Shown here: one piece after another, positions 1 to 64,000 of the stretch | Layout: every line of letters starts with the position of its first letter | Numbering within the stretch: the stretch's first letter is position 1 | Assembly (NCBI RefSeq): GCF_001942625.1 | Contig: NZ_MLCL01000016.1 | Location: 1 to 64,000, forward strand | Length of the DNA: 64,000 nucleotides | Direction of reading: 5' to 3' | From: Mycobacterium syngnathidarum | GTDB taxonomy: Bacteria > Actinomycetota > Actinomycetes > Mycobacteriales > Mycobacteriaceae | Notes under the pieces: generated by a model | What the model saw: the letters and a program-made list of their open reading frames with translations, nothing else | Told to the model about the DNA's origin: nothing | The model's database searches: none | Position numbers and translations under genes: made by a program

Positions 1-80
1 ACGACGTCGCGGCGCCCGTCTTTGCGCATCACCTGCACTGCCACCGCGCCCGAGGCGGTGCGCACTTTGCGCACGAACAC
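1..80 (-). CDS. Transposase N-terminus, IS1634-like (IS4 superfamily), cut by window edge
   Basis: Reading leftwards from a GTG at 80 the frame encodes a start resembling VFVRKVRTASGAVAVQ followed by MRKDGRRDVV, which I recognise as the N-terminal signature of the IS1634/IS1549-type transposases common in mycobacteria. An in-frame stop lies just upstream (complement of 99-101), so the start is well bounded. Only about 26 codons are inside the window; the DDE catalytic core would lie to the left. The gene points away from the truncated crotonase to its right, as expected for an element that inserted there. Family assignment is from memory of N-terminal sequences and would need the rest of the protein. 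Confidence 0.6.
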   Translation of the reverse strand, partial: MFVRKVRTASGAVAVQVMRKDGRRDV

Positions 81-115
81 CCACCGGACCCTACCCGCTT
101 AGTAAGCCAGAACCC

Positions 116-142
116 GACCTGCAGAAACCAAAGCTGCAGGTC
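116..142. repeat. Perfect 9-bp inverted repeat (stem-loop) in the IS terminal region
   Basis: GACCTGCAG (116-124) and CTGCAGGTC (134-142) are exact reverse complements separated by a 9-nt AC-rich loop. There is no following T-run, so a classical intrinsic terminator is unlikely on either strand. It lies between the transposase start and the IS/crotonase junction, so it may be a subterminal transposase-binding structure or protect the element from read-through transcription. Confidence 0.5.
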
Positions 143-245
143 ACAGAGATTCCAGCACGAAAACCTGGAAGAGGTGTCCTAACTCAGGCCTGAGGTCGGC
201 AATGCCATCACCGGCAAGGACGTCATCGCCGCATTCGAGGACAAG

Positions 246-905
246 GTGGATGCGGTCAACGCCGACAACACCGTGGGTGCCGTCATCCTCACCGGTGCGG
301 GCAAGACCTTCTCGGCCGGCGGCAACGTCAAGGAGATGGCCGACCGTCAGGGCATGTTCGGTCTGGATGCCATCGACCAGCGACGGGCCTACATCGATGG
401 GATCCAACGGATCCCACGTGCTCTGGGTCGCCTCGAAGTCCCTCTCATCGCTGCGGTCAACGGCGCAGCGATCGGCGCCGGGTGCGATCTGGCGATGATG
501 TGCGACATCAGGATTGCCTCCGAGCGCGCATCCTTCGCCGAGAGCTTCGTGCAGCTCGGCCTCATCCCGGGCGATGGCGGCACCTGGTTCCTCCCTCGCG
601 CCATCGGCTACGCCCGCGCCGCCGAACTGACGTTCACCGGCGAACGGATCGACGCCGCAACGGCGTTGGAGTGGGGACTCGTCAGCCGAGTGGTAGCGCA
701 CGACGAACTGCTGTCTGAGGCTCGCACACTCGCCGACAAGATCGCGGTCAACCCGCCGCGCGCGCTTCGGATGGCCAAGCGCCTGCTGCAGGAATCGATC
801 ACCGGCTCCTTGGAATCGACGCTCTCCATGGCGGCGGCAATGCAGCCGCTGGCCCACCACGACGCCGAGCACCAACAGCGCATCGCGAAGTGGCGGACAT
901 CGTGA
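246..905 (+). CDS. Enoyl-CoA hydratase/isomerase (crotonase), 5'-truncated by IS insertion
   Basis: A crotonase-fold protein acting on CoA-activated beta-oxidation intermediates. Homology begins at about 183 (LRPEVGNAITG) directly after an in-frame TAA at 180-182, so the first 15 or so residues of the normal about 260-residue enzyme are gone; the first usable start is GTG 246, leaving 219 residues. The oxyanion-hole regions are kept (FSAGGNVKEM near residue 22; AAVNGAAIGAGCDLAMMCD near 72). The catalytic Glu of CELA-type hydratases is Asp here (GCDLA) and the second Glu position is not conserved, suggesting an isomerase-like or other crotonase activity rather than a standard hydratase. Its TGA overlaps the GTG of the next gene. 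Expression now probably depends on the IS or on reinitiation, so it may be a pseudogene. Confidence 0.8.
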   Translation: MDAVNADNTVGAVILTGAGKTFSAGGNVKEMADRQGMFGLDAIDQRRAYIDGIQRIPRALGRLEVPLIAAVNGAAIGAGCDLAMMCDIRIASERASFAESFVQLGLIPGDGGTWFLPRAIGYARAAELTFTGERIDAATALEWGLVSRVVAHDELLSEARTLADKIAVNPPRALRMAKRLLQESITGSLESTLSMAAAMQPLAHHDAEHQQRIAKWRTS

Positions 906-2020
906 CGGGCGCGCACCTGGCCCGGTTACGCCGGGAGGTCCGTGGCTTCCTGGCCGAACAGTTGGCCGTCGGGGCATTCACACCTTCGGTCGATGCCTGG
1001 TTGTGTGGGTGGGACGAGAACTTCACCGCAGCCCTGGCGGAGCAGGGTTGGCTGGGCATGACCGTTCCCGTGCGCTACGGCGGTCACGGCCGCTCGTTTC
1101 AGGAACGGTTCGTGGTGACCGAAGAACTGCTGGCCGCGGGCGCCCCGGTTGCCGCCCACTGGATCGCCGACCGCCAGATCGTGCCGTCGCTCCTGAAATA
1201 CGGGACGGAAGAGCAGAAGTCAGAGTTCCTACCTCGCATCGTGCGCGGGGAATGTTTCTTCGGCATCGGGATGAGCGAACCGGATTCCGGCTCCGATCTG
1301 GCGAGCGTCCGCACCCGTGCAGCACGAGTCGACGGCGGGTGGTCGATCACCGGTACCAAGGTGTGGACCTCGGGAGCGCACCGCGCTCATGCCTTCATCG
1401 TGCTGGCCCGCACAGAACCGGTCGATCCGTCGCATCGGCATGCCGGGTTGAGCCAGTTCATCGTCGACCTGCGCACCCTGGGCGTGCAGGTCCGCCCGAT
1501 CATCTCGATGAACGGCGGACATCACTTCAACGAGGTCGTGCTCGACGAGGTGTTCGTGCCCGATGCCATGGTCTTCGGCGAGATCGGCCACGGCTGGACC
1601 CAGGTCACCTCCGAGCTGAGCTTCGAGCGGAGCGGGCCGGAACGATTCCTGTCGACCTTCCCGCTCCTCACGCAGCATGTCGAACACCTTGTCGCGCACG
1701 GCGAATCACCTGATGGACAGGTGGGCCGCCTGGTGGCGCGGGTCGCCGGACTGCATCACATGTCAACCGCAGTGGCCGGCGCCCTGGAGCGCGGTGAGAA
1801 TCCCGATGTCCCGGCAGCGGTCGTCAAGGTCCTCGGCACCACGGTCGAAGGCGACATCGCCGACTACGCAGACCGGCAGACCGGAGATGACGCCGCCGCG
1901 GACGCCGAGTGGGCGCACCTGGTCGCCACAGCAGTGGACCAGCGCCCCGGCTTCACGTTACGCGGCGGAACCAACGAAGTACTGCGCGGTGTCATCGCGC
2001 GGGGATTGGGTATGCGATGA
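902..2020 (+). CDS. Acyl-CoA dehydrogenase, catalytic-type subunit (FadE family)
   Basis: FAD-dependent alpha,beta-dehydrogenation of an acyl-CoA. The sequence shows the FAD/substrate motif MSEPDSGSDLASVRT, a WSITGTKVWTSG beta-strand segment, an SFERSGPER helix that carries the probable catalytic Glu, and the C-terminal GGTNEVLRGVIARGLGMR. I take GTG 902 as start because it overlaps the TGA of the crotonase (GTGA), although GTG 890 is also in frame. The next gene is a second, more degenerate acyl-CoA dehydrogenase joined by an ATGA overlap; such pairs form alpha2beta2 heterotetramers in mycobacterial sterol side-chain degradation (ChsE-type enzymes). The specific substrate cannot be read from sequence, but island context favours a steroid side chain or ring fragment. 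Confidence 0.88.
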   Translation: MTGAHLARLRREVRGFLAEQLAVGAFTPSVDAWLCGWDENFTAALAEQGWLGMTVPVRYGGHGRSFQERFVVTEELLAAGAPVAAHWIADRQIVPSLLKYGTEEQKSEFLPRIVRGECFFGIGMSEPDSGSDLASVRTRAARVDGGWSITGTKVWTSGAHRAHAFIVLARTEPVDPSHRHAGLSQFIVDLRTLGVQVRPIISMNGGHHFNEVVLDEVFVPDAMVFGEIGHGWTQVTSELSFERSGPERFLSTFPLLTQHVEHLVAHGESPDGQVGRLVARVAGLHHMSTAVAGALERGENPDVPAAVVKVLGTTVEGDIADYADRQTGDDAAADAEWAHLVATAVDQRPGFTLRGGTNEVLRGVIARGLGMR

Positions 2021-3078
2021 GCACCACCGAACTCGCCCTGGGCACGCTGACCGCGGTGGACCCCGACCTGGCGGCCATGATGGACGGTGTCTTCTCCGAT
2101 TACCGCCAGACCGCGCCCACCGGGCGCCCGGGCGAACGCGTCGAGTACGACCGCGCACTGTGGCAGCGGCTCGACTCCCTCGGACTGGTCCGCCTGACCG
2201 GCGCGGAGGAATCCGGTGGCAGCGGCGCAGGTTGGCTCGAGGCTGCCGAGTTGCTCAGTGCGGCAGTCCGTCACGGTGTCCGCATCCCGCTGGCCGAACA
2301 CGACTTGCTGGCCTGTTGGCTGTTGGAGACCCTAGGCCGACCCGTCGATGACGCCGTGCGGACGGTGTATGCGGCGCCACGCAGCGGCGAATCCACCACA
2401 CCTGTGCCGTGGGCGGCTGACGCGGAAAGGGTCGTCGTACTCTGGCCTGCCGGCGACGAATACCGGCTCACCGAGTTCGACACCGAGGAACTGTCGCTCG
2501 CCGTCGGCATCAACCTGATCGGCGAACCGCGCGACACCATCACCGTCGACACCACCGGAATCACCGGCCATTCGGTGCCCACCGGCCTGGTGGACGAGCT
2601 CGGCCGCAAATCGGCGATGGTACGGGCGATCCAGGTGTGCGCGGCGCTCGATCGTGCGGTGGCGCTGTCCATCGAGCACGTGGCGTCACGGGTGCAGTTC
2701 GGGCGCCCGCTGGCGAAGTTCCAGGCGGTTCAGAACCTGATCTCGGATGCGGCAGCAGAGTCGGCGCTGGCGCGGGCCGCCACCGAGGCTGCACTGCACA
2801 CTGCGATCGGGACGGGCTGGCAGTCAGCTCAACTGGATTTCCAGATCGCGACCGCGCGATCGTGTGCGGGACATGCCGCCTCGGTCGTGACCCGCAACGC
2901 GCACCAGGTGCACGGCGCGATCGGCACCACCCACGAGCATCGACTCCATGAGTACACCCGTGCCGCCCTGGCCTGGCGCTCGGAATACGGGTCTGTGCGC
3001 TTCTGGGACGATCAAGTTGCGGCGGCGGCCGTTGCGGCAGGCGGACAACAGCTCTGGGCGTTGATTGCCGGCACTTAG
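2017..3078 (+). CDS. Acyl-CoA dehydrogenase, partner subunit (FadE family)
   Basis: A 353-residue acyl-CoA dehydrogenase-like protein starting at ATG 2017 inside the stop of the preceding FadE (ATGA overlap), which implies translational coupling and complex formation. The C-terminal half is recognisable (EHVASRVQFGRPLAKFQAVQ; HQVHGAIGTTHEHRLHEYTR), whereas the N-terminal half lacks the clear SEPxSGSD nucleotide-binding signature of its partner. This is the usual picture for the non-catalytic or FAD-sharing subunit of the heteromeric FadE enzymes used for steroid substrates. Substrate unknown. Confidence 0.85.
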   Translation: MSTTELALGTLTAVDPDLAAMMDGVFSDYRQTAPTGRPGERVEYDRALWQRLDSLGLVRLTGAEESGGSGAGWLEAAELLSAAVRHGVRIPLAEHDLLACWLLETLGRPVDDAVRTVYAAPRSGESTTPVPWAADAERVVVLWPAGDEYRLTEFDTEELSLAVGINLIGEPRDTITVDTTGITGHSVPTGLVDELGRKSAMVRAIQVCAALDRAVALSIEHVASRVQFGRPLAKFQAVQNLISDAAAESALARAATEAALHTAIGTGWQSAQLDFQIATARSCAGHAASVVTRNAHQVHGAIGTTHEHRLHEYTRAALAWRSEYGSVRFWDDQVAAAAVAAGGQQLWALIAGT

Positions 3079-3146
3079 CTGTTTGACGTTCCGCTGACCG
3101 GTCACCGGTGCTGTTACCGGCGCCACATCCCAGGTTGACTGCAGAC

Positions 3147-3632
3147 ATGAGCAACGAGATCACCCTGTCTGAGGTCCAGGAATTCATCTCCGGTTTCTGG
3201 TTCCACTACGACCAGGGCCACTTCGAAGAATTGGGCCCCCGCATCGGGGTCGAGATGGAGTACCTGAGCCGTTCCGACTCGGGGGCGTGCCCGTTCGAGG
3301 ACCTGCTCGCCGCCGAGTTGCACGGCAAGGCCGAAACTTTGGCCTGGCTCATCGAGCACCGCAACGTGAATCCGTACCCGTGCCGCCATCACATCACCAA
3401 CGTGTACCGCACGGGAACCGACGGCGAAGTCACCAACGTCCGGTTCTATCTGTTCGTCAACCAGATCACCAACAATGTTCCGTTCGCGGTGTCCAGTGGC
3501 GTCGTCGACGCCGGCATCCGGCGGTCGGAAGACGGTCTGGTCTTCACCTCGCTGAACGTCGTGCTCGACGCCGAGGACTCGGTCCCGCTCGCCGAGCACA
3601 CCGCCAAGGCCGCGGCTGCGCAATCCGCGTGA
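3147..3632 (+). CDS. SnoaL-like / NTF2-fold protein
   Basis: A 161-residue protein from ATG 3147 (MSNEITLSEVQEF). Length, an early aromatic-rich helix and the pattern CRHHITNVYR followed by a strand NVRFYLFVNQ are typical of SnoaL-like NTF2-fold proteins of catabolic clusters, which include hydratases, isomerases and small dioxygenase subunits. The 68-bp gap upstream carries one copy of the dyad motif CCGCTGACCGG (3091-3101), suggesting its own promoter. The next SDR starts inside its stop codon (GTGA), so the two are coupled. The reaction cannot be assigned. Confidence 0.65.
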   Translation: MSNEITLSEVQEFISGFWFHYDQGHFEELGPRIGVEMEYLSRSDSGACPFEDLLAAELHGKAETLAWLIEHRNVNPYPCRHHITNVYRTGTDGEVTNVRFYLFVNQITNNVPFAVSSGVVDAGIRRSEDGLVFTSLNVVLDAEDSVPLAEHTAKAAAAQSA

Positions 3633-4492
3633 GCGCCCGAGAAATCTTCGGTGGCGGCATCGCCGTCATCACGGGAGCCGGCGCCGGAATCGGCGCCGGT
3701 CTGGCCCGGTATGCCAGCCAGTTGGGTATGACGGTGGTGTTGGTCGACGTCAACGCCGAGGCCATCGCGGGCCTCCGCGAAGAAATCGACGCCGCAGGCG
3801 GATCCGCGACCGACGTGGTCTGCGATGTGCGGGATGCGGACGCGGTGCAGGCGCTGGCCGATGACGTCTACCGCGACTTCGGGCCGGTACGCCTGTTGGT
3901 GAACAACGCCGGTATCGAACAGTTCGGGTATCTGTGGGACACCCCGGTTTCCAACTGGCAACGCGTCGTCGACATCAACATCAGCGGCGTGTTCCACGGC
4001 GTCAAGGCATTCCTGCCGAAGATGATGGCCACCGACGAACCTGCCTGGGTATGGAACCTGTCCTCGATCGGCGGTGTCGCCGTGGTTCCGCTGCAGGCGC
4101 CCTACATCATGAGCAAGCACGCGGTACTCGCTCTGACCGAATGTCTGCATCTGGAAGTGCAGTCCGCCGGCCATGACCACCATGTGCACGTCCAGGCAGT
4201 GCTACCGGGTGCCGTGGTCTCGAGCATCTTCGAATCCGCGGGCGGGGTGGACTCGGGGGACACGGGTGCGGCCGAAGGACAACGCACCGCGATGCTCGAC
4301 ATCAAGGCCGAGGCGATGGATCCGCTGGCCGCGGCGGAGGTGGTCTTCGACCAGGCTGCCGAGGGCAAGTTCTTCCTGCTCACGCAACCGGACTACGTAG
4401 GATCTGCCATGGCGGAACGGGCTCGTGTCTTGAGTGGCCAGGAAGCGCCCCGTTTGCGGACCGAGCGCCGCTTCGACCCGGCAAAGAACTGA
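3629..4492 (+). CDS. Short-chain dehydrogenase/reductase (SDR)
   Basis: A 287-residue classical SDR with the NAD(P)-binding TGAGAGIG at residues 15-22, LVNNAGIEQFG, the catalytic Ser region NLSSIGG and a YxxxK motif (YIMSK). An Asp at the end of the second strand (VLVDVN) points to NAD(H) preference. Start GTG 3629 overlaps the stop of the SnoaL-like gene. The C-terminal tail is longer than in minimal SDRs. In this island it may oxidise a hydroxysteroid or a hydroxyacyl intermediate; this is an inference from context. Confidence 0.85.
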   Translation: MSAREIFGGGIAVITGAGAGIGAGLARYASQLGMTVVLVDVNAEAIAGLREEIDAAGGSATDVVCDVRDADAVQALADDVYRDFGPVRLLVNNAGIEQFGYLWDTPVSNWQRVVDINISGVFHGVKAFLPKMMATDEPAWVWNLSSIGGVAVVPLQAPYIMSKHAVLALTECLHLEVQSAGHDHHVHVQAVLPGAVVSSIFESAGGVDSGDTGAAEGQRTAMLDIKAEAMDPLAAAEVVFDQAAEGKFFLLTQPDYVGSAMAERARVLSGQEAPRLRTERRFDPAKN

Positions 4493-4493
4493 A

Positions 4494-5432
4494 ATGGCTT
4501 ATCCACCACTTGATCCCGACGCCGCTGAACGGGTGGCCTCGTCCGGCCAGATAGCTCCGATGCGGGCCCGCGGCCTCGCCGCCGTCCGTGAGGGGCTTGA
4601 ATGCGCCCCTCTTCCGGAGATGCCGGCCATGGCGGGCATCGAAGACCTGACGGCCACGGGCCCGGGCGGTCCGATACCGCTACGCCTCTATCGGCCCAGC
4701 CCCGCGCCCGGACTACCGGTGCTGGTGTACCTGCACGGCGGCGGGCTGGTGATGGGCTCGAACCATTCGTTCGAGCCCCTCGCCCGTGAATTGGCGTGCG
4801 CCAGCGGCGCCGCCGTCGCGGCGGTCGACTACCGGCTGGCACCGGAATCTCCGCCACCGGCGCAATTCGACGATTCTTATGCCGCCACCGAATGGGTCGC
4901 TGCCAACGCCGATCACCTCGGCCTCGACGCCGGCCGGCTGGCAGTTGTCGGGGACAGCGCCGGGGGATCGCTGGCCGCCGCAGTGGCATTGGCCGCCCGC
5001 GATCATGCCGGTCCGCGAATCTGCGTCCAGGTGCTGCTGTACCCCGGCCTGGACCGCGACATGGGGGCCGCCTCCATCATCTCGATGCCCGACGCCCCAC
5101 TGCTTCGCAATGAGGACATCGTCTACATGCACGAGCTGGTCGACCGTGGCGGGGCTCCGCGTGACCCGTATCAGGTTCCGGCCTATGCCACCGACCTGAG
5201 CGGCCTGCCGGCGGCGATCGTCGTCACCGGGGCGTGCGACCCGATCCGGGATTGGGGTGAACGCTACGCCGGGCGCCTGCGCGATGCGGGCGTGCAGACC
5301 ACTGTCACGCGTTATCCCGGTATGTACCACGGCTTTCTGATGCGCTCGGATGCCACGGCGCGCGGGCGGTTGGCGATGGCCGAGACCGCCGCGCTGCTCC
5401 GGGCGAGGTTCGCACATCCCTTGACCTTCTGA
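4494..5432 (+). CDS. Alpha/beta hydrolase, hormone-sensitive-lipase family
   Basis: A 312-residue carboxylic-ester hydrolase. It shows the oxyanion-hole YLHGGGLVMGS, the nucleophile elbow GDSAGGSLAAA, the acid in GACDPIRDWG and the terminal His in MYHGFLM, in the order and spacing of the HSL (type IV) family. ATG 4494 follows the SDR stop by one base, so it closes the plus-strand run that began with the crotonase. It could release an acetyl or other ester or open a lactone formed by Baeyer-Villiger oxidation; the substrate is not visible. It converges on the zinc-type dehydrogenase downstream. Confidence 0.85.
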   Translation: MAYPPLDPDAAERVASSGQIAPMRARGLAAVREGLECAPLPEMPAMAGIEDLTATGPGGPIPLRLYRPSPAPGLPVLVYLHGGGLVMGSNHSFEPLARELACASGAAVAAVDYRLAPESPPPAQFDDSYAATEWVAANADHLGLDAGRLAVVGDSAGGSLAAAVALAARDHAGPRICVQVLLYPGLDRDMGAASIISMPDAPLLRNEDIVYMHELVDRGGAPRDPYQVPAYATDLSGLPAAIVVTGACDPIRDWGERYAGRLRDAGVQTTVTRYPGMYHGFLMRSDATARGRLAMAETAALLRARFAHPLTF

Positions 5433-5443
5433 GGGACGGTGCC

Positions 5444-6454
5444 TCAGTCGAAGGTGACGACGATCTTGTCGGCAGCGCCCGGAGTGGCAGCCATTCCCAG
5501 CGCCTCGTCGACATCGTCGAACCCGAACGTGTGGCTGACGATCACCGCGTACTTCTCCCAGTCCGCGACGATGTCGCGGGTGACCTCGAAAATCTCCGTC
5601 GGGTACCCCATCGAGCCGATGATCGTTATCTCGTTGCTCATCAGGTTGATGAGATCCACCGTTACCGGTTCCTTGTGTACCGCAACCACTCCCAGCTTGG
5701 CACCTCGCTTCGCCAATCCCAGTGCACTGTCGATCACCGCCGGAACACCCGCGGCGTCGAGGTATACATCGGTGCCCGCCTTACCCGGCCATACCGAGTC
5801 GCCAGGCCCATGAAGCTCGGTCAGCCTCGCAGCAAGATCGTCCTCGGCCGAGTTGATCACCGCGTCGGCACCAACTTTGAGCGCCTTGTCCAGACGGGCG
5901 GGGAGCACGTCGACCACGACGACATGGCCGACCCCACGTGACTTCAACGCGATCGTCGCACCCAGTCCGATGGGCCCAGCCCCGAAAACGACGACCTTGT
6001 CGGCCGGACCGGGCGCAACCTGGTTGACCGCATGCCGGGCAACGGCCATGGGCTCATTGAGCGCAGCGACCTCAAACGGAACGAAGTCCGGGATGACCTC
6101 CAGGTTCTTGCCCCGGACGGCGTCGTGCACGAGCAGCAACTCGGCGAGAGCACCGCGGGCGCCGCCATTTCCGATGATGTCGTCAGGCGACGCCATGGGA
6201 TCGACGACGACGTGGTCACCGACCGCGAGGTCGGTCACCTCGCTGCCGACCGCGACGATTTCGCCCGCAGGCTCGTGTCCCAGCGGCATGGCGCCCTGAT
6301 GCGGTGGCAGTCCGCCGATCGAGATGTAGAACGCGTCGGTTCCACAGATCCCGCAGGCCCGTATCTTCACCAATGCGTCGCGGGGACCGACAGCCGGGTC
6401 GGGCCGTTCGACAACATCGGTGTGGCCCGGGCCGTCGACGATCGAAATCTTCAT
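5444..6454 (-). CDS. Zinc-type alcohol dehydrogenase (MDR superfamily)
   Basis: A 336-residue medium-chain dehydrogenase with the catalytic-zinc motifs GICGTD and GHEPAGE and a Rossmann fold (FGAGPIGLGATIAL). The four-Cys structural zinc lobe of classical ADHs is missing (the loop reads DPMASPDDIIGNGG). I prefer ATG 6454 over the upstream GTG 6460 because an AGGAG ribosome site lies at the right distance and overlaps the GTG. It is the last gene of a minus-strand run with an SDR, a metallo-hydrolase and a sulfotransferase, after a 51-bp gap. Substrate unknown; a hydroxyl on the island's steroid-like substrate is plausible. Confidence 0.85.
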   Translation of the reverse strand: MKISIVDGPGHTDVVERPDPAVGPRDALVKIRACGICGTDAFYISIGGLPPHQGAMPLGHEPAGEIVAVGSEVTDLAVGDHVVVDPMASPDDIIGNGGARGALAELLLVHDAVRGKNLEVIPDFVPFEVAALNEPMAVARHAVNQVAPGPADKVVVFGAGPIGLGATIALKSRGVGHVVVVDVLPARLDKALKVGADAVINSAEDDLAARLTELHGPGDSVWPGKAGTDVYLDAAGVPAVIDSALGLAKRGAKLGVVAVHKEPVTVDLINLMSNEITIIGSMGYPTEIFEVTRDIVADWEKYAVIVSHTFGFDDVDEALGMAATPGAADKIVVTFD

Positions 6455-6505
6455 GTGCACTCCTGGTTTGGTGGGTAGTTGACGAAATGCGGAGGTGGCA
6501 CGCCC

Positions 6506-7255
6506 CTACTGCACGCTGTAGCCGCCGTCGACGACGAAAGCCGAGCCCGTGCAGTACGACGCACTCCGGGTGCACAGAAACAAGATGGCATCGGCAATCT
6601 CGGTGGGAGTTCCGAATCGGCCAAGGGGAATGTGGTCGACCTGTGCCTGCTTCACCTCGGGGACGTAGTCCATCGGGGCGGTCATCGGCGTCTCGATCAC
6701 CCCGGGTGCCACCGCGTTGATCCGGATCTCGTCAACCGCCCACTGTGCCGCCAGGTTGCGGGTCAGCGACAGGACACCCGCCTTGGCCGCGCCATAACCG
6801 GGCACCATTGCCACGGCACGAATTGCCGCCATCGACGCCAGCATCACCACGCTGGCCCCGCCGGCAGCCGTCGAAGCCTTCAGCGCGGCGTGCAGCGCTG
6901 TCGTCAGCCGAAAAGGAGCCAGGAGATTGACGTTCACCGAAGCCTCGAAGCCTGGGGCCGTCGACTCGTCCAGGCCGCCCGGGAAGTTGGCACCGGCGTT
7001 GTTGACGAGGATGTCCAGAGTCGAGAATTCGGCGGCGAGCTCACCGGTTCCGTCCACATCCATCATGTCGAGCTGCCGATAGGACAGGCCGTCGAGGTCC
7101 ACCGCGTAGTGGGACGGATCGGGTTTGGTCCCGGTGACGGTCACCTCGGCGCCGGCGTCGCGCAACCGTAGCGCCGTGGCGTGCCCGATGCCGCTGGTCC
7201 CACCCGTGATGAGTGCGGTAGCGCCGGTGAAGTCGAAGGCGAGATTGTTGGTCAA
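6506..7255 (-). CDS. Short-chain dehydrogenase/reductase (SDR)
   Basis: A 249-residue classical SDR: cofactor motif TGGTSGIG near residue 18, LVNNAGANFPGG, catalytic Ser in LASMAA, YGAAK and a C-terminal GSAFVVDGGYSVQ. Translation starts at TTG 7255, whose TTGA overlaps the stop of the upstream metallo-hydrolase, so the rare start codon is supported by coupling. The TGT after the second strand suggests NADP(H) tolerance. It belongs to the sulfotransferase operon and probably acts on the alcohol that the sulfatase-like enzyme releases; that link is inference. Confidence 0.85.
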   Translation of the reverse strand: MTNNLAFDFTGATALITGGTSGIGHATALRLRDAGAEVTVTGTKPDPSHYAVDLDGLSYRQLDMMDVDGTGELAAEFSTLDILVNNAGANFPGGLDESTAPGFEASVNVNLLAPFRLTTALHAALKASTAAGGASVVMLASMAAIRAVAMVPGYGAAKAGVLSLTRNLAAQWAVDEIRINAVAPGVIETPMTAPMDYVPEVKQAQVDHIPLGRFGTPTEIADAILFLCTRSASYCTGSAFVVDGGYSVQ

Positions 7256-8505
7256 GACAGCTCCTTGATTCGTTCCCGCAGCCAGGCGGATTCCCAGAAG
7301 TTGGTGCTTTCTTCGAGCAGGAGTTCGTGTGCGGCGCGCAGAACACCGATTGCCCCGGCATGGTCGTCCTGCACGGTGGTGACCACCTCGGCGAGCCGGA
7401 TCGAGTTGACCGGGTCACCGTCCTCCAGCAGCGCACGGGCCCGGTCCACCAGCGCGTCGGCGCCGGCGAGTTCGACAAGATGTGCCGAAACCGGTTCCAC
7501 GGCATCGGGATAGAGCTCGGCGGTGGATTCATGGTGGAACCAGCCGGCGTAGTTCTCCCAAATCGCACGGACGTTCCAGCTCACCTTGCCGTAGCCCTGC
7601 CCGACTTCGAGCTCGGGCGGCAACTGGACCTCGCGCATCAGGGTGCGGACGTCCTTGCCCTGGTTCATGCCGGCCACGGTCTCGTCGTGGATGAAGGCCA
7701 CCGCGTCGCGAAGTCTGCCCAGTTCCCAGTCGATCCGTTCGCGGCCCGTGATGGGCCCGAAGTGACCGGTCAGCAGAACCTCGGCACCGAGCGCCCGGAC
7801 GCGTTCGATCGAATCGATGACGGTCAGCGCGTCGCGGTAGCGGTCACCGCGCATCGTGACCAGGTTCGGGATGTGGCCGAAGAGCGCCCCGAAGACGTTG
7901 CCGCACAGGCAGACCTTCTCGTCCGGCAGCCACACCACCAAGCTGTCCGTGGTCTCTCCACCTGGTGTGGCGAGGAGTTCCAGGCGCCGATCGCCCAACG
8001 ACAACTCGAGTCGGTCCTCGACGGTGATCGTCGGGGTGGGAACACCTTGAGGAGGCGGCGGTCCGCCGAAGCGCTTGGTCGCGTAGGCAATGGCAGACAT
8101 CACCTTTTCGAGCCAAGCGAACGACGAGTTCGCGGTCCTGAAGGGTGCCAGCAGTTCGTTGTCCCGTCGCCACGTCACCCAGTCGGCGTGCGCGATGACG
8201 TCCGTCCCCGGGTCGCTCAGTACGTCGATGCCGCCCACGTGGTCGACGTGCCCCTGGGTGAGGATGACGTAGCGGATCGGCGTCGAATCGACCGCGTCGT
8301 AGTTCGACCGGTGCACTTGCGCTTCGAAACCCATGCCGGTGTTGACGACGATCCGTCCCTCGCTGGTCGGGATGAGGAACGAGTTCGACAGTCCCGGAGA
8401 CCACCAGATGCCGGGGGAAACCTCTTGCGCGGCGGGGGCATTCGCACCGACGATCGACTCGGCTCCTGGGCGGCTGCGGTAGATCGGCTCGAAATCGGTC
8501 ATCAT
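7252..8505 (-). CDS. Alkylsulfatase-like metallo-beta-lactamase-fold hydrolase
   Basis: A 417-residue MBL-fold protein with a C-terminal segment (NYAGWFHHESTAELYP near 310) that matches the dimerisation domain of SdsA1/BDS1-type alkylsulfatases, enzymes that hydrolyse primary or secondary alkyl sulfate esters. The metal motif reads TQGHVDH (residues 83-89): H86, D88 and H89 are kept but the first His of HxHxDH is Gln84. Later ligands appear present (GNVFG, TGHFGP). It starts within the sulfotransferase stop (ATGA) and its own stop overlaps the SDR start, so three genes are translationally coupled. A sulfatase role fits the context, but the Gln substitution leaves the exact chemistry open. Confidence 0.75.
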   Translation of the reverse strand: MMTDFEPIYRSRPGAESIVGANAPAAQEVSPGIWWSPGLSNSFLIPTSEGRIVVNTGMGFEAQVHRSNYDAVDSTPIRYVILTQGHVDHVGGIDVLSDPGTDVIAHADWVTWRRDNELLAPFRTANSSFAWLEKVMSAIAYATKRFGGPPPPQGVPTPTITVEDRLELSLGDRRLELLATPGGETTDSLVVWLPDEKVCLCGNVFGALFGHIPNLVTMRGDRYRDALTVIDSIERVRALGAEVLLTGHFGPITGRERIDWELGRLRDAVAFIHDETVAGMNQGKDVRTLMREVQLPPELEVGQGYGKVSWNVRAIWENYAGWFHHESTAELYPDAVEPVSAHLVELAGADALVDRARALLEDGDPVNSIRLAEVVTTVQDDHAGAIGVLRAAHELLLEESTNFWESAWLRERIKELS

Positions 8506-9749
8506 GCTTCCTTCCTGACGTCGAAACGCTCGAAGTAGAAGTCGAACCGGGACCGGATGTCCTCGGGCGAGCGGCCGAAGTCGCGTTCGAGTTCGTAGCG
8601 CATTCGGCCGTGCTTTCCGCGCGGGTTGCTGTCGAGATAGGCACCAAATGCGGCCTTGGCGTCGCCGGTCATGTCGGTACCGTTGTATCCATAGAGTTTT
8701 TCGAGGATGGTCAGCTCCTTTCCGTTGAGGTCGTGAAAGGCGATGTCGAGGCTCTGATTAGCGGGGACGAGATCGCGGTCTCGCACGCAGGCGCGCAGAA
8801 GTGTCTCGACACGATCGGTCCAGTAGTCGACCAGAGACTCGGGGTCGACGTCGTGGCGGCGGATTCGATCGCCGTAGGCCAACATGGTCACCGCCGACTG
8901 GATGACCGCAACCGGATCCCGGTGGGTGAAGGCCACCGTGGCATCGGGGAAGGTGTTGATCAACGGGCCCAACTGCTCACAGTGTTGTGGCGACTTCAGC
9001 ACCCAGGTGCGTGGTCCACGCAGGAAGGTCAGGGCCTTGAGGGTCGTGCGTAGGTATGCGTAATGCTCGTTCTGATCCAGGCCGTAGTAGAAATCGCGCC
9101 ACGAGGGCACCCGCGCGTGCCATTCCAGGACGTAGCTGGCGAAGTCGAGATCCAACAGCTCGACTTCCTCCTCGATGGCCGCGGGAAACCGATCGTGCAT
9201 CGCCTGGAGCAGCGGGACCATGACCTGTGCCCCCTCGTGTTCCGCGGCGCAGCGGGCATATCGGGGATCCGTTCCATCGACGGCAGGGCCCTCCCCCCGC
9301 AGCGGGAAAGGTTCCTGGGACTCCCAGTACGGGAGAGCGCGCCGCCGGCGGTCCGCCGCGATGAGATTGACCAGGTGAGTCGTCCCCGAACGAGGAAGTC
9401 CGACGACGATCATGGGGCGCTCGATCTCGATGTCGTGGATCTCGGGATACCGGCGCAGCAGATCGGTCAGCAGCAGGCGTTGAGTGAGCAACCGAACAGT
9501 TCTCTGGCGCAGGTTGATTCGATTGAGGTTCGTGTTTCCCGCGTCCGCATCGATCGCCGCCGCATACATGTCGAGGCGGGGCCGGAAGTCATCGGAACCG
9601 AAATCGCTGACGCCGGCCCGCTCCCTTGCCTCACGGATCAAGGCATCTGGGGACAGATCAACGGATAAATCGGCGACTTGGTCAAGAACTGCTTGCTGCG
9701 TTGCTGTCAGACGCGGCGAGACCAGATCATCGACTGTGGTTTCCAGCAT
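8502..9749 (-). CDS. Sulfotransferase family protein (PAPS-dependent)
   Basis: A 415-residue protein with the sulfotransferase P-loop-like 5'-phosphosulfate motif PMIVVGLPRSGTTHL at residues 112-126 and a 3'-phosphate-binding region (VAFTHRDPVAVIQS) further on, as in the Stf/Sulfotransfer_3 group common in mycobacteria. It would move sulfate from PAPS to a hydroxyl or amine. It is the first gene of the minus-strand operon, divergent from the IclR regulator across a 58-bp gap with repeated CGAATA sites. Pairing of a sulfotransferase with a sulfatase-like hydrolase and two dehydrogenases in one operon is unusual. Confidence 0.8.
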   Translation of the reverse strand: MLETTVDDLVSPRLTATQQAVLDQVADLSVDLSPDALIREARERAGVSDFGSDDFRPRLDMYAAAIDADAGNTNLNRINLRQRTVRLLTQRLLLTDLLRRYPEIHDIEIERPMIVVGLPRSGTTHLVNLIAADRRRRALPYWESQEPFPLRGEGPAVDGTDPRYARCAAEHEGAQVMVPLLQAMHDRFPAAIEEEVELLDLDFASYVLEWHARVPSWRDFYYGLDQNEHYAYLRTTLKALTFLRGPRTWVLKSPQHCEQLGPLINTFPDATVAFTHRDPVAVIQSAVTMLAYGDRIRRHDVDPESLVDYWTDRVETLLRACVRDRDLVPANQSLDIAFHDLNGKELTILEKLYGYNGTDMTGDAKAAFGAYLDSNPRGKHGRMRYELERDFGRSPEDIRSRFDFYFERFDVRKEA

Positions 9750-9777
9750 GGTCGATACGCCTCCATGTATTGCGATG

Positions 9778-9808
9778 TCGAATATTCGTTATAGGCTGTC
9801 CGAATATA
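9778..9808. promoter_or_regulatory. Candidate IclR operator pair
   Basis: In the 58-bp divergent gap, the palindrome CGAATATTCG (9779-9788) and a half site CGAATATA (9801-9808) are spaced 22 bp apart, about two helical turns, so a dimer or tetramer could bind one face. The second site abuts the IclR start codon, implying autoregulation as well as control of the sulfotransferase operon. Confidence 0.45.
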
Positions 9809-10707
9809 TGAACGGAAAGCTAGGCCCGTCTGTGCCTGCGGGTCAAGACCTGTCACCCCCGACCACCCGGGTGGTCGACATCATCGAGTTGCTGGTGCGG
9901 CGGCCCGCCGACCGGCCGACGTTGGCCGAAATATGCCGTGAGCTGGATGTGAGCCGGTCGACTGGCCACGCGATCGTCCACACGTTGTGCGCTCGTGGAT
10001 GGGTCTCGCGTGACCCACTCAGTGGGAGGTTCTCCTTGGGGCCCACGCTGTCGGGCCTTGGAGATCCCGATGGATCGCCGTCCCGTTCACTGCGTGAACC
10101 ACTTCAGCACTTGTGCGCCACGCTGGGCATGCCGATGTGCATCTCCGCACTCCAAGACCGAACCATCGTCGTCGTCGAGTCCGCCGCCGCACCCGGTACC
10201 CGCGCACCCGTGCCCGCCGGTCTGCGGCTCCCCTTCGTTGCCCCCTTCGGCCGCGAATTCGTCGCCTGGGCACCGGCGTCCGAACGCGCCGACTGGCTCG
10301 CTGCAGCGGGCCCGGTCAACCAGCCCTTTCGCCGGCGAATCAGTCAGGTACTGAATGAGATTCAAGTCCGGGGCTACGGCATAGAACGTCTCAGCGATCC
10401 ACTCCTGCAAGTGTTCACCGCTCTGAAGGCACTCGACAACGGCACACCACCCGGGCCGTTGTCGACGCGCCTGGCCGCCGCCGTGGCAGATCTGACCGTG
10501 GTCGATCAGCTACCGACAGACGAACCCGATGCGACACCTCTGGCAACCATCTCGGCCCCGATCTTCGATGACGCGGGGACGGTGGTCATGACGGTCTCGG
10601 CACAGCCGTACCGGACGATGCGTCCTCAGGAGCTCGAAACCGTAGGCGCCGGCGTGGTCGAGTTCGCACGCGACGCAGCGATACGTGCCGGGCTTACAAC
10701 CGAATGA
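9808..10707 (+). CDS. IclR-family transcriptional regulator
   Basis: A 299-residue regulator starting at ATG 9808. The N-terminal winged helix reads TTRVVDIIELLVRRPADRPTLAEICRELDVSRSTGHAIVHTL, followed by GWVSRDPLSGRFSLGP, which is the IclR pattern; the remaining part is the GAF-like effector domain. It is divergent from the sulfotransferase operon and upstream of the ketosteroid isomerase gene. IclR proteins commonly govern adjacent catabolic operons in response to an aromatic, acyl or steroid metabolite; the effector here is unknown. Confidence 0.88.
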   Translation: MNGKLGPSVPAGQDLSPPTTRVVDIIELLVRRPADRPTLAEICRELDVSRSTGHAIVHTLCARGWVSRDPLSGRFSLGPTLSGLGDPDGSPSRSLREPLQHLCATLGMPMCISALQDRTIVVVESAAAPGTRAPVPAGLRLPFVAPFGREFVAWAPASERADWLAAAGPVNQPFRRRISQVLNEIQVRGYGIERLSDPLLQVFTALKALDNGTPPGPLSTRLAAAVADLTVVDQLPTDEPDATPLATISAPIFDDAGTVVMTVSAQPYRTMRPQELETVGAGVVEFARDAAIRAGLTTE

Positions 10708-10724
10708 CGTGCGAATCGAGACTC

Positions 10725-10739
10725 TGTGCCGCTCAACGG
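10725..10739. promoter_or_regulatory. Island dyad motif upstream of the ketosteroid isomerase gene
   Basis: CCGCTCAACGG at 10729-10739 fits the dyad CCGnTnAnCGG exactly; the flanking TGTGCCGCTCAAC is nearly repeated between kshA and kstD (TGTTCCGCTCAAC at 18479). The copy sits about 45 bp before the start at 10783. Other copies lie at 3091-3101, 13880-13890 and 20981-20991 (exact), and at 13119-13129, 16314-16324 and 18483-18493 (one deviation). Confidence 0.45.
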
Positions 10740-10782
10740 AACATGGTCGTCCGCCACCTTTCATTCGATCTACCGTTCGCCC

Positions 10783-11169
10783 ATGACCGATACCCCAGAC
10801 CTGACCGCGACCATCACCGAGACGGTGAGCCGATACCTGCACCTGATAGCAACGGGCACCGCCGACCAGATCCTCGAGCTCTTCGCCGAAGACGCCAGCG
10901 TCGAGGACCCGGTGGGCACAGCGCCCCGCGTGGGATCGACAGAGATCCGAGAGTTCTTCGCATCGTTGGGAGCACTCGAACGCACAACGACGCTGCAGTC
11001 GCTGCGTGTCTGTGGGCAAGAAGCCGCGTTCCAGTTCCGGATTGCCTTCGATGCCGGCGACGGCCCGTTGCACCTCGAACCGATCGACATCATGACCTTC
11101 GACGTAGACGGCAAGATCACCTCGGTCAGGTCATTCTTTTCCGCATCGGACATTAAGGCAGCAGAATGA
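10783..11169 (+). CDS. Ketosteroid isomerase-like protein (steroid delta5-isomerase family)
   Basis: A 128-residue NTF2-fold protein from ATG 10783. It aligns along its whole length with Pseudomonas and Comamonas delta5-3-ketosteroid isomerases, and all catalytic residues are present: Tyr18 (SRY), the proton-shuttling Asp42 in SVEDP and the second acid Asp101 in PIDIM. The family moves the double bond of a 3-keto-delta5 steroid to the conjugated delta4 position, the step that prepares substrates for KstD and KshA, both encoded about 7 kb downstream. It overlaps the next gene by ATGA. The assignment is strong at family level; activity on a steroid is inferred. Confidence 0.8.
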   Translation: MTDTPDLTATITETVSRYLHLIATGTADQILELFAEDASVEDPVGTAPRVGSTEIREFFASLGALERTTTLQSLRVCGQEAAFQFRIAFDAGDGPLHLEPIDIMTFDVDGKITSVRSFFSASDIKAAE

Positions 11170-12155
11170 CCGTACCGATTCTTCGTTTCAATTTCGCCTC
11201 ACCCGACGGCGATCCGGCGACGAGACGCGAGATCATCTCGGCTGCAATGGAACTGGCGGAATGGGGTGACCGGCGCGGCGTCGCTGCCGTCAGCATCGAT
11301 GAACACCACGTCACCGGACACGGGTGGAGCAGCAACCCGGTCATGGCGGCGGCCATGTTCCTGCAACGCACCGAGAACCTCTTTCTCAGCATCGACTGCG
11401 CACTGGGACCCCTATGGAACCCCGTCCGACTGGCCGAAGACATCGCATTCGTCGACACCGTGAGCGGAGGACGGTTGCACACGACCGTCGGCCTGGGATA
11501 TCGCGAGGTCGAATACAGTGCGCTGGGTGCGGATTTCAGCCGGCGCGCGCCATTGATGGACCACCTGTTGCTCACCATGCTGGCGGCGTGGTCGGGCTCG
11601 CCGATCGTGGAGCACGACCCCACTGCGCGCTTGGCGTCTGCCACCTGGTCCAAGCCACATCCGCCCCTCTACGTCGGCGGCGGGGTGCGTGCGACGGCAC
11701 GCCGTGCCGTGCGGTTCGGGCTGGGGCTCAGCTTGCCGGCACATCAGCCAGACCTGGCTCGGTACTACCAAGAGCTATGTGGGCAGGCCGGTATCGAGCC
11801 GCTGTTGATCATGCCTGCACCCGTCAATCGCGGCATGGTCTACCTCTGCGAGGACCCGGACAAGGCCTGGCAGGAGTTCGGTAGCCACATCCTTTGGGAA
11901 GCCGTAACTTATGGCGCTTGGTCTCGCGATCGTGCGTTGTCATCGATGCACCTGCCGGGCGTTCAAAGCCTCGAGGAAGTGCGGGCATCGGGCCGGTACC
12001 GCTTCCTGACACCCGACCAACTCGTCGCCGAAGTTCGCGATTGCCCTGATTACGGAGCGCTGGTCCTGCACCCTCTCGTCGGCGGCATGCCGATCGACGA
12101 AGCGTGGAAATCGCTGCAGCTGCTGACCGACGACGTGTTGCCGCGGTTGGCCTGA
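11166..12155 (+). CDS. Luciferase-like (LLM class) flavin-dependent oxidoreductase
   Basis: A 329-residue TIM-barrel protein of the bacterial luciferase superfamily: SIDEHHVTGHGWSSNP near residue 41, DTVSGGRLHTTVGLGYREVEY near 96 and a late PLYVGGGVRATARRA segment. Such proteins use FMN or coenzyme F420. The start codon lies in the stop of the ketosteroid isomerase gene (ATGA), so the two are produced together. A monooxygenase role, for example hydroxylation or Baeyer-Villiger chemistry on the steroid-like substrate, is possible but not demonstrated by sequence. Confidence 0.8.
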   Translation: MTVPILRFNFASPDGDPATRREIISAAMELAEWGDRRGVAAVSIDEHHVTGHGWSSNPVMAAAMFLQRTENLFLSIDCALGPLWNPVRLAEDIAFVDTVSGGRLHTTVGLGYREVEYSALGADFSRRAPLMDHLLLTMLAAWSGSPIVEHDPTARLASATWSKPHPPLYVGGGVRATARRAVRFGLGLSLPAHQPDLARYYQELCGQAGIEPLLIMPAPVNRGMVYLCEDPDKAWQEFGSHILWEAVTYGAWSRDRALSSMHLPGVQSLEEVRASGRYRFLTPDQLVAEVRDCPDYGALVLHPLVGGMPIDEAWKSLQLLTDDVLPRLA

Positions 12156-12172
12156 CGTTCATGCCGGCCGGA

Positions 12173-13075
12173 CTAGATACCGAGCACCTCACGCGCTCGA
12201 TCGATCTCGTCGGGATCGGCGGTCGTCGGGACGAGCCGGAGCTCGTCGAGACCCGCTTCGCGCGCACCGTTCACGGCGGCAAGGAGCCCTGATGCTCCGC
12301 AGTTCAGCGTCCCGGCGGTCGGGGCTGTCAGGTACGAGGCCGCCGGTCCGGTGACGGCAACATCCTGATGCCAGAAGTCCCGTACATGCTCTCTGAGCTG
12401 GTTCTCCGGATCTGGACCGAGTGCGAACCAGACCGGCGCGGAGAAGTGCGGCTTTTCGGTCCGGCCGGCTGACTGCCAGGCCTGTGTGACGCGCTCGCGC
12501 TGCGCGGCCAACGCCTCGGCGTCGAAGTGAAGCGAATGTGCCGGATCACTCACGCCGACAGCCCATTGCGCGGCTCGCGCGAGGGCTTTCGGGCCGACCA
12601 CGCCGGCGACGAGCGGAACACCCCCGACCTGGACCGGCGCGGGCCCCACAGGATGGTGCCCTTCGATCGGAGGCTCTTGGGCCCACACTTTGCGCAACAC
12701 CAGTACAGCCTCGTCCATGCGTTGTCGCTTCCGGTCGAGCGCGGCGCCGACCGCGAGGTAGTCCTCGTCCCACGCGCCGATGCCGACTCCGAGCGTCAGG
12801 CGCCCGCCCGACAGGACGTCGATGGTAGCCAGATCCTTCGCGAACAGAACCGGGTTTCGCATCGGGAGCGCGACGACATCAGTCCAGAGCCGCACGCGCT
12901 CGGTCATCGCTGCCGCGGCAGCGAGCTGCGGAACGACCGACCAGCTGTCTGGATAGAGCAGCCGTTCGTAGGTTGCAAGGCCGTCCCACGGTCCGTCGTC
13001 GATCTTGCGGTACCACAGGAGCTCCGTCTCGCGTCCGTGGGGAAAGAGGGTCGGGAGACCCATGGTGATGTGCAT
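12173..13075 (-). CDS. Luciferase-like (LLM class) oxidoreductase, probably F420-dependent
   Basis: A 300-residue luciferase-superfamily protein beginning MHITMGLPTLFPHGRETEL. It keeps the family landmarks DVLSGGRLTLGVGIGAWDEDY and a C-terminal barrel. Many mycobacterial members with this N-terminus bind F420. It is divergent from a TetR gene and converges on the other luciferase-like gene, which ends 17 bp away. Substrate unknown; I see no partner flavin reductase in its own transcript. Confidence 0.75.
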   Translation of the reverse strand: MHITMGLPTLFPHGRETELLWYRKIDDGPWDGLATYERLLYPDSWSVVPQLAAAAAMTERVRLWTDVVALPMRNPVLFAKDLATIDVLSGGRLTLGVGIGAWDEDYLAVGAALDRKRQRMDEAVLVLRKVWAQEPPIEGHHPVGPAPVQVGGVPLVAGVVGPKALARAAQWAVGVSDPAHSLHFDAEALAAQRERVTQAWQSAGRTEKPHFSAPVWFALGPDPENQLREHVRDFWHQDVAVTGPAASYLTAPTAGTLNCGASGLLAAVNGAREAGLDELRLVPTTADPDEIDRAREVLGI

Positions 13076-13118
13076 GTGGTTATTTGATCAACTTGTCGCG
13101 ATAGTGCCGCCGTTCATC

Positions 13119-13129
13119 CCGCTCAGTGG
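13119..13129. promoter_or_regulatory. Island dyad motif (one mismatch) in the LLM/TetR divergent gap
   Basis: CCGCTCAGTGG deviates at one position from CCGnTnAnCGG. The same 94-bp gap also holds the palindrome TTGATCAA (13084-13091) next to the start of the luciferase-like gene. Either could be the site of the adjacent TetR regulator. Confidence 0.3.
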
Positions 13130-13169
13130 GCGCCCCAATACGCCGACTCGGCCAGCGACATGACACTCG

Positions 13170-13835
13170 ATGCTGTCCAGCATCTCGAGATCGAGGAATG
13201 TGAGCGCTTCAGTGGATCGCACCTCGCCGGTTTCGGTGGCCAAGCCACGGGTCCGGCCCGGCGGACGTAGCGAGCGCATCCGCGAATCGGTAATGCGCGC
13301 CTGCCTGGAGCTCTTGACCGAGGGGAAGATCGAGCTGCCGATCGCGGAAGTCGCCGAACGATCGGGCGTTAACCGCGGCACCGTCTACCGGTGGTGGCCC
13401 ACCTCGACCGAGTTGCTGAACGATGCCCTGGCATTCCACGCGCGTCATCGCACAGATGCTCCCGACACCGGGGCATGGAAGAGCGACGTTCGCGCGCTGG
13501 TCACCCAACTCGCCTCGCTTGCAGCCGATCCCGTCGAACGCGGGATCATCGCCACGATGATTTCCGGTCGGTACCCGTGCCTGAACGACGCGATGATGGG
13601 CTGGTGCCGAAACGATCTCCCGCATTGGTTCGCGATGATCGGGCGCGCCATGGGCCGTGGCGAGGTGGATCCTGACGTGGATCCGGCCATCGTCCTTCAG
13701 ATGATGCTGGCGCCGGCGGTGTCTGTCTCACTCTTCGACGGGCGAGCGCTGACTGACCAGGAGATCGACTCGCTTGTGACGTTGGTATGCCGCGCAACGA
13801 CGATTTCCCGCGGCCCGGCAACTGGCGCCGAATAG
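13170..13835 (+). CDS. TetR-family transcriptional regulator
   Basis: A 221-residue TetR-type repressor if ATG 13170 is used; an internal valine start nearer the conserved region (VAKPRVRPGGRSERIRES) is also possible. The helix-turn-helix is IAEVAERSGVNRGTVYRWW, followed by an all-helical ligand domain. It is divergent from a luciferase-like gene and upstream of an unrecognised 358-residue protein and an SDR. It probably controls one or both; the ligand is unknown. Confidence 0.85.
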   Translation: MLSSISRSRNVSASVDRTSPVSVAKPRVRPGGRSERIRESVMRACLELLTEGKIELPIAEVAERSGVNRGTVYRWWPTSTELLNDALAFHARHRTDAPDTGAWKSDVRALVTQLASLAADPVERGIIATMISGRYPCLNDAMMGWCRNDLPHWFAMIGRAMGRGEVDPDVDPAIVLQMMLAPAVSVSLFDGRALTDQEIDSLVTLVCRATTISRGPATGAE

Positions 13836-13879
13836 CTGCACTTGGCCGGCGTTTGCTGGTGGCGCCGTGAATTGGGTTC

Positions 13880-13934
13880 CCGATCAGCGGTCACCGTCAC
13901 GTTCGATGCCTCGCCATGCCGCCACACTCGAACG
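13880..13934. promoter_or_regulatory. Promoter region with island dyad motif and a second inverted repeat
   Basis: The 134-bp gap before the gene at 13970 holds CCGATCAGCGG (13880-13890; complement CCGCTGATCGG), an exact fit to the island dyad, and an inverted repeat CGTTCGA (13900-13906) / TCGAACG (13928-13934). A clear AGGAGA ribosome site follows at 13957-13962. Confidence 0.4.
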
Positions 13935-13969
13935 ACCGAAACGGTGAATGCCTTTTAGGAGACAAGAAA

Positions 13970-15046
13970 ATGCTGACCGATGAACGGCGCCTCGAGCTGT
14001 CCGACATCCTGCGTCCCGCGGCCCCTCCTCGCGAGATCACGGATGTATACACCGACGACCAGAAGCAGAGACTCCTCGAAGTCGTACGGACTCAAGGGCC
14101 GTGGAACCTCATCATCGCGCAGCACTTCGCATCGGCGGACGAATTGATGGCCACCATGAGCGGTGCGTTCCCTGAGGGTTTCACTCCATCGCTGGATCTG
14201 TTCCTCACCCCGACGTTCCGCGGTCATCTGGCCAGCCACGGGACCGTCCTGTACCCGGAGTTGCACGACTGCTTCTACAACGCCACATTCATTGAGCACG
14301 CCAAGAAGTACTGGAATGCGCAGTACGCCAAGCCTGAGATAATGCTGTTCAACATCAACGGTCCGTGCGCCAACCGCGACCCCGGTCATCTGGACTCCCC
14401 CAGCTTCCGCGGCGTCCGCTATGAGAACGCCCCCACCTGGCTGTGCAGCGTGATGGGCAAGTCCGGCCTGTTCAACGATTACCTGATCAAGATGGCGCAG
14501 GTGATCACCTGGTTCTCCCTGGATGAGGGTTCCGGCTTCACCTACTGGCCCGACGGCCCGCTCAAGCCACCCGCCCGGGTCCAACCGCCGATCAACAACC
14601 GCGGGGTCGTGGTGCAGAACGAGATGATGATGCACCGCGGAGAAGCTAACGGCCCACTGGCTCAGCAGGTTCCGGCTGGCCTGGCCTTCGACACCGTGTT
14701 CACCGGGGACCCGGCAGACCGCGACCAGTGGCTGCTGAAGAACGGCGAAGATGTCATTGCCCGCCACCACACCGACGAGCTGAGGTTCCTCGTCCACTGG
14801 TCTGCCGAGGTGTTCTCCGACTACGAAGAACTCAAGAAGAACATGGACGGTTCGGACGACATCACGATCGAACGCGCCATCGGAATGATGGTCGACGATC
14901 TCAAGGTCAAGGGCATCAAGCTCGACGTACCCGGCGAGCCGTTGCATGACCCGGCGTTCATCGGAGCGCTCAACGCCGCCTACGACCTCGGTGGCCCCAG
15001 CAGCTACCCGGAAGAGGCTCCCATCTCCGCCTTTCAACTCTCCTGA
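13970..15046 (+). CDS. Unrecognised protein, possibly a non-haem iron oxygenase
   Basis: A 358-residue soluble protein with no signal peptide or membrane segment; ATG 13970 is fixed by AGGAGA seven bases upstream. I do not recognise a named family. Two stretches stand out: NRDPGHLDSPSFRG, with an HxD pattern near residue 138, and MMMHRGEANGP, with a His followed by Arg near residue 222. HxD...H with this spacing occurs in Fe(II)/2-oxoglutarate oxygenases of the PhyH type, so a hydroxylase is conceivable, but I cannot see the rest of the fold. It is followed 17 bp later by an SDR and a SnoaL-like gene in a likely operon. Low certainty on function, high certainty that it is a real gene. Confidence 0.6.
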   Translation: MLTDERRLELSDILRPAAPPREITDVYTDDQKQRLLEVVRTQGPWNLIIAQHFASADELMATMSGAFPEGFTPSLDLFLTPTFRGHLASHGTVLYPELHDCFYNATFIEHAKKYWNAQYAKPEIMLFNINGPCANRDPGHLDSPSFRGVRYENAPTWLCSVMGKSGLFNDYLIKMAQVITWFSLDEGSGFTYWPDGPLKPPARVQPPINNRGVVVQNEMMMHRGEANGPLAQQVPAGLAFDTVFTGDPADRDQWLLKNGEDVIARHHTDELRFLVHWSAEVFSDYEELKKNMDGSDDITIERAIGMMVDDLKVKGIKLDVPGEPLHDPAFIGALNAAYDLGGPSSYPEEAPISAFQLS

Positions 15047-15063
15047 TCTCGAAGGGACATCTG

Positions 15064-15846
15064 ATGGACCGTTTCTCAGATCGTCGTGTCATCGTCACCG
15101 GCGCGGGGTCGGGTATCGGCGCGGCCACGGTGGCCCGCCTGCTCGACGAAGGTGCGACGGTCGTCGCCTACGACATCTCCGCCGACGGCCTGGCGACGAC
15201 TGCGGCGGCCGCCGAAGCTGCCGGCACCGCCAAGCAGCTCACCACGGCCGTCCTCGACATCTCCCGCGAGGCGGACGTCATCGCCGCGGTGTCGGTGGCG
15301 GTGGCCGAGTTGGGCGGACTTGAGGTCCTGGTCAATGTGGCTGCGATGCAGAACTGTTCGCACACACACGAAACCACTCTGGAGGAGTGGAACCGCACCT
15401 TGGCGGTCAACCTCACCGGCACCTTCCTGATGACACGTCAGGCGCTCCCGGCGCTGCTGGAATCGGGACGGGGTGTCGTCGTGAACTTCACGTCCACCGC
15501 TGCGACGTTCGCGCACCCCTACATGGCGGCCTATGCAGCCAGTAAGGGCGGCATCCTCAGCTTCACCCACTCACTGGCACTGGAGTACTCGAAGCAAGGT
15601 CTGCGCGCGGTCAACATCCAGCCGGGTGGGGTTTCCACGGCCCTGGCCAACAGCACGCTGGACAAGATGCCGGAGGGATACGACCTAGGCCTCTGGGCCA
15701 AGCAGACCCCGCTGTTGCACGGCACCGAAAGCGAAATCCTCGGGGACCCAGGCGCAGTAGCATCGGTCATCGCCATGGTCGCCTCTGATGACGGTGCGTT
15801 CATCACCGGCACCGAGATTCGCGTCGATGGCGGCGCGCACGCCTGA
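15064..15846 (+). CDS. Short-chain dehydrogenase/reductase with altered NNAG motif
   Basis: A 260-residue SDR: TGAGSGIG at residues 12-19, an Asp-ending second strand (VVAYDIS) favouring NAD(H), catalytic Ser in NFTSTAA, YAASK and a C-terminal GTEIRVDGGAHA. The usual NNAG is NVAA (VLVNVAAMQ), so the structural Asn pair is half lost. The start at 15064 follows AAGGGA. It lies in a plus-strand group with the unrecognised 358-residue protein and a SnoaL-like protein and may be a hydroxysteroid dehydrogenase; that is contextual. Confidence 0.83.
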   Translation: MDRFSDRRVIVTGAGSGIGAATVARLLDEGATVVAYDISADGLATTAAAAEAAGTAKQLTTAVLDISREADVIAAVSVAVAELGGLEVLVNVAAMQNCSHTHETTLEEWNRTLAVNLTGTFLMTRQALPALLESGRGVVVNFTSTAATFAHPYMAAYAASKGGILSFTHSLALEYSKQGLRAVNIQPGGVSTALANSTLDKMPEGYDLGLWAKQTPLLHGTESEILGDPGAVASVIAMVASDDGAFITGTEIRVDGGAHA

Positions 15847-15866
15847 GCAGTGGAAGGAATGTGGGC

Positions 15867-16310
15867 ATGGATTCAGTCGCCCTGAGGGTGCTGCGCGATG
15901 AGCGAGACATCGAACGGGCGCTGAATCTGTTCGCCCGCGCCATGGACAACCGGGACTGGGCGGCGATGGCCGCGATCCTGGCCGACGATGTCGAAGGAGA
16001 TTTCGGCACCGGACGCCTGGTGGGCGTTGCCGCGATCGTCGACATGATTCGCGGATTCCTCGACAATTGTGGCCCCACCCAACATCTGTTGGGAAACATC
16101 ATCATCGATGTCGTCGACGACACTGCCACGAGCAAGGCCTACATCCGCGACGTTCACCTGAATGCGGCCGGCGACCCGTCGACCCGCTTCTACACGCTGG
16201 GCGACTACCACGACACCTGGCGGCGGGACAGCGATGGTCGTTGGCGTATCACCGAGCGCATCAAGGCCAACCGTGCGCATGTGGGTCCGCTGGAAATCTT
16301 TGGTAGCTAG
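15867..16310 (+). CDS. SnoaL-like / NTF2-fold protein
   Basis: A 147-residue protein; ATG 15867 is favoured over GTG 15861 by the position of a GGAAGGA ribosome site. It has the SnoaL_4 pattern: a helical start (DERDIERALNLFARAMDNRDW), an acid-containing loop (LADDVEGDFG), and a final strand DGRWRITERIKANRAH. Members act as polyketide or steroid cyclases, isomerases, dehydratases or oxygenase subunits. It is the third such fold in the island and ends 59 bp before a KstR-like regulator. Reaction not assignable. Confidence 0.68.
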   Translation: MDSVALRVLRDERDIERALNLFARAMDNRDWAAMAAILADDVEGDFGTGRLVGVAAIVDMIRGFLDNCGPTQHLLGNIIIDVVDDTATSKAYIRDVHLNAAGDPSTRFYTLGDYHDTWRRDSDGRWRITERIKANRAHVGPLEIFGS

Positions 16311-16313
16311 TGC

Positions 16314-16338
16314 CCGGTCAGCGAGAGCACGGGTGCTC
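16314..16338. promoter_or_regulatory. Island dyad motif plus adjacent palindrome upstream of the KstR-like gene
   Basis: CCGGTCAGCGA (16314-16324) has one mismatch to the dyad CCGnTnAnCGG. Immediately next to it is GAGCACggGTGCTC (16325-16338), a 6-bp inverted repeat. Further on, AACCTAGTGTT (16354-16364) is a weaker dyad resembling the AAC...GTT arrangement of KstR sites but with the wrong spacing. Confidence 0.4.
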
Positions 16339-16369
16339 AAACAGCTGAGGCGAACCTAGTGTTGTCATC

Positions 16370-16993
16370 GTGAGGTCATCTGAGTTGAATGTGGAGACGA
16401 CGTGCCTGATGACCCCCGAATCATATTCGGGGACAACAGAACTCACTGCGCGCCGGAGGGCCCGTCGCGAGCGGATCGTCAATGCTGCGACGTCACTGGC
16501 TCTCCAGGGCTACGACGCATGCCAGATCCGTACAGTCGCCGCGACGGCGGGCATGTCGGCCAGCACTGTGTACCAATACTTCCCATCGAAGGACGACCTG
16601 CTGCTCGCATGTTTTTACGAATGGCTGTGGGATTTCGAAACTGAGTATCGTTGCGGCACCAGCGACACGGATCCGTTTCAGCGTCTGCTGCAGGTCTCCC
16701 TGGCCCTCACCGGCAGGCTCTGCTCGTCACCACAATTTGCCGAAGCCATGATTCGCCCGTACCTCTATGCTGACGGCGCTGCTGCGACCCAGGCCGACCT
16801 GGTGCGACGGCAGACCGTTCGGATCTTTGTTCGTGCCGTCGGAGGCGAAGATTCGGCGACGAGAGAGATCGGCGCTGCCGAAATCCTCTCCGACGTCTGG
16901 ATGTCCAATGTCGCAGCATTCGCTCAGCAGCGCATCGCGGTGGCGGAACTGTCAGAACGGATCGCCCGTACCGTCGGCCTCCTGAAGGGGTAG
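16370..16993 (+). CDS. TetR-family regulator similar to KstR
   Basis: A 207-residue TetR protein. Its helix-turn-helix (IRTVAATAGMSASTVYQYFPSKDDLL) and the ligand domain (DPFQRLLQVSLAL; EAMIRPYLYADGAAA; AAEILSDVWMSNVAAFAQQR) follow the M. tuberculosis KstR sequence, the repressor of sterol catabolism that responds to steroid acyl-CoA. GTG 16370 is the longest start; ATG 16409 is a reasonable alternative. Its position next to kshA/kstD makes it the prime candidate for controlling the island. It is a paralogue-like copy, not KstR itself, because the neighbourhood differs from the core cholesterol locus. Confidence 0.8.
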   Translation: MRSSELNVETTCLMTPESYSGTTELTARRRARRERIVNAATSLALQGYDACQIRTVAATAGMSASTVYQYFPSKDDLLLACFYEWLWDFETEYRCGTSDTDPFQRLLQVSLALTGRLCSSPQFAEAMIRPYLYADGAAATQADLVRRQTVRIFVRAVGGEDSATREIGAAEILSDVWMSNVAAFAQQRIAVAELSERIARTVGLLKG

Positions 16994-17010
16994 CCGACGG
17001 TCTCCGGGCT

Positions 17011-17289
17011 TCACGACGTCTCGTCGACGACCCTCAACGCTCCCGAACTCACTGCGTCGACGATGGAAACACCCAATGCCGAGCAGGCGAGGAACAAAAC
17101 GTGCCCACCGTCGCCGACCAACTGTGCCGCTGTGCAACGCTCTTCGCAGCGGGCCAGGGCAGTACCAGTCCACTGAACGCTGGTCTGGTTCCAGCTGCTC
17201 TTGCGCACCTCGACACCGGCGCCACAGCGCGCGCACGTCACCGGCGTCATCGGCGCGTCGTCGAGACGATTGTCCGGGCGGACAGCCAT
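17011..17289 (-). CDS. Small Cys-motif protein coupled to kshA
   Basis: A 92-residue protein from ATG 17289, two bases after the KshA stop, so it is translated with KshA. It has a CARC pair near residue 20 and further Cys in ARCEERC and LACSALG, a pattern that could bind zinc or an iron centre, but it is not the 2Fe-2S plant ferredoxin motif (CxxxxCxxC...C) of KshB. I recall similar short unnamed proteins beginning VRxDNRLDDAP beside steroid or Rieske oxygenase genes in actinobacteria. A role as oxygenase accessory or small electron carrier is speculative. Confidence 0.6.
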   Translation of the reverse strand: MAVRPDNRLDDAPMTPVTCARCGAGVEVRKSSWNQTSVQWTGTALARCEERCTAAQLVGDGGHVLFLACSALGVSIVDAVSSGALRVVDETS

Positions 17290-17291
17290 CT

Positions 17292-18437
17292 TCACCCCAC
17301 GGACCCGGAGGTGGCGGCGCGGGCAGCGAGATTGGCTTCGACTTCCCTCATCCAAGCCTCATACGGCCGGGTGGTGTCCAGCTCGAATTCGAAGCGGTCC
17401 ACCATGTCCGGCGCGACGTCCGCCGCATCGACATAGAACTGCTCATACCAGCGCCGCAGCTGGTACACCGGCCCGTCCTCTTCCACGAGCAGCGGATTGT
17501 CGATCCGGGTCTTGTTGCGCCAGATCTCGACGTCCTGCTCGAATCCCATCTTGACGAAGTCGCCGAGTGCGATGGCGGTCTCCATGGCGAGTTCCTCCGG
17601 CATGGCCGCATTCTTTTCCACCACGATGCCGTACTGCAGCACAAAAGAATTGGCGTCGATCGGGTAGTGGCAGTTGATCAAGACCGTGCGCTGGTCGAAC
17701 TCCTGGTAGTGATAGGTCAGATCATCGATCATGAACGACGGGCCATGGTAGGCAGCCAGCGAGGTGGTGCCGAGCAGCTTGGACCCCTCGGGATCGCCGA
17801 TATCCGGCCGGCCCGCACTCTTCATGTACTGAGTCGCGACTTGGCCTTCGAAAATGTTCTTGAAATGAGTGGGAAGCGAACCGTGGATGTAGAAGAAATG
17901 CGCCATGTCGACGACGTTGTCGATGATCTCGCGGCAGTTTGTGTTGACCACCGTCGTGTACCAGTGCCATTCGGTCCACCCATCGCTGGTGGCCCCCTCG
18001 ATGCGCGGAATAGTCACATCCGCCGGCGGCGGCTTGCGCTCGGGGTCATTCCAGACGAACAGCATGCCGTCCTGCTCCATCGTGGGCCAGGCCGCGGTTC
18101 TCGCCAATCGGGGGGTGCGCTTGCTGTAGGGCACCATCTTGCACCGGCCGTCGCCGCCCCAGCGCCAATCGTGGAACGGGCAAGCGATCTCGTTGCCCTT
18201 CACCGTCCCCTGCGAGAGGTCCCCGCCCATATGCCGGCAGTACCCGTCGAGCACGTTGATGGCGCCGTCCTCCCCCCGGAACACCACCAGCTTCTGCCCG
18301 AAGGCATTGATCTGGTGAGGCTTTCCATCACCGAATTCGCGGACCAGCCCCAGGCAGTGCCAGCCGCGGGCGAATCTGGTGGGTACCGAACCGGCCTCGA
18401 TCAACCGAACTTCGTCGGTATCTGCGTGCGTCGTCAT
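17292..18437 (-). CDS. kshA: 3-ketosteroid-9alpha-monooxygenase, oxygenase component (KshA homologue)
   Basis: A 381-residue Rieske non-haem iron oxygenase that, with reductase KshB, hydroxylates C9 of 3-ketosteroids and thereby opens ring B together with KstD. The Rieske ligands are C67, H69, C86 and H89 (YCRHMGGDLS; ACPFHDW); the mononuclear iron ligands are H180, H185 and D302 (DMAHFFYIH; QDVEIW). Long segments such as HMGGDLSxGTVKGxE and TRIDNPLLVEEDGxVYQLRR match M. tuberculosis KshA as I remember it. The start ATG 18437 is 72 bp from the divergent kstD. No reductase gene kshB is in the window, so it must be supplied from elsewhere. Confidence 0.92.
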   Translation of the reverse strand: MTTHADTDEVRLIEAGSVPTRFARGWHCLGLVREFGDGKPHQINAFGQKLVVFRGEDGAINVLDGYCRHMGGDLSQGTVKGNEIACPFHDWRWGGDGRCKMVPYSKRTPRLARTAAWPTMEQDGMLFVWNDPERKPPPADVTIPRIEGATSDGWTEWHWYTTVVNTNCREIIDNVVDMAHFFYIHGSLPTHFKNIFEGQVATQYMKSAGRPDIGDPEGSKLLGTTSLAAYHGPSFMIDDLTYHYQEFDQRTVLINCHYPIDANSFVLQYGIVVEKNAAMPEELAMETAIALGDFVKMGFEQDVEIWRNKTRIDNPLLVEEDGPVYQLRRWYEQFYVDAADVAPDMVDRFEFELDTTRPYEAWMREVEANLAARAATSGSVG

Positions 18438-18478
18438 GGCCCCATTGAACTGCGATGACGCACCGGCGGGAAGGTCAG

Positions 18479-18493
18479 TGTTCCGCTCAACAG
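18479..18493. promoter_or_regulatory. Candidate operator between kshA and kstD
   Basis: TGTTCCGCTCAACAG (18479-18493) contains a TGTT...AACA dyad and a one-mismatch copy of the island motif (CCGCTCAACAG). It is in the 72-bp divergent gap and could control both genes. The same TGTkCCGCTCAAC core occurs before the ketosteroid isomerase gene. Confidence 0.45.
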
Positions 18494-18509
18494 GAGACCA
18501 GAATCAACT

Positions 18510-20243
18510 TTGCCGGTTATCGCCCTATCGTCTTCGGTCGTGACCGCCACCACCCACAAGACCATTCCCGCCGGGCTGCCCGTTGCCGCCACCGACGTAG
18601 ACCTTCTCGTCGTCGGATCCGGTACCGGCCTCGCCGCCGCCCTGGCAGCCCGCGAGCAGGGGTTGTCCGTTCTCGTCGTCGAGAAGTCGTCCTACGTCGG
18701 CGGCTCGACGGCCCGATCCGGTGGTGCGCTCTGGTTGCCGTCGAGCCCGGTGATCGAGGACTGCGGCGGCAACGACCCCGTGTCTCGGGCACACACGTAC
18801 CTGGAATCGGTCGTCGGGGATTCCGCGCCACAGGAGCGTTCCGCCGCATACCTCGACAACCTGCCGGCAACGGTCGAAATGTTGCGCCGAACCACGCCCA
18901 TGAAGCTGTTCTGGGCCAAGGAGTACTCCGACTATCACCCCGAGGCACCCGGTGGATCGGCGGCAGGGCGCACTTGTGAATGTCGCCCGTTCAACACGGC
19001 TGTGCTCGGCGAATACCTGGCCGACCTGCGGCCCGGTGTCATGGAAGTCAAGATTCCGATGCCGACCACAGGTGCCGACTACCGCTGGCTGAACCTGATG
19101 AGCCGGGTGCCACGAAAAGGGCTGCCCACCATCGCCAAACGACTTGCCCAGGGCATCGGCGGGCTCGCGCTCGGCAGGCGCTACGCCGCCGGCGGCCAGG
19201 CGCTGGCCGCGGGCCTGTTCGCCGGAGCAATTCGTGCCGGGATCCCGATCTGGCTCGACACCTCACTGACCGAGCTGGTCACCGACGGAGGCCGAGTCAC
19301 CGGCGCCGTCGTCGAGCATGGCGACAAGACGTTCACCGTCACCGCGCGGCGTGGTGTCGTGCTCGCGGCCGGCGGCTTCGATCACCACATGGACATGCGC
19401 CACAAGTTCCAATCCGAGTCTCTGGGAAGCAATCTCAGCCTGGGTGCAGAATCCAACACCGGCGACGCCATCCGGTTGGGTCAGGATGTCGGTGCCGACA
19501 TCACTTTGATGGATCAATCCTGGTGGTTTCCCGCCGTCGCCCCACTGCCGGGCGCCGCCCCAGCGGTGATGCTCGCCGAACGATCGCTGCCCGGATCGTT
19601 CATCGTCGACCAGGACGGTCATCGGTTCGCCAACGAATCGGCCGACTATATGAGCTTCGGGCAACGCGTCCTGGAACTCGAAAAAGCCGGTACGCCGGTC
19701 GAAGACATGTGGATCGTCTTCGACCAGCAGTACCGCAACAGCTACGTCTTTGCCGCCGAACTGTTTCCACGCATGCCGATCCCACAGACCTGGTACGACG
19801 CCGGAATCGCGGTCAAGGCAGACAATTTCACCGAGCTGGCAGCCAAGATGCGGGTGCCGCAGGACAGCTTCTTGGCCACCGTCAGGCGATTCAACGAGAA
19901 CTCTTTCGCCGGTGAGGATCCCGACTTCGAACGCGGCCGCAGCGCCTACGACCGTTACTACGGCGACCCCACGGTCACACCGAACCCCAACCTGCGCCCG
20001 CTGGTCAAAGGCCCGTTCTACGCGGTAAAGATGGTGCTGAGCGACCTGGGTACGTGCGGCGGTCTGCGAGCCGACGCCCACGCCCACGTGCTTCGCGAGG
20101 ACGGCACCGTCATCGACGGGCTCTACGCGATCGGCAACACCGCCGCCAACGCATTCGGCCACACCTATCCCGGTGCCGGGGCGACCATCGCGCAGGGATT
20201 GGTCTACGGCTACATCGCCGCACTCGACGCTGCCGGAAGATAA
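18510..20243 (+). CDS. kstD: 3-ketosteroid delta1-dehydrogenase (KstD family), FAD-dependent
   Basis: A 577-residue flavoprotein that introduces the C1-C2 double bond into 3-ketosteroid ring A. FAD motif VVGSGTGLAAALAAREQGLSV near residue 35; KstD signature AKEYSDYHPEAPGG; the catalytic Tyr/Gly pair of the family corresponds to Y553 and G557 in GHTYPGAGATI. The C-terminal KGPFYAVKM and LYAIGNTAANAFGHTY are also typical. The longest start is TTG 18510 with AGGAG rather far upstream; GTG 18540 is an alternative. Divergent from kshA: together the two proteins perform the ring-opening steps. Substrate could be androstenedione-like or another 3-keto steroid. Confidence 0.9.
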   Translation: MPVIALSSSVVTATTHKTIPAGLPVAATDVDLLVVGSGTGLAAALAAREQGLSVLVVEKSSYVGGSTARSGGALWLPSSPVIEDCGGNDPVSRAHTYLESVVGDSAPQERSAAYLDNLPATVEMLRRTTPMKLFWAKEYSDYHPEAPGGSAAGRTCECRPFNTAVLGEYLADLRPGVMEVKIPMPTTGADYRWLNLMSRVPRKGLPTIAKRLAQGIGGLALGRRYAAGGQALAAGLFAGAIRAGIPIWLDTSLTELVTDGGRVTGAVVEHGDKTFTVTARRGVVLAAGGFDHHMDMRHKFQSESLGSNLSLGAESNTGDAIRLGQDVGADITLMDQSWWFPAVAPLPGAAPAVMLAERSLPGSFIVDQDGHRFANESADYMSFGQRVLELEKAGTPVEDMWIVFDQQYRNSYVFAAELFPRMPIPQTWYDAGIAVKADNFTELAAKMRVPQDSFLATVRRFNENSFAGEDPDFERGRSAYDRYYGDPTVTPNPNLRPLVKGPFYAVKMVLSDLGTCGGLRADAHAHVLREDGTVIDGLYAIGNTAANAFGHTYPGAGATIAQGLVYGYIAALDAAGR

Positions 20244-20270
20244 CCGGCCCGAAATACCGAAGGACGGAGT

Positions 20271-20936
20271 TCAGTCGGCGTCTTCGGCGTCGGCTTTCCG
20301 TTCGATCTCATACCAGTAGGCGGGATCTGGCCACGGTATCTTCGCGCCTTCACCGACTTTCGGGAATTTGGCTTCGGCTTCGTCGAGATCTTTGATCAGC
20401 TGCAGGGTGAGTTCCCGCTCGGACGCGTAGTAGCGATCCGCCCAATCCAACGCGATCTTGGCATATGCCCACGCTGGGTCGGCTCCGGACCAACGGGCCT
20501 CCTTGGCGGCATCTCGTTGCATCCCATCCACGTAGGCAAGATGTTCCTGCAGCATCTGCTTCAGCGTGGCGGGGTCACTCAGGTGACCCATCGTCACCCG
20601 CATGAGCGCCGGGTGCTTCAACGACGGCGGATCCGGCGGTGTCTTCCTGGCCCACTGCGTGACGGCATCCAGACCGGATTCGGTGATCTTGTAGAGCCGG
20701 CGGTTTCGCGTGCCGGTCCCGTCCACCCGCGAGGTCAGGTAACCCATCTTTTCGAGCTTCTTCAGATCGGAGTAGATCTGGCTGTAAGCCGGACTGCCGT
20801 AGTAATAGCGCATGCTCCAGTGGAGCCATTTGCGGATGTCGTAGCCGGAGAGTTCTTGCTCATACGACAGCAACCCGAGCAGCGCCCAGCTGGTGGCGGC
20901 GAGCGCCGGCTTGGCTGCCTGCTCGGATTCTTCCAT
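20271..20936 (-). CDS. PadR-family transcriptional regulator
   Basis: A 221-residue regulator from ATG 20936. The N-terminal winged helix (ALLGLLSYEQELSGYDIRKWLHW; YSQIYSDLKKLEKMGYLTSR) and the long helical C-terminal dimerisation domain are those of PadR/Vir proteins. It is divergent from an HsaB-like flavin reductase; the 125-bp gap carries an exact island dyad (CCGCTGACCGG, 20981-20991). PadR repressors respond to phenolic or hydrophobic ligands, fitting an aromatic steroid intermediate, but the ligand is not known. Confidence 0.85.
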   Translation of the reverse strand: MEESEQAAKPALAATSWALLGLLSYEQELSGYDIRKWLHWSMRYYYGSPAYSQIYSDLKKLEKMGYLTSRVDGTGTRNRRLYKITESGLDAVTQWARKTPPDPPSLKHPALMRVTMGHLSDPATLKQMLQEHLAYVDGMQRDAAKEARWSGADPAWAYAKIALDWADRYYASERELTLQLIKDLDEAEAKFPKVGEGAKIPWPDPAYWYEIERKADAEDAD

Positions 20937-20980
20937 GGTGCAAGGGTAACAATCGAGGTCACGACACTTGTCCGTCCGAA

Positions 20981-20991
20981 CCGCTGACCGG
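20981..20991. promoter_or_regulatory. Island dyad motif in the PadR/flavin reductase gap
   Basis: CCGCTGACCGG, identical over 11 bases to the copy at 3091-3101. It sits 45 bp upstream of the PadR start and 71 bp upstream of the flavin reductase start. Confidence 0.45.
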
Positions 20992-21061
20992 GAGACACCG
21001 TTGCCCGCGGTCCATGTCTCGACGAATCTGGTTGATGACAACAGATGAGGGAGACGCAGCG

Positions 21062-21598
21062 ATGGGACTCGATAGCACTGCGACACTGGGCAGCCCACCC
21101 CAACGACCAGGTCCCCAGGACATGCGGGCGGTGCTCGGCCACTTCTGCACCGGCATCGCTGTCATCACCGGTCAGGACGGGCAGCGACCACTGGGTTTCA
21201 CCTGTCAATCGGTGACATCAGTGTCGCTGGAGCCGCCCTATGTGTCGTTCTGCCCGTCGCGATCCTCCTCGACGTGGCCGCTGATCCGAGCTTCCGGCCG
21301 GATGTGTATCAACATCCTGGCCGACCATCAGCAAGCGGTATGCGCCCAGTTCGCACGCAGCAGCGCGGACAAGTTCGCCGGAGTCCAGTGGAGCCCGGCC
21401 AACAATGGCGCCCCGCGCCTGCACGGTACGTTGGCCACCATCGAAGCCGACCTCGAGTACGAGCACGGCGCGGGCGACCACACCATCGTCGTCGCCCACG
21501 TCACCTCGTTGAGCGCCCACGAAGGACAGCCGTTGTTGTTCTACCGCGGTGACTACGGTGGCTTCGATGACCGGCGACTCGATTCCACGACGGAGTGA
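21062..21598 (+). CDS. Flavin reductase domain protein, HsaB-like
   Basis: A 178-residue flavin:NAD(P)H reductase. ATG 21062 is preceded by GAGGGAGA. The fold motifs MRAVLGHFCTGIAVITG, GFTCQSVTSVSLEPPYVSFCPS, GRMCINILADHQ, DKFAGVQW and LLFYRGDYGGF match HsaB, the reductase that feeds FMNH2 to the HsaA steroid-phenol hydroxylase. No HsaA-type oxygenase is adjacent; possible users in the window are the luciferase-like proteins at 11166 and 12173. The next gene, a thioesterase, starts 4 bp after it. Confidence 0.8.
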   Translation: MGLDSTATLGSPPQRPGPQDMRAVLGHFCTGIAVITGQDGQRPLGFTCQSVTSVSLEPPYVSFCPSRSSSTWPLIRASGRMCINILADHQQAVCAQFARSSADKFAGVQWSPANNGAPRLHGTLATIEADLEYEHGAGDHTIVVAHVTSLSAHEGQPLLFYRGDYGGFDDRRLDSTTE

Positions 21599-21602
21599 GG
21601 GA

Positions 21603-22205
21603 TTGTCCATACACAGCGAAACCCAAGTCCCAGAAGCACTTTACGCGTCCATCACCGATTCCGTCCGCCGACTCGTCGATGCGACCATCCGGAGTCAAGC
21701 AGATCTCGACACCCTCCTGTCCGCCAAAGCGAAGATCGATGCGGCAGCAGGCGAACTCAGCCAGTCGCTGATCCCCGGTTCGTTCGGCGTCCAACAGGCA
21801 GTCGACGGCCAGTCACTGGCGTGGGGGAACGCCGTCATCGGGCTCCGCAATGCCTTGGCTCCACCGTTGGTGGTCCACCACGAGCCCGACGGCCGAGTCT
21901 GGGCCGACGTGACGCTCGGCGCGGCATACGAAGGGCCCGCCGGCCACGTGCACGGGGGAATCTGCGCGCTCTTGCTCGACCACGTCCTCGGCGCCACCGC
22001 ACATAAACCGGGACGACCCGCCGTCACCGGAACACTGACGATTCGCTATGAAGCGGGCACTCGGCTGGGCCCCATCCGCGCCGAGGCGCACATCGACCGG
22101 GTAGAGGGAGTCAAGACTTTTGCCGTCGGCCACCTCGCCACCTCGGACGGCATCACGGTCCGCGCTGAAGGTGTCTTCTTTCATCCACGCCGACCTGCCG
22201 GATAG
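21603..22205 (+). CDS. PaaI-type hotdog thioesterase
   Basis: A 200-residue protein whose C-terminal half is a hotdog domain (GPAGHVHGGICALLLDHVLG, then TGTLTIRYEAGTRLG), with the HGG...D acyl-CoA thioesterase signature. TTG 21603 is the best start: GGAG lies seven bases upstream and the gene directly follows the flavin reductase. The first about 60 residues are helical and extra to the hotdog core. It likely releases CoA from a dead-end or aromatic acyl-CoA made in the island. Confidence 0.75.
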   Translation: MSIHSETQVPEALYASITDSVRRLVDATIRSQADLDTLLSAKAKIDAAAGELSQSLIPGSFGVQQAVDGQSLAWGNAVIGLRNALAPPLVVHHEPDGRVWADVTLGAAYEGPAGHVHGGICALLLDHVLGATAHKPGRPAVTGTLTIRYEAGTRLGPIRAEAHIDRVEGVKTFAVGHLATSDGITVRAEGVFFHPRRPAG

Positions 22206-22229
22206 CAGTCACGGCACTACTATCGCGGG

Positions 22230-23447
22230 GTGACCACGCCCGGCGGGCTGCAACGCAGACTCGGGACCACCGACGCCGTCGTCATCGGCCTGGGATCGAT
22301 GGTGGGGGCAGGCATTTTCGCCGCCCTGGCGCCGGCGGCTGCCGCGGCCGGAAGCGGACTGCTGATCGGCCTCGCCCTGGCCGCCGTCGTCGCCTACTGC
22401 AACGCGACGTCCTCGGCGCGGTTGGCGGCCCGCTATCCGCAATCCGGCGGCACCTACGTCTATGGGCGTGAACGACTCGGTGAGTTCTGGGGTTACGCCG
22501 CCGGGTGGAGTTTCATCGTCGGCAAGACCGCATCGTGTGCGGCGATGGCGCTGACCGTCGGGGTATATGTCTGGCCGCAGTGGGCGCATGCGGTGGCGGT
22601 GGCTGCGGTGGTCGCGTTGACGGCGGTGAACTATGCCGGAATTCAGAAGTCCGCCTTGCTGACCCGCGTCATCGTCGCGTGCGTACTGGCCGTCCTGGCC
22701 GCGGTGGTGGTGATCATCGCCGGTTCCGGCGCCGCTGATCCCGCCCGGCTGGGCCTCGGTGACGACGTCGGCGTCGGCGGCGTCCTTCAGGCCGCGGGGC
22801 TGCTGTTCTTCGCCTTCGCCGGGTATGCCCGGATCGCAACCCTGGGTGAAGAGGTCCGTGACCCGGCCCGCACCATCCCGCGCGCGATCCCGGTCGCGCT
22901 GGGTATCGCGTTGGTGATCTACGCGGTGGTCGCGGTCGCGGTGCTGTCGGTGCTGGGCGGTTCAGGGTTGGCATCGGCACCCGCGCCGCTCGCCGACGCG
23001 GTTGCGGCAGCCGGCGCCCCGCAGTGGCAGGCGGTGGTGCGGGTCGGGGCCGCGGTAGCGGCACTGGGGTCACTGCTGGCCCTCATCCTCGGGGTGTCGC
23101 GCACGACGCTGGCGATGGCCCGCGATCACCACCTACCGCACTGGCTGGCCGCCGTGCATCCCCGGTTCAACGTCCCGCACCGCGCCGAGATCGTGGTCGG
23201 GCTCGTGGTGGCAGCGCTGGCGGCGGTGGCGGATCTGCGTGGGGCGATAGGCTTTTCGTCGTTCGCGGTGCTGCTGTACTACGCGATCGCGAACGCGTCG
23301 GCATGGACGCTCGGGGCCCGCGTGGTCCCGGCTGTCGGTCTGGCGGGCTGCCTACTGTTGGCCTTCTCGTTGCCACTCGCCTCGGTGCTGACCGGGGTTG
23401 TCGTCGTCGCGGTCGGCGCGGTGATCTACGGCGTGCGCCGCCGCTAG
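22230..23447 (+). CDS. APC-family amino acid permease
   Basis: A 405-residue polytopic membrane protein with about 11-12 hydrophobic segments. The N-terminal TDAVVIGLGSMVGAGIFAALAP is the substrate-binding first helix of APC transporters, and RYPQSGGTYVYGRERLGEFWGYAAGW follows as in the cationic/neutral amino acid group. GTG 22230 starts 24 bp after the thioesterase, so cotranscription is possible, although transport of an amino acid has no obvious link to the steroid genes. Substrate unknown. It ends 4 bp into the converging SulP gene. Confidence 0.82.
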   Translation: MTTPGGLQRRLGTTDAVVIGLGSMVGAGIFAALAPAAAAAGSGLLIGLALAAVVAYCNATSSARLAARYPQSGGTYVYGRERLGEFWGYAAGWSFIVGKTASCAAMALTVGVYVWPQWAHAVAVAAVVALTAVNYAGIQKSALLTRVIVACVLAVLAAVVVIIAGSGAADPARLGLGDDVGVGGVLQAAGLLFFAFAGYARIATLGEEVRDPARTIPRAIPVALGIALVIYAVVAVAVLSVLGGSGLASAPAPLADAVAAAGAPQWQAVVRVGAAVAALGSLLALILGVSRTTLAMARDHHLPHWLAAVHPRFNVPHRAEIVVGLVVAALAAVADLRGAIGFSSFAVLLYYAIANASAWTLGARVVPAVGLAGCLLLAFSLPLASVLTGVVVVAVGAVIYGVRRR

Positions 23448-25126
23448 ACAGAACGATTGCGGAACGCCTCGACCGCCGTCGGCAGAGTGGGGAAGATCCG
23501 ATCGGCGCCGATACGGTCGAGAAGGCCCGCTGCCACCAGGTCGTCGCGCAGATCCTGTTTCACCCGCGCCATCGCGAACACGATCCCCCGTGCGGTCAGA
23601 TCGCGGCGCAGCTGCTCCAGGGCATCGACCGCGGTGAGGTCGGGGTCCACCTGTGCTTCGGCGTTCAAGACGAACCATTCCACCGGCTCACCCGCTTGCT
23701 CGACGGCGGCCAGAGCGCGTTCCCGGAAATTGTCGGCGTTGACGAAGAACAGTGGGGCGTCGTAGCGGTAGACGACCAGCCCCGGAACCGCCTGGGCATC
23801 CGGATAGTCATCCACGTCGTGCATCCCTGCGACGTTGGGCACATAGCCCAGCACGCTGTCGTGGGGCCGGGCGATGCGCCGCAGCGTGTCCAGCAGCGAC
23901 AGCGCGATCGCCACGAGCACCCCGTAGAGCACGCCGAGGCTCAGCACCGCGACGGTGGTGGCCACCGCCAACAACAGCTCGCTGCGCCGGAACCGTGCGA
24001 GCCGGCGGAACTCGGCCGCGTCGATCAGCCGCAGGGCGGCGTAGACGACGAGCGCCCCCAGCGCGGCCATCGGGAAATTCTCCAGCAGACCGCGCCCGGC
24101 CAACACGACCAGCAGCACCGTCGCCAGCATCACCAACGAGTACAGCTGGGTGCGGCTGCCGACGGTGTCGCCGAGCGCAGTACGGCTCCCGCTGGAACTG
24201 ACTGGAAAGCCTTGGGTGACACCGGCTGTCAGGTTGCACATACCCAAGGCCCGCAGTTCGGCGTTGATGTCGACGGTCTCACTCTTGCGCGCCGCGAAGG
24301 TCCGCGCCGTCAGGGCGTTGTCGGAAAACGCCACCACCGCAATCCCGACCGCCGGTACCACCAGAGCAACCAGCTCGGTCATCGCCACCGGCGGGAGCGC
24401 AGGCTTCGGCAGACCCGCAGGGATGCTCCCGACCACCCGGATTCCCTTGTCCTCCAATGAAAATATCCACACCACCGCGGTGGCGGCCAACACCGTGACC
24501 AACGGGCCGGGAAACCGCGGTGCGATCCGATAGAGCACCAACAGCAGCGCCAACACCGTGGTCGCAACGATCACCGTCGGCAGGTGCAGCGATGGCAGTT
24601 CCCTGACGAAAGAGCGGACCTGGTCGATGAACTCGTCCCCGGCAACGTCCTCTCCGGTGATCTTGCCGAGTTGGCTGCCGATCATGATGAGAGCGACACC
24701 GGTCATGTAACCGATGAGGACCGGACGTGACAGCAGGTCAGCCAGAAACCCCAGCCCGCACAGCCCGGCAACCAGACAGATCGCCCCCACCAGCAGAGCC
24801 AGCACCGCCGACATCGCGGCATAGCGGGCCGGATCGCCGATGACCAGCGGAGCCAACGCGGTGGCCGTCATCAGGGCCGTGGTCGATTCCGGTCCCACCG
24901 ACAACTGCCGCGACGAGCCCAACACCGCGTAAACCGCCATCGGGACCAGCGCGGCCCACAAGCCCGCGACCGGCGGCAGGCGGGCCACCGTCGCATAGGC
25001 CATCACCTGCGGCACCAGGTACGCCGCGACGGTCACCCCGGCGAGGACGTCGCCGCGCAGCCAAGACCGCTGGTAGCCGGTGAGCTGCGCCAGTCCGGGC
25101 AGCCAGCGCACGAGGTTCGGTTTCAT
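23444..25126 (-). CDS. SulP-family anion transporter with C-terminal STAS domain
   Basis: A 560-residue inner-membrane transporter of the SLC26/SulP family. The N-terminal LRGDVLAGVTVAAYLVPQVMAYA and VGPESTTALMTATAL motifs are diagnostic, about 10-12 membrane helices follow, and from about residue 440 a cytosolic STAS domain (VVYRYDAPLFFVNADNFRERAL; LNAEAQVDPDLTAVDALEQL). Substrates in the family are sulfate, bicarbonate or dicarboxylates. ATG 25126 begins MKPNLVRWLPG and faces the divergent NCS2 gene. A sulfate role would fit the sulfotransferase operon, but nothing here proves it. Confidence 0.88.
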   Translation of the reverse strand: MKPNLVRWLPGLAQLTGYQRSWLRGDVLAGVTVAAYLVPQVMAYATVARLPPVAGLWAALVPMAVYAVLGSSRQLSVGPESTTALMTATALAPLVIGDPARYAAMSAVLALLVGAICLVAGLCGLGFLADLLSRPVLIGYMTGVALIMIGSQLGKITGEDVAGDEFIDQVRSFVRELPSLHLPTVIVATTVLALLLVLYRIAPRFPGPLVTVLAATAVVWIFSLEDKGIRVVGSIPAGLPKPALPPVAMTELVALVVPAVGIAVVAFSDNALTARTFAARKSETVDINAELRALGMCNLTAGVTQGFPVSSSGSRTALGDTVGSRTQLYSLVMLATVLLVVLAGRGLLENFPMAALGALVVYAALRLIDAAEFRRLARFRRSELLLAVATTVAVLSLGVLYGVLVAIALSLLDTLRRIARPHDSVLGYVPNVAGMHDVDDYPDAQAVPGLVVYRYDAPLFFVNADNFRERALAAVEQAGEPVEWFVLNAEAQVDPDLTAVDALEQLRRDLTARGIVFAMARVKQDLRDDLVAAGLLDRIGADRIFPTLPTAVEAFRNRSV

Positions 25127-25173
25127 CACCACTGATTGTTGCCGCAGTCCGCATGCGCGGCAGCCGATCATCG

Positions 25174-25186
25174 TGTGTAGTACACA
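25174..25186. promoter_or_regulatory. 13-bp palindrome in the SulP/NCS2 divergent gap
   Basis: TGTGTA-G-TACACA is a perfect dyad around a central base, ending four bases before the NCS2 start at 25190 and within the 63-bp gap shared with the SulP gene. It looks like an operator; the regulator is not identifiable from the neighbours. Confidence 0.4.
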
Positions 25187-25189
25187 ATC

Positions 25190-26464
25190 GTGATTCCGCT
25201 GAGTTGGAAGTACGTCGAAACGCGCACCGACGACGACTTCGTCGTCGCCCCGGGCGAGCGGCTCGATTGGGCCAGCACCATCGGCATCGGTGCCCAGCAC
25301 GTGGTGGCCATGTTCGGCGCCACGTTCCTGGTTCCGGTGCTCACCGGCTTTCCCCCGGCCACCACGCTGTTGTTCTCCGGAGTGGGCACGATCTTGTTCC
25401 TGCTCATCACCGGGAACCGGCTGCCGAGTTACCTGGGGTCGAGCTTCGCTGTGATCGCCCCGGTGACAGCGGCGGTGACCGCGCGCGGAACCGGCAGTGC
25501 GCTGGGCGGTTTGATCGCCGTCGGCGCGCTGTTGATCCTCATCGGCGCCGTGGTGCACTTGATCGGTACCCGTTGGATCGACGTCGCGCTGCCGCCGATC
25601 GTGACCGGGGCCATCGTGGCCCTGATCGGTTTCAACCTCGCCCCGGCGGCCAAGTCCAATTTCGAGAAGGGCCCGTTGGTCGGCGTGGTGACGCTGGTGT
25701 TGCTGGTCGGCACGCTGGCCTTCTTCAAAGGGCTGATCGGCAGGCTGGCGATCTTCGGCGCGGTGGTGATCGGGTATCTGCTCGCGCTGGTACTCGGTGA
25801 CGTGGACACCGCGGCGATCGCGGCCGCACCCTGGGTCGGTCTGCCCGAATTCCACACACCCACGTTCGATCTGGCGGTGCTGCCGCTGTTCCTGCCCGCG
25901 GTGATCGCGCTGGTCGCCGAAAACATCGGGCACGTCAAGTCGGTGGGACAGATGACCGGTACCGACCTCGACCCGATGATCGGCCGGGCCCTGGCCGCCG
26001 ACGGGGTGGCCACGGTGCTGGCCGGTGCCGGGGGCGGGTCGGCCACCACCACCTACGCCGAGAACATCGGGGTGATGGCGGCGACCCGGGTCTACTCGAC
26101 CGCGGCGTACTGGGTCGCGGCCGTGGTCGCGATCGCATTGTCGTTGTGCCCGAAGGTCGGAGCGGCGATCTCGGCGATCCCGCCGGGTGTGCTGGGTGGG
26201 GCGACCATCGTGTTGTACGGCCTGGTCGGCATCTTGGGTGTGCGGATCTGGCTGACCAATCAGGTGGACTTCGCCAAGCCGATCAACCAGATGACGGCGG
26301 CCATCCCGCTGATCATCGGGATCGCCGACTTCACCTGGCAACTCGGCTCTCTGACCTTCACCGGCATCGCGCTGGGCTCCATCGCCGCGCTGCTGGTTTT
26401 CCACGGCATGCGGCTGCTGGAGCGCCTCGGTGGTCGGCGGCAGCCTATTCGCCCAGCGCGTTGA
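25190..26464 (+). CDS. NCS2 uracil/xanthine permease family transporter
   Basis: A 424-residue polytopic permease. The family motifs GAQHVVAMFGATFLVPVLTG, NRLPSYLGSSFAVIAPV, VAENIGHVKSVGQMTG (substrate-binding Glu region) and TTTYAENIGVMAATRVYS are those of UraA-type proton/nucleobase symporters. GTG 25190 gives VIPLSWKYVETRTDD as N-terminus. Uracil is the most likely substrate. The last 20 bp overlap the 3' end of the convergent flavin hydroxylase gene. Confidence 0.9.
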   Translation: MIPLSWKYVETRTDDDFVVAPGERLDWASTIGIGAQHVVAMFGATFLVPVLTGFPPATTLLFSGVGTILFLLITGNRLPSYLGSSFAVIAPVTAAVTARGTGSALGGLIAVGALLILIGAVVHLIGTRWIDVALPPIVTGAIVALIGFNLAPAAKSNFEKGPLVGVVTLVLLVGTLAFFKGLIGRLAIFGAVVIGYLLALVLGDVDTAAIAAAPWVGLPEFHTPTFDLAVLPLFLPAVIALVAENIGHVKSVGQMTGTDLDPMIGRALAADGVATVLAGAGGGSATTTYAENIGVMAATRVYSTAAYWVAAVVAIALSLCPKVGAAISAIPPGVLGGATIVLYGLVGILGVRIWLTNQVDFAKPINQMTAAIPLIIGIADFTWQLGSLTFTGIALGSIAALLVFHGMRLLERLGGRRQPIRPAR

Positions 26465-27461
26465 CCACCCGGGTGAACACCGACGGCAGCGCTGCCGACA
26501 CCGGGGTGATACAGGCCCGCACGGGACCAAAACCGCTGCCGTGCAACAGGGCCGCGGTGAGTAACCGATAGCGGCGGGTCATCGCACGCCACTGCCGATC
26601 GTAGTCACCGGGACGGTCGGCGCGCACGCATCCCACGAGCAGCTCGGCCGCGCCGAACGCCAGCCCCATGCCCTCCCCCGTCAGCGCGTCCACGTATCCC
26701 GCCGCGTCACCGACCAACAGCACCCGGCCCGCACACCGGTTGCGGACCTTCTGCCGCAGGGGCCCCGCGGCCCGGTCGTGGCCGTGCTCAAGGCCGTGAA
26801 TCCGTTCGGCCAGCATCGGGAATGCCGCCAGGTGCTCGTCGAAACCGCCGCGCACCGAGGTCAGGATCGCCACCCCGACACAGTCCGCACCGACCGGGGT
26901 CACGTACGCCTCGGCGTCGGGACCCCAGTACACCTCGACGCAGTCCGACCACGGGGCGATGCGGACATGGCGCCGAATCCCCCAGCGCCGCCGCCTGCCC
27001 TCCCCGCCGCTGAGGCCGAGCGAGCGGCGGATCGGCGAATGCAGGCCGTCGGCGGCCGCCAGGTAGCGGGCCCGAAAACCGGCTGCGCACACCGATACCG
27101 AGTCCTGGGTCACCGGGCCGACCTCACCGTGGACCACCCGCACGCCCGCAGACTCGGCCGCCTCCGACAGCGCGGCATGCAGCACCGTGCGGCGTACTCC
27201 GCAGCCGGCCCCGTCGCGGAACCGGGCCTCGGCGGCACGGTGCCCGTCCAGATACCGGATGCCCCGAAACGGTCTCCCCTCGGGGTGAGCGCCCAGTCGG
27301 TGCAGCTGTCGCACCGAGTGCGGCATCAGCCCCTCGCCGCAGGCCTTGTCGATCGGGCCTGCGCGGCGCTCCACCACCACGGTCTCCAGCCCGGCGCGCG
27401 CCGCGTGCACCGCGGTGGCCAGCCCTGCCGGGCCGCCGCCGGCGACGAGCAGATCGATCAC
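26445..27461 (-). CDS. FAD-dependent monooxygenase of the type III PKS operon (SrsC-like)
   Basis: A 338-residue flavoprotein of the geranylgeranyl-reductase/PHBH superfamily: FAD motif VAGGGPAGLATAVHAARAGL at residues 6-25, KACGEGLMP, AADGLHSPIRR and the second FAD motif VLLVGDAAGYVDALTGEGMGLAF. GTG 27461 overlaps the stop of the upstream methyltransferase. With that gene and the type III PKS it forms a three-gene operon like srsABC of Streptomyces griseus, where the flavoprotein hydroxylates an alkylresorcinol ring to give a quinone. Here it would finish a polyketide quinone or phenolic lipid. Confidence 0.82.
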   Translation of the reverse strand: MIDLLVAGGGPAGLATAVHAARAGLETVVVERRAGPIDKACGEGLMPHSVRQLHRLGAHPEGRPFRGIRYLDGHRAAEARFRDGAGCGVRRTVLHAALSEAAESAGVRVVHGEVGPVTQDSVSVCAAGFRARYLAAADGLHSPIRRSLGLSGGEGRRRRWGIRRHVRIAPWSDCVEVYWGPDAEAYVTPVGADCVGVAILTSVRGGFDEHLAAFPMLAERIHGLEHGHDRAAGPLRQKVRNRCAGRVLLVGDAAGYVDALTGEGMGLAFGAAELLVGCVRADRPGDYDRQWRAMTRRYRLLTAALLHGSGFGPVRACITPVSAALPSVFTRVVNALGE

Positions 27462-27967
27462 GTGAGCCCTTGCAGTGCTTCGTTTTCCACGCGGATCCGG
27501 GTCCGCAGTAACGCGGCGTTGGCCACGGTGAACACCAGGGCGGTGATCCAGGCGCCGCCGGCCAACGGCAACGCGGCCCCCTCGGTGACGACCGCCACGT
27601 AATTCGGGTGTGGCAGCACCCGGTACGGGCCGTCGACGACACGCGTGGCGCCGGGGACCACCACCACCCGGGTGTTCCACTGCTTACCCAGCGTGGTGAT
27701 GCACCACCACCGCAGCGCCTGGGCGGCGAGCACGATAACCGTCATGATCCGGCCGAGCCTCGGCGACGGTCGACGCCGACGTGCCTCGACCACCGATCCC
27801 ACCAGTAGCGCGCTGTGCAACGCCACCATCACCGGGTAGTGGCCGGCGCCGAACTCCTTGCCGCCGTGAGCGGTACTCCAGCGCAGGTTGCGTTGGGACA
27901 CCACCAGTTCGAGCACCCGTTCGGCGGCGACGAGAACGATCAGCGCGGTGAATCTCTTCGCTGTCAT
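27458..27967 (-). CDS. Isoprenylcysteine-carboxyl-methyltransferase-like membrane methyltransferase (SrsB-like)
   Basis: A 169-residue membrane protein with four to five hydrophobic segments and the ICMT signature VVVVPGATRVVDGPYRVLPHPNYVAVV, which binds S-adenosylmethionine in this family. ATG 27967 overlaps the PKS stop (TGATG). In srsABC and the Bacillus bpsAB locus the equivalent enzyme O-methylates alkylresorcinols or alkylpyrones made by the adjacent type III PKS. The same role is inferred here. Confidence 0.82.
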   Translation of the reverse strand: MTAKRFTALIVLVAAERVLELVVSQRNLRWSTAHGGKEFGAGHYPVMVALHSALLVGSVVEARRRRPSPRLGRIMTVIVLAAQALRWWCITTLGKQWNTRVVVVPGATRVVDGPYRVLPHPNYVAVVTEGAALPLAGGAWITALVFTVANAALLRTRIRVENEALQGLT

Positions 27968-29034
27968 CAGCGCCAACGCAGCAGAACGAGCTCCGAGCAG
28001 AAGCCCGGACCCATGGCCATCATCAGCCCGGGCGTGTCCGGCTCGGGTCGTTTCCGGATGGTGTCACGCAGTACGTGCAGCACCGAGGATGACGACAGGT
28101 TGCCGACATCGGCGAGAGACTGCCAGGTGAGATCCAGCGCGTCTTCAGGCAATCCGAGGGTTTCGATGATCGCCTCGATCACCTTCGGGCCACCCGGATG
28201 GCTCACCCACGCAGATACCTCGTCGACGGAAAGTCCGTGATCGCCGAGGAACCCGGTGACATCGTCACCGAGGTAGCGCCCCACGAAGCCGGGGACTTCG
28301 GCGCTGAGCACGATCTCGAACCCGCCGGAACCGATGTCCCAACCCATGGCGTGCAGCGAGTCCGGGTACAGGTGGCTGCGGGAGTCCAGCACGTCGGGCC
28401 CGGTCGGGTCGAGCTTGCGGGCCCGGTGTTCGCCCACCGCGACCACCGCGGCCGCGCCGTCGCCGAACAGCGCGCCCGCCACCAACGTCGGCATGCTCGG
28501 ATTGTGTTTGCGGGTCAGCGAACACAATTCGACCGACACCAACACCGCCACCTTGTCGGGTGCGCCGCGCAGATAGTCGTTGAGCCGCGCGATCCCGGCG
28601 GCCCCGGCAACACAACCCAGCCCGAAGATCGGGATGCGGCGTACGTCAGGGCGCAGGCCCAGGCGACCGGCGATGCGGGCATCCAGCGATGGGACCGCAG
28701 CGCCGGTGACGGTGGTCGTGACGATCAGATCCACATCCTGCGGACGCAGACCCGCCTCATCCAGCGCCCCGGACAGTGCGGCACAGCCCAGTTCGGTTGC
28801 ATGCTCGATGAACAGACGGTTGCTCTCACCGAAATCGTCGAGACCCGCATACTTTTCAAGCGGCAGGACCAGATATCGGCTGTTCACCTTGGCGCTCGTG
28901 TGCAGGGCCCGCACCACATCCTCAGCCTCTGCGTATCCGGGCAGGTCGAGCAGGGCGCTGGTGACCTCGTCCTGGGTATACCGATGTGGGGGCAGAACAG
29001 CATGGACGCCGGCAATCGTGCTGTGACTGGGCAT
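27967..29034 (-). CDS. Type III polyketide synthase (chalcone/stilbene synthase family)
   Basis: A 355-residue homodimeric condensing enzyme very like mycobacterial PKS10/PKS11. Catalytic triad: C141 ([11 protein letters not shown]), H279 ([10 protein letters not shown]) and N312 ([10 protein letters not shown]). ATG 29034 aligns with the start of PKS10; ATG 29055 is an alternative. It would extend a long-chain acyl-CoA with malonyl-CoA to an alkylresorcinol or alkylpyrone. The operon PKS - methyltransferase - flavin hydroxylase corresponds to the locus reported in M. smegmatis to make polyketide quinones used as electron carriers under low oxygen. The palindrome at 29057-29069 may regulate it. 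Confidence 0.9.
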
Positions 29035-29056
29035 TCTGGCGACGTTAATTCCCATA

Positions 29057-29069
29057 CCCGTATTACGGG
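29057..29069. promoter_or_regulatory. 13-bp palindrome upstream of the type III PKS operon
   Basis: CCCGTA-T-TACGGG is a perfect dyad around one base in the 52-bp gap between the M28 peptidase stop and the PKS start at 29034. It could be an operator, or a hairpin ending the upstream transcript, but there is no T-run. Confidence 0.4.
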
Positions 29070-29086
29070 GACCTACCCTCGGCGGT

Positions 29087-30523
29087 TCAACCGCGGTGGC
29101 GCTTGTCCCGTGCCGGCACGCCGTTGGGCCCCTCGATCGAACGGGCGTACGTACCCACGGTGAAGGCGATCGCCGACCCCATGATCCCGAGTGCCCGCGC
29201 ATCGACGTTGTCGATCGTGTCCCGCCGGGTGTGGTAGTTCGGGTCGAAAGCCGCGCCGGCCCGCCCGCCCCACAACCGGGCCTGCACCTTGGTCTTGCGT
29301 TGCGAAGCCCCGGTGGTGGCACCGCCGATCGGCACGCCAGCCTGCAAGAACGGGTGATAGTCGGTGTTCACGCTGATCGGCAGGTCAGCGGGCCGCGCAC
29401 CGGCCAGATTGAGGTAACCGGCCATGGTGCGCTCGATGCCGGCCGAGCCCTCGGGCATCGGCTTGGGATCGGTGGCCTGGCCGGACTGGTCGCCGTCATA
29501 GGTGAAGAACCCGGCGTTGGGTGATCCGATCATGTCGAAGTTCAGGTACAGCGCCAGATCGTCGAGCTGGTCCAGCGGCAGGTTGCGCACGTATTGCGTC
29601 GACCCGTCCAAACCCATTTCCTCGGCGCCCCAGAACGCGAACCGCACCGCGTTGTCGACCTGCGGCGAAGGACCCAGCTGCAGCGCGGTTTCCAGGACGG
29701 CCGCCACCCCGGACCCATTGTCGTTGACGCCCGGGCCACCACCGATGCTGTCCAGGTGCGCGCCCACGAGCACCACGTCCGACGCCGAGCCGGTTTTGGT
29801 CTGCGCCGTCACGTTGCGGGACTTCACCATCTCGGCCTTGCCGTCCAGGGTCAGGCGCACCGGAGCGCTCGTGCGCCGCAGTGCGGCATCGGTGGTCTCG
29901 TCGATGACGCCGACGGGGACGGTGAGTTGGCGGTAATAGCCCGTGCTGAACAGCCCGCCCGGCGGCGGCTGTTGCCCGCGGTTGACCACCAGCACGCCCA
30001 CTGCACCCTTGGCCAGCGCGATGTTCTGTTTCGTCACAACCGAACACCCGGTGTCGTCGACCACGGCTATGGCACCGGAGATGTTGACCGAACCGTAGTC
30101 GGTGGCCGCACATCCCGACGGCTTGCCCGGGCGTAGCGTCGGGGCGTTCAGCCCCTCGGGTGCCGTCGTCACCAGCATCGATGCCTGGTCCACCCGGTAT
30201 TTTGTCCCCGACACGGTCAGCGCGGGGTTACCCCCGCGCATCGTGCCCATCCGCTCGAATTCCGGAGTCTGGACATCGAACCCCTTGTCCCGCAACACTT
30301 TCACCACATAGTCGACGCTGGCGTCGTAGCCGGAGCTACCGACCGCCCGGTTGCCGTCATGGCTGTCGGCAATCTCCTGGAGCTTGCGCAGGTGGGTGTA
30401 CATGGCGTCGACGGTGATCCTGCCGGCCAGTTCCTGCGGATCGACAGCCTCGGGCGAGGGCTGCGCCGAGCATCCCACGAGCGCGGCTCCGAGCAATATG
30501 ACAGCGAGTCGACGCGCTGTCAC
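29087..30523 (-). CDS. M28-family lipoprotein peptidase (LpqL paralogue)
   Basis: A 478-residue exported zinc peptidase. Signal peptide and lipobox end in ALVGC (Cys18). A PA-domain insert precedes the M28 core with zinc motifs [19 protein letters not shown] and [11 protein letters not shown], and later NTDYHPF. The family are aminopeptidases anchored on the outer face of the membrane. GTG 30523 overlaps the stop of the upstream lpqL gene (GTGA), and the two proteins share domain order and many segments, so they look like a tandem duplication. Confidence 0.85.
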
Positions 30524-32025
30524 TGCGCGGTGATCTGGTGACGCGTGCGGTCGGAACGAACCGGTAAACCGTTGCGGCCCCGCTGATCTTGGGCGTACAC
30601 ACCCACAGCGAACGCGACTCCCTCACCATGTATCCGCATCGCGTCCTGGTTCACGTGGTCAAGGGTATCGGTGTTCTTGTGGTAGTTCGGGTCGAACGGC
30701 TGATCCACCTCACCGGCCCACAATTTGGCTTCCTCTGCGTCCATCTTGTCCTCGGCGCCGGAGAACAATCCACCAGCGGGAACGCCCGCCATGGTGAACC
30801 CGTCATAGTCGGACCGGCCGTCAAAACTGGTGTCGCGCGGTGTCTTTCCGGCATCCTCCAGGTAGGACCCAAGGGTGCGCTCGATACCCGCGGAGCCCTC
30901 GGGAACCCGCGGACGGCCCTGCTCGTCCAGCGGTGCCGACTGGTCGCCGTCATAGGTGAAGTAGCCGGGGTTCGGCGAGCCCAGCATGTCGAAGTTCAGG
31001 TACATGGCGATGTCTTTTAGCTGCTCGATGTCCAAGGACTCGACATAGTTGGTCGAGCCACGCAAACCTTCCTCCTCGGCACCCCAGAACCCGAACCGCA
31101 CCGCGTTGGCCACCTGTGGCGAATCACCCAGCTGCAAAGCGGTTTCCAGCACCGCGGCCACCCCGGAGCCGTTGTCGTTGATGCCAGGCCCTTCCGGAAC
31201 GCTGTCGAGGTGGGCCCCGACCATCACCACGTCCGAGGTCGAGCCGGTCTTGGTCTGGGCGATGACATTGCGGGTGCGCTCGGTACGCACTCCCGCGACG
31301 AGTTTGAGCGTGGTGGGCCCGGGCGCATTGCGCAGCCGGGTGCCCTCGTCCTTGGTCACGCTGACCACCGGGATCTTGACGTCGGTGTTGCGGCCCAGCG
31401 TGCCGCCCATCTTCTCGTCGTTGTTGGTGTTGACCACGATCATGGCGACCGCACCGCGCTCAGCGGCAACAGCCTGCTTGTCCGCGAAAGGGCAGGAGCC
31501 TCGGTCCACCAGTACCACCGCGCCGGCGACCGGGAGTCCGTCATAGTCGGCGGCCTCACAGCCGGGGGTGTCCTCGGCCTTGGCCGGCACCAGCGGCGCG
31601 GACAACCCTTCTTGAGGGGTACCGATGGTGAACTCCAGCGGCTTGGCCGTGACGGCCTGACCGCCGACGGTGACCTGCGGGTCCTCGGCAAACGGCAGCC
31701 TGACCTCGAACTCCGGGGTCTGCACGTCAAACCCCTTGTCGCGCAGCGCACCGACGACATAGTCCACACTCGCGTCATACCCCGGGCTGCCGAGCGCGCG
31801 GTTGCCGTTGTTGGCGTCGGCAATGTCCTGGAGCTTGCTCAGATGCCCCATCATTGCGTCGGTGGTGACCCGCTCACGCAATTCGTCGGCGAAGCGCACC
31901 GCCGCCGGGGCGGACTCCCGGGACTGCTGCCCGTCGGTCTGCAGTTCGGTCTTTGCATCACAGCCGGCCAGCCCCACGGTCAGCGCCAGCGCGCCGAGCA
32001 CCGCCCCCGTCGAAGTACGTCGCAT
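30520..32025 (-). CDS. lpqL: Lipoprotein aminopeptidase LpqL (M28 family)
   Basis: A 501-residue lipoprotein matching the length of M. tuberculosis LpqL (Rv0418), which also lies near thiG. Lipobox TVGLAGC with Cys22; PA domain around 150-260; M28 zinc site GAHLDSVPEGPGINDNGSG and FWGAEEEGLRGS, third ligand region RSDYDGF. It probably trims peptides in the periplasm or cell wall. ATG 32025 was chosen because the basic MRRTS and hydrophobic stretch form a complete signal peptide. Confidence 0.88.
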   Translation of the reverse strand: MRRTSTGAVLGALALTVGLAGCDAKTELQTDGQQSRESAPAAVRFADELRERVTTDAMMGHLSKLQDIADANNGNRALGSPGYDASVDYVVGALRDKGFDVQTPEFEVRLPFAEDPQVTVGGQAVTAKPLEFTIGTPQEGLSAPLVPAKAEDTPGCEAADYDGLPVAGAVVLVDRGSCPFADKQAVAAERGAVAMIVVNTNNDEKMGGTLGRNTDVKIPVVSVTKDEGTRLRNAPGPTTLKLVAGVRTERTRNVIAQTKTGSTSDVVMVGAHLDSVPEGPGINDNGSGVAAVLETALQLGDSPQVANAVRFGFWGAEEEGLRGSTNYVESLDIEQLKDIAMYLNFDMLGSPNPGYFTYDGDQSAPLDEQGRPRVPEGSAGIERTLGSYLEDAGKTPRDTSFDGRSDYDGFTMAGVPAGGLFSGAEDKMDAEEAKLWAGEVDQPFDPNYHKNTDTLDHVNQDAMRIHGEGVAFAVGVYAQDQRGRNGLPVRSDRTRHQITAQ

Positions 32026-32360
32026 TTCACCCACGGTAGCGGCTCGGCCGATCGGCCCGGCGCTTAAATCGCTTGCCTGGGGATTTGCTGTGATGGCATG
32101 GTGTCTTCCGGCGCCGACAGGGGAAGCAGGCGAAGCGGGGTACCGCAACGTTTCTGCGTGTTGCCTGCGGCGCCATGGCACAGGTAAAAGGACCTGGGGT
32201 TCGAATCCCTCCTGCAATCCCGATACCGTCGCCGGGTTCACCCGATCGGTGACCTTGTGGCCCACATCCGCCGGTACGGGGGTGCGACGCCCCGTCACTG
32301 ATCGCGTCCGGCGGCGGTATCCCTTTGCCGCACAGACACATACCGGAAGGAGGACACGAC
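32026..32360. other. 335-bp non-coding stretch between lpqL and the SPFH gene
   Basis: No convincing gene on either strand. The middle holds a hairpin and a tRNA T-arm-like segment (see 32181-32210). The last 20 bases contain the AAGGAGG ribosome site of the SPFH gene. The first part must include the promoter of lpqL, though no clear -10/-35 pair was recognised. Confidence 0.5.
32181..32210 (+). other. Hairpin plus tRNA T-arm-like segment (possible tRNA relic)
   Basis: CAGGT-AAAAGG-ACCTG (32181-32196) is followed directly by GGGG-TTCGAAT-CCCT (32196-32210), which reads as a tRNA T-arm with G53 and TTCRANN loop; the first hairpin could be a long variable arm of a class II tRNA. I could not build an acceptor stem, D-arm or anticodon arm upstream (a matching ATTGCAG is missing), so it is not a functional tRNA by eye. 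It may be a tRNA 3'-end left by an integration event, or an unrelated structured element. Confidence 0.35.
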
Positions 32361-33050
32361 ATGGGCATCTTCACGTTCAACCGAATCACTGTTTCCGCGG
32401 GCCAGTGCGCACTGGAGTACCGCGACGGCACGCTGGGTCGTGTCCTGCCGCCGGGCCGTCACCGCATTGATGTGGCGGCCTCGGTGGTGCGTGTCGAGAT
32501 GCGTGAGCAGGTGCTCACGCTGGCGCCGCAGGAGGTGTTGACCTCCGATGCGGTGACGCTGCGTATCAGCGTGGCACTGCAGTTCAAGGTGAGCGACGCG
32601 GTGGCCTACGTGGAAGCAGCGGCCGATCCGATGGCCGCGGTGTACCTGGCCGCGCAGATCGCACTGCGTGACCTCACCGCCGCGGTGACCGCCGACGAGG
32701 TGATGCAGCGCGGCAACCGTATTGATGCCGACGCGATCGCCGCCGCGGCGCGCACGGCCGGTGCCCGCACCGGCGTCGAGGTGATCGGGGCCTTCGTCAA
32801 GGACGTGATCGTCCCGGCCGAGATCCGCGCCGCGGCGCTGCAGTTGGCGACGGCCAAGGCCACCGGTGCGGCGAAGCTGGAAGCCGCCCGCGCCGAGACC
32901 GCCGCGCTGCGGGCGCTGGCCAATGCCGGCAAGCTGCTGGATGCCCACCCGGCGCTGGCGCAGCTGCAGCTGGTCCAGCGGGTGCCGTACGGGTCGAAGG
33001 TGGTACTCGCAGTGGGTGGTTCGACGGATGTGGCGTCTGACCCGGAGTGA
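32361..33050 (+). CDS. SPFH/slipin (Band 7) domain protein
   Basis: A 229-residue protein starting at ATG 32361 behind AAGGAGG. From residue 1 the SPFH fold is visible (FNRITVSAGQCALEYRDG; REQVLTLAPQEVLTSDAVTLRISVALQFKV; ALRDLTAAVTADEVM), followed by an Ala-rich helix predicted to coil (EAARAETAALRALANAGKLL). Unlike classical slipins it has no hydrophobic N-terminal hairpin, so membrane attachment would need a partner. Members organise membrane complexes or proteases; no NfeD or protease partner is adjacent. Confidence 0.8.
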   Translation: MGIFTFNRITVSAGQCALEYRDGTLGRVLPPGRHRIDVAASVVRVEMREQVLTLAPQEVLTSDAVTLRISVALQFKVSDAVAYVEAAADPMAAVYLAAQIALRDLTAAVTADEVMQRGNRIDADAIAAAARTAGARTGVEVIGAFVKDVIVPAEIRAAALQLATAKATGAAKLEAARAETAALRALANAGKLLDAHPALAQLQLVQRVPYGSKVVLAVGGSTDVASDPE

Positions 33051-33056
33051 TCCGGG

Positions 33057-33815
33057 TCAGGCGTCACGCCTGTTCAGCACCACCGCGGCAGCCACGAACG
33101 CCACCGCGACCCACACCAGGAAATAGACCAGCGAGCCCAACTCACCCCACGGCATGACATACGCCGGGAACAGCCAGTCCACGTGCAGGAACGTGAACAT
33201 GTTGGCGAACGGCAGCCAGGGCCCGGTCTGGGGGCCGGAGTTGGGCATGTTCCCCAGCAACGGCTCGGCCACCAGCGGCCACAGCAGCAGAACCGCCACC
33301 GCACCGGCCGCGAATCGGACCAGCGCACCGACGGCCACGCCGAGCACCGCGGCCAGCGCGGCATACAGGGCGAACCCGCCGGCCACCCGCCAGGTCGCCG
33401 CATTGGCCAGCGACAGTTGCGTTCCGACCACCGGGTTGGCCACCATCCGGGCCACCAGCACCGAGGCCAGCACCATGACCACCGCACACACCGACGAGAA
33501 GGCCGCGCACACCACCGCTTTCGCGGTCAGCACCTGCGTACGGTTCGGCGTGGCCAGGAAGGTGGTGCGGATCAGCCCGCTGCGGTATTCGCCGGTCATT
33601 GTCATCGAGGACAACACCATCAGTACCGGAACCCCGAACACCGCGACGCCGAGCGCGGCCTTGGCGGGAGGCAGCCCGGCGTAGTGATGCGCGCCCATAC
33701 CCTGCATGGCGGCCACGCCCAGGCTGAGTACCGCCACCCCGACCGTGGACCACAGCGGGGAGCGGGTGGTGGACAGTTTGATGCGCTCGGCGTCGAGCGC
33801 GGACAGCGCGCTCAT
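33057..33815 (-). CDS. ABC transporter permease (ABC-2 type)
   Basis: A 252-residue membrane protein with six hydrophobic segments. The N-terminal LDAERIKLSTTRSPLWST and the TGEYRSGLIRTTFLATPNR loop are typical of ABC-2 permeases that pair with a bacitracin/multidrug-type ATPase. Its ATG overlaps the stop of the ATPase gene (ATGA). Likely exports a peptide, lipid or drug; substrate unknown. Confidence 0.85.
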   Translation of the reverse strand: MSALSALDAERIKLSTTRSPLWSTVGVAVLSLGVAAMQGMGAHHYAGLPPAKAALGVAVFGVPVLMVLSSMTMTGEYRSGLIRTTFLATPNRTQVLTAKAVVCAAFSSVCAVVMVLASVLVARMVANPVVGTQLSLANAATWRVAGGFALYAALAAVLGVAVGALVRFAAGAVAVLLLWPLVAEPLLGNMPNSGPQTGPWLPFANMFTFLHVDWLFPAYVMPWGELGSLVYFLVWVAVAFVAAAVVLNRRDA

Positions 33816-34756
33816 CGTGCTTCTCGGTTCTTCGCGCGAGCGCTCATCACAGCGCCAGCCCGGTAGTCGACCGCGTCGTCGGTGAGTTTCAGATATGCCT
33901 CCTCCAGCGAGGCCTGCCGCTGGCTCAACTCGTGCAGGGTGACGGCGTTGCGCGCGGCCAGGTCGCCGATCACCTCGATGGCTGCGCCGTGCACTGCCAG
34001 CGCGTCGCCGTCGGCGGTGGCCTCCACCTCGAAACCGGCGTCGGTGAGAACCTCGCGCAAAGACTCCAGTTGCGGGCTACGTACCCGCACGGTGTCGGCG
34101 GACGTACCGCTGACGAACTCGTTCACGGTGGTCGAGGCGATCAGCTTGCCCTGCCCGATCACCACCAGTCGATCGGCGGTGTTGGCCATCTCGGCCAGCA
34201 GGTGGCTGGACACGAACACTGTCCGGCCCTCGGCGGCCAGGCTGCGGATGAGGGTGCGCACCCAATGGATGCCCTCGGGGTCGAGCCCATTGACCGGTTC
34301 GTCGAACAGCAGCACCGGCGGATCGCCCAGCAGTGCGGCGGCGATGCCGAGGCGCTGACTCATGCCCAGCGACAGCGTGCCGGCACTGCGGTCGGCAGCC
34401 GAGGTCAGCCCGACCATCTCCAGCACCTCGTCCACCCGGGCCGACGGGATCCGGTTGGCGGCCGCGATCCAGCGCAGGTGGTTGCGGGCCGAGCGGTTCG
34501 GATGGGCCTGCCGCGCATCGAGCAGGGCGCCCACCGATCGCAACGGATCGTGCAGTTCGCGGTATCGCTTGCCGTCGATGGTCGCGGTCCCGGCGCTGGG
34601 ATGGTCGAGCCCGAGGACCAACCGCATCGTGGTGGTCTTCCCCGCGCCGTTGGGCCCCAGGAATCCGGTCACCACGCCCGGTTCGACGGTGAACGTCAGA
34701 TCGTCGACAGCTCGGTGGGATCCATAGAGTTTTGTCAGCCCCGTGAGTTCGATCAT
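33812..34756 (-). CDS. ABC transporter ATP-binding protein
   Basis: A 314-residue ATPase: Walker A GPNGAGKTT near residue 38, signature LSLGMSQRL, Walker B VLLFDEPVNGLDPEG and the His switch SSHLLAEM. A C-terminal extension of about 90 residues is common in the DrrA/CcmA-like exporters. MIELTGLTKLYG (ATG 34756) is the conventional start; ATG 34765 and 34768 are in frame. Forms an exporter with the following permease. It follows thiG on the same strand after 64 bp and may be partly cotranscribed. Confidence 0.9.
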   Translation of the reverse strand: MIELTGLTKLYGSHRAVDDLTFTVEPGVVTGFLGPNGAGKTTTMRLVLGLDHPSAGTATIDGKRYRELHDPLRSVGALLDARQAHPNRSARNHLRWIAAANRIPSARVDEVLEMVGLTSAADRSAGTLSLGMSQRLGIAAALLGDPPVLLFDEPVNGLDPEGIHWVRTLIRSLAAEGRTVFVSSHLLAEMANTADRLVVIGQGKLIASTTVNEFVSGTSADTVRVRSPQLESLREVLTDAGFEVEATADGDALAVHGAAIEVIGDLAARNAVTLHELSQRQASLEEAYLKLTDDAVDYRAGAVMSARAKNREAR

Positions 34757-34820
34757 CACCGCCATCATTGCAGGCGGTGCCGTTCTGACTGCTCAGGTTC
34801 AGTTCAACCGACCATTCCCG

Positions 34821-35792
<972 letters not shown>

Positions 35793-35796
<4 letters not shown>

Positions 35797-36812
35797 TTCG
35801 CTCCCACGCTCACCTCGAGTTCAGCCGCGATCCGCTCAGCGGTCCACGGCGCCAACAGAAATCCGTTCCGGCCGTGTCCCACGGCCACCAGGGTGCGCTC
35901 GTCGACCCGTTCGACCACCGGCAGCCCGTCGGGTGTCATGGGACGCAGCCCCGCCGCGGTCTCGGCAAGTTCGTACTCACCCAGGGCCGGCATCACCGCG
36001 CAGGCGTCCTCAAGCAGGTCACGCACCCCGCTGACCACCGGCGCGGTGTCGCGGCCGTGCTCGTACTGGGTGGCACCGACCACCACACCGTCGGCGCGCG
36101 GCACCAGGTATACCGGACGGCCGTGCACGCGGGCCCGCACCACCCGCTGCGGCACCGGCATACAGCCCTTGCGCCACCGCAGCCGCAGCACCTCGCCCTT
36201 GACCGGACGCACCGGAAGGCCTGCCACGAGCTTGGGCGCGTCGATCCCGTTGGCGACGACGAGCACGTCGGCGTCTCGCACGTCGGCGAGGTCCTCGACC
36301 GGCCCGGCCCACCGCACCGCCAGCTGTTCGCAGCGCGCGGCCAGTCCGTCGACCACGGCACGGTTGTCCACGGCGAGTTCGGTGGAGGCCCGGAATCCGT
36401 GCCGGATGCCTTGGGCCAGTAGAGGTTCCACATCGCGGGCCGCGGTGGTCAACTCGACCGGCTGTCCCTGGGCGGACAGCCATTCGGCGACGGTGTGCAG
36501 GTCGGCGACATCGGCCCGGTCCACGGCGACCACCAGTGACTCCCGTGCGGTGACCACCTCGGGCGCCAGCCCGTCGAGGAACCCCGAGTGCCACAGCTTG
36601 AGCGACTCCAGGCCGATCTGCAGCATCTGCTCCTCGCCCGGCCAGCCTTCGCTGTGCGGGGCCAGCATGCCACCGGCCACCCACGACGCGCCGCGTTCCG
36701 TGCTGCAGTGCAGCCGCACACTCCAGCCGTCCAGCGCGGCCCGGCGCGCGACCGACAGCCCGATCACACCGCCGCCGATGACAGCGAGTGTTCCGGCTCC
36801 TCCTTTTGCCAT
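35793..36812 (-). CDS. thiO: Glycine oxidase ThiO
   Basis: A 339-residue FAD-dependent amine oxidase giving dehydroglycine for thiazole synthesis. Dinucleotide motif [21 protein letters not shown] from residue 9; the substrate-domain and C-terminal [15 protein letters not shown] and [14 protein letters not shown] (second FAD contact) are clear. ATG 36812 lies 6 bases from a GGGAG ribosome site that is part of the TPP riboswitch, so this gene is the direct target of thiamine repression. Confidence 0.95.
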
Positions 36813-36817
36813 ACTCC

Positions 36818-36907
36818 GCTCCCTACGCCGGCATGACCCGGATCAGGTGTGACGGTAAGGGCCGGTCCGGATGCCCACTCTCAGCCCCTCGTCCCAGGGA
36901 CTCCCGT
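36818..36907 (-). promoter_or_regulatory. TPP riboswitch (THI element) upstream of thiO
   Basis: On the minus strand the segment contains the conserved THI pieces in order: a GGGAGTCCC stem start, GGGGCTGAGAGT, ACACCTGATCCGGGTCATGCC and GGCGTAGGGAGC. The last piece, complement of 36818-36826, is the 3' side of helix P1 and includes GGGAG, which is also the thiO ribosome site 6 bases before the ATG. Ligand binding should therefore block translation directly. Thiamine pyrophosphate is the ligand in this class. Confidence 0.93.
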
Positions 36908-36952
36908 ATTGCCAGTCCAGGGTACTCGGGCGGTACCGGCTACCGTCGCGGT

Positions 36953-37624
36953 GTGGAATCACCCGTCGACCGTCTGCAGCGCGCCACCCTGTACCTGTGC
37001 ACCGACGCCCGCCGTGAGCGGGGTGACCTGGCCGAATTCGCCGACGCCGCGCTGGCCGGCGGGGTCGATCTGATCCAGCTGCGCGACAAGGGCTCGGCCG
37101 GGGAGAAGCAGTTCGGACCGTTGGAGGCGCGTCTGGAGCTCGAGGCACTCGAAGTACTGGCCGACGCGGCGCGCCGGCACGGCGCCTTGCTGGCGGTCAA
37201 CGATCGCGCCGACATCGCCCTGGCGGCCGGGGCCGATGTCCTGCATCTCGGTCAGGATGATCTGCCGCTGGACGTCGCCCGCGGCATCGTCGGAAAGCGC
37301 CCGGTGATCGGCCGCTCCACCCACGACACAGCGCAGGCCGCGGCCGCGGTCGATGAAGCAGTGGACTACTTCTGCGTCGGGCCGTGCTGGCCGACTCCGA
37401 CCAAACCGGGACGCTCCGCGCCGGGCCTGGACCTGGTGCGCTCGACGGCTGCGCGGCAACCGGCCAAGCCGTGGTTCGCCATCGGCGGGATCGATCATCA
37501 GCGGCTACCCGAGGTGCTCGCAGCGGGAGCCCGGCGCATCGTGGTGGTGCGCGCGATCACCGCGGCCGAAGACCCTCGGGCGGCTGCCGAAGAACTGAAG
37601 GACGTGCTCGGTAGGGCTTATTGA
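36953..37624 (+). CDS. thiE: Thiamine-phosphate synthase ThiE
   Basis: A 223-residue TIM barrel joining HMP-pyrophosphate and thiazole phosphate. Motifs: [14 protein letters not shown], the Mg/pyrophosphate site [57 protein letters not shown] and the GGID loop. GTG 36953 was chosen as the first start just before homology. It is divergent from thiO; the riboswitch acts only on the minus strand. It converges on mutT3 with a 7-bp overlap. Confidence 0.94.
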
Positions 37625-38166
37625 TGCCGGTTGCGCTCCAGCGGCAGCGACGCCGTCACCACCCGCAGCTGCGCCCAGCTCGCGGCGAAGCCGGGATGCA
37701 GCGGCAATTCGGCGACCTCGTCCTCGGCCACCCAGCGCAACTCGGAGCTCTCCCGGTTCGGGATCGTGGCCAGCGGTTCAGGCACGTCGGCGATCACGGT
37801 GGTGTAGGACCAGTGCGTGCCGCCGATGCCGGCCACCTCGGCAGTCACCACGGTGGTCCGTACGGTGAGCTGCTCGGCCGTCACCCCGGCCTCCTCGTTG
37901 GCTTCCCGGACCGCGGCCTGCTCGGCGGTCTCGTGACTGTCGCGGGCACCGCCCGGCAACGCCCACGTGCCGCCCTGATGGCTCCACGGCGCCCGGTGTT
38001 GCAACAGCACCGCCGCCGCTGCGCCGGGCCACGGCGCCCGCAGCAACAGACCCGCCGCACCGTGACGCCCCCAATAGCGGGCGCCGTTGTCGGAGAACAC
38101 CCAGCCGTCACCGTCGCCGCGCACCCGTACAGGATAAGGAACGGCGCCAGTTTCGGTGCGGCCCAA
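37618..38166 (-). CDS. mutT3: Nudix hydrolase MutT3
   Basis: A 182-residue Nudix protein. The Nudix box GX5EX7REUXEEXGU is complete ([24 protein letters not shown], given here in two parts: [12 protein letters not shown] and [12 protein letters not shown]). Overall it follows M. tuberculosis Rv0413 in sequence and in position beside thiE and glnX. MutT-type enzymes hydrolyse oxidised or excess nucleoside triphosphates. The start may be ATG 38166 or an internal GTG near [10 protein letters not shown]. Confidence 0.9.
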
Positions 38167-38194
38167 TTTCTCCGCGAGCCTAAGCGCAGCCCTC

Positions 38195-38212
38195 TTAGAA
38201 TTTTTTTATAGT
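38195..38212 (+). promoter_or_regulatory. AT-rich promoter candidate for glnX-glnH-pknG
   Basis: CTTAGAATTTTTTTATAGT is a strikingly AT-rich patch in an otherwise GC-rich region, within the 93-bp gap between mutT3 and glnX. TATAGT (38207-38212) could serve as a -10 box about 48 bp before GTG 38260. No clear -35 element was identified. Confidence 0.4.
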
Positions 38213-38259
38213 GGTGGCACGCCCCGATTGCACCGAAACTAAATGAGGTCCGTGCGCAG

Positions 38260-39575
38260 GTGACTGTGGAGTTGGCACATCCCTCGACCGAACCACTCGC
38301 GTCCCGGTCGCCGACTACTCCTGCCCACCCACGCTGGTGGTTTCTGTGGACCACTCCCGGGCGCATCCTGACGATCGGGCTCGTGTTGTCCGCACTCGTA
38401 CTCGCCAGCGCATTCGCGACGTCCACCACCATCAACGACCGCCAGCAGGCGTTGACCACGGTGCTCGACCACACCGAGCCGCTGGCGTTCGCGGCCGGCC
38501 AGCTCTACACCACGCTGTCGGTGGCCGACGCCGCCGCGGCCACCGCCTTCATCGCCGGTGCCGAACCCCGCGATGTGCGGCAGCGCTACGAACAGGCGAT
38601 CACCGACGCCTCGGTGGCGGTGACGCGGGCATCGAGCGGGCTGACCGACGAGACGCTGGTGCAACTGCTCGGCCGGATCAACGCGCGGCTGGCCGTCTAC
38701 ACCGGCCTGGTCGAGACCGCCCGCACCAACAACCGGGCGGGCAACCCGGTCGGTTCGTCGTACCTGTCGGAGGCCTCGGCGCTGATGCAGTCGCAGATCC
38801 TGCCCGACGCGCAACGGCTCTACGAGGAGACCTCCGCCCGGGTGGACGCCGAGACGACGGCCTCCACCCGGATCCCGGCCCCGGTCATGCTGGTGGTGTT
38901 GGCGACGCTGATGTTCGGGGTGTTCGCCAATCGCTGGCTGGCGCGCCGGACCAGGCGGCGGGTCAACATCGGTTTCGTGGCGGGCGGGATGGCCGTGCTG
39001 ATCATGTTGATCTGGGTGACCACCGCGCTGGTGATCTCGACTTCGGACAGCCGCAGCGCCAAGGACACCGCCGCCGAATCCCTCAAGACGGTGACGAACC
39101 TGGCCATCACCGCCCAGCAGGCCCGGGCCGACGAGACGCTGGCCCTGATCCGGCGCGGCGATGAAAACCTGCGCAAGCAGTCCTACTACCAGCGCATCGA
39201 GGCGATGCAGCAACAGCTCGCGCGGTATCTGGCCCGCGACACCGGTATCGACAAGAGCGATCTGACCGGTGCCGAACAACTGCTCACCAAGTGGCGCACG
39301 GCCGATGACCGGATCAACGCCTATATAGCGGTGGGCAACTATCAGGCCGCGACGCAGGTGGCCTTGGGCACCGGCGAGGATGATTCCACGCCGGCCTTCG
39401 ACAAGCTCGACGACGCATTGTCCAAGGGCATCCAGGAGAGCCGCAGTCAGTTGCGCAACGACATCGCCAATGCCCGCCGGGTGCTGTCCGGTGCCACGGT
39501 GGGTGCTGCCCTGCTCAGTGTGGCCGCCGCGCTGGCGGTGGCCCTGGGCCTGTGGCCTCGACTCAGCGAGTACAG

Positions 39576-39579
<4 letters not shown>
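38260..39579 (+). CDS. glnX: Membrane sensor protein GlnX
   Basis: A 439-residue membrane protein with four hydrophobic segments (about residues 28-52, 205-222, 238-262 and 410-432) separated by two helical extracytoplasmic domains, each around 150 residues. This layout and its place before glnH and pknG match Rv0412c, reported to work with GlnH in sensing amino donor amino acids (aspartate, glutamate) and signalling to PknG. GTG 38260; the stop overlaps the glnH start. Confidence 0.88.
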
Positions 39580-43944
<4,365 letters not shown>

Positions 43945-43948
<4 letters not shown>

Positions 43949-46050
43949 GAGTCTTTGGCGCTCCTCACGTCCGCGGGCTGCCCCTGCGCCTGAATCGCCG
44001 TGATCGCCACGGTGTTGACGATGTCCTCGACGAGCGCCCCGCGGGACAGGTCGTTGACCGGCTTGTTGAGCCCCTGCAGCACCGGGCCGATGGCGATCGC
44101 ACCGGCACTTCGCTGCACGGCCTTGTAGGTGTTGTTGCCGGTGTTGAGATCGGGGAAGATCAGCACGGTGGCCCGTCCCGCCACCGCCGAATCCGGCATC
44201 TTGGTCAGCGCCACCGAGGGCTCCACTGCCGCGTCGTACTGGATCGGGCCCTCGACCAACAGGTCCGGTTCCCGCTGACGGACCAATTCGGTCGCGGCCC
44301 TGACCTTGTCGACATCGGCGCCGGTACCCGAGGTGCCCGTCGAGTAGGACAGCATGGCCACGCGCGGATCGATGCCGAACTGGGCGGCGGTGCGGGCCGA
44401 GGAGATCGCGATGTCGGCGAGTTGCTCGGAGGTCGGGTCGGGCACGATCGCGCAGTCGCCATAGGCCAGCACCCGGTCGGCCAGGCACATCAGGAAGATG
44501 CTGGACACCGTGGAGATCCCGGGCGCGGTGCGGATGATCTCGAAGGCCGGACGCACGGTGTGCGCCGTGGTGTGTGCCGCACCCGAAACCATGCCGTCGA
44601 CCATCTGGTTGTGCACCAACATCGTGCCGAAGTACGACACGTCGTGGATGATCTCGCGGGCCTGCTCGACCGTCACGCCCTTCTTGCGGCGCAACTCGGC
44701 GTACTGCTCGGCGAACTGGTCGCACAACTGGCTGGTGCGCGGGTCCAGGACCGCCGCCGCGTCGAGGTCCACACCGAGTTCAGCTGCCCGGGAGCGGATC
44801 TGGCTCTCCTCACCGAGGATCGTCAGCTCGGCGACCCCGTGTTGCAGCAGCCGGCCGGCGGCTTTGAGGATGCGGTCGTCGGTACCTTCGGGCAGCACGA
44901 TGCGCTTGCGGTCCGAACGGGCCTGGTCGAGCAGTTTGTAGGTGAACATCTGCGGGGTGGTGACCGCGGGGATCGGGATGCTCAGCTGATCGAGCAGGTC
45001 GTTGACGTCGACGTGTTTGTCCATCAGTGCCAGCGCGGTGTCGATCTTGCGCTGCGATTTCGCCGTGACCCGACCGCGCGCCCCGGCGACCCGGCTTGCG
45101 GTCTCGAAGGTTCCGTACTCGGTGGCCACGATCGGCAGCCGCTGCCCCAGCCCCTCGACCAGCGAAGCAATGGCCGGATGCAGCGCCAGACCGCCGTTGA
45201 GGATGATGCACGACAGCGACGGAAAGCCTTCTGCGGCATGGGCACTCACCAGGGCCAGCACCACGTCCGAACGGTCGCCCGGGGTCACCACCGCGACTCC
45301 CTCGGTGAGCCGCTCCAGGCAGTGCTCGGCGGTCATGCCGGCCACCATCACGCCCATCGCCTCACGCGAGAGCAGCTCGGGATCCCCGGCGATCACCGTG
45401 CCGTCGACCGCCACCTGCAGTTCGGCCACCGACGGTGCCACCAGCACCGGCTCCTCGGGCAGCACATAGGCGGGCGGGCCGAGCGGTTTGAGGGCCGCGG
45501 CCACCGCGTCGAGCTGCGCCGGGTCGCACCGGTTGGCCACCACCGCCGCGGCATGCGCATGCTGGTGGTTCAGTTCGGCCAGGCACACCTCCACCACGTG
45601 GGCGACCTCACCGGGCGTGCGGTCGGCGGCCTTGACCGCGAGCACCACCGGTGCACCCAGGTTGACCGCGATGCGGGCGTTCATGCTCAGCTCGCTGGGC
45701 GTGGCGACGTCGGTGTAGTCGCTGCCCACGATCAACACGGCGTCGCACTTCTCGGCCACGCGGTGGAACCGGTCGACGATCTCGGCGATGGCGACGTCGG
45801 GATCCTCGTGCACCTGCTGGTAGCTGACCCCGACACAGTCGTCGTAGCTCAGCCCCGCGGTGGTCCCGGCCAGCAGCAATTCGAGGATGTAGTCGCGGTC
45901 CTCACCGAGGCGCGTGATGGGGCGGAACACCCCCACCCTGGGCACGGTCGCGGCCAACCGGTGCAGAATGCCCAGCGCAATGGTGGATTTACCGGTGTCC
46001 CCTTCGGGTGAAGCTACGTAGATCGCGGTCGCGATGTTTCCATCCGGCAC
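43945..46050 (-). CDS. pta: Phosphate acetyltransferase Pta (long form)
   Basis: A 701-residue three-domain enzyme: an N-terminal P-loop BioD-like domain ([16 protein letters not shown]), a central DRTGG domain, and the C-terminal PTA/PTB catalytic domain starting near residue 380 ([58 protein letters not shown]). It converts acetyl-CoA and acetyl phosphate. GTG 46050 gives the conserved [13 protein letters not shown] start. Transcribed with ackA (ATGA overlap). Confidence 0.94.
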
Positions 46051-46069
46051 CGCTCCAGCATTCCCTAGG

Positions 46070-47389
46070 TCAGCCCAGCGCCGCCACCGCCCCCGCAAAT
46101 TCCGTGCAGAACCAGTCCACGTCGCTCATCGAGAACACCAACGGCGGGCGCACCTTGAGGACGTTGCCGTCGGCCCCGCACACCGAGATCAGCACCTTGC
46201 GGTCCCGCATCGCATTGACCAGGTCGTGGGCGCCGGCGCGGTCGGGGGCCTTGAGGTCGGGGTCGGTGACCATCTCGACGCCGACGTACAGCCCGACACC
46301 GCGCACATCGCCGATGCGTGGGGTCTCGGTGGCGATCCGGCTGAGCTCGTCGCGCAGCGCGGTCCCGACCCGCCCCGCGTTGGCCATCAGGTCCTCGTCC
46401 TCGATGACGTCGAGCACCGCGCCCGCGGCAGCCATCGACACCGGATTGCCGCCGAAGGTGTTGAAATACGGCACCTCACGGGCGAACGTCTCAAGTACCT
46501 CGCTGCGGGCCGCCATCGCCGCCACCGGTAGCCCGTTGGCCATCGGTTTGCCCATGGTGATCAGATCCGGCACGACGCCATGGCGGGTGAAGCCCCACAT
46601 CGCCTCCCCGGTGCGGCCGAACCCGGGTTGCACCTCGTCGGCGATGAACACCCCACCTGCCGCCCGCACCGCCGCCACCGCCGGCGCCAGCACCGCGGGG
46701 TCCGGGTAGATGCCGTCGGAGGAGAAGAACGTGTCGACGATCAGGCAGTTCATCCCGTGCCCGGCCGCTTTCAGGTCAGCGACAGCGGATTCCACGCCGG
46801 CCAGGAACCGGGCGGCCACGTCCTGGCCCGAACGGTAACTGTCCGGTGCGGCCACCACACGCACATGAGGACCGATGGCGGTGGCACCCCCGATCGACGG
46901 TGAAATCGCCGTCACCGCTTCGGTATTGCCGTGGTAGGCGTCGCAGGTGACGATCACACCGCGGGCGCCGGTATACATCTGGGCCACCCGCAGCGCCAGA
47001 TCGTTGGCCTCCGAGCCGGTGCAGGCGTACATCACCTGATCGACCTCGGCGGGCAACGTATCCAACAACCGCTGCGAGTAAGCCACGATGCCGTCGTGCA
47101 GGTACCGGGTGTGGGTGTTGAGCGTCTCGGCCTGCCGGGTGATCGCGGCCACCACCCGCGGATGGCAATGGCCGACGCTGACGACGTTGTTGTACGCGTC
47201 GAGATACCGTTCACCGTCCGCGTCGAACAGGTGGCTGCCGCTGCCGCGGACCAGGTGCACCGGCCGTTCGTAGAACAGCCGGTACGCCGGGCCGAGTAGG
47301 TGGGCGCGGGCTTCGATCAGCCGCTCGGTGTCAGGGTCGGTTGCCAGACCGGTGTAACTGTTGGAGTCCATGATGTTCGAGAACCCCAT
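46070..47389 (-). CDS. Class III aminotransferase (AGXT2/GABA type)
   Basis: A 439-residue PLP enzyme: YACTGSEANDLALRVAQ (cofactor phosphate site), DAYHGNTEAV, FIADEVQPGFGRTG with the PLP-pyridine Asp, and the Schiff-base Lys in LITMGKPMANGLP. The subgroup includes alanine-glyoxylate, ethanolamine-phosphate-lyase-like and omega-amino acid transaminases. It follows an APC permease in the same direction after 15 bp, so import and deamination of one amine or amino acid is likely, controlled by the divergent GntR protein. ATG 47371 is an alternative start. Confidence 0.87.
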   Translation of the reverse strand: MGFSNIMDSNSYTGLATDPDTERLIEARAHLLGPAYRLFYERPVHLVRGSGSHLFDADGERYLDAYNNVVSVGHCHPRVVAAITRQAETLNTHTRYLHDGIVAYSQRLLDTLPAEVDQVMYACTGSEANDLALRVAQMYTGARGVIVTCDAYHGNTEAVTAISPSIGGATAIGPHVRVVAAPDSYRSGQDVAARFLAGVESAVADLKAAGHGMNCLIVDTFFSSDGIYPDPAVLAPAVAAVRAAGGVFIADEVQPGFGRTGEAMWGFTRHGVVPDLITMGKPMANGLPVAAMAARSEVLETFAREVPYFNTFGGNPVSMAAAGAVLDVIEDEDLMANAGRVGTALRDELSRIATETPRIGDVRGVGLYVGVEMVTDPDLKAPDRAGAHDLVNAMRDRKVLISVCGADGNVLKVRPPLVFSMSDVDWFCTEFAGAVAALG

Positions 47390-47404
47390 GCCCGCGCCCC
47401 CCGT

Positions 47405-48961
47405 TCAGCGTTCGTGCGCTTCCTCCAACACTGTGCGTCCGAGATCGGAATAGCGTTGCGGATTCCTGAATTTCAGGAACAGCGCCCACAACACACCACC
47501 GATTCCGGCGATGCCAACAACATACGGGATACAGGTGAAGATCCAGTCCGAAGCGGCTGAACCCGCAGCAAACGACGCGTTCTTGGCGAGCAGGTAGATC
47601 ACATAGAGCATGCCCGTGCCGCCCAGCAGTGGCGCCAGGAAGGTGGTGAACCAGTTCGCGGTCTCGGGATGGCGCTTCTGCACGTGGAAGTAGGAGATCA
47701 CCGAGAACGCCGCCAGGGCCTGCACGATCATGATGGCCGTGGTGCCCAGCAACGCCATCAGGCCGTAGAGACCGGTGTAGGGATCACGTCCGGTGATGTC
47801 GAAGAACATCACCACCACGGTCGCGAATCCGGTCTGCACGAATCCGGCGATGTGCGGTGATCCGTGCACCGGATGGGTCGCGCCGATGGTCTTGCGCATG
47901 CCCGGGATGACGTTCTCCCGACCGATGGCGTACAGGTAGCGTGCGGCGCAGTTGTGGAACGCCATACCGCAGGCGAACGAGCCCGTCATCAGCAGGATCT
48001 TGAACATGTCGACAGCCCACTGTCCCAGATGCTCGTGCACGGGCGTGAAGAAGATGTTGCCGGCCGTGGCCGAATCTTGCGCCAGCGCAATCGCATTCTG
48101 CGGACCGGTGCCGACGATCGCGAGCCACGAAACGATGACGTAGAACGCGCCGATACCGACGACCGAACAGATCACCGCAATCGGGATGATCTTCTTGGGG
48201 TTTCGCGACTCTTCGCCGTACATGGCGCTGGACTCGAAGCCGACCCAGGACCAGAACGCGAAGAACAGGCCGACACCGGCCGATCCGGCGACGGTGATCA
48301 TGCTTCCGTCGACGCCGGCGACCTCACCGGACAAACTCTGCAAACCGTTGAGCGGGTTGAGCGATCCCAGCGACCACCCCTGCGGGCCGCCACCGGTGAA
48401 CACCACTGACAGCGCCATCATGGCCAGCATGATGATCTCGGTGATCAGGAACACCCCGAGTACCTTGGCCGCCAGGTTGATGTCGAAATAGGTCAGCACG
48501 GCATTCACCGCCAGCATCACCACGGCGAAGAGGATCCAGGGCACGTCGATGTTGAAGAACGACTTGAACAGATCGTTGCCGAAGAACGAGAAGATGCCGA
48601 TCAGCGATGCCTCGAACACCATGTAGGCCAGTGCGGTGAGGAATCCCGCACCCAACCCGACGACGCGGCCCAGGCCGTGCGAGATGTAACCGTAGAACGC
48701 ACCGGTGGCGGTGATGTGCTTGCTCATCGCCGCATAACCGATGGCGAACAGGGTCAGCACGATGGTGGCGACGAAATATCCGGCGGGCGCATAGGCGCCG
48801 TTGCCGAAGCCGACCGCGATCGGCACGTTGCCGACCATGGCCGTGATGGGGGCGGCGGTGGCCACCGCCATGAACAGCACGCCGACCAGTCCCACGGCGT
48901 TGGGTTTGAGGCGTTGGATTGGGGCACCGGCCTGGGCCGGCGGATCGATGATCTCGCTCAT
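47405..48961 (-). CDS. APC-family amino acid/amine permease
   Basis: A 518-residue transporter with 12-14 hydrophobic segments. The first helix VGVLFMAVATAAPITAMVGNVPIAVGFGNG and the FWSWVGFESSAMYGEESRNPKKIIP motif match the APC group that carries amino acids or polyamines/ethanolamine. It is cotranscribed with the aminotransferase. The inverted repeat GACCActattTGGTC about 30 bases before its start probably regulates it. Confidence 0.87.
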   Translation of the reverse strand: MSEIIDPPAQAGAPIQRLKPNAVGLVGVLFMAVATAAPITAMVGNVPIAVGFGNGAYAPAGYFVATIVLTLFAIGYAAMSKHITATGAFYGYISHGLGRVVGLGAGFLTALAYMVFEASLIGIFSFFGNDLFKSFFNIDVPWILFAVVMLAVNAVLTYFDINLAAKVLGVFLITEIIMLAMMALSVVFTGGGPQGWSLGSLNPLNGLQSLSGEVAGVDGSMITVAGSAGVGLFFAFWSWVGFESSAMYGEESRNPKKIIPIAVICSVVGIGAFYVIVSWLAIVGTGPQNAIALAQDSATAGNIFFTPVHEHLGQWAVDMFKILLMTGSFACGMAFHNCAARYLYAIGRENVIPGMRKTIGATHPVHGSPHIAGFVQTGFATVVVMFFDITGRDPYTGLYGLMALLGTTAIMIVQALAAFSVISYFHVQKRHPETANWFTTFLAPLLGGTGMLYVIYLLAKNASFAAGSAASDWIFTCIPYVVGIAGIGGVLWALFLKFRNPQRYSDLGRTVLEEAHER

Positions 48962-48990
48962 TTCGGGTCCTAACTGAAGGACGGTTTTCG

Positions 48991-49005
48991 GACCACTATT
49001 TGGTC
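48991..49005. promoter_or_regulatory. Candidate GntR operator before the permease gene
   Basis: GACCA-CTATT-TGGTC is a perfect 5-bp inverted repeat located 30-44 bp upstream of the permease start at 48961 in the 245-bp gap shared with the divergent GntR gene. Confidence 0.45.
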
Positions 49006-49164
49006 TGATTGCCTGGGCGTCGACGACGACTTTGTGGTGCGACGCAGCACATTGTTATCCCGCCCAGGTCAATGGGCAACTCGAAAGTTCCTGGTAGTCA
49101 ACGCCTTTGTTGCGGCGATGTTTCGAACCTGGGAATCGTGCAACGGCCAGGTTAAGCAGTCGGT

Positions 49165-49199
49165 TTTGGTCTGCCCTGGACGCTCGATTTGGTTCAGAC
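49165..49199. promoter_or_regulatory. Second TTTGGTCTG element before the GntR gene
   Basis: TTTGGTCTG at 49165-49173 repeats exactly 9 bases found in the permease-side site (48999-49007), and ATTTGGTTCAGAC follows at 49187-49199, just before ATG 49207. This suggests autoregulation by the GntR protein. Confidence 0.4.
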
Positions 49200-49206
49200 T
49201 CGGGGC

Positions 49207-49968
49207 ATGCCCCAGACCCCTGGCGGCCCGGTCGCCGAGGACGTGCGTCGCCGCATCCTGTCCATGCTGGCCTTGGGCTCCTTGCGGCCCGGCTCGCGGC
49301 TGGGCACCGAGCGTGAGATGGCGGAGAGGTTTTCGGTGTCGCGGTCCACGCTGCGCAGTGCACTGTTGCCGTTGAGTCAGGCCGGCGTGCTGGAACGCCG
49401 GACCGGGCGCAACGGCGGCACGTTCGTCCGCGCCGACGTCGTGGAACGCAACGCTGCCGAGTTGGCCGGCCTGCCGGCCCGGCTACGCAGCAGTGGTCAC
49501 AGCAGCGCCACCCGGGTACTGGCCACCGACCGCAGGCCGGCCACCCAGGTTGAGGCGCATGCACTCGAAATCGCGGATGGGACAGAGATATTCACGATCC
49601 GGCGGGTGCGGTTCGCCGACGGTGTGCCGCTGTCGGTGGATCTGGCGTGCTTCGTGGCCGACCATGTGGAGGACCTGCTGGAACAACCGCTCGGCGGTTC
49701 GCTCTACGAGCTGGTGCGGGTGCGCTACGGGCTGACGCCGGCTGTCACCACCGAGACCATCGAAGTGGTCAGCGCCAGCCCCCGCGAAGCGCAGTGGCTC
49801 GACATCGCCCACCGCAAGCCGCTTCTGGCCATCACGCGGGTCACCCGCGACGACAGCGGACGGCCGTTCGAGTACGCCTACGACCTGTTCCGGGCCGACC
49901 GGGTCCGGCTCACCGCCACCAGCCACGGCAGGGTCGGGGCGGTGCGCCGGTCGGTCAGCAGCGCTTAA
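49207..49968 (+). CDS. GntR-family regulator with UTRA effector domain (HutC type)
   Basis: A 253-residue regulator from ATG 49207. The N-terminal GntR winged helix ([45 protein letters not shown], seen in two pieces) is followed by a UTRA ligand domain ([50 protein letters not shown]). It is divergent from the permease/aminotransferase operon and likely represses it until the amine or amino acid substrate binds. Its stop overlaps the convergent fgd gene by 4 bp. Confidence 0.9.
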
Positions 49969-50975
49969 CCCAGCTTGCGCAGCCGGGGCTCCAGATCCTT
50001 CTTGAACAGGTCGAGGAACCGGCGCTGATCATGCCCGGGGGCGTGGAACACCAGGTGGTTCAGACCCCACTTCACGTACTGGCCGACCTTCTCGACCGCC
50101 TCGTCGGGATCGGATGCGACGATCCAGCGCTTGGCGACCTGCTCGATGGGCAGCGCGTCGGCGGCCTTCTCCATCTCGATCGGGTCGTCGATCGAGTGCT
50201 TCTGCTCGGCCGTCAGCGACAGCGGAGCCCAGAACCGGGTGTTCTCCAACGCCAGCTTCGGATCCGGGTCGTAGGAGATCTTGATCTCGATCATCCGGTC
50301 GATGTCGTCGGCGTTGCGGCCGGCCGCCTCCGCGCCCTCCTTCACGGCGGGGATGAGCTTGTCCTTGTACAGCTCTTCACCCTTGCCCGAGGTGCAGATG
50401 AAGCCGTCACCCGCGCGGCCCGCGTACTTGGCCACCACCGGCCCGCCGGCGGCGATGTAGACCGGCACGCCGCCGGTGGGCACGTCGTAGATCGAGGCGC
50501 CCTTGAGCCGGTAGTACTCGCCGTCGAAGTCCACACGGTCGCCGACCCACAGCTCGCGCATGAGCTTGACCGACTCCCGCAGCCGCGCGAAGCGCTCCTT
50601 GAACTCCGGCCATTCCCCGGCGTAGCCGGTGGCGATCTCGTTGAGCGCCTCACCGGTGCCCACCCCAAGGAAGATGCGATCCGGGTACAGGCACGCCATC
50701 GTCGCGAAAGCCTGCGCGATCACCGCCGGGTTGTACCGGAACGTCGGCGTGAGCACCGAGGTACCCAACACCAGCCGCTCGGTGCGCTCGCCCACCGCGG
50801 TCATCCAGGCCAGCGAGAAGGGCGCATGCCCACCCTCGTGCCGCCAGGGCTGGAAATGGTCGCTGACCGTCGCGCTGTCCATCCCGGCCGCCTCGGCCAG
50901 CACCGCCAGCTCGACAAGTTCCCGGGGCGCGAACTGCTCCGCCGATGCCTTATATCCCAGTTTCAGTTCAGCCAC
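49965..50975 (-). CDS. fgd: F420-dependent glucose-6-phosphate dehydrogenase
   Basis: A 336-residue F420 enzyme, the same length as M. tuberculosis FGD1. Catalytic residues H40, W44 (SDHFQPW) and E109 ([10 protein letters not shown]) are present, as are the F420 contacts in [12 protein letters not shown] and [19 protein letters not shown] strands. It oxidises glucose-6-phosphate and supplies reduced F420, which may be used by luciferase-like oxidoreductases such as those in the left island. GTG 50975 matches the family start; its upstream region contains a local repeat. Confidence 0.96.
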
Positions 50976-51030
50976 GGGTTCGTTTCTACTCCCTGGGCGC
51001 GCCACGGGTGCGCCACGGGTGCGTTTCTAC
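50971..51030. repeat. Local direct repeats upstream of fgd
   Basis: GCCACGGGT occurs at 50971-50979 (the fgd start codon region), 51001-51009 and 51012-51020, and CGTTTCTAC follows the first and third copies. The two extra copies look like a small duplication of the fgd leader, at the edge of the segment that also carries tnpB. Confidence 0.5.
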
Positions 51031-51200
51031 CAACTAGCTCTGCGCAGCTCTACCAACCGACCTTGCGCACTTGGTGACGAAGGCCAAATGCACGACCAGA
51101 TTGCAGACGGCATGCCTTACCAGTGCGTACACACTTGTTAGGTTGCCAACGTAGGACGTCAACCAATGATCATGTCAGGGGTGCGGACGATACTGCCGCT

Positions 51201-52460
51201 GTGAGCGAGTTGATGGTGGTCAAGCGGTGCGTGAAGTACCCGCTGGCACCATCTGCGACACAGTCGGAGGTGTTGGCTCGCCAGGCTAGCGCTGCTCGAG
51301 CGTTGTGGAATCTCATCCACGCGCACCACACGTTCTACGAGGGGTCGAGACGGTGGCCGTCGTGGTCGGACTCGGATGCGGCGATCCGGCAGGCCCGCAA
51401 AGACATCGACTGGCTGGCAGTGCTGCCCGCCCAAGCCGCACAGCAAGTACTCAAGGCCTACAAGCACGCCTGGTTGAATTATTGGAACGGCACCCACGGT
51501 CGGCCTATGTGGAAAACGCGTCGGGCACGCCGCGCGGTCGATGTGCCCCAAGCTCGCGACCTCAATCTCACCCGGCTCAATCGCAAGTGGGCGACCGTGG
51601 CCATTCCGAAAGTCGGGACAGTCAAGGTCCGGTTGCACCGCGCCGTACCTGAGCGGGTCACCGGTGCACGGGTGGTGCGGGAGGCTAGTGGCTGGATGCT
51701 GGTGGTGCGTGGCGAAAACCGTGTGGCCAAACCCCGCCGACGACGCACCGCACGCGGCAGTGCAGGTATCGACCGCGGCGTGATCCACACCCTGGCATTG
51801 TCGGACGGGTCGTTCATCGACCAAGCCGCCACCCTGGCGTCGGGTGAGAAGAAGCGCCTGTACCGCCTTGAACGTCGAGCCGCGCGGCAGCGGGCAAGGG
51901 CGCTCCGCAGCCGCACAGCAAGCCGCAGACTGTTGCGGACATACGCCCAGATCGCAGGCCTGAAAGCCCGCCAGGCCCGACGCCGCTACGACTTCGCCCA
52001 CCAAGCCACCGCTGCACTGGTCGCCACCGGGGTGGCCACCCTGGTGGTGGAGGACCTGCGGGTGAAGGACATGACCCGCAGCGCTAAAGGCACCGTCGAG
52101 GATCCGGGGGTGAACGTCAAACAGAAGTCCGGGCTGAACCGGTCCATCCTCAATCAAGGGTGGACCCAGATCCTGACGCTGCTCACATACAAGGCCGATC
52201 AAGCAGGGGCACGGGTCATCCGGGTCCGGCCACACAGCACGTCGCAGACGTGCCACCGATGCGGGTCCACCGCAGAAGGGCAACGCGAAAACCAAGCGTT
52301 GTTCCGATGCGCAAACACAGCATGCGGGTGGACCGGCAACGCTGACACCAACGCCGCGATCGCGATCAAAAACCGGGGCCAGGAAGTGGCCTTGCAGGAC
52401 GTGGAGCCCAACGCCACCGGGCAGGCCGTGAAACGTCAAAACCCGAAAACCGCCGCCTAA
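51201..52460 (+). CDS. tnpB: TnpB, RNA-guided endonuclease of an IS200/IS605-type element (orphan)
   Basis: A 419-residue TnpB with all RuvC-like catalytic residues: D191 (AGIDRGV), E284 (VVEDLRVKDM) and D382 (NADTNAAIAIKNRG), and an intact zinc ribbon C351/C354/C370/C375. The N-terminal helix-turn-helix-like region and the W-rich LWNLIHAHHTFY are typical. GTG 51201 or ATG 51213 may start translation. No tnpA transposase is adjacent, so this is a tnpB-only element that would need help to move. It sits between fgd and the metallo-hydrolase gene that is its direct neighbour in M. tuberculosis, so it is an insertion into conserved DNA. Confidence 0.9.
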   Translation: MSELMVVKRCVKYPLAPSATQSEVLARQASAARALWNLIHAHHTFYEGSRRWPSWSDSDAAIRQARKDIDWLAVLPAQAAQQVLKAYKHAWLNYWNGTHGRPMWKTRRARRAVDVPQARDLNLTRLNRKWATVAIPKVGTVKVRLHRAVPERVTGARVVREASGWMLVVRGENRVAKPRRRRTARGSAGIDRGVIHTLALSDGSFIDQAATLASGEKKRLYRLERRAARQRARALRSRTASRRLLRTYAQIAGLKARQARRRYDFAHQATAALVATGVATLVVEDLRVKDMTRSAKGTVEDPGVNVKQKSGLNRSILNQGWTQILTLLTYKADQAGARVIRVRPHSTSQTCHRCGSTAEGQRENQALFRCANTACGWTGNADTNAAIAIKNRGQEVALQDVEPNATGQAVKRQNPKTAA

Positions 52461-52508
52461 CGACGGCGCCAATAGGGAACCGCCTCCTTCAGGACGGCGG
52501 AGACTTCA
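52461..52508 (+). ncRNA. Putative right end / omegaRNA scaffold of the tnpB element
   Basis: Directly after the tnpB stop, CCGCC (52480-52484) pairs with GGCGG (52496-52500), with TCCTTCAGGA in the loop region, followed by AGACTTCA. Hairpins of this CCTTCAGG type mark the right end of actinobacterial IS605-family tnpB elements and form the 3' scaffold of omegaRNA. If the element ends near 52508, the guide would begin with TTCCTATGCC. The boundary is inferred by resemblance only. Confidence 0.5.
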
Positions 52509-52530
52509 TTCCTATGCCTAAACTCGCGGC

Positions 52531-53271
52531 ATGGCAGCAGCCCTGACCGCGATCACCGAGCACGTGCACTTCGCACAAACCGACTTGGTCAACTGGACGT
52601 TGGTGACCGACGGGAAGCGGGTCATGCTGATCGACGCCGGGTTCCCGGGACAGCGCGAGGACGTCGTCGGCTCGGTCCGCCAACTCGGGTTCGGCATCGA
52701 CGACATTGCCGCCGTCCTGCTGACCCACGCCCACATCGACCATTTCGGGACTGCCATCTGGCTGGCGAAAACCCATGGCACACCGGTCTTTTGCCATACC
52801 GCCGAACTCGGACACACCAAGCGTGAATACCTCGAGCAGGCCGCGCCCGCCGATGTGGTGCGCAACATCTGGCAGCCGCGCTGGCTGAAGTGGGCAGCCA
52901 CCATCACGGTCAAGGGCGGGATGAACCACGACGGCATCCCCACCGCCCGGTCGCTGACCGCCGAGATCGCCGCGGGGCTGCCCGGCGCGCCCACAGCTGT
53001 GCCCACCCCCGGGCACACCGGCGGGCACTGCTCCTTCATCGTGGACGGGGTTCTGGTCAGCGGCGACGCCCTGGTCACCGGGCATCCGCTCCTGCCGCAG
53101 GCCGGTCCGACCCTGCTACCGGCCCTGTTCAACCACGACGAGGCGGGCTGCCTGTCCAGTTTGAAGACGCTGGCCGCGGTCGAGGCCGATGTGATGCTGC
53201 CCGGGCATGGTCCGGTATGGCGTGGATCCATCGCCGACGCTGCCGCTGCCGCGGCCGACCGGCACGCCTAG
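52531..53271 (+). CDS. Metallo-beta-lactamase-fold hydrolase (Rv0406c-type)
   Basis: A 246-residue MBL-fold protein with complete metal motifs: THAHIDH near residue 65, PTPGHTGGH near 150, SGDALV near 173 and a final LPGHGPVW. Residues and size fit the glyoxalase II-like group, and M. tuberculosis keeps such a gene (Rv0406c) next to fgd. Substrate unknown. It lies 22 bp downstream of the tnpB right end, which may now provide part of its 5' leader. Confidence 0.85.
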   Translation: MAAALTAITEHVHFAQTDLVNWTLVTDGKRVMLIDAGFPGQREDVVGSVRQLGFGIDDIAAVLLTHAHIDHFGTAIWLAKTHGTPVFCHTAELGHTKREYLEQAAPADVVRNIWQPRWLKWAATITVKGGMNHDGIPTARSLTAEIAAGLPGAPTAVPTPGHTGGHCSFIVDGVLVSGDALVTGHPLLPQAGPTLLPALFNHDEAGCLSSLKTLAAVEADVMLPGHGPVWRGSIADAAAAAADRHA

Positions 53272-53591
53272 TGCTGCAAGATGCGGTACCCCAGTAGGAA
53301 GAACCCGGTCAGGCACAGGCCGCAGGCGAGCACGATCGTCGGCATCAGGACCATCTGATCGAGTTCGTCGGGGTCGAACACCTCGTCGTCGTACACCGAG
53401 CCAAACAGCACCCGGGCAAACTTGGTCCGGCGGAACGCGTGCATCCGCCGCCGTGATTCCGCCGAGTCCGCTCGCCGACCGATGAAGAGCCGCAAAGCCA
53501 CCCCGGTCGCAAACACCACCGCAGCCGCTGCCAGCAGCAGCGATCCCACGATTACCTGGAGACTCGGCAAATACCCCCCTAGCGGTGACAA
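53268..53591 (-). CDS. Small two-helix membrane protein
   Basis: A 107-residue protein with two hydrophobic segments (about 13-36 and 82-103) flanking a charged cytoplasmic loop with ADSAESRRRMHAFRRTKF and DDEVFDPDELDQ. I do not recognise a family. TTG 53591 is the longest start and an internal GTG at 53549 is possible. It overlaps the 3' end of the metallo-hydrolase by 4 bp in convergent orientation. Confidence 0.6.
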   Translation of the reverse strand: MSPLGGYLPSLQVIVGSLLLAAAAVVFATGVALRLFIGRRADSAESRRRMHAFRRTKFARVLFGSVYDDEVFDPDELDQMVLMPTIVLACGLCLTGFFLLGYRILQH

Positions 53592-53614
53592 CAGCTTCGG
53601 GGCCAGCCTAGCCG

Positions 53615-54157
53615 CTATTGACCCGACCGCTCGGCAATGAGCTGGCCGTGACCGGCACGGACAGGGGACTCCTTCGAAAGCTGCTTCTCGAAGGCGATCG
53701 GGAAGACCGCCCCCTCCCCCTCGGGCGGCAGCGGGGCGGTCAGCCGCGTGTAGCCCGCCGAGTCATAGAGCGCCTCGGCCTCCGGCTGCAGATGCCCGGT
53801 CGTCAGATAGATCCTGCGGTACCCGCGTGCCGCGATCTCGCCTTCGAGGTGCGCCAGCAGCATTCTGGCGTACCCCCGCTTCCGATACCGGCTGTCGGTC
53901 CAGATGCGTTTGAGTTCGGCGGTATCGGCGTCGAATCGGGTGAAGGCACCACCGGTGACCGGCACGCCGGCGAGCACACCGATGTACATCCCGCCGGACG
54001 GCGGGGCGAACTCGTCGGCGGTTTTTCCCCGCAACCAGCCCATCATCAGCTCGGGGGTACCGCCGTAGCGCCCCGAGTACTCCACTGACAACTCCGCCAG
54101 CAACGGCTCGGCCAACGGATCGTCCAGGCCGACCGCAACGAATCGCACACCGCTCAC
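53615..54157 (-). CDS. GNAT-family N-acetyltransferase
   Basis: A 180-residue acetyltransferase. The acetyl-CoA pyrophosphate loop RYRKRGYARMLLAHLE (Q/RxxGxG/A type) is near residue 108, preceded by the strand AELKRIWTD and followed by IYLTTGHLQPEAEALYDSAGY. GTG 54157 is well supported by AGGAGG seven bases upstream. It follows the methyltransferase on the same strand after 11 bp. Acceptor unknown. Confidence 0.85.
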   Translation of the reverse strand: MSGVRFVAVGLDDPLAEPLLAELSVEYSGRYGGTPELMMGWLRGKTADEFAPPSGGMYIGVLAGVPVTGGAFTRFDADTAELKRIWTDSRYRKRGYARMLLAHLEGEIAARGYRRIYLTTGHLQPEAEALYDSAGYTRLTAPLPPEGEGAVFPIAFEKQLSKESPVRAGHGQLIAERSGQ

Positions 54158-54168
54158 GCCCGAACCTC

Positions 54169-55248
54169 CTACTTCCTGGCGAGGTAGTAGTAGTTCGCCG
54201 GGTCCTGTTCGATCTCGGCAACTTCCACGTCGCCGAATCCGGCGTCGTTCAGCATCGACACGGCCAACTGCCTGCCCCACATCGTGCCCAGGCCGGCGCC
54301 TTCCAATCCGAGTGAGACCGACATGCAGTGCATCAGCGAAACGGTGTAGCGATAGGTGCTCATCGCTACGCCGATGTTGTCTTCCAGCCGGCTCGACGCC
54401 TTCACATCGGCCATGAGCAGGACGCCACCCGGCCGCAGCGCGCGATAGATGTTCTCCAGCACCCGGGCGGGCTGCGCCTGGTCATGGATGGCGTCGAATG
54501 CGGTGATGAGGTCGTAGGCTCCGGCCTGATCCAGGGCCGCCAGGTCGGCGGCGACGAATGAGGCGTTGGTCAAGCCGCGTTGCGACGCGCGGGCGGACCC
54601 GGTGGCGGTCGCCTCCACGGAGAAGTCGATACCGGTGAAGCGACTGTCCGGATAGGCCTGCGCCATCAGGCCGATGGCATACCCACTGCCACAACCGAAG
54701 TCGGCGACGTCGATACCGCATTCCAAACGTCGGGGTAGGTCAGGGACCAGAGGTAGCACGGCACTGATCAATGCCGCGTCGAACACCTCGCCGCTGCGCT
54801 CGGCCATGATCGTGTGGAAGCGCGGATAGTGGTCGTAGCTCAGCCCGCCGCCGTCGCGGAAACAGCCGAGGATCTCCTGTTCGACCTCGCACATCAGCGG
54901 GACGTACTGGGCCAGGCGGGCCAGATTGTTCAGGCCGCCGCCCCGGGTCAGCACCTCGGCGCGGTGGGCGGGCAACCGGTACGTGCAGGACTTCGCGTCG
55001 TAGTCGACCACCCGGGCGGCGGCGACTCCGCCGAGCCATTCACGTACATAGCGCTCGTCGAGACCGGCCGCCTCGGCGATCTGGGAGCTGGTTGCCGACG
55101 GCAGCTTCGCCATCGTGTCGAACAGGCCGGCCTGGTGGCCGAGACTCAGCAGAAGCGTCAGCCCTGAGCTGTCGATCGCCGAGGTGATCCGCTCGGAGAA
55201 ATCGTCGACTGTCTCGGTAACTACCTGCTGATCGGTGGCGTTCGTCAT
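54169..55248 (-). CDS. SAM-dependent methyltransferase with N-terminal winged helix
   Basis: A 359-residue protein of the Rv2258c-like group: an N-terminal winged-helix dimerisation part ([48 protein letters not shown]), then a Rossmann methyltransferase domain with motif [18 protein letters not shown] near residue 182 and [12 protein letters not shown]. Such enzymes methylate small molecules. ATG 55248 begins [10 protein letters not shown]. It shares a promoter gap and an 18-bp palindrome with the divergent SDR gene. Confidence 0.85.
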
Positions 55249-55295
55249 CACGCCCGCCCAGAGTACGCCACCACCTCCACCCCCTTCCGCCCCAA

Positions 55296-55313
55296 ACTTG
55301 ACACGTGTAAAGT
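55296..55313. promoter_or_regulatory. 18-bp near-perfect palindrome, TetR-type operator candidate
   Basis: ACTTGACACGTGTAAAGT is symmetric except for one base pair, with core ACACGTGT (55301-55308). It is centred in the 73-bp gap between the divergent methyltransferase and SDR genes and ends 8 bp before the SDR start. TTGACA within it could also act as a -35 hexamer, so binding would block transcription. Confidence 0.55.
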
Positions 55314-55321
55314 TCGCCGCC

Positions 55322-56185
55322 ATGGACAACATCAGGGGCAAGACCATCGCGATCACCGGCGCCGCCCGCGGCATCGGTTACGCCACCGCCAAGGCGCTGC
55401 TGGCCCACGGTGCCCGCGTCGTCATCGGCGACCGTGACGTCGCCCTTCAGGAGTCAGCCGTCGTCGACCTGAGCAAGCTCGGCCAGGTCTCGGGCTACCC
55501 GCTCGACGTCACCGACCGCGAATCGTTCGCCACCTTCCTCGACAAGGCGCGCACCGACGGCGGCGGCCACATCGACGTACTGATCAACAACGCCGGCGTG
55601 ATGCCCGTCGGACCGTTCCTGGAACAGAGCGAACAGTCGATCCGGTCCAACATCGAGGTCAACGTGTACGGCGTGCTCACCGGCTGCCAGCTGGCGCTGC
55701 CGGACATGGTCAAGCGTCGCCGCGGCCATGTCATCAACATCGCCTCTCTGTCGGGCTTGATCCCGCTGCCGGGCCAGGTGGTCTATGTCGGCTCCAAGTA
55801 CGCGGTGGTCGGGCTGTCCACCGCACTGGCCGACGAGATGGCCCCGCACGGGGTCAACGTGTCGGTGATCATGCCGCCGTTCACCAACACCGACCTGATC
55901 TCGGGCACCAAGTCCGGAGGGGCGATCAAGCCGGTCGAGCCCGAAGAAATCGCAGCAGCCATCGTCAAAACCTTGAACAAGCCCAAGACCCACGTGTCGG
56001 TCCCGCCGCCGCTGCGCTTCACCGCACAGGCCGCGCAGATGCTGCCGCCCAAGGGCCGTCGCTGGATGAACAAGAAGCTGGGCCTGGACAACGTGTTCCT
56101 GGAGTTCGACGCCGCCAAGCGCAAGAGCTACGAGGACCGGGCCCAGGCCGCCCAGGGTGTCATCGACTCCGACGGGAAGAGCTAG
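55322..56185 (+). CDS. Short-chain dehydrogenase/reductase (SDR)
   Basis: A 287-residue [22 protein letters not shown] near residue 11, [13 protein letters not shown], catalytic Ser in [13 protein letters not shown] and [11 protein letters not shown]. The C-terminal tail ([19 protein letters not shown]) is longer than the core fold and resembles mycobacterial SDRs thought to act on lipophilic or membrane-bound substrates. ATG 55322 follows the palindrome by 8 bp, so the leader is very short. Substrate unknown. Confidence 0.87.
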
Positions 56186-56595
56186 CCGAACTCCGGCAGC
56201 GGCTGACCGGCGCGATAGCCCTCGATGACGTCGAGGGCTCCGTCGATCAGTTCGTCATGGGTGAACTCGTAGCGCTCGACGCTTCCGACGAACACCACCC
56301 GCACGATCTCGCCGTCCTCGGCGGCATCCAGCCACAGTGAGGTCACCGGCAGGCCGTCCTCCACGTGGGCTCCGGACGGTTCGTAGAACCACACCGCGTA
56401 ATCGTCGTTCGACTGTTCCTCGTCGAACTCCCAGCCGCGCTGGGTGATTCGCTCATCGAACTCGGCCAGGTCGGCGACGACCGCATCGGGGATGTCGGCC
56501 AGCTGGTCGACGGACTCCGCCGAGACCCGATTCACGTTCCGGACGGCCTGCCGCTTGCGGCGGCGGGCCTTCTTGGCGTCAGATCCCCGGGACAC
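56182..56595 (-). CDS. Conserved hypothetical protein
   Basis: A 137-residue soluble acidic protein with a very basic first 20 residues (KKARRRKRQAVRN), no membrane segment and two beta-rich stretches (DDYAVWFYEPSGAHV; IVRVVFVGSVERYEF). I do not recognise a domain. It directly follows, without its own clear promoter, metZ on the same strand boundary (metZ stop region is 4 bp away, with this gene upstream in transcription), so it may be cotranscribed with metZ-side genes or be the operon leader. Confidence 0.6.
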   Translation of the reverse strand: MSRGSDAKKARRRKRQAVRNVNRVSAESVDQLADIPDAVVADLAEFDERITQRGWEFDEEQSNDDYAVWFYEPSGAHVEDGLPVTSLWLDAAEDGEIVRVVFVGSVERYEFTHDELIDGALDVIEGYRAGQPLPEFG

Positions 56596-56598
56596 GCG

Positions 56599-57822
56599 CT
56601 ATCCCAGTGCCTGGTCCAGGTCGGCGATCAGGTCCTCGGTGCCTTCCAGGCCGACGGAGATGCGCACCACGCCGTCGCCGAGGCCGATGGCCGCGCGCCC
56701 CTCCGGACCCATGGCCCGGTGCGTCGTGGTCGCCGGGTGGGTGATCAGCGTCTTGGCGTCGCCGAGGTTGTTGGAGATGTCGATGACGCGCAGCTTGTCG
56801 AGCACCTCGAAGGCGCGGTCCTTCGCAGATCCATTCTTGCCGGCGGCAAGCTCGAAGGTGACCACCGTGCCACCGCCGCTCATCTGACGCTTGGCCAGGT
56901 CGTATTGCGGATGCGACTCCAGGAACGGGTACTTCACCCAGTTCACCCCGGCCTTGGCCTCCAGGAACTCGGCCACCGACTGCGCCGAACGGTTCGAGTA
57001 GTCCACCCGAACTGCAAGGGTCTCAAGGCCTTTGAGCAGCGTCCAGGCATTGAAGGCGCTGATCGCCGGGCCGGTGTGGCGCATGAGCTTCTGCACCGGG
57101 CCGTCGATGTACTCCTGGTCGCCCAGGATCGCCCCGCCCAGCACCCGGCCCTGGCCGTCGATGTGCTTGGTGCCGGAGTACACCACCACGTCCGCACCGA
57201 GCGGAATACCCTGCTGCAGCAATGGAGTGGCAAAGACGTTGTCCAGCACCACCTTTGCGCCGGCAGCATGCGCCAGCTCGGACACCGCGGCGATATCGAC
57301 CAGGGACTGCATCGGGTTCGACGGCGTCTCGAAGAACACCGCCGTCGTGGGGACCGACAGTGCCTCCTCCCATTGCGAGAGATCGTCGCCGTCGACGAAC
57401 ACCGTCTCCACGCCCCAGCGCGGCAGGATCTCGTTACACACCACGAAGCACGACCCGAACAGGCTGCGGGCGGCCACCAGCCGGTCACCCGCGCCCAACA
57501 GCGCACCCAGCGCGGTGAACACCGCCGCCATTCCGGTGGCAGTGGCGAAGCACGCCGGCGCGCCCTCGATGAGGCGCAACCGCTCCTCGAACATCGAGAT
57601 GGTCGGGTTGCCGTAGCGGGAGTAGACGAATCGGTCGATCTCGCCGGTGAAGGCCTTCTCCGCGGCGGCCGCGGACTCGTAGACGTAGCCCGAGGTCAGG
57701 TACATCGCCTCGGCGGTTTCCTCGAACTCCGAGCGCAGCAGACCGCCACGCACGCCGATGGTGGCCTGGCTGACGCCGTCGGGCAGCGCAGCCGGGATCC
57801 GGACAGATGGGATGTCAGTCAT
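56599..57822 (-). CDS. metZ: O-succinylhomoserine sulfhydrylase MetZ
   Basis: A 407-residue Cys/Met-metabolism PLP enzyme that makes homocysteine from O-succinylhomoserine and sulfide. Motifs: YSRYGNPTISMFEERL, ATATGMAAVFTAL, FFETPSNPMQ, LDNVFATPLLQQ and the PLP Lys in YSGTKHIDGQGR. M. tuberculosis has the same order rhodanese (Rv0390) - metZ (Rv0391). ATG 57822 lies 8 bp after the rhodanese stop, so the sulfur-handling pair is cotranscribed. Confidence 0.93.
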   Translation of the reverse strand: MTDIPSVRIPAALPDGVSQATIGVRGGLLRSEFEETAEAMYLTSGYVYESAAAAEKAFTGEIDRFVYSRYGNPTISMFEERLRLIEGAPACFATATGMAAVFTALGALLGAGDRLVAARSLFGSCFVVCNEILPRWGVETVFVDGDDLSQWEEALSVPTTAVFFETPSNPMQSLVDIAAVSELAHAAGAKVVLDNVFATPLLQQGIPLGADVVVYSGTKHIDGQGRVLGGAILGDQEYIDGPVQKLMRHTGPAISAFNAWTLLKGLETLAVRVDYSNRSAQSVAEFLEAKAGVNWVKYPFLESHPQYDLAKRQMSGGGTVVTFELAAGKNGSAKDRAFEVLDKLRVIDISNNLGDAKTLITHPATTTHRAMGPEGRAAIGLGDGVVRISVGLEGTEDLIADLDQALG

Positions 57823-57829
57823 GCGGTTC

Positions 57830-58243
57830 TCAACTCTGTATCCAGGGCAGCCCGACGGCCTTCCAGCCGGTACCGCCACGGTGACGGTTCTCGTCAAGGT
57901 TGCCCTCGAATCCGTCGAGCACGTTGTAGGAGGGGCCGATACCGGCCGCGGTCGCGGCCTCGGCAGCACCGATCGAACGATTGCCCGAGCGACACAGGAA
58001 CACCACCGGACGCTGGCCCGGCGTCACGCCCGCCGCGTTCAGATCATCGACGAATCCATCGTTGTGGGTGCCGTCGTTCCGGTTCCACTCCACGTACACC
58101 ACGTCACGCTCAAGGGTGGACAGGTCCGGCACACCGACAAAACGCCATTCGGCGTCGGTCCGACAGTCCACCAGCACGGCCTCGGAGTTCTCACTCAGAA
58201 GCTTCCAGGCCTCCTCGGGCGTGATGTCTCCCGCATAGCTCAC
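57830..58243 (-). CDS. Rhodanese-domain protein
   Basis: A 137-residue single-domain rhodanese with active-site loop FLCRSGNRS (Cys84), close in length to M. tuberculosis Rv0390. It can carry persulfide sulfur and may channel it to MetZ downstream. GTG 58243 overlaps the stop of the upstream membrane protein gene (GTGA). Confidence 0.88.
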   Translation of the reverse strand: MSYAGDITPEEAWKLLSENSEAVLVDCRTDAEWRFVGVPDLSTLERDVVYVEWNRNDGTHNDGFVDDLNAAGVTPGQRPVVFLCRSGNRSIGAAEAATAAGIGPSYNVLDGFEGNLDENRHRGGTGWKAVGLPWIQS

Positions 58244-58692
58244 GGGCGTGAGTCTCCCATACTCGAGCAGACCCGCCATTGGCCGTCCTCACGCACGAAC
58301 GTCGTCTCGGTGTTCACCTTGTCGTCAGGGGTGTTGTCGAAGTGATAGACCACGGTGGCCGTCGCCCGATCCCCGTCGACCTTCACCTCCGTCACGTCGT
58401 CCACATACCGGGCACCCCGCTTGGCCACCGAATCGCGCTGGCGGGCAATGAAATCCGACTCGACACCGCGTAGGGCGGCGCAGGTGTAACCGGAGAACTC
58501 ACCGAAGTTCTCCCGCTGCAGCGCATCGTTCTGGCCCACCGCGGCGAGAGCGACCTGCTGCTCGTCGCTACGACCGTCGGAGCCGAATACGTTGAGCAGA
58601 ACCACAACGATCACCACGAGCACAATGACCGCCAATGCGCCCAAGAACGGCACCATCGTGGGCCGATCCGGTGTTTCGTCCTGCTCAGCCAT
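58240..58692 (-). CDS. Membrane-anchored protein with extracytoplasmic NTF2-like domain
   Basis: A 150-residue protein with one hydrophobic helix (about residues 13-34, LGALAVIVLVVIVVVLLNVFG) and an exported alpha+beta domain ending in ATATVVYHFDNTPDDKVNTE and VREDGQWRVCSS. Two Cys (in YTCAAL and VCSS) could form a disulfide. The shape is like Mce-associated or DUF4878-type proteins. Function unknown; coupled to the rhodanese gene and 6 bp after purT. Confidence 0.62.
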   Translation of the reverse strand: MAEQDETPDRPTMVPFLGALAVIVLVVIVVVLLNVFGSDGRSDEQQVALAAVGQNDALQRENFGEFSGYTCAALRGVESDFIARQRDSVAKRGARYVDDVTEVKVDGDRATATVVYHFDNTPDDKVNTETTFVREDGQWRVCSSMGDSRP

Positions 58693-58698
58693 CCCGGC

Positions 58699-60015
58699 CT
58701 ACCACAGCTTGCGCAACGCGGTGCCGACGCGACGGGCCCGGTCACGGGCGATGATCACGTCGGGAGCCGTGGCCAACGCCACCCCGAGGCGGCGCGGAGC
58801 GTCGGATTCGCCCGGACGACCGAACAACCGCACATCGCTCTCCGACGTGGCCAGCGCGTCGGCCAACACCGCACCGATGTCGGCTGACGGTTCGCCGGCG
58901 TCGGCCCCGCCGTAGGTGACCTCGACGGCCGCCGGCGAGATCATGATGGTGTCCACGGCCAGCCCCAGGATCGCCCTGGCATGCATCTCGAACTCCGACA
59001 GCCGCTGGGACCGCAGGGTCACCAGCCCGCTGTCGTGGGGACGGATCCGCACGTCCGAGAAGTACACGTCGTCGCCCTGAACCAGCAGCTCAACGCCGAA
59101 TACCCCGCGGCCGCCCAGCGAGTTCACGATCCGCGCGGAGATCGACTTCGCCGCATCCAGCGCGGCCGGCGACAACGGCTGCGGCTGCCAGGCCTCCAAC
59201 ACGTCGGTACCGACCTGGCGGTGCCCGATCGGCTCACAGAACTGCACACCGGGACCGGAGGGTCCGGTGGTACGCACCGTCAGCATCGTGATCTCGTACT
59301 CGACCTCGACGACAGACTCGGCCAGCACCCGGTTGTGGACGATGTGGCCTGCGGTGGTCGCGCGCTGCCAGGCCGGTTCGACGTCATCGGGGCGAAGCAG
59401 CACCGACTCGCCGTCACGCTGGGCGCCCACCACCGGCTTGACCACCAACGGGAAGCCGGCATGCTCGGCCACCGCGGACAGCTCCTCGGCCGACCCGGCG
59501 AACCAGAACGGCACCGTGGGAAGGCCCAGCTCATCTGATGCCAGCCGGCGCAGCCCCTCGCGGTCCTGGGAGAGCCGGATGCTGCGCGGGGCCGGCAAAA
59601 CCTCGATGTCGCCGCGCTCGGCGACCGCGATCAACGCGTCGGCGGCGATGACACCGGACTCGGCCACCACATAGCGCGGCTTCTCCCGCTCGATCAGCGC
59701 GGCGAGTTCCTCGGCGTCGTTCATCTTGACAACCGCCGAACGGTCCGCGACACCGTGCGCGGGCGCGTAATACCGGTCGGCGGCCACCACCACGCCGCCC
59801 AGCCGCTGGAACGCCAGTGCCAGCTCCCGGCTCAGCTCACCGGACCCCAGCAGCAGCACGGTCGCCGCAGGTTCGGTGGGTTTGACGGCCTCCGTCGGCT
59901 GGTCTGGTCCGTCGTTGGTGTCCTCGGTCGGGGCATCTTCGGCGCCGTCGACCTGGTCGTCGGTCAGGGCAGGTGTCTCCCCGGCGGGCTGCACGTCTTC
60001 TATCGATTCACTCAT
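58699..60015 (-). CDS. purT: Formate-dependent phosphoribosylglycinamide formyltransferase PurT
   Basis: A 438-residue ATP-grasp enzyme making formyl-GAR in purine synthesis. After an acidic, Pro/Asp/Thr-rich extension of about 48 residues (lacking in E. coli PurT) come ATVLLLGSGELSRELALAFQRLG, FPLVVKPVVGAQRDGESV (ATP loop), EITMLTVRT, GRGVFGVELLVQGDDVYFSDVRIRPHDSGLVTL (in two motif blocks) and EFEMHARAILGL. It corresponds to Rv0389, preserving the purT-rhodanese-metZ order. Confidence 0.93.
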   Translation of the reverse strand: MSESIEDVQPAGETPALTDDQVDGAEDAPTEDTNDGPDQPTEAVKPTEPAATVLLLGSGELSRELALAFQRLGGVVVAADRYYAPAHGVADRSAVVKMNDAEELAALIEREKPRYVVAESGVIAADALIAVAERGDIEVLPAPRSIRLSQDREGLRRLASDELGLPTVPFWFAGSAEELSAVAEHAGFPLVVKPVVGAQRDGESVLLRPDDVEPAWQRATTAGHIVHNRVLAESVVEVEYEITMLTVRTTGPSGPGVQFCEPIGHRQVGTDVLEAWQPQPLSPAALDAAKSISARIVNSLGGRGVFGVELLVQGDDVYFSDVRIRPHDSGLVTLRSQRLSEFEMHARAILGLAVDTIMISPAAVEVTYGGADAGEPSADIGAVLADALATSESDVRLFGRPGESDAPRRLGVALATAPDVIIARDRARRVGTALRKLW

Positions 60016-60039
60016 CGCACGCCCCAGCCTGCCAGATGG

Positions 60040-60342
60040 TCACCCGACTCGATGGTCGATATAGCACCAACGCCAGCTCTCGCCGGGTTCCGCCGAACGC
60101 ATGACCGGATGCCCGGACTGCTGAAAATGCTTGGTGGCATGCTGATGCGGGCTCGAGTCACAGCAACCGACGTGGCCGCACGCCAGACACATCCGCAGAT
60201 GCGCCCAGTTGTCCTCGCCGAGTTGTTCGCAGTCCTGGCACTGTCCGGGCGTCAACGGCTGTGGCTCGTCAACCGCCGCGTCGAGATGTTCACAGGTGCG
60301 AGACGCCGGAGCCTGCTCGCGCCGGCGTGATCTCCTCAACAT
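60040..60342 (-). CDS. UBP-type zinc finger protein
   Basis: A 100-residue protein that is essentially one ZnF-UBP domain: CEHLD, CQDCEQLGEDNWAHLRMC, CGHVGCCDSSPHQHATKHF and SGHPVMR give the Cys/His ligand set. Bacterial forms are of unknown function and often stand alone or beside antiporters and oxidoreductases. ATG 60342 faces the divergent Na+/H+ antiporter across 44 bp. Confidence 0.82.
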   Translation of the reverse strand: MLRRSRRREQAPASRTCEHLDAAVDEPQPLTPGQCQDCEQLGEDNWAHLRMCLACGHVGCCDSSPHQHATKHFQQSGHPVMRSAEPGESWRWCYIDHRVG

Positions 60343-60386
60343 GTTGACCAAGGATAAGCAAGCACACGTAAAGGAGGGCTGACAAC

Positions 60387-61979
60387 GTGGGTGCCTCACT
60401 GTTGGCGGCACTGGTCGCCGCGATCCTGCTCGCCGCCGTCGCCCGCCGCTACGACGTCTCGGCACCGCTGGCGCTGGTGGTGGCCGGGCTGGCCGGCAGC
60501 GCGTTACCCGGCCTACACGACGTACACCTGGACCCCGACCTGGTGTTGTTCGTGATCCTTCCGCCGCTGCTGTGGTCGGCGGGCCTGGAGAGCAGCTACG
60601 TGGCACTGCGGCGCAACATCCGCCCCATCGGGTTCTTGGCTGTCGGCCTCCCGCTGGCCACGACGTTCGTCGTCGGCATCGTCGCCTTCAACATCGTGCC
60701 CGAACTCACCATCGCCGCAGCCCTGACCCTGGGCGCGATCGTGGCCCCGCCCGACGCGGTATCGGCCACGGCCGTCGGCCGCCGCCTCGGCCTCCCCCGG
60801 CGCACCATGACACTGCTGGGCGGGGAGAGCCTGTTCAACGACGCCACCGCGCTGACGGCCTACAAAGTGGCCCTCGGCGCCGCCATCGGCACCGCGGCCA
60901 CCTGGAAGAGCGGGCTGAGCACCTTCGCCCTGGCCGCGGTCGGCGGCGTGGTGGTGGGCTGGGTGATCGGCATGGTGGTGCACTTCATCCGCACCCGGCT
61001 CGACGATCCACTGGTCGAGAGCGCGATCGGCCTGGTCGCGCCGTTCTTCACCTATCTGCTGGCCGAGGAGATCCACGGCTCGGGCGTGATCGCCGTGGTG
61101 CTGGCCGCCCTGTTGCTCGGCCAGCGTGAGTCCCAGGCGGGCTATGCCACCCGGCTTCAGGACAAGGCGGTGTGGAAGGCGCTGCAGCTGATCCTGGAAT
61201 CATTCGCGTTCCTGCTGATCGGCCTGCAGCTGCCGAAGGTGATCAGTGACCTGGCCGGAATCTCGGCGGCCACGCTGGCGATCTCGTCGGCCGGCGTGCT
61301 CATCACGGTGATCGGGGTGCGGATGGTGTGGGTGTACGCGACCACCTATCTGCCCCGCCTGCTGTCCAAACGGATCCGCAACCACGAACCCGAACCGCCG
61401 CGAGCCCAGGTGTTCGTCGTGGCCTGGGCGGGTATGCGTGGCGTCGTGTCCCTGGCCGCGGCGTTCGGTGTCCCAGCCACCACGCTGTCCGGCGAGCCGT
61501 TCCCGGGCCGCCCGCAATTGGTGTTCCTGACCTTTGTCGTCGTCGTCGGAACACTCTTGCTGCACGGGCTGACCCTGCCGTGGTTCATCCGAGTGCTGGG
61601 AGCCCACAGCGACGAGGCGCACAGCGACGCGATCGCCACCGCGGCCGCCCAGGACAAGGCGGCCCGAGCCGCCGCCGAGCGACTCGATGAGTTGCTGGCC
61701 GAGCAATCGGCCACCACCGACGTGCCCCAGCGCGCCGCCGATGTGTTACGGGCCTGGAATACCCGGCGGCGCAACGCCGCCTGGGAGCGGCTGGGCCGCG
61801 GCGAGGACGACATCGGCGAGAGTCCCACATCGGCGTTCCGTCGACTACGCCTGGAAATGCTTGCCGCCGAACGAGACACGTTCATCGCCGAACGCGATGC
61901 CGGTCACATCGACGACGAAGTGCTGCGTACTGTGCTGCATGGGCTCGATCTGGAAGAGGCGACACTGAATCGTGATTAG
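60387..61979 (+). CDS. Na+/H+ antiporter, CPA1 (NhaP) family
   Basis: A 530-residue antiporter with 12-13 membrane helices and a cytosolic helical tail of about 110 residues (from AHSDEAHSDAIATAA). The ion-binding Asp region is VAPPDAVSATAVGRRLGLPRR and GGESLFNDATALTAYK, characteristic of CPA1. GTG 60387 is preceded by AAGGAGG. Its stop overlaps the start of the MMPL gene by 8 bp, so the two may be coregulated. Confidence 0.9.
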   Translation: MGASLLAALVAAILLAAVARRYDVSAPLALVVAGLAGSALPGLHDVHLDPDLVLFVILPPLLWSAGLESSYVALRRNIRPIGFLAVGLPLATTFVVGIVAFNIVPELTIAAALTLGAIVAPPDAVSATAVGRRLGLPRRTMTLLGGESLFNDATALTAYKVALGAAIGTAATWKSGLSTFALAAVGGVVVGWVIGMVVHFIRTRLDDPLVESAIGLVAPFFTYLLAEEIHGSGVIAVVLAALLLGQRESQAGYATRLQDKAVWKALQLILESFAFLLIGLQLPKVISDLAGISAATLAISSAGVLITVIGVRMVWVYATTYLPRLLSKRIRNHEPEPPRAQVFVVAWAGMRGVVSLAAAFGVPATTLSGEPFPGRPQLVFLTFVVVVGTLLLHGLTLPWFIRVLGAHSDEAHSDAIATAAAQDKAARAAAERLDELLAEQSATTDVPQRAADVLRAWNTRRRNAAWERLGRGEDDIGESPTSAFRRLRLEMLAAERDTFIAERDAGHIDDEVLRTVLHGLDLEEATLNRD

Positions 61980-63978
61980 GCGTTTGACGTGGCTGGCTGT
62001 GCTGGTGGTGGTGGTCTCCGGCGGGCTTTTGGGTCTGCTCAGCGGTAGCGACGCCGCCTCACAATCTCCCGTCGCCGTGCCGGCCGACGCCGAATCGGCG
62101 CGAGCCGACGCCTTGCGGAGCCAATTCCCCGGCGGGGATCAGGTGCCGGCGATCCTGGTGGTGACCCGCACCGACGGCGGTGAGCTCACCATGGCCGACG
62201 TCGACGCCACCGCCGCCGCGCGCAACCGCATGACCGATGTGCCCGGACCGCCGTTGATGGTCTCCGACGACGGCAAGGCCGCGGTGGTCACCGTGCCGCT
62301 GAAGGCCGGCCTTTCGGGTTTCGGACTCAACGACGCCGTGAAGGATCTGCGCGCCACCGCCACCAAGGGATTGCCTGCCGAGTTGCGAGCCGAGATCACC
62401 GGTGGCCCCGCGTTCGGCGCCGACATCGCCAATTCGTTTGCCGGAGCGAACATCACACTGCTCGCGGTGACCGCGACGGTGGTGGCCCTGCTGCTCATCG
62501 TCACCTACCGCTCGCCGGTGCTGTGGCTGGTGCCGCTGCTGGTGATCGCCTTCGCCGACCGGGTCGGCTCCGTCGTCGGGACCGCGGTGGCCTCGGGATT
62601 CGGCCTGAGCCCGGACGGTTCGACATCAGGCATCACGAGCGTGCTGGTGTTCGGTGCGGGCACCAACTACGCGCTGCTGTTGATCTCGAGGTACCGCGAG
62701 GAACTGGGCCGCACCGAGCAGCACCGCGAAGCCCTCGTGGTCGCGGTACGTGCCGCCGCGCCGGCGATCGTGGCGAGTAACGCCACGGTGGTCCTGGCCC
62801 TGCTGACGCTGCTGCTCGCCTCCGCACCCAGCAACCGCAGCCTCGGGGTTCAGGCCGCGTCCGGCCTGGTGATCGCCGCGATCTTCGTGCTGGTGCTGTT
62901 GCCGCCGCTGCTCGCCCTGTGCGGCAAGCGACTGTTCTGGCCCTTCATCCCCAAGGTCGGTGCCACGCCGCTGACCGAAAGCGGTGTCTGGCACCGGATC
63001 GCGGACTCCGTGGCGCACAAGCCCGTCCGCGTCGCGGTGGCCGCACTGGCCGGCCTGGCCGTGTTGTGCACCGCGCTGCTGGCCACGCCGATCGGGCTGA
63101 CCCAGACCGAGCAGTTCCGGGTGCAGGCCGAATCCGTCAGCGGTTATCGAACATTGGCTGCGCATTTCCCGAGTGGCCTGACCGACCCCACCCGCGTCAT
63201 CGCCTCCACCACCAAAGCCGGGGCGGTGCAGCGGGCGATCACCGACACCCCCGGCGTGGTCTCCGCCGTTGCGGCGGGTCAGTCACCGACCGGTCTGACC
63301 CAGTGGTCGGTGGTGCTCAAGGCCGAACCTGCCTCCGATGAGGCTTTCGAAACCGTTGACGCCCTGCGTGAGTCGGTCCGCTCAGCGGATGCCACCGCGG
63401 TTGTGGGCGGATCCGACGCCCAGGCCAGGGATGCCGCCACGGCAGCCCAGCGCGATCGGCTCGTGGTGATCCCGGCGATCCTGACGGTCGTGCTGGCGGT
63501 GCTCTACCTGCTGCTGCGCTCGGCGCTCGCACCGCTTGTGCTCGTCGGCGTCACGGTGCTCAGCGCGCTGGCCGCCCTCGGCTTGGGCGGCTGGGCCAGT
63601 GTGCACATCTTCGGCTTTCCGGCGCTGGACAACAGCACCCCGCTGTTCGCGTTCCTGTTCCTGGTCGCCCTCGGCGTGGACTACACGATCTTCCTGGTGA
63701 CACGGGCCCGCGAGGAGACCCCGGAGTACGGCACGCGGCAAGGCATCGTGCGCGCGGTGTCGGCCACGGGCGCGGTGATCACCAGTGCAGGGATCGTGCT
63801 GGCGGCGGTGTTCTGTGTGCTGGGTGTGCTGCCCCTGATCGTGCTGACCCAGCTCGGGATCATCGTCGGGCTGGGCATCCTGCTGGACACGTTCGTGGTG
63901 CGCACCGTGATCATCCCGGCGCTGTTCACGTTGATCGGCCCGCGGATCTGGCGGCCCGGCTTGCGGGCCGACCCCTAG
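61972..63978 (+). CDS. MMPL-family RND transporter
   Basis: A 668-residue lipid-transport-type RND protein: a signal-anchor first helix, an extracytoplasmic loop, five-helix repeat 1, a second loop and repeat 2, about 11-12 helices in all. Proton-relay motifs: repeat 2 has GVDYTIFLVTRAREE (Asp present), but repeat 1 reads GAGTNYALLLISRYREEL, with Asn where MmpL proteins carry Asp. It is shorter than mycolate exporters such as MmpL3 and lacks their C-terminal tail. GTG 61972 is within the antiporter stop. Substrate unknown. Confidence 0.88.
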   Translation: MIRRLTWLAVLVVVVSGGLLGLLSGSDAASQSPVAVPADAESARADALRSQFPGGDQVPAILVVTRTDGGELTMADVDATAAARNRMTDVPGPPLMVSDDGKAAVVTVPLKAGLSGFGLNDAVKDLRATATKGLPAELRAEITGGPAFGADIANSFAGANITLLAVTATVVALLLIVTYRSPVLWLVPLLVIAFADRVGSVVGTAVASGFGLSPDGSTSGITSVLVFGAGTNYALLLISRYREELGRTEQHREALVVAVRAAAPAIVASNATVVLALLTLLLASAPSNRSLGVQAASGLVIAAIFVLVLLPPLLALCGKRLFWPFIPKVGATPLTESGVWHRIADSVAHKPVRVAVAALAGLAVLCTALLATPIGLTQTEQFRVQAESVSGYRTLAAHFPSGLTDPTRVIASTTKAGAVQRAITDTPGVVSAVAAGQSPTGLTQWSVVLKAEPASDEAFETVDALRESVRSADATAVVGGSDAQARDAATAAQRDRLVVIPAILTVVLAVLYLLLRSALAPLVLVGVTVLSALAALGLGGWASVHIFGFPALDNSTPLFAFLFLVALGVDYTIFLVTRAREETPEYGTRQGIVRAVSATGAVITSAGIVLAAVFCVLGVLPLIVLTQLGIIVGLGILLDTFVVRTVIIPALFTLIGPRIWRPGLRADP

Positions 63979-64000
63979 CGATCACGCGCGTACCGTCGAG

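Follow-up and report, generated by a model that had tools for sequence, protein, structure and literature searches.

A conserved 17-bp dyad in the promoters of a mycobacterial steroid island is probably an operator recognized by the PadR-family regulator that the island encodes

We analyzed a 64-kb stretch of DNA from Mycobacterium syngnathidarum ("the window"), which contains an island of steroid-related genes. A preliminary description of the window had reported an 11-bp motif, CCGnTnAnCGG, in the promoter gaps of this island and had suggested that a single regulator, most simply a KstR-like TetR protein, binds it. The main genes of the island are:

3147..3632, + strand: SnoaL-like gene (snoaL; name from the preliminary description, its own open reading frame having no Pfam match); likely start ATG 3147
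10783..11169, + strand: ketosteroid-isomerase-like gene (name from the preliminary description, no Pfam match); likely start ATG 10783
13170..13835, + strand: TetR-family regulator (TetR 13170), a likely target
13970..15046, + strand: hyp358, a 358-residue protein without a Pfam match, used as the marker for locating orthologous islands
16370..16993, + strand: KstR-like TetR regulator (TetR 16370), a likely target and the candidate of the preliminary description
17292..18437, - strand: kshA-like gene, 3-ketosteroid 9-alpha-hydroxylase oxygenase; start 51 bp from the dyad
18540..20243, + strand: kstD-like gene, 3-ketosteroid dehydrogenase; likely GTG start (open reading frame listed from TTG 18510)
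20271..20936, - strand: PadR-family regulator (padR), 221 amino acids, the proposed owner of the dyad
21035..21598, + strand: flavin reductase (fre); likely start ATG 21035

The four exact copies of the motif reported previously (at 3091, 10729, 13880, and 20981) and the three one-mismatch copies (at 13119, 16314, and 18483) all have correct coordinates. The first gap also holds a second exact copy, at 3098-3108, which overlaps the copy at 3091 and was absent from the preliminary description. The 11-mer forms the center of a longer, 17-bp dyad, whose geometry is fixed. The sites in the island are as follows, with distances measured from the center of the dyad:

3088..3104 (center 3096): dyad GTTCCGCTGACCGGTCA, before snoaL; TTGACT at 3135-3140, likely start ATG 3147 (+51)
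10726..10742 (center 10734): dyad GTGCCGCTCAACGGAAC, before the ketosteroid-isomerase-like gene; TACCGT at 10771-10776, likely start ATG 10783 (+49); site preserved in loci L001 and L002
13116..13132 (center 13124): dyad ATCCCGCTCAGTGGGCG, between the divergent LLM gene (ATG 13075, distance 49) and TetR 13170 (ATG 13170, +46)
13877..13893 (center 13885): dyad TTCCCGATCAGCGGTCA, before hyp358 (ATG 13970), which has a leader; CACACT at 13923-13928
16311..16327 (center 16319): weaker dyad TGCCCGGTCAGCGAGAG, before TetR 16370; TAGTGT at 16357-16362, start GTG 16370 (+51)
18480..18496 (center 18488): dyad GTTCCGCTCAACAGGAG, between the divergent kshA and kstD; -10-like TATCGT at 18526-18531 (kstD) and TTCAAT at 18449-18444 (kshA)
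20978..20994 (center 20986): dyad GAACCGCTGACCGGGAG, between the divergent padR (ATG 20936, distance 50) and flavin reductase (ATG 21035, +49)

Across the window, there are 15 exact copies of CCGnTnAnCGG, versus 2.5 expected (standard deviation 1.6). Five of these are in gaps of the island, and the other 10 (at 4522, 13977, and eight other positions) are inside open reading frames, so the other intergenic gaps of the window do lack exact copies, as previously claimed. The placement of the motif in promoter gaps also holds up: the non-coding bases of positions 246-23,447 (n = 1,194, with re-assigned gene starts) contain those five copies, while just 0.036 are expected. One-mismatch copies, pooled over all places in the entire window, number 102 versus 57 expected. 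A genome-wide count had been suggested as well, and we performed it in the closest relative (6.8 Mb). There, CCGNTSANCGG occurs 474 times in coding and non-coding sequence together, versus 88 times for the reversed control. The motif's enrichment in gaps is confirmed within the window, but the 11-mer is not rare, and we rejected it as a genome marker because it is too frequent.

Given this high frequency and the 10 copies within open reading frames, the repeats might be copies of a GC-rich palindrome that arose by chance or were driven by codons. The probability of this is close to negligible: it is contradicted by the density of copies in the gaps, by the recovery of the dyad by motif discovery, and by its fixed geometry as compared to permuted controls (see below). 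The recurrent motif in the island is real. The bare 11-mer is a weak diagnostic. The useful information comes from the wider dyad, from the fact that orthologous promoters conserve it, and from the constant spacing between it and both -10-like hexamers and start codons.

First, consider the geometry. Nine of the 10 genes of the island that face a dyad have an in-frame start codon 46-52 bp away (if several in-frame starts were available, we chose the one nearest +50). The first base of the -10-like hexamers is about 38 bp away from the center of the dyad, and in five promoters they cluster at +37 to +39, as would be expected for the site of a position-dependent activator; these hexamer patterns were picked post hoc, once the aligned promoter sets had been viewed. 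Three divergent pairs (kshA/kstD, padR/flavin reductase, and TetR 13170/LLM) have a single dyad between both genes.

Second, the dyad is conserved at orthologous promoters, a point that the preliminary description had named as a check. We used hyp358 to locate orthologous islands and fetched 80 of the 196 genomes of the genus that contain it; of the 909 relatives of hyp358, 120 were listed, as were 120 of the 429 relatives of PadR. After near-identical upstream rows were dropped (82 to 64, 75 to 67, 83 to 70, and 81 to 73), motif discovery was run separately on four promoter sets and returned the dyad each time. The aligned sets retained 63/64, 66/67, 62/70, and 68/73 rows, of which a few were centered on the wrong site. 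Of 17 off-island sites, nine were fetched. Three control sets, from upstream of other genes, gave log-likelihoods of 235-655, which equals the strength of the promoter sets, but with different, coding-type sequences. Because the control sets score as high, the motif-discovery score proves nothing by itself; the proof is that one sequence came back time after time.

We then scored the promoters with a matrix that was built from 253 of 259 sites in these same loci. The dyad is found before kstD in 77 of the 80 islands (three kstD gaps lack a site at 10 bits), and 76 of these 77 sites have a start codon at +46 to +53. All 74 loci with snoaL orthologs have a site, and 70 have a start at this distance. 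For padR, 72 of 77 promoters have a site at 7 bits, while 32 of 77 lack one at 10 bits; all 45 sites of at least 10 bits have a start at +46 to +53. Other promoters are less regular. No start lies at this distance for 31 of 77 kshA sites and 8 of 15 flavin reductase sites. The hyp358 promoters have a site in 73 of 80 loci and a start at +46 to +53 in five, and a site precedes tesB in just 10 of 62 loci. Two neighboring genes that served as controls lacked any site in each of their 74 loci; with permuted matrices, no promoter had more than five starts at the expected distance.

Which protein binds the dyad? TetR 16370, which was proposed previously, is a relative of KstR, its closest solved relative (PDB, E = 1e-26), and a dyad precedes its gene. 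However, it is present in just 13 of the 80 islands, whereas the dyad is before kstD in 77, so this distribution contradicts the proposal and we consider it very unlikely that TetR 16370 regulates the island. Since the dyad before the TetR 16370 gene has the usual spacing to the start (+51), this regulator looks like a target itself; among its 13 orthologs, 10 have a site, with a start at +46 to +53 for six of these and none for the other four. The operator consensus of KstR is TNNAACNNGTTNNA. With up to one mismatch, it occurs within positions 1-23,500 only at 7486 and 8375, which are both within genes, and not in any promoter gap, in agreement with the earlier statement that the motif is unlike the KstR consensus. 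TetR 13170 and an IclR regulator were rejected as owners (each in 4 of 80 islands), as was a further TetR with a weak match to the MftR C-terminal domain, whose conservation (25 of 80) is insufficient. A dyad lies within 220 bp upstream of 21 of these 25 MftR-like genes, with a start at +46 to +53 for one of them, and this regulator may be a target.

In contrast, PadR is encoded in 78 of the 80 islands and in all 196 genomes of the genus that have hyp358, and it is the only regulator that we found in nearly all islands. It contains a PadR winged-helix domain (PF03551, E = 4.5e-9, above the cut-off) and has PadR relatives in PDB (E = 2.8e-12). An AlphaFold model (pLDDT 77, pTM 0.68) shows, at moderate confidence, the PadR fold with C-terminal helices; its best fold matches are PadR, VanR, and Rv1176c, and the structure alignment has 28 rows.

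The dyad also travels with padR. We examined 18 loci that were chosen by PadR alone, namely 17 of the 55 PadR-only genomes plus G338, which does have hyp358. In 14 of the 18, a dyad precedes padR, each time with a start at +49 to +51 (permuted controls: mean 0.4, maximum 5). Six of the loci with a dyad have neither kstD nor kshA in the 14-kb stretch. Among 20 more distant PadR loci, hand-picked from family-level PadR genomes outside the genus draw, motif discovery before padR found the dyad again (log-likelihood ratio of 149, versus 45-54 for shuffles), and 12 have an ATG or GTG at +46 to +53. On pRHL1 of RHA1, which encodes a PadR at 46% identity, dyads are near KSI-like, padR-like, and kstD-like genes, with clear start geometry only at the KSI-like gene.

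We therefore propose, with a probability of roughly 0.68, that the 17-bp dyad is the operator of the island's own PadR (20271-20936), which, as a dimer, would occupy it and switch transcription on. This prediction, which rests on sequence comparisons, retains the idea of one island-wide regulator, and the PadR gene at 20936 was already on the preliminary list of proteins to test for DNA binding. Transcription would start at the start codon or close to it, which in this window predicts starts at the re-assigned codons 3147, 10783, 18437, 18540, 20936, and 21035. Moreover, padR would be autoregulated through the dyad before its own gene, and one symmetric dyad would drive both promoters of each divergent pair at nearly equal distance. 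The signal may be a steroid or a breakdown product.

It is rather unlikely, at perhaps one chance in ten, that the binder is instead encoded outside the island, or differs by lineage, and that PadR is one more target. In its favor, the sites before padR in the genus are weaker than those before kstD or snoaL (means of 12.6, 15.2, and 16.2 bits for sites of at least 10 bits). Also, four of the 18 PadR-chosen loci (L205, L206, L208, and L209) lack the dyad, and strong dyads occur in a Nocardia farcinica record in which we found no match to PadR. Arguing against an outside binder are PadR's near-universal presence in the islands and the dyad's association with padR at loci without adjacent kstD or kshA.

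As for the sign of regulation, PadR-family proteins are mostly repressors. PadR might own the dyad and, from a position immediately upstream of the core promoter, block RNA polymerase until a ligand frees PadR from the DNA. Autoregulation is common for repressors, and the fold matches that include a bound operator come from Bacillus subtilis PadR. But the dyad extends from about -58 to -42 and leaves the -10 uncovered, and its distance varies by no more than a few bp among five promoters, a constancy that repression would not require. We consider repression by PadR to be unlikely. A positive sign is suggested because the distance from the dyad to the -10-like hexamer is constant and the dyad is just upstream of the place of the -35; many mycobacterial promoters lack a -35 anyway.

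A broader proposal, to which we give even odds, is a family-wide regulon: PadR would be an activator, not a repressor, of secondary steroid islands, a single 17-bp dyad about 50 bp from the start codons of leaderless mRNAs would fire both genes of a divergent pair in symmetric fashion, and the island's regulators of the TetR and IclR types would be followers. The geometry of the dyad corrects several gene starts, predicts further targets, and provides a signature for finding such regulons. A word-based literature search, whose queries did not include the letters of the motif, found no publication that gives this operator. Secondary kstD/kshA clusters reduce the yields of industrial sterol-converting mycobacteria (PMC5962712). 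Now that a candidate regulator can be named and the putative operator has a constant geometry, how a cluster of the C-19+ type is switched on can be tested directly.

The regulated island is most likely a steroid cluster that resembles the C-19+ cluster of M. smegmatis. Both have kstD and kshA paralogs outside the KstR regulon; we liken them by description. The C-19+ cluster presumably spans MSMEG_2851-2901, and we take the PadR-like gene MSMEG_2868 to adjoin its kstD; MSMEG_2868 reportedly regulates the cluster. C-19+ is described as a second steroid cluster, which has a kstD of its own (MSMEG_2869) and is not part of the kstR regulon (PMC5962712, PMC10672877). In these sources we saw no operator for it, and according to PMC10672877, it has yet to be established how the cluster is turned on in nature. 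The main sterol genes are under the control of KstR (PMC7807495). TetR 16370 is a relative of KstR, but the dyad differs from the operator of KstR, and TetR 16370 is missing from most islands that have the dyad. The island's PadR shares its domain and fold with the PadR family, including B. subtilis PadR with its operator (5x11) and M. tuberculosis Rv1176c (8ioi). The usual PadR operator is ATGT-N8-ACAT, whereas the putative operator here, a CCGnTSAnCGG dyad, keeps a constant upstream position and probably has an activating sign. In Nocardioides simplex, a steroid-induced kstD2 has a divergent regulator, SRTF1 (KR76_27130), and the operon that contains a PadR gene, KR76_26400, has a predicted Acin3 site (PMC7807495). 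SRTF1 is a TetR protein, unlike the PadR that we propose for this island.

The preliminary description named seven copies of the motif CCGnTnAnCGG in promoter gaps of the window, and all seven were found again. This 11-mer is the core of a 17-bp palindrome (the dyad). Five exact copies of the 11-mer fall in the 1,194 non-coding bases of the steroid-type island, where 0.036 would be expected, and the remaining ten exact copies in the window all lie within ORFs. In the 6.8-Mb genome of the closest relative, CCGNTSANCGG outnumbers the reversed pattern (474 copies versus 88); with so many copies the 11-mer is unfit as a marker on its own. Dyads like the one in the IclR gene (listed below) also lie close to IclR homologues at two fetched loci (L218:6181 and L221:11560).

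Features of the island
7252-9749: sulfotransferase and alkyl-sulfatase-like gene
7763-7779: dyad TGACCGGTCAGCAGAAC (14.5 bits), within the coding sequence of the alkyl-sulfatase-like gene
10012-10028: dyad GACCCACTCAGTGGGAG (12.9 bits), inside the IclR gene, directly after the HTH
13970-15046, forward strand: hyp358, a 358-residue protein
20271-20936, reverse strand: padR, the PadR-family regulator

The motif is conserved at orthologous promoters: in eleven islands found via a TetR alignment, it is kept at many orthologous gaps, including where the flanks diverge, and separate motif discovery recovered it. From a draw of 396 genomes of the genus, 196 contain hyp358, and we fetched 80 of those regions. 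The kshA/kstD gap contains TGTTCCRCTSAnCAGGA or a variant of it even when a genome lacks the KstR-like TetR at 16370. After dereplication, motif discovery on each promoter set separately returned TTCCgCTcAncgGGAn for kstD (n=64), TTCCACTgAcCGG[GT]CA for snoaL (n=67), TCCCGATCAcCGGACa for hyp358 (n=70) and TCCCGgCCAGCGGT for padR (n=73), with log-likelihoods of 639 to 865 versus 47 to 61 for shuffles. Three control sets, from upstream of other genes, reached 235 to 655, but with different, coding-type sequences.

When rows are aligned on the dyad centre, every set has a second conserved block at about +36 to +44 bp, faintest for padR, with little in between. We counted -10-like hexamer patterns that were picked after viewing these alignments: TA...T at +37 to +39 in 49 of 63 kstD rows, TTGACT at +38 to +39 in 51 of 66 snoaL rows, [TC]A.AAT at +37 to +38 in 50 of 62 hyp358 rows, TA[GCA].[CT]T at +37 to +39 in 40 of 68 padR rows and, on the mirror side of the dyad, a looser pattern at +37 to +39 in 43 of 63 kshA rows. 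In these five promoter sets, the same hexamers are almost absent at other offsets; generic TANNNT peaks at that offset only for kstD and padR. Start codons also keep their distance, and hyp358 in the window has a leader.

Distance (bp) from dyad centre to in-frame start in the window (several of these genes also have alternative in-frame starts), and census of the 80 islands (sites of at least 10 bits; starts at +46 to +53)
snoaL: 51; site in 74 of 74 loci, start in 70 of 74
ketosteroid-isomerase-like gene: 49
TetR 13170: 46
LLM monooxygenase 12173: 49
TetR 16370: 51; site in 10 of 13, start in 6 of 10
kstD: 52; site in 77 of 80, start in 76 of 77
kshA: 51; site in 77 of 79, start in 46 of 77
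flavin reductase: 49; site in 15 of 22, start in 7 of 15
padR: 50; site in 45 of 77, start in 45 of 45
thioesterase: site in 10 of 62, start in 6 of 10
control, esterase: site in 0 of 74
control, short-chain dehydrogenase: site in 0 of 74
control, second dehydrogenase: site in 1 of 36

At 7 bits, padR has a site in 72 of 77 loci, 71 with the start in place. With permuted matrices, the four promoter sets averaged 1.2 to 2.7 sites, and no more than 5 starts fell in place. Since the matrix was trained on the very loci that it scored, independent support comes from motif discovery and from the PadR-chosen and more distant loci.

The proposal that TetR 16370 is the island-wide regulator did not survive: it is present in 13 of the 80 islands, versus 78 for PadR. 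Both PadR misses are fetch effects, with the gene just past the stretch in genome G301 and about 16 kb past it in G338. Across the genus draw, PadR is present in all 196 genomes with hyp358 and occurs alone in 55; 145 have neither. PadR is the sole conserved regulator candidate that we saw; its link to the dyad is an association, and binding is predicted. Eighteen loci were selected for their PadR, 17 of them lacking hyp358 and the other being G338; in 14, a dyad of at least 7 bits precedes padR, always with ATG or GTG at +49 to +51 (permuted control: mean 0.4, maximum 5); none was found at this threshold in L205, L206, L208 or L209. Six of the 14 have neither kstD nor kshA within the 14-kb stretch, including G338, where both are located elsewhere in the genome. 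In L200 to L204, whose 14-kb stretches lack kstD and kshA, PadR homologues (66-73% identity) adjoin an amino-acid permease, and the dyad before padR is retained.

Across six genomes, TTCCRCTSANCRGG has 3 to 8 copies each (30 in total; reversed control, 5), and 13 of the 30 are within 50 kb of hyp358. Starts at +50 to +52 also occur at further gene pairs in neighbouring stretches, among them divergent pairs of 327/401 aa and of 528/641 aa, and at a 537-aa gene whose -10 is CCTACCGT. Seven of nine off-island sites examined have no start at that distance; of the other two, L231 (343 aa) has one and L232 fell below the listing threshold.

In a draw of 301 genomes of the family, genus included, PadR is present in 121. 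We fetched twenty distant PadR loci whose handles do not appear in the genus draw. These are likely from other genera, because their kshA-like proteins, where found, are 54-60% identical, versus 78-99% in the 80 islands. Steroid-type genes adjoin PadR here as well. Motif discovery on the twenty padR upstreams gave ngTCCCGGTcAGCGGn (log-likelihood 149 versus 45 to 54), and 12 of the 20 have ATG or GTG at +46 to +53 (permuted control: mean 0.5, maximum 2). There are 35 sites of at least 15 bits in 279 kb of these loci (permuted mean 1.6, maximum 17), versus 3 in 1,150 kb of unrelated loci. On pRHL1 of Rhodococcus jostii RHA1, whose PadR is 46% identical, strong dyads lie close to KSI- and kstD-like genes. 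A Nocardia farcinica record has strong dyads (L235:7115 and L235:8646) close to a kstD-like gene, and no match to PadR was found within that record. Strong dyads (at least 14 bits) occur in close pairs in 10 of the 20 distant loci (L242 to L254), spaced 17 to 53 bp apart, often 36 to 39 bp.

PadR would lie as a dimer some 50 bp upstream of where transcription begins, and could contact RNA polymerase from a fixed helix face; a symmetric site between divergent promoters would be able to serve both. The fixed dyad distance favours PadR as an activator. Repression is the usual mode of the PadR family, which counts for a repressor here. The AlphaFold model of PadR has a PadR-type fold, with moderate confidence.

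The window segment is of the Mycolicibacterium type; among the genomes searched, an M. peregrinum strain (L001) comes closest, with 97-99% identity for eight proteins at 15.0-22.2 kb. The island's enzyme genes are a short-chain dehydrogenase, an esterase, an alkyl-sulfatase-like gene, a sulfotransferase, an LLM monooxygenase, kshA, kstD, a flavin reductase and a thioesterase, and its regulators are one IclR, two TetR and one PadR. Given the sulfotransferase and the alkyl-sulfatase-like gene, sulfated steroids might be substrates. Hyp358 has no Pfam match; among the matches listed, its identity across mycobacteria is about 80%, and a Sphingomonas has one homologue (70% identity).

Word searches of the literature did not find the dyad operator described. 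The original paper on the C-19+ cluster reportedly ties a PadR-like regulator to it; if it did, then the owner is already known, and the operator, its geometry and its reach would be the new part. It is this cluster, in M. smegmatis, that the island resembles by description (PMC5962712).
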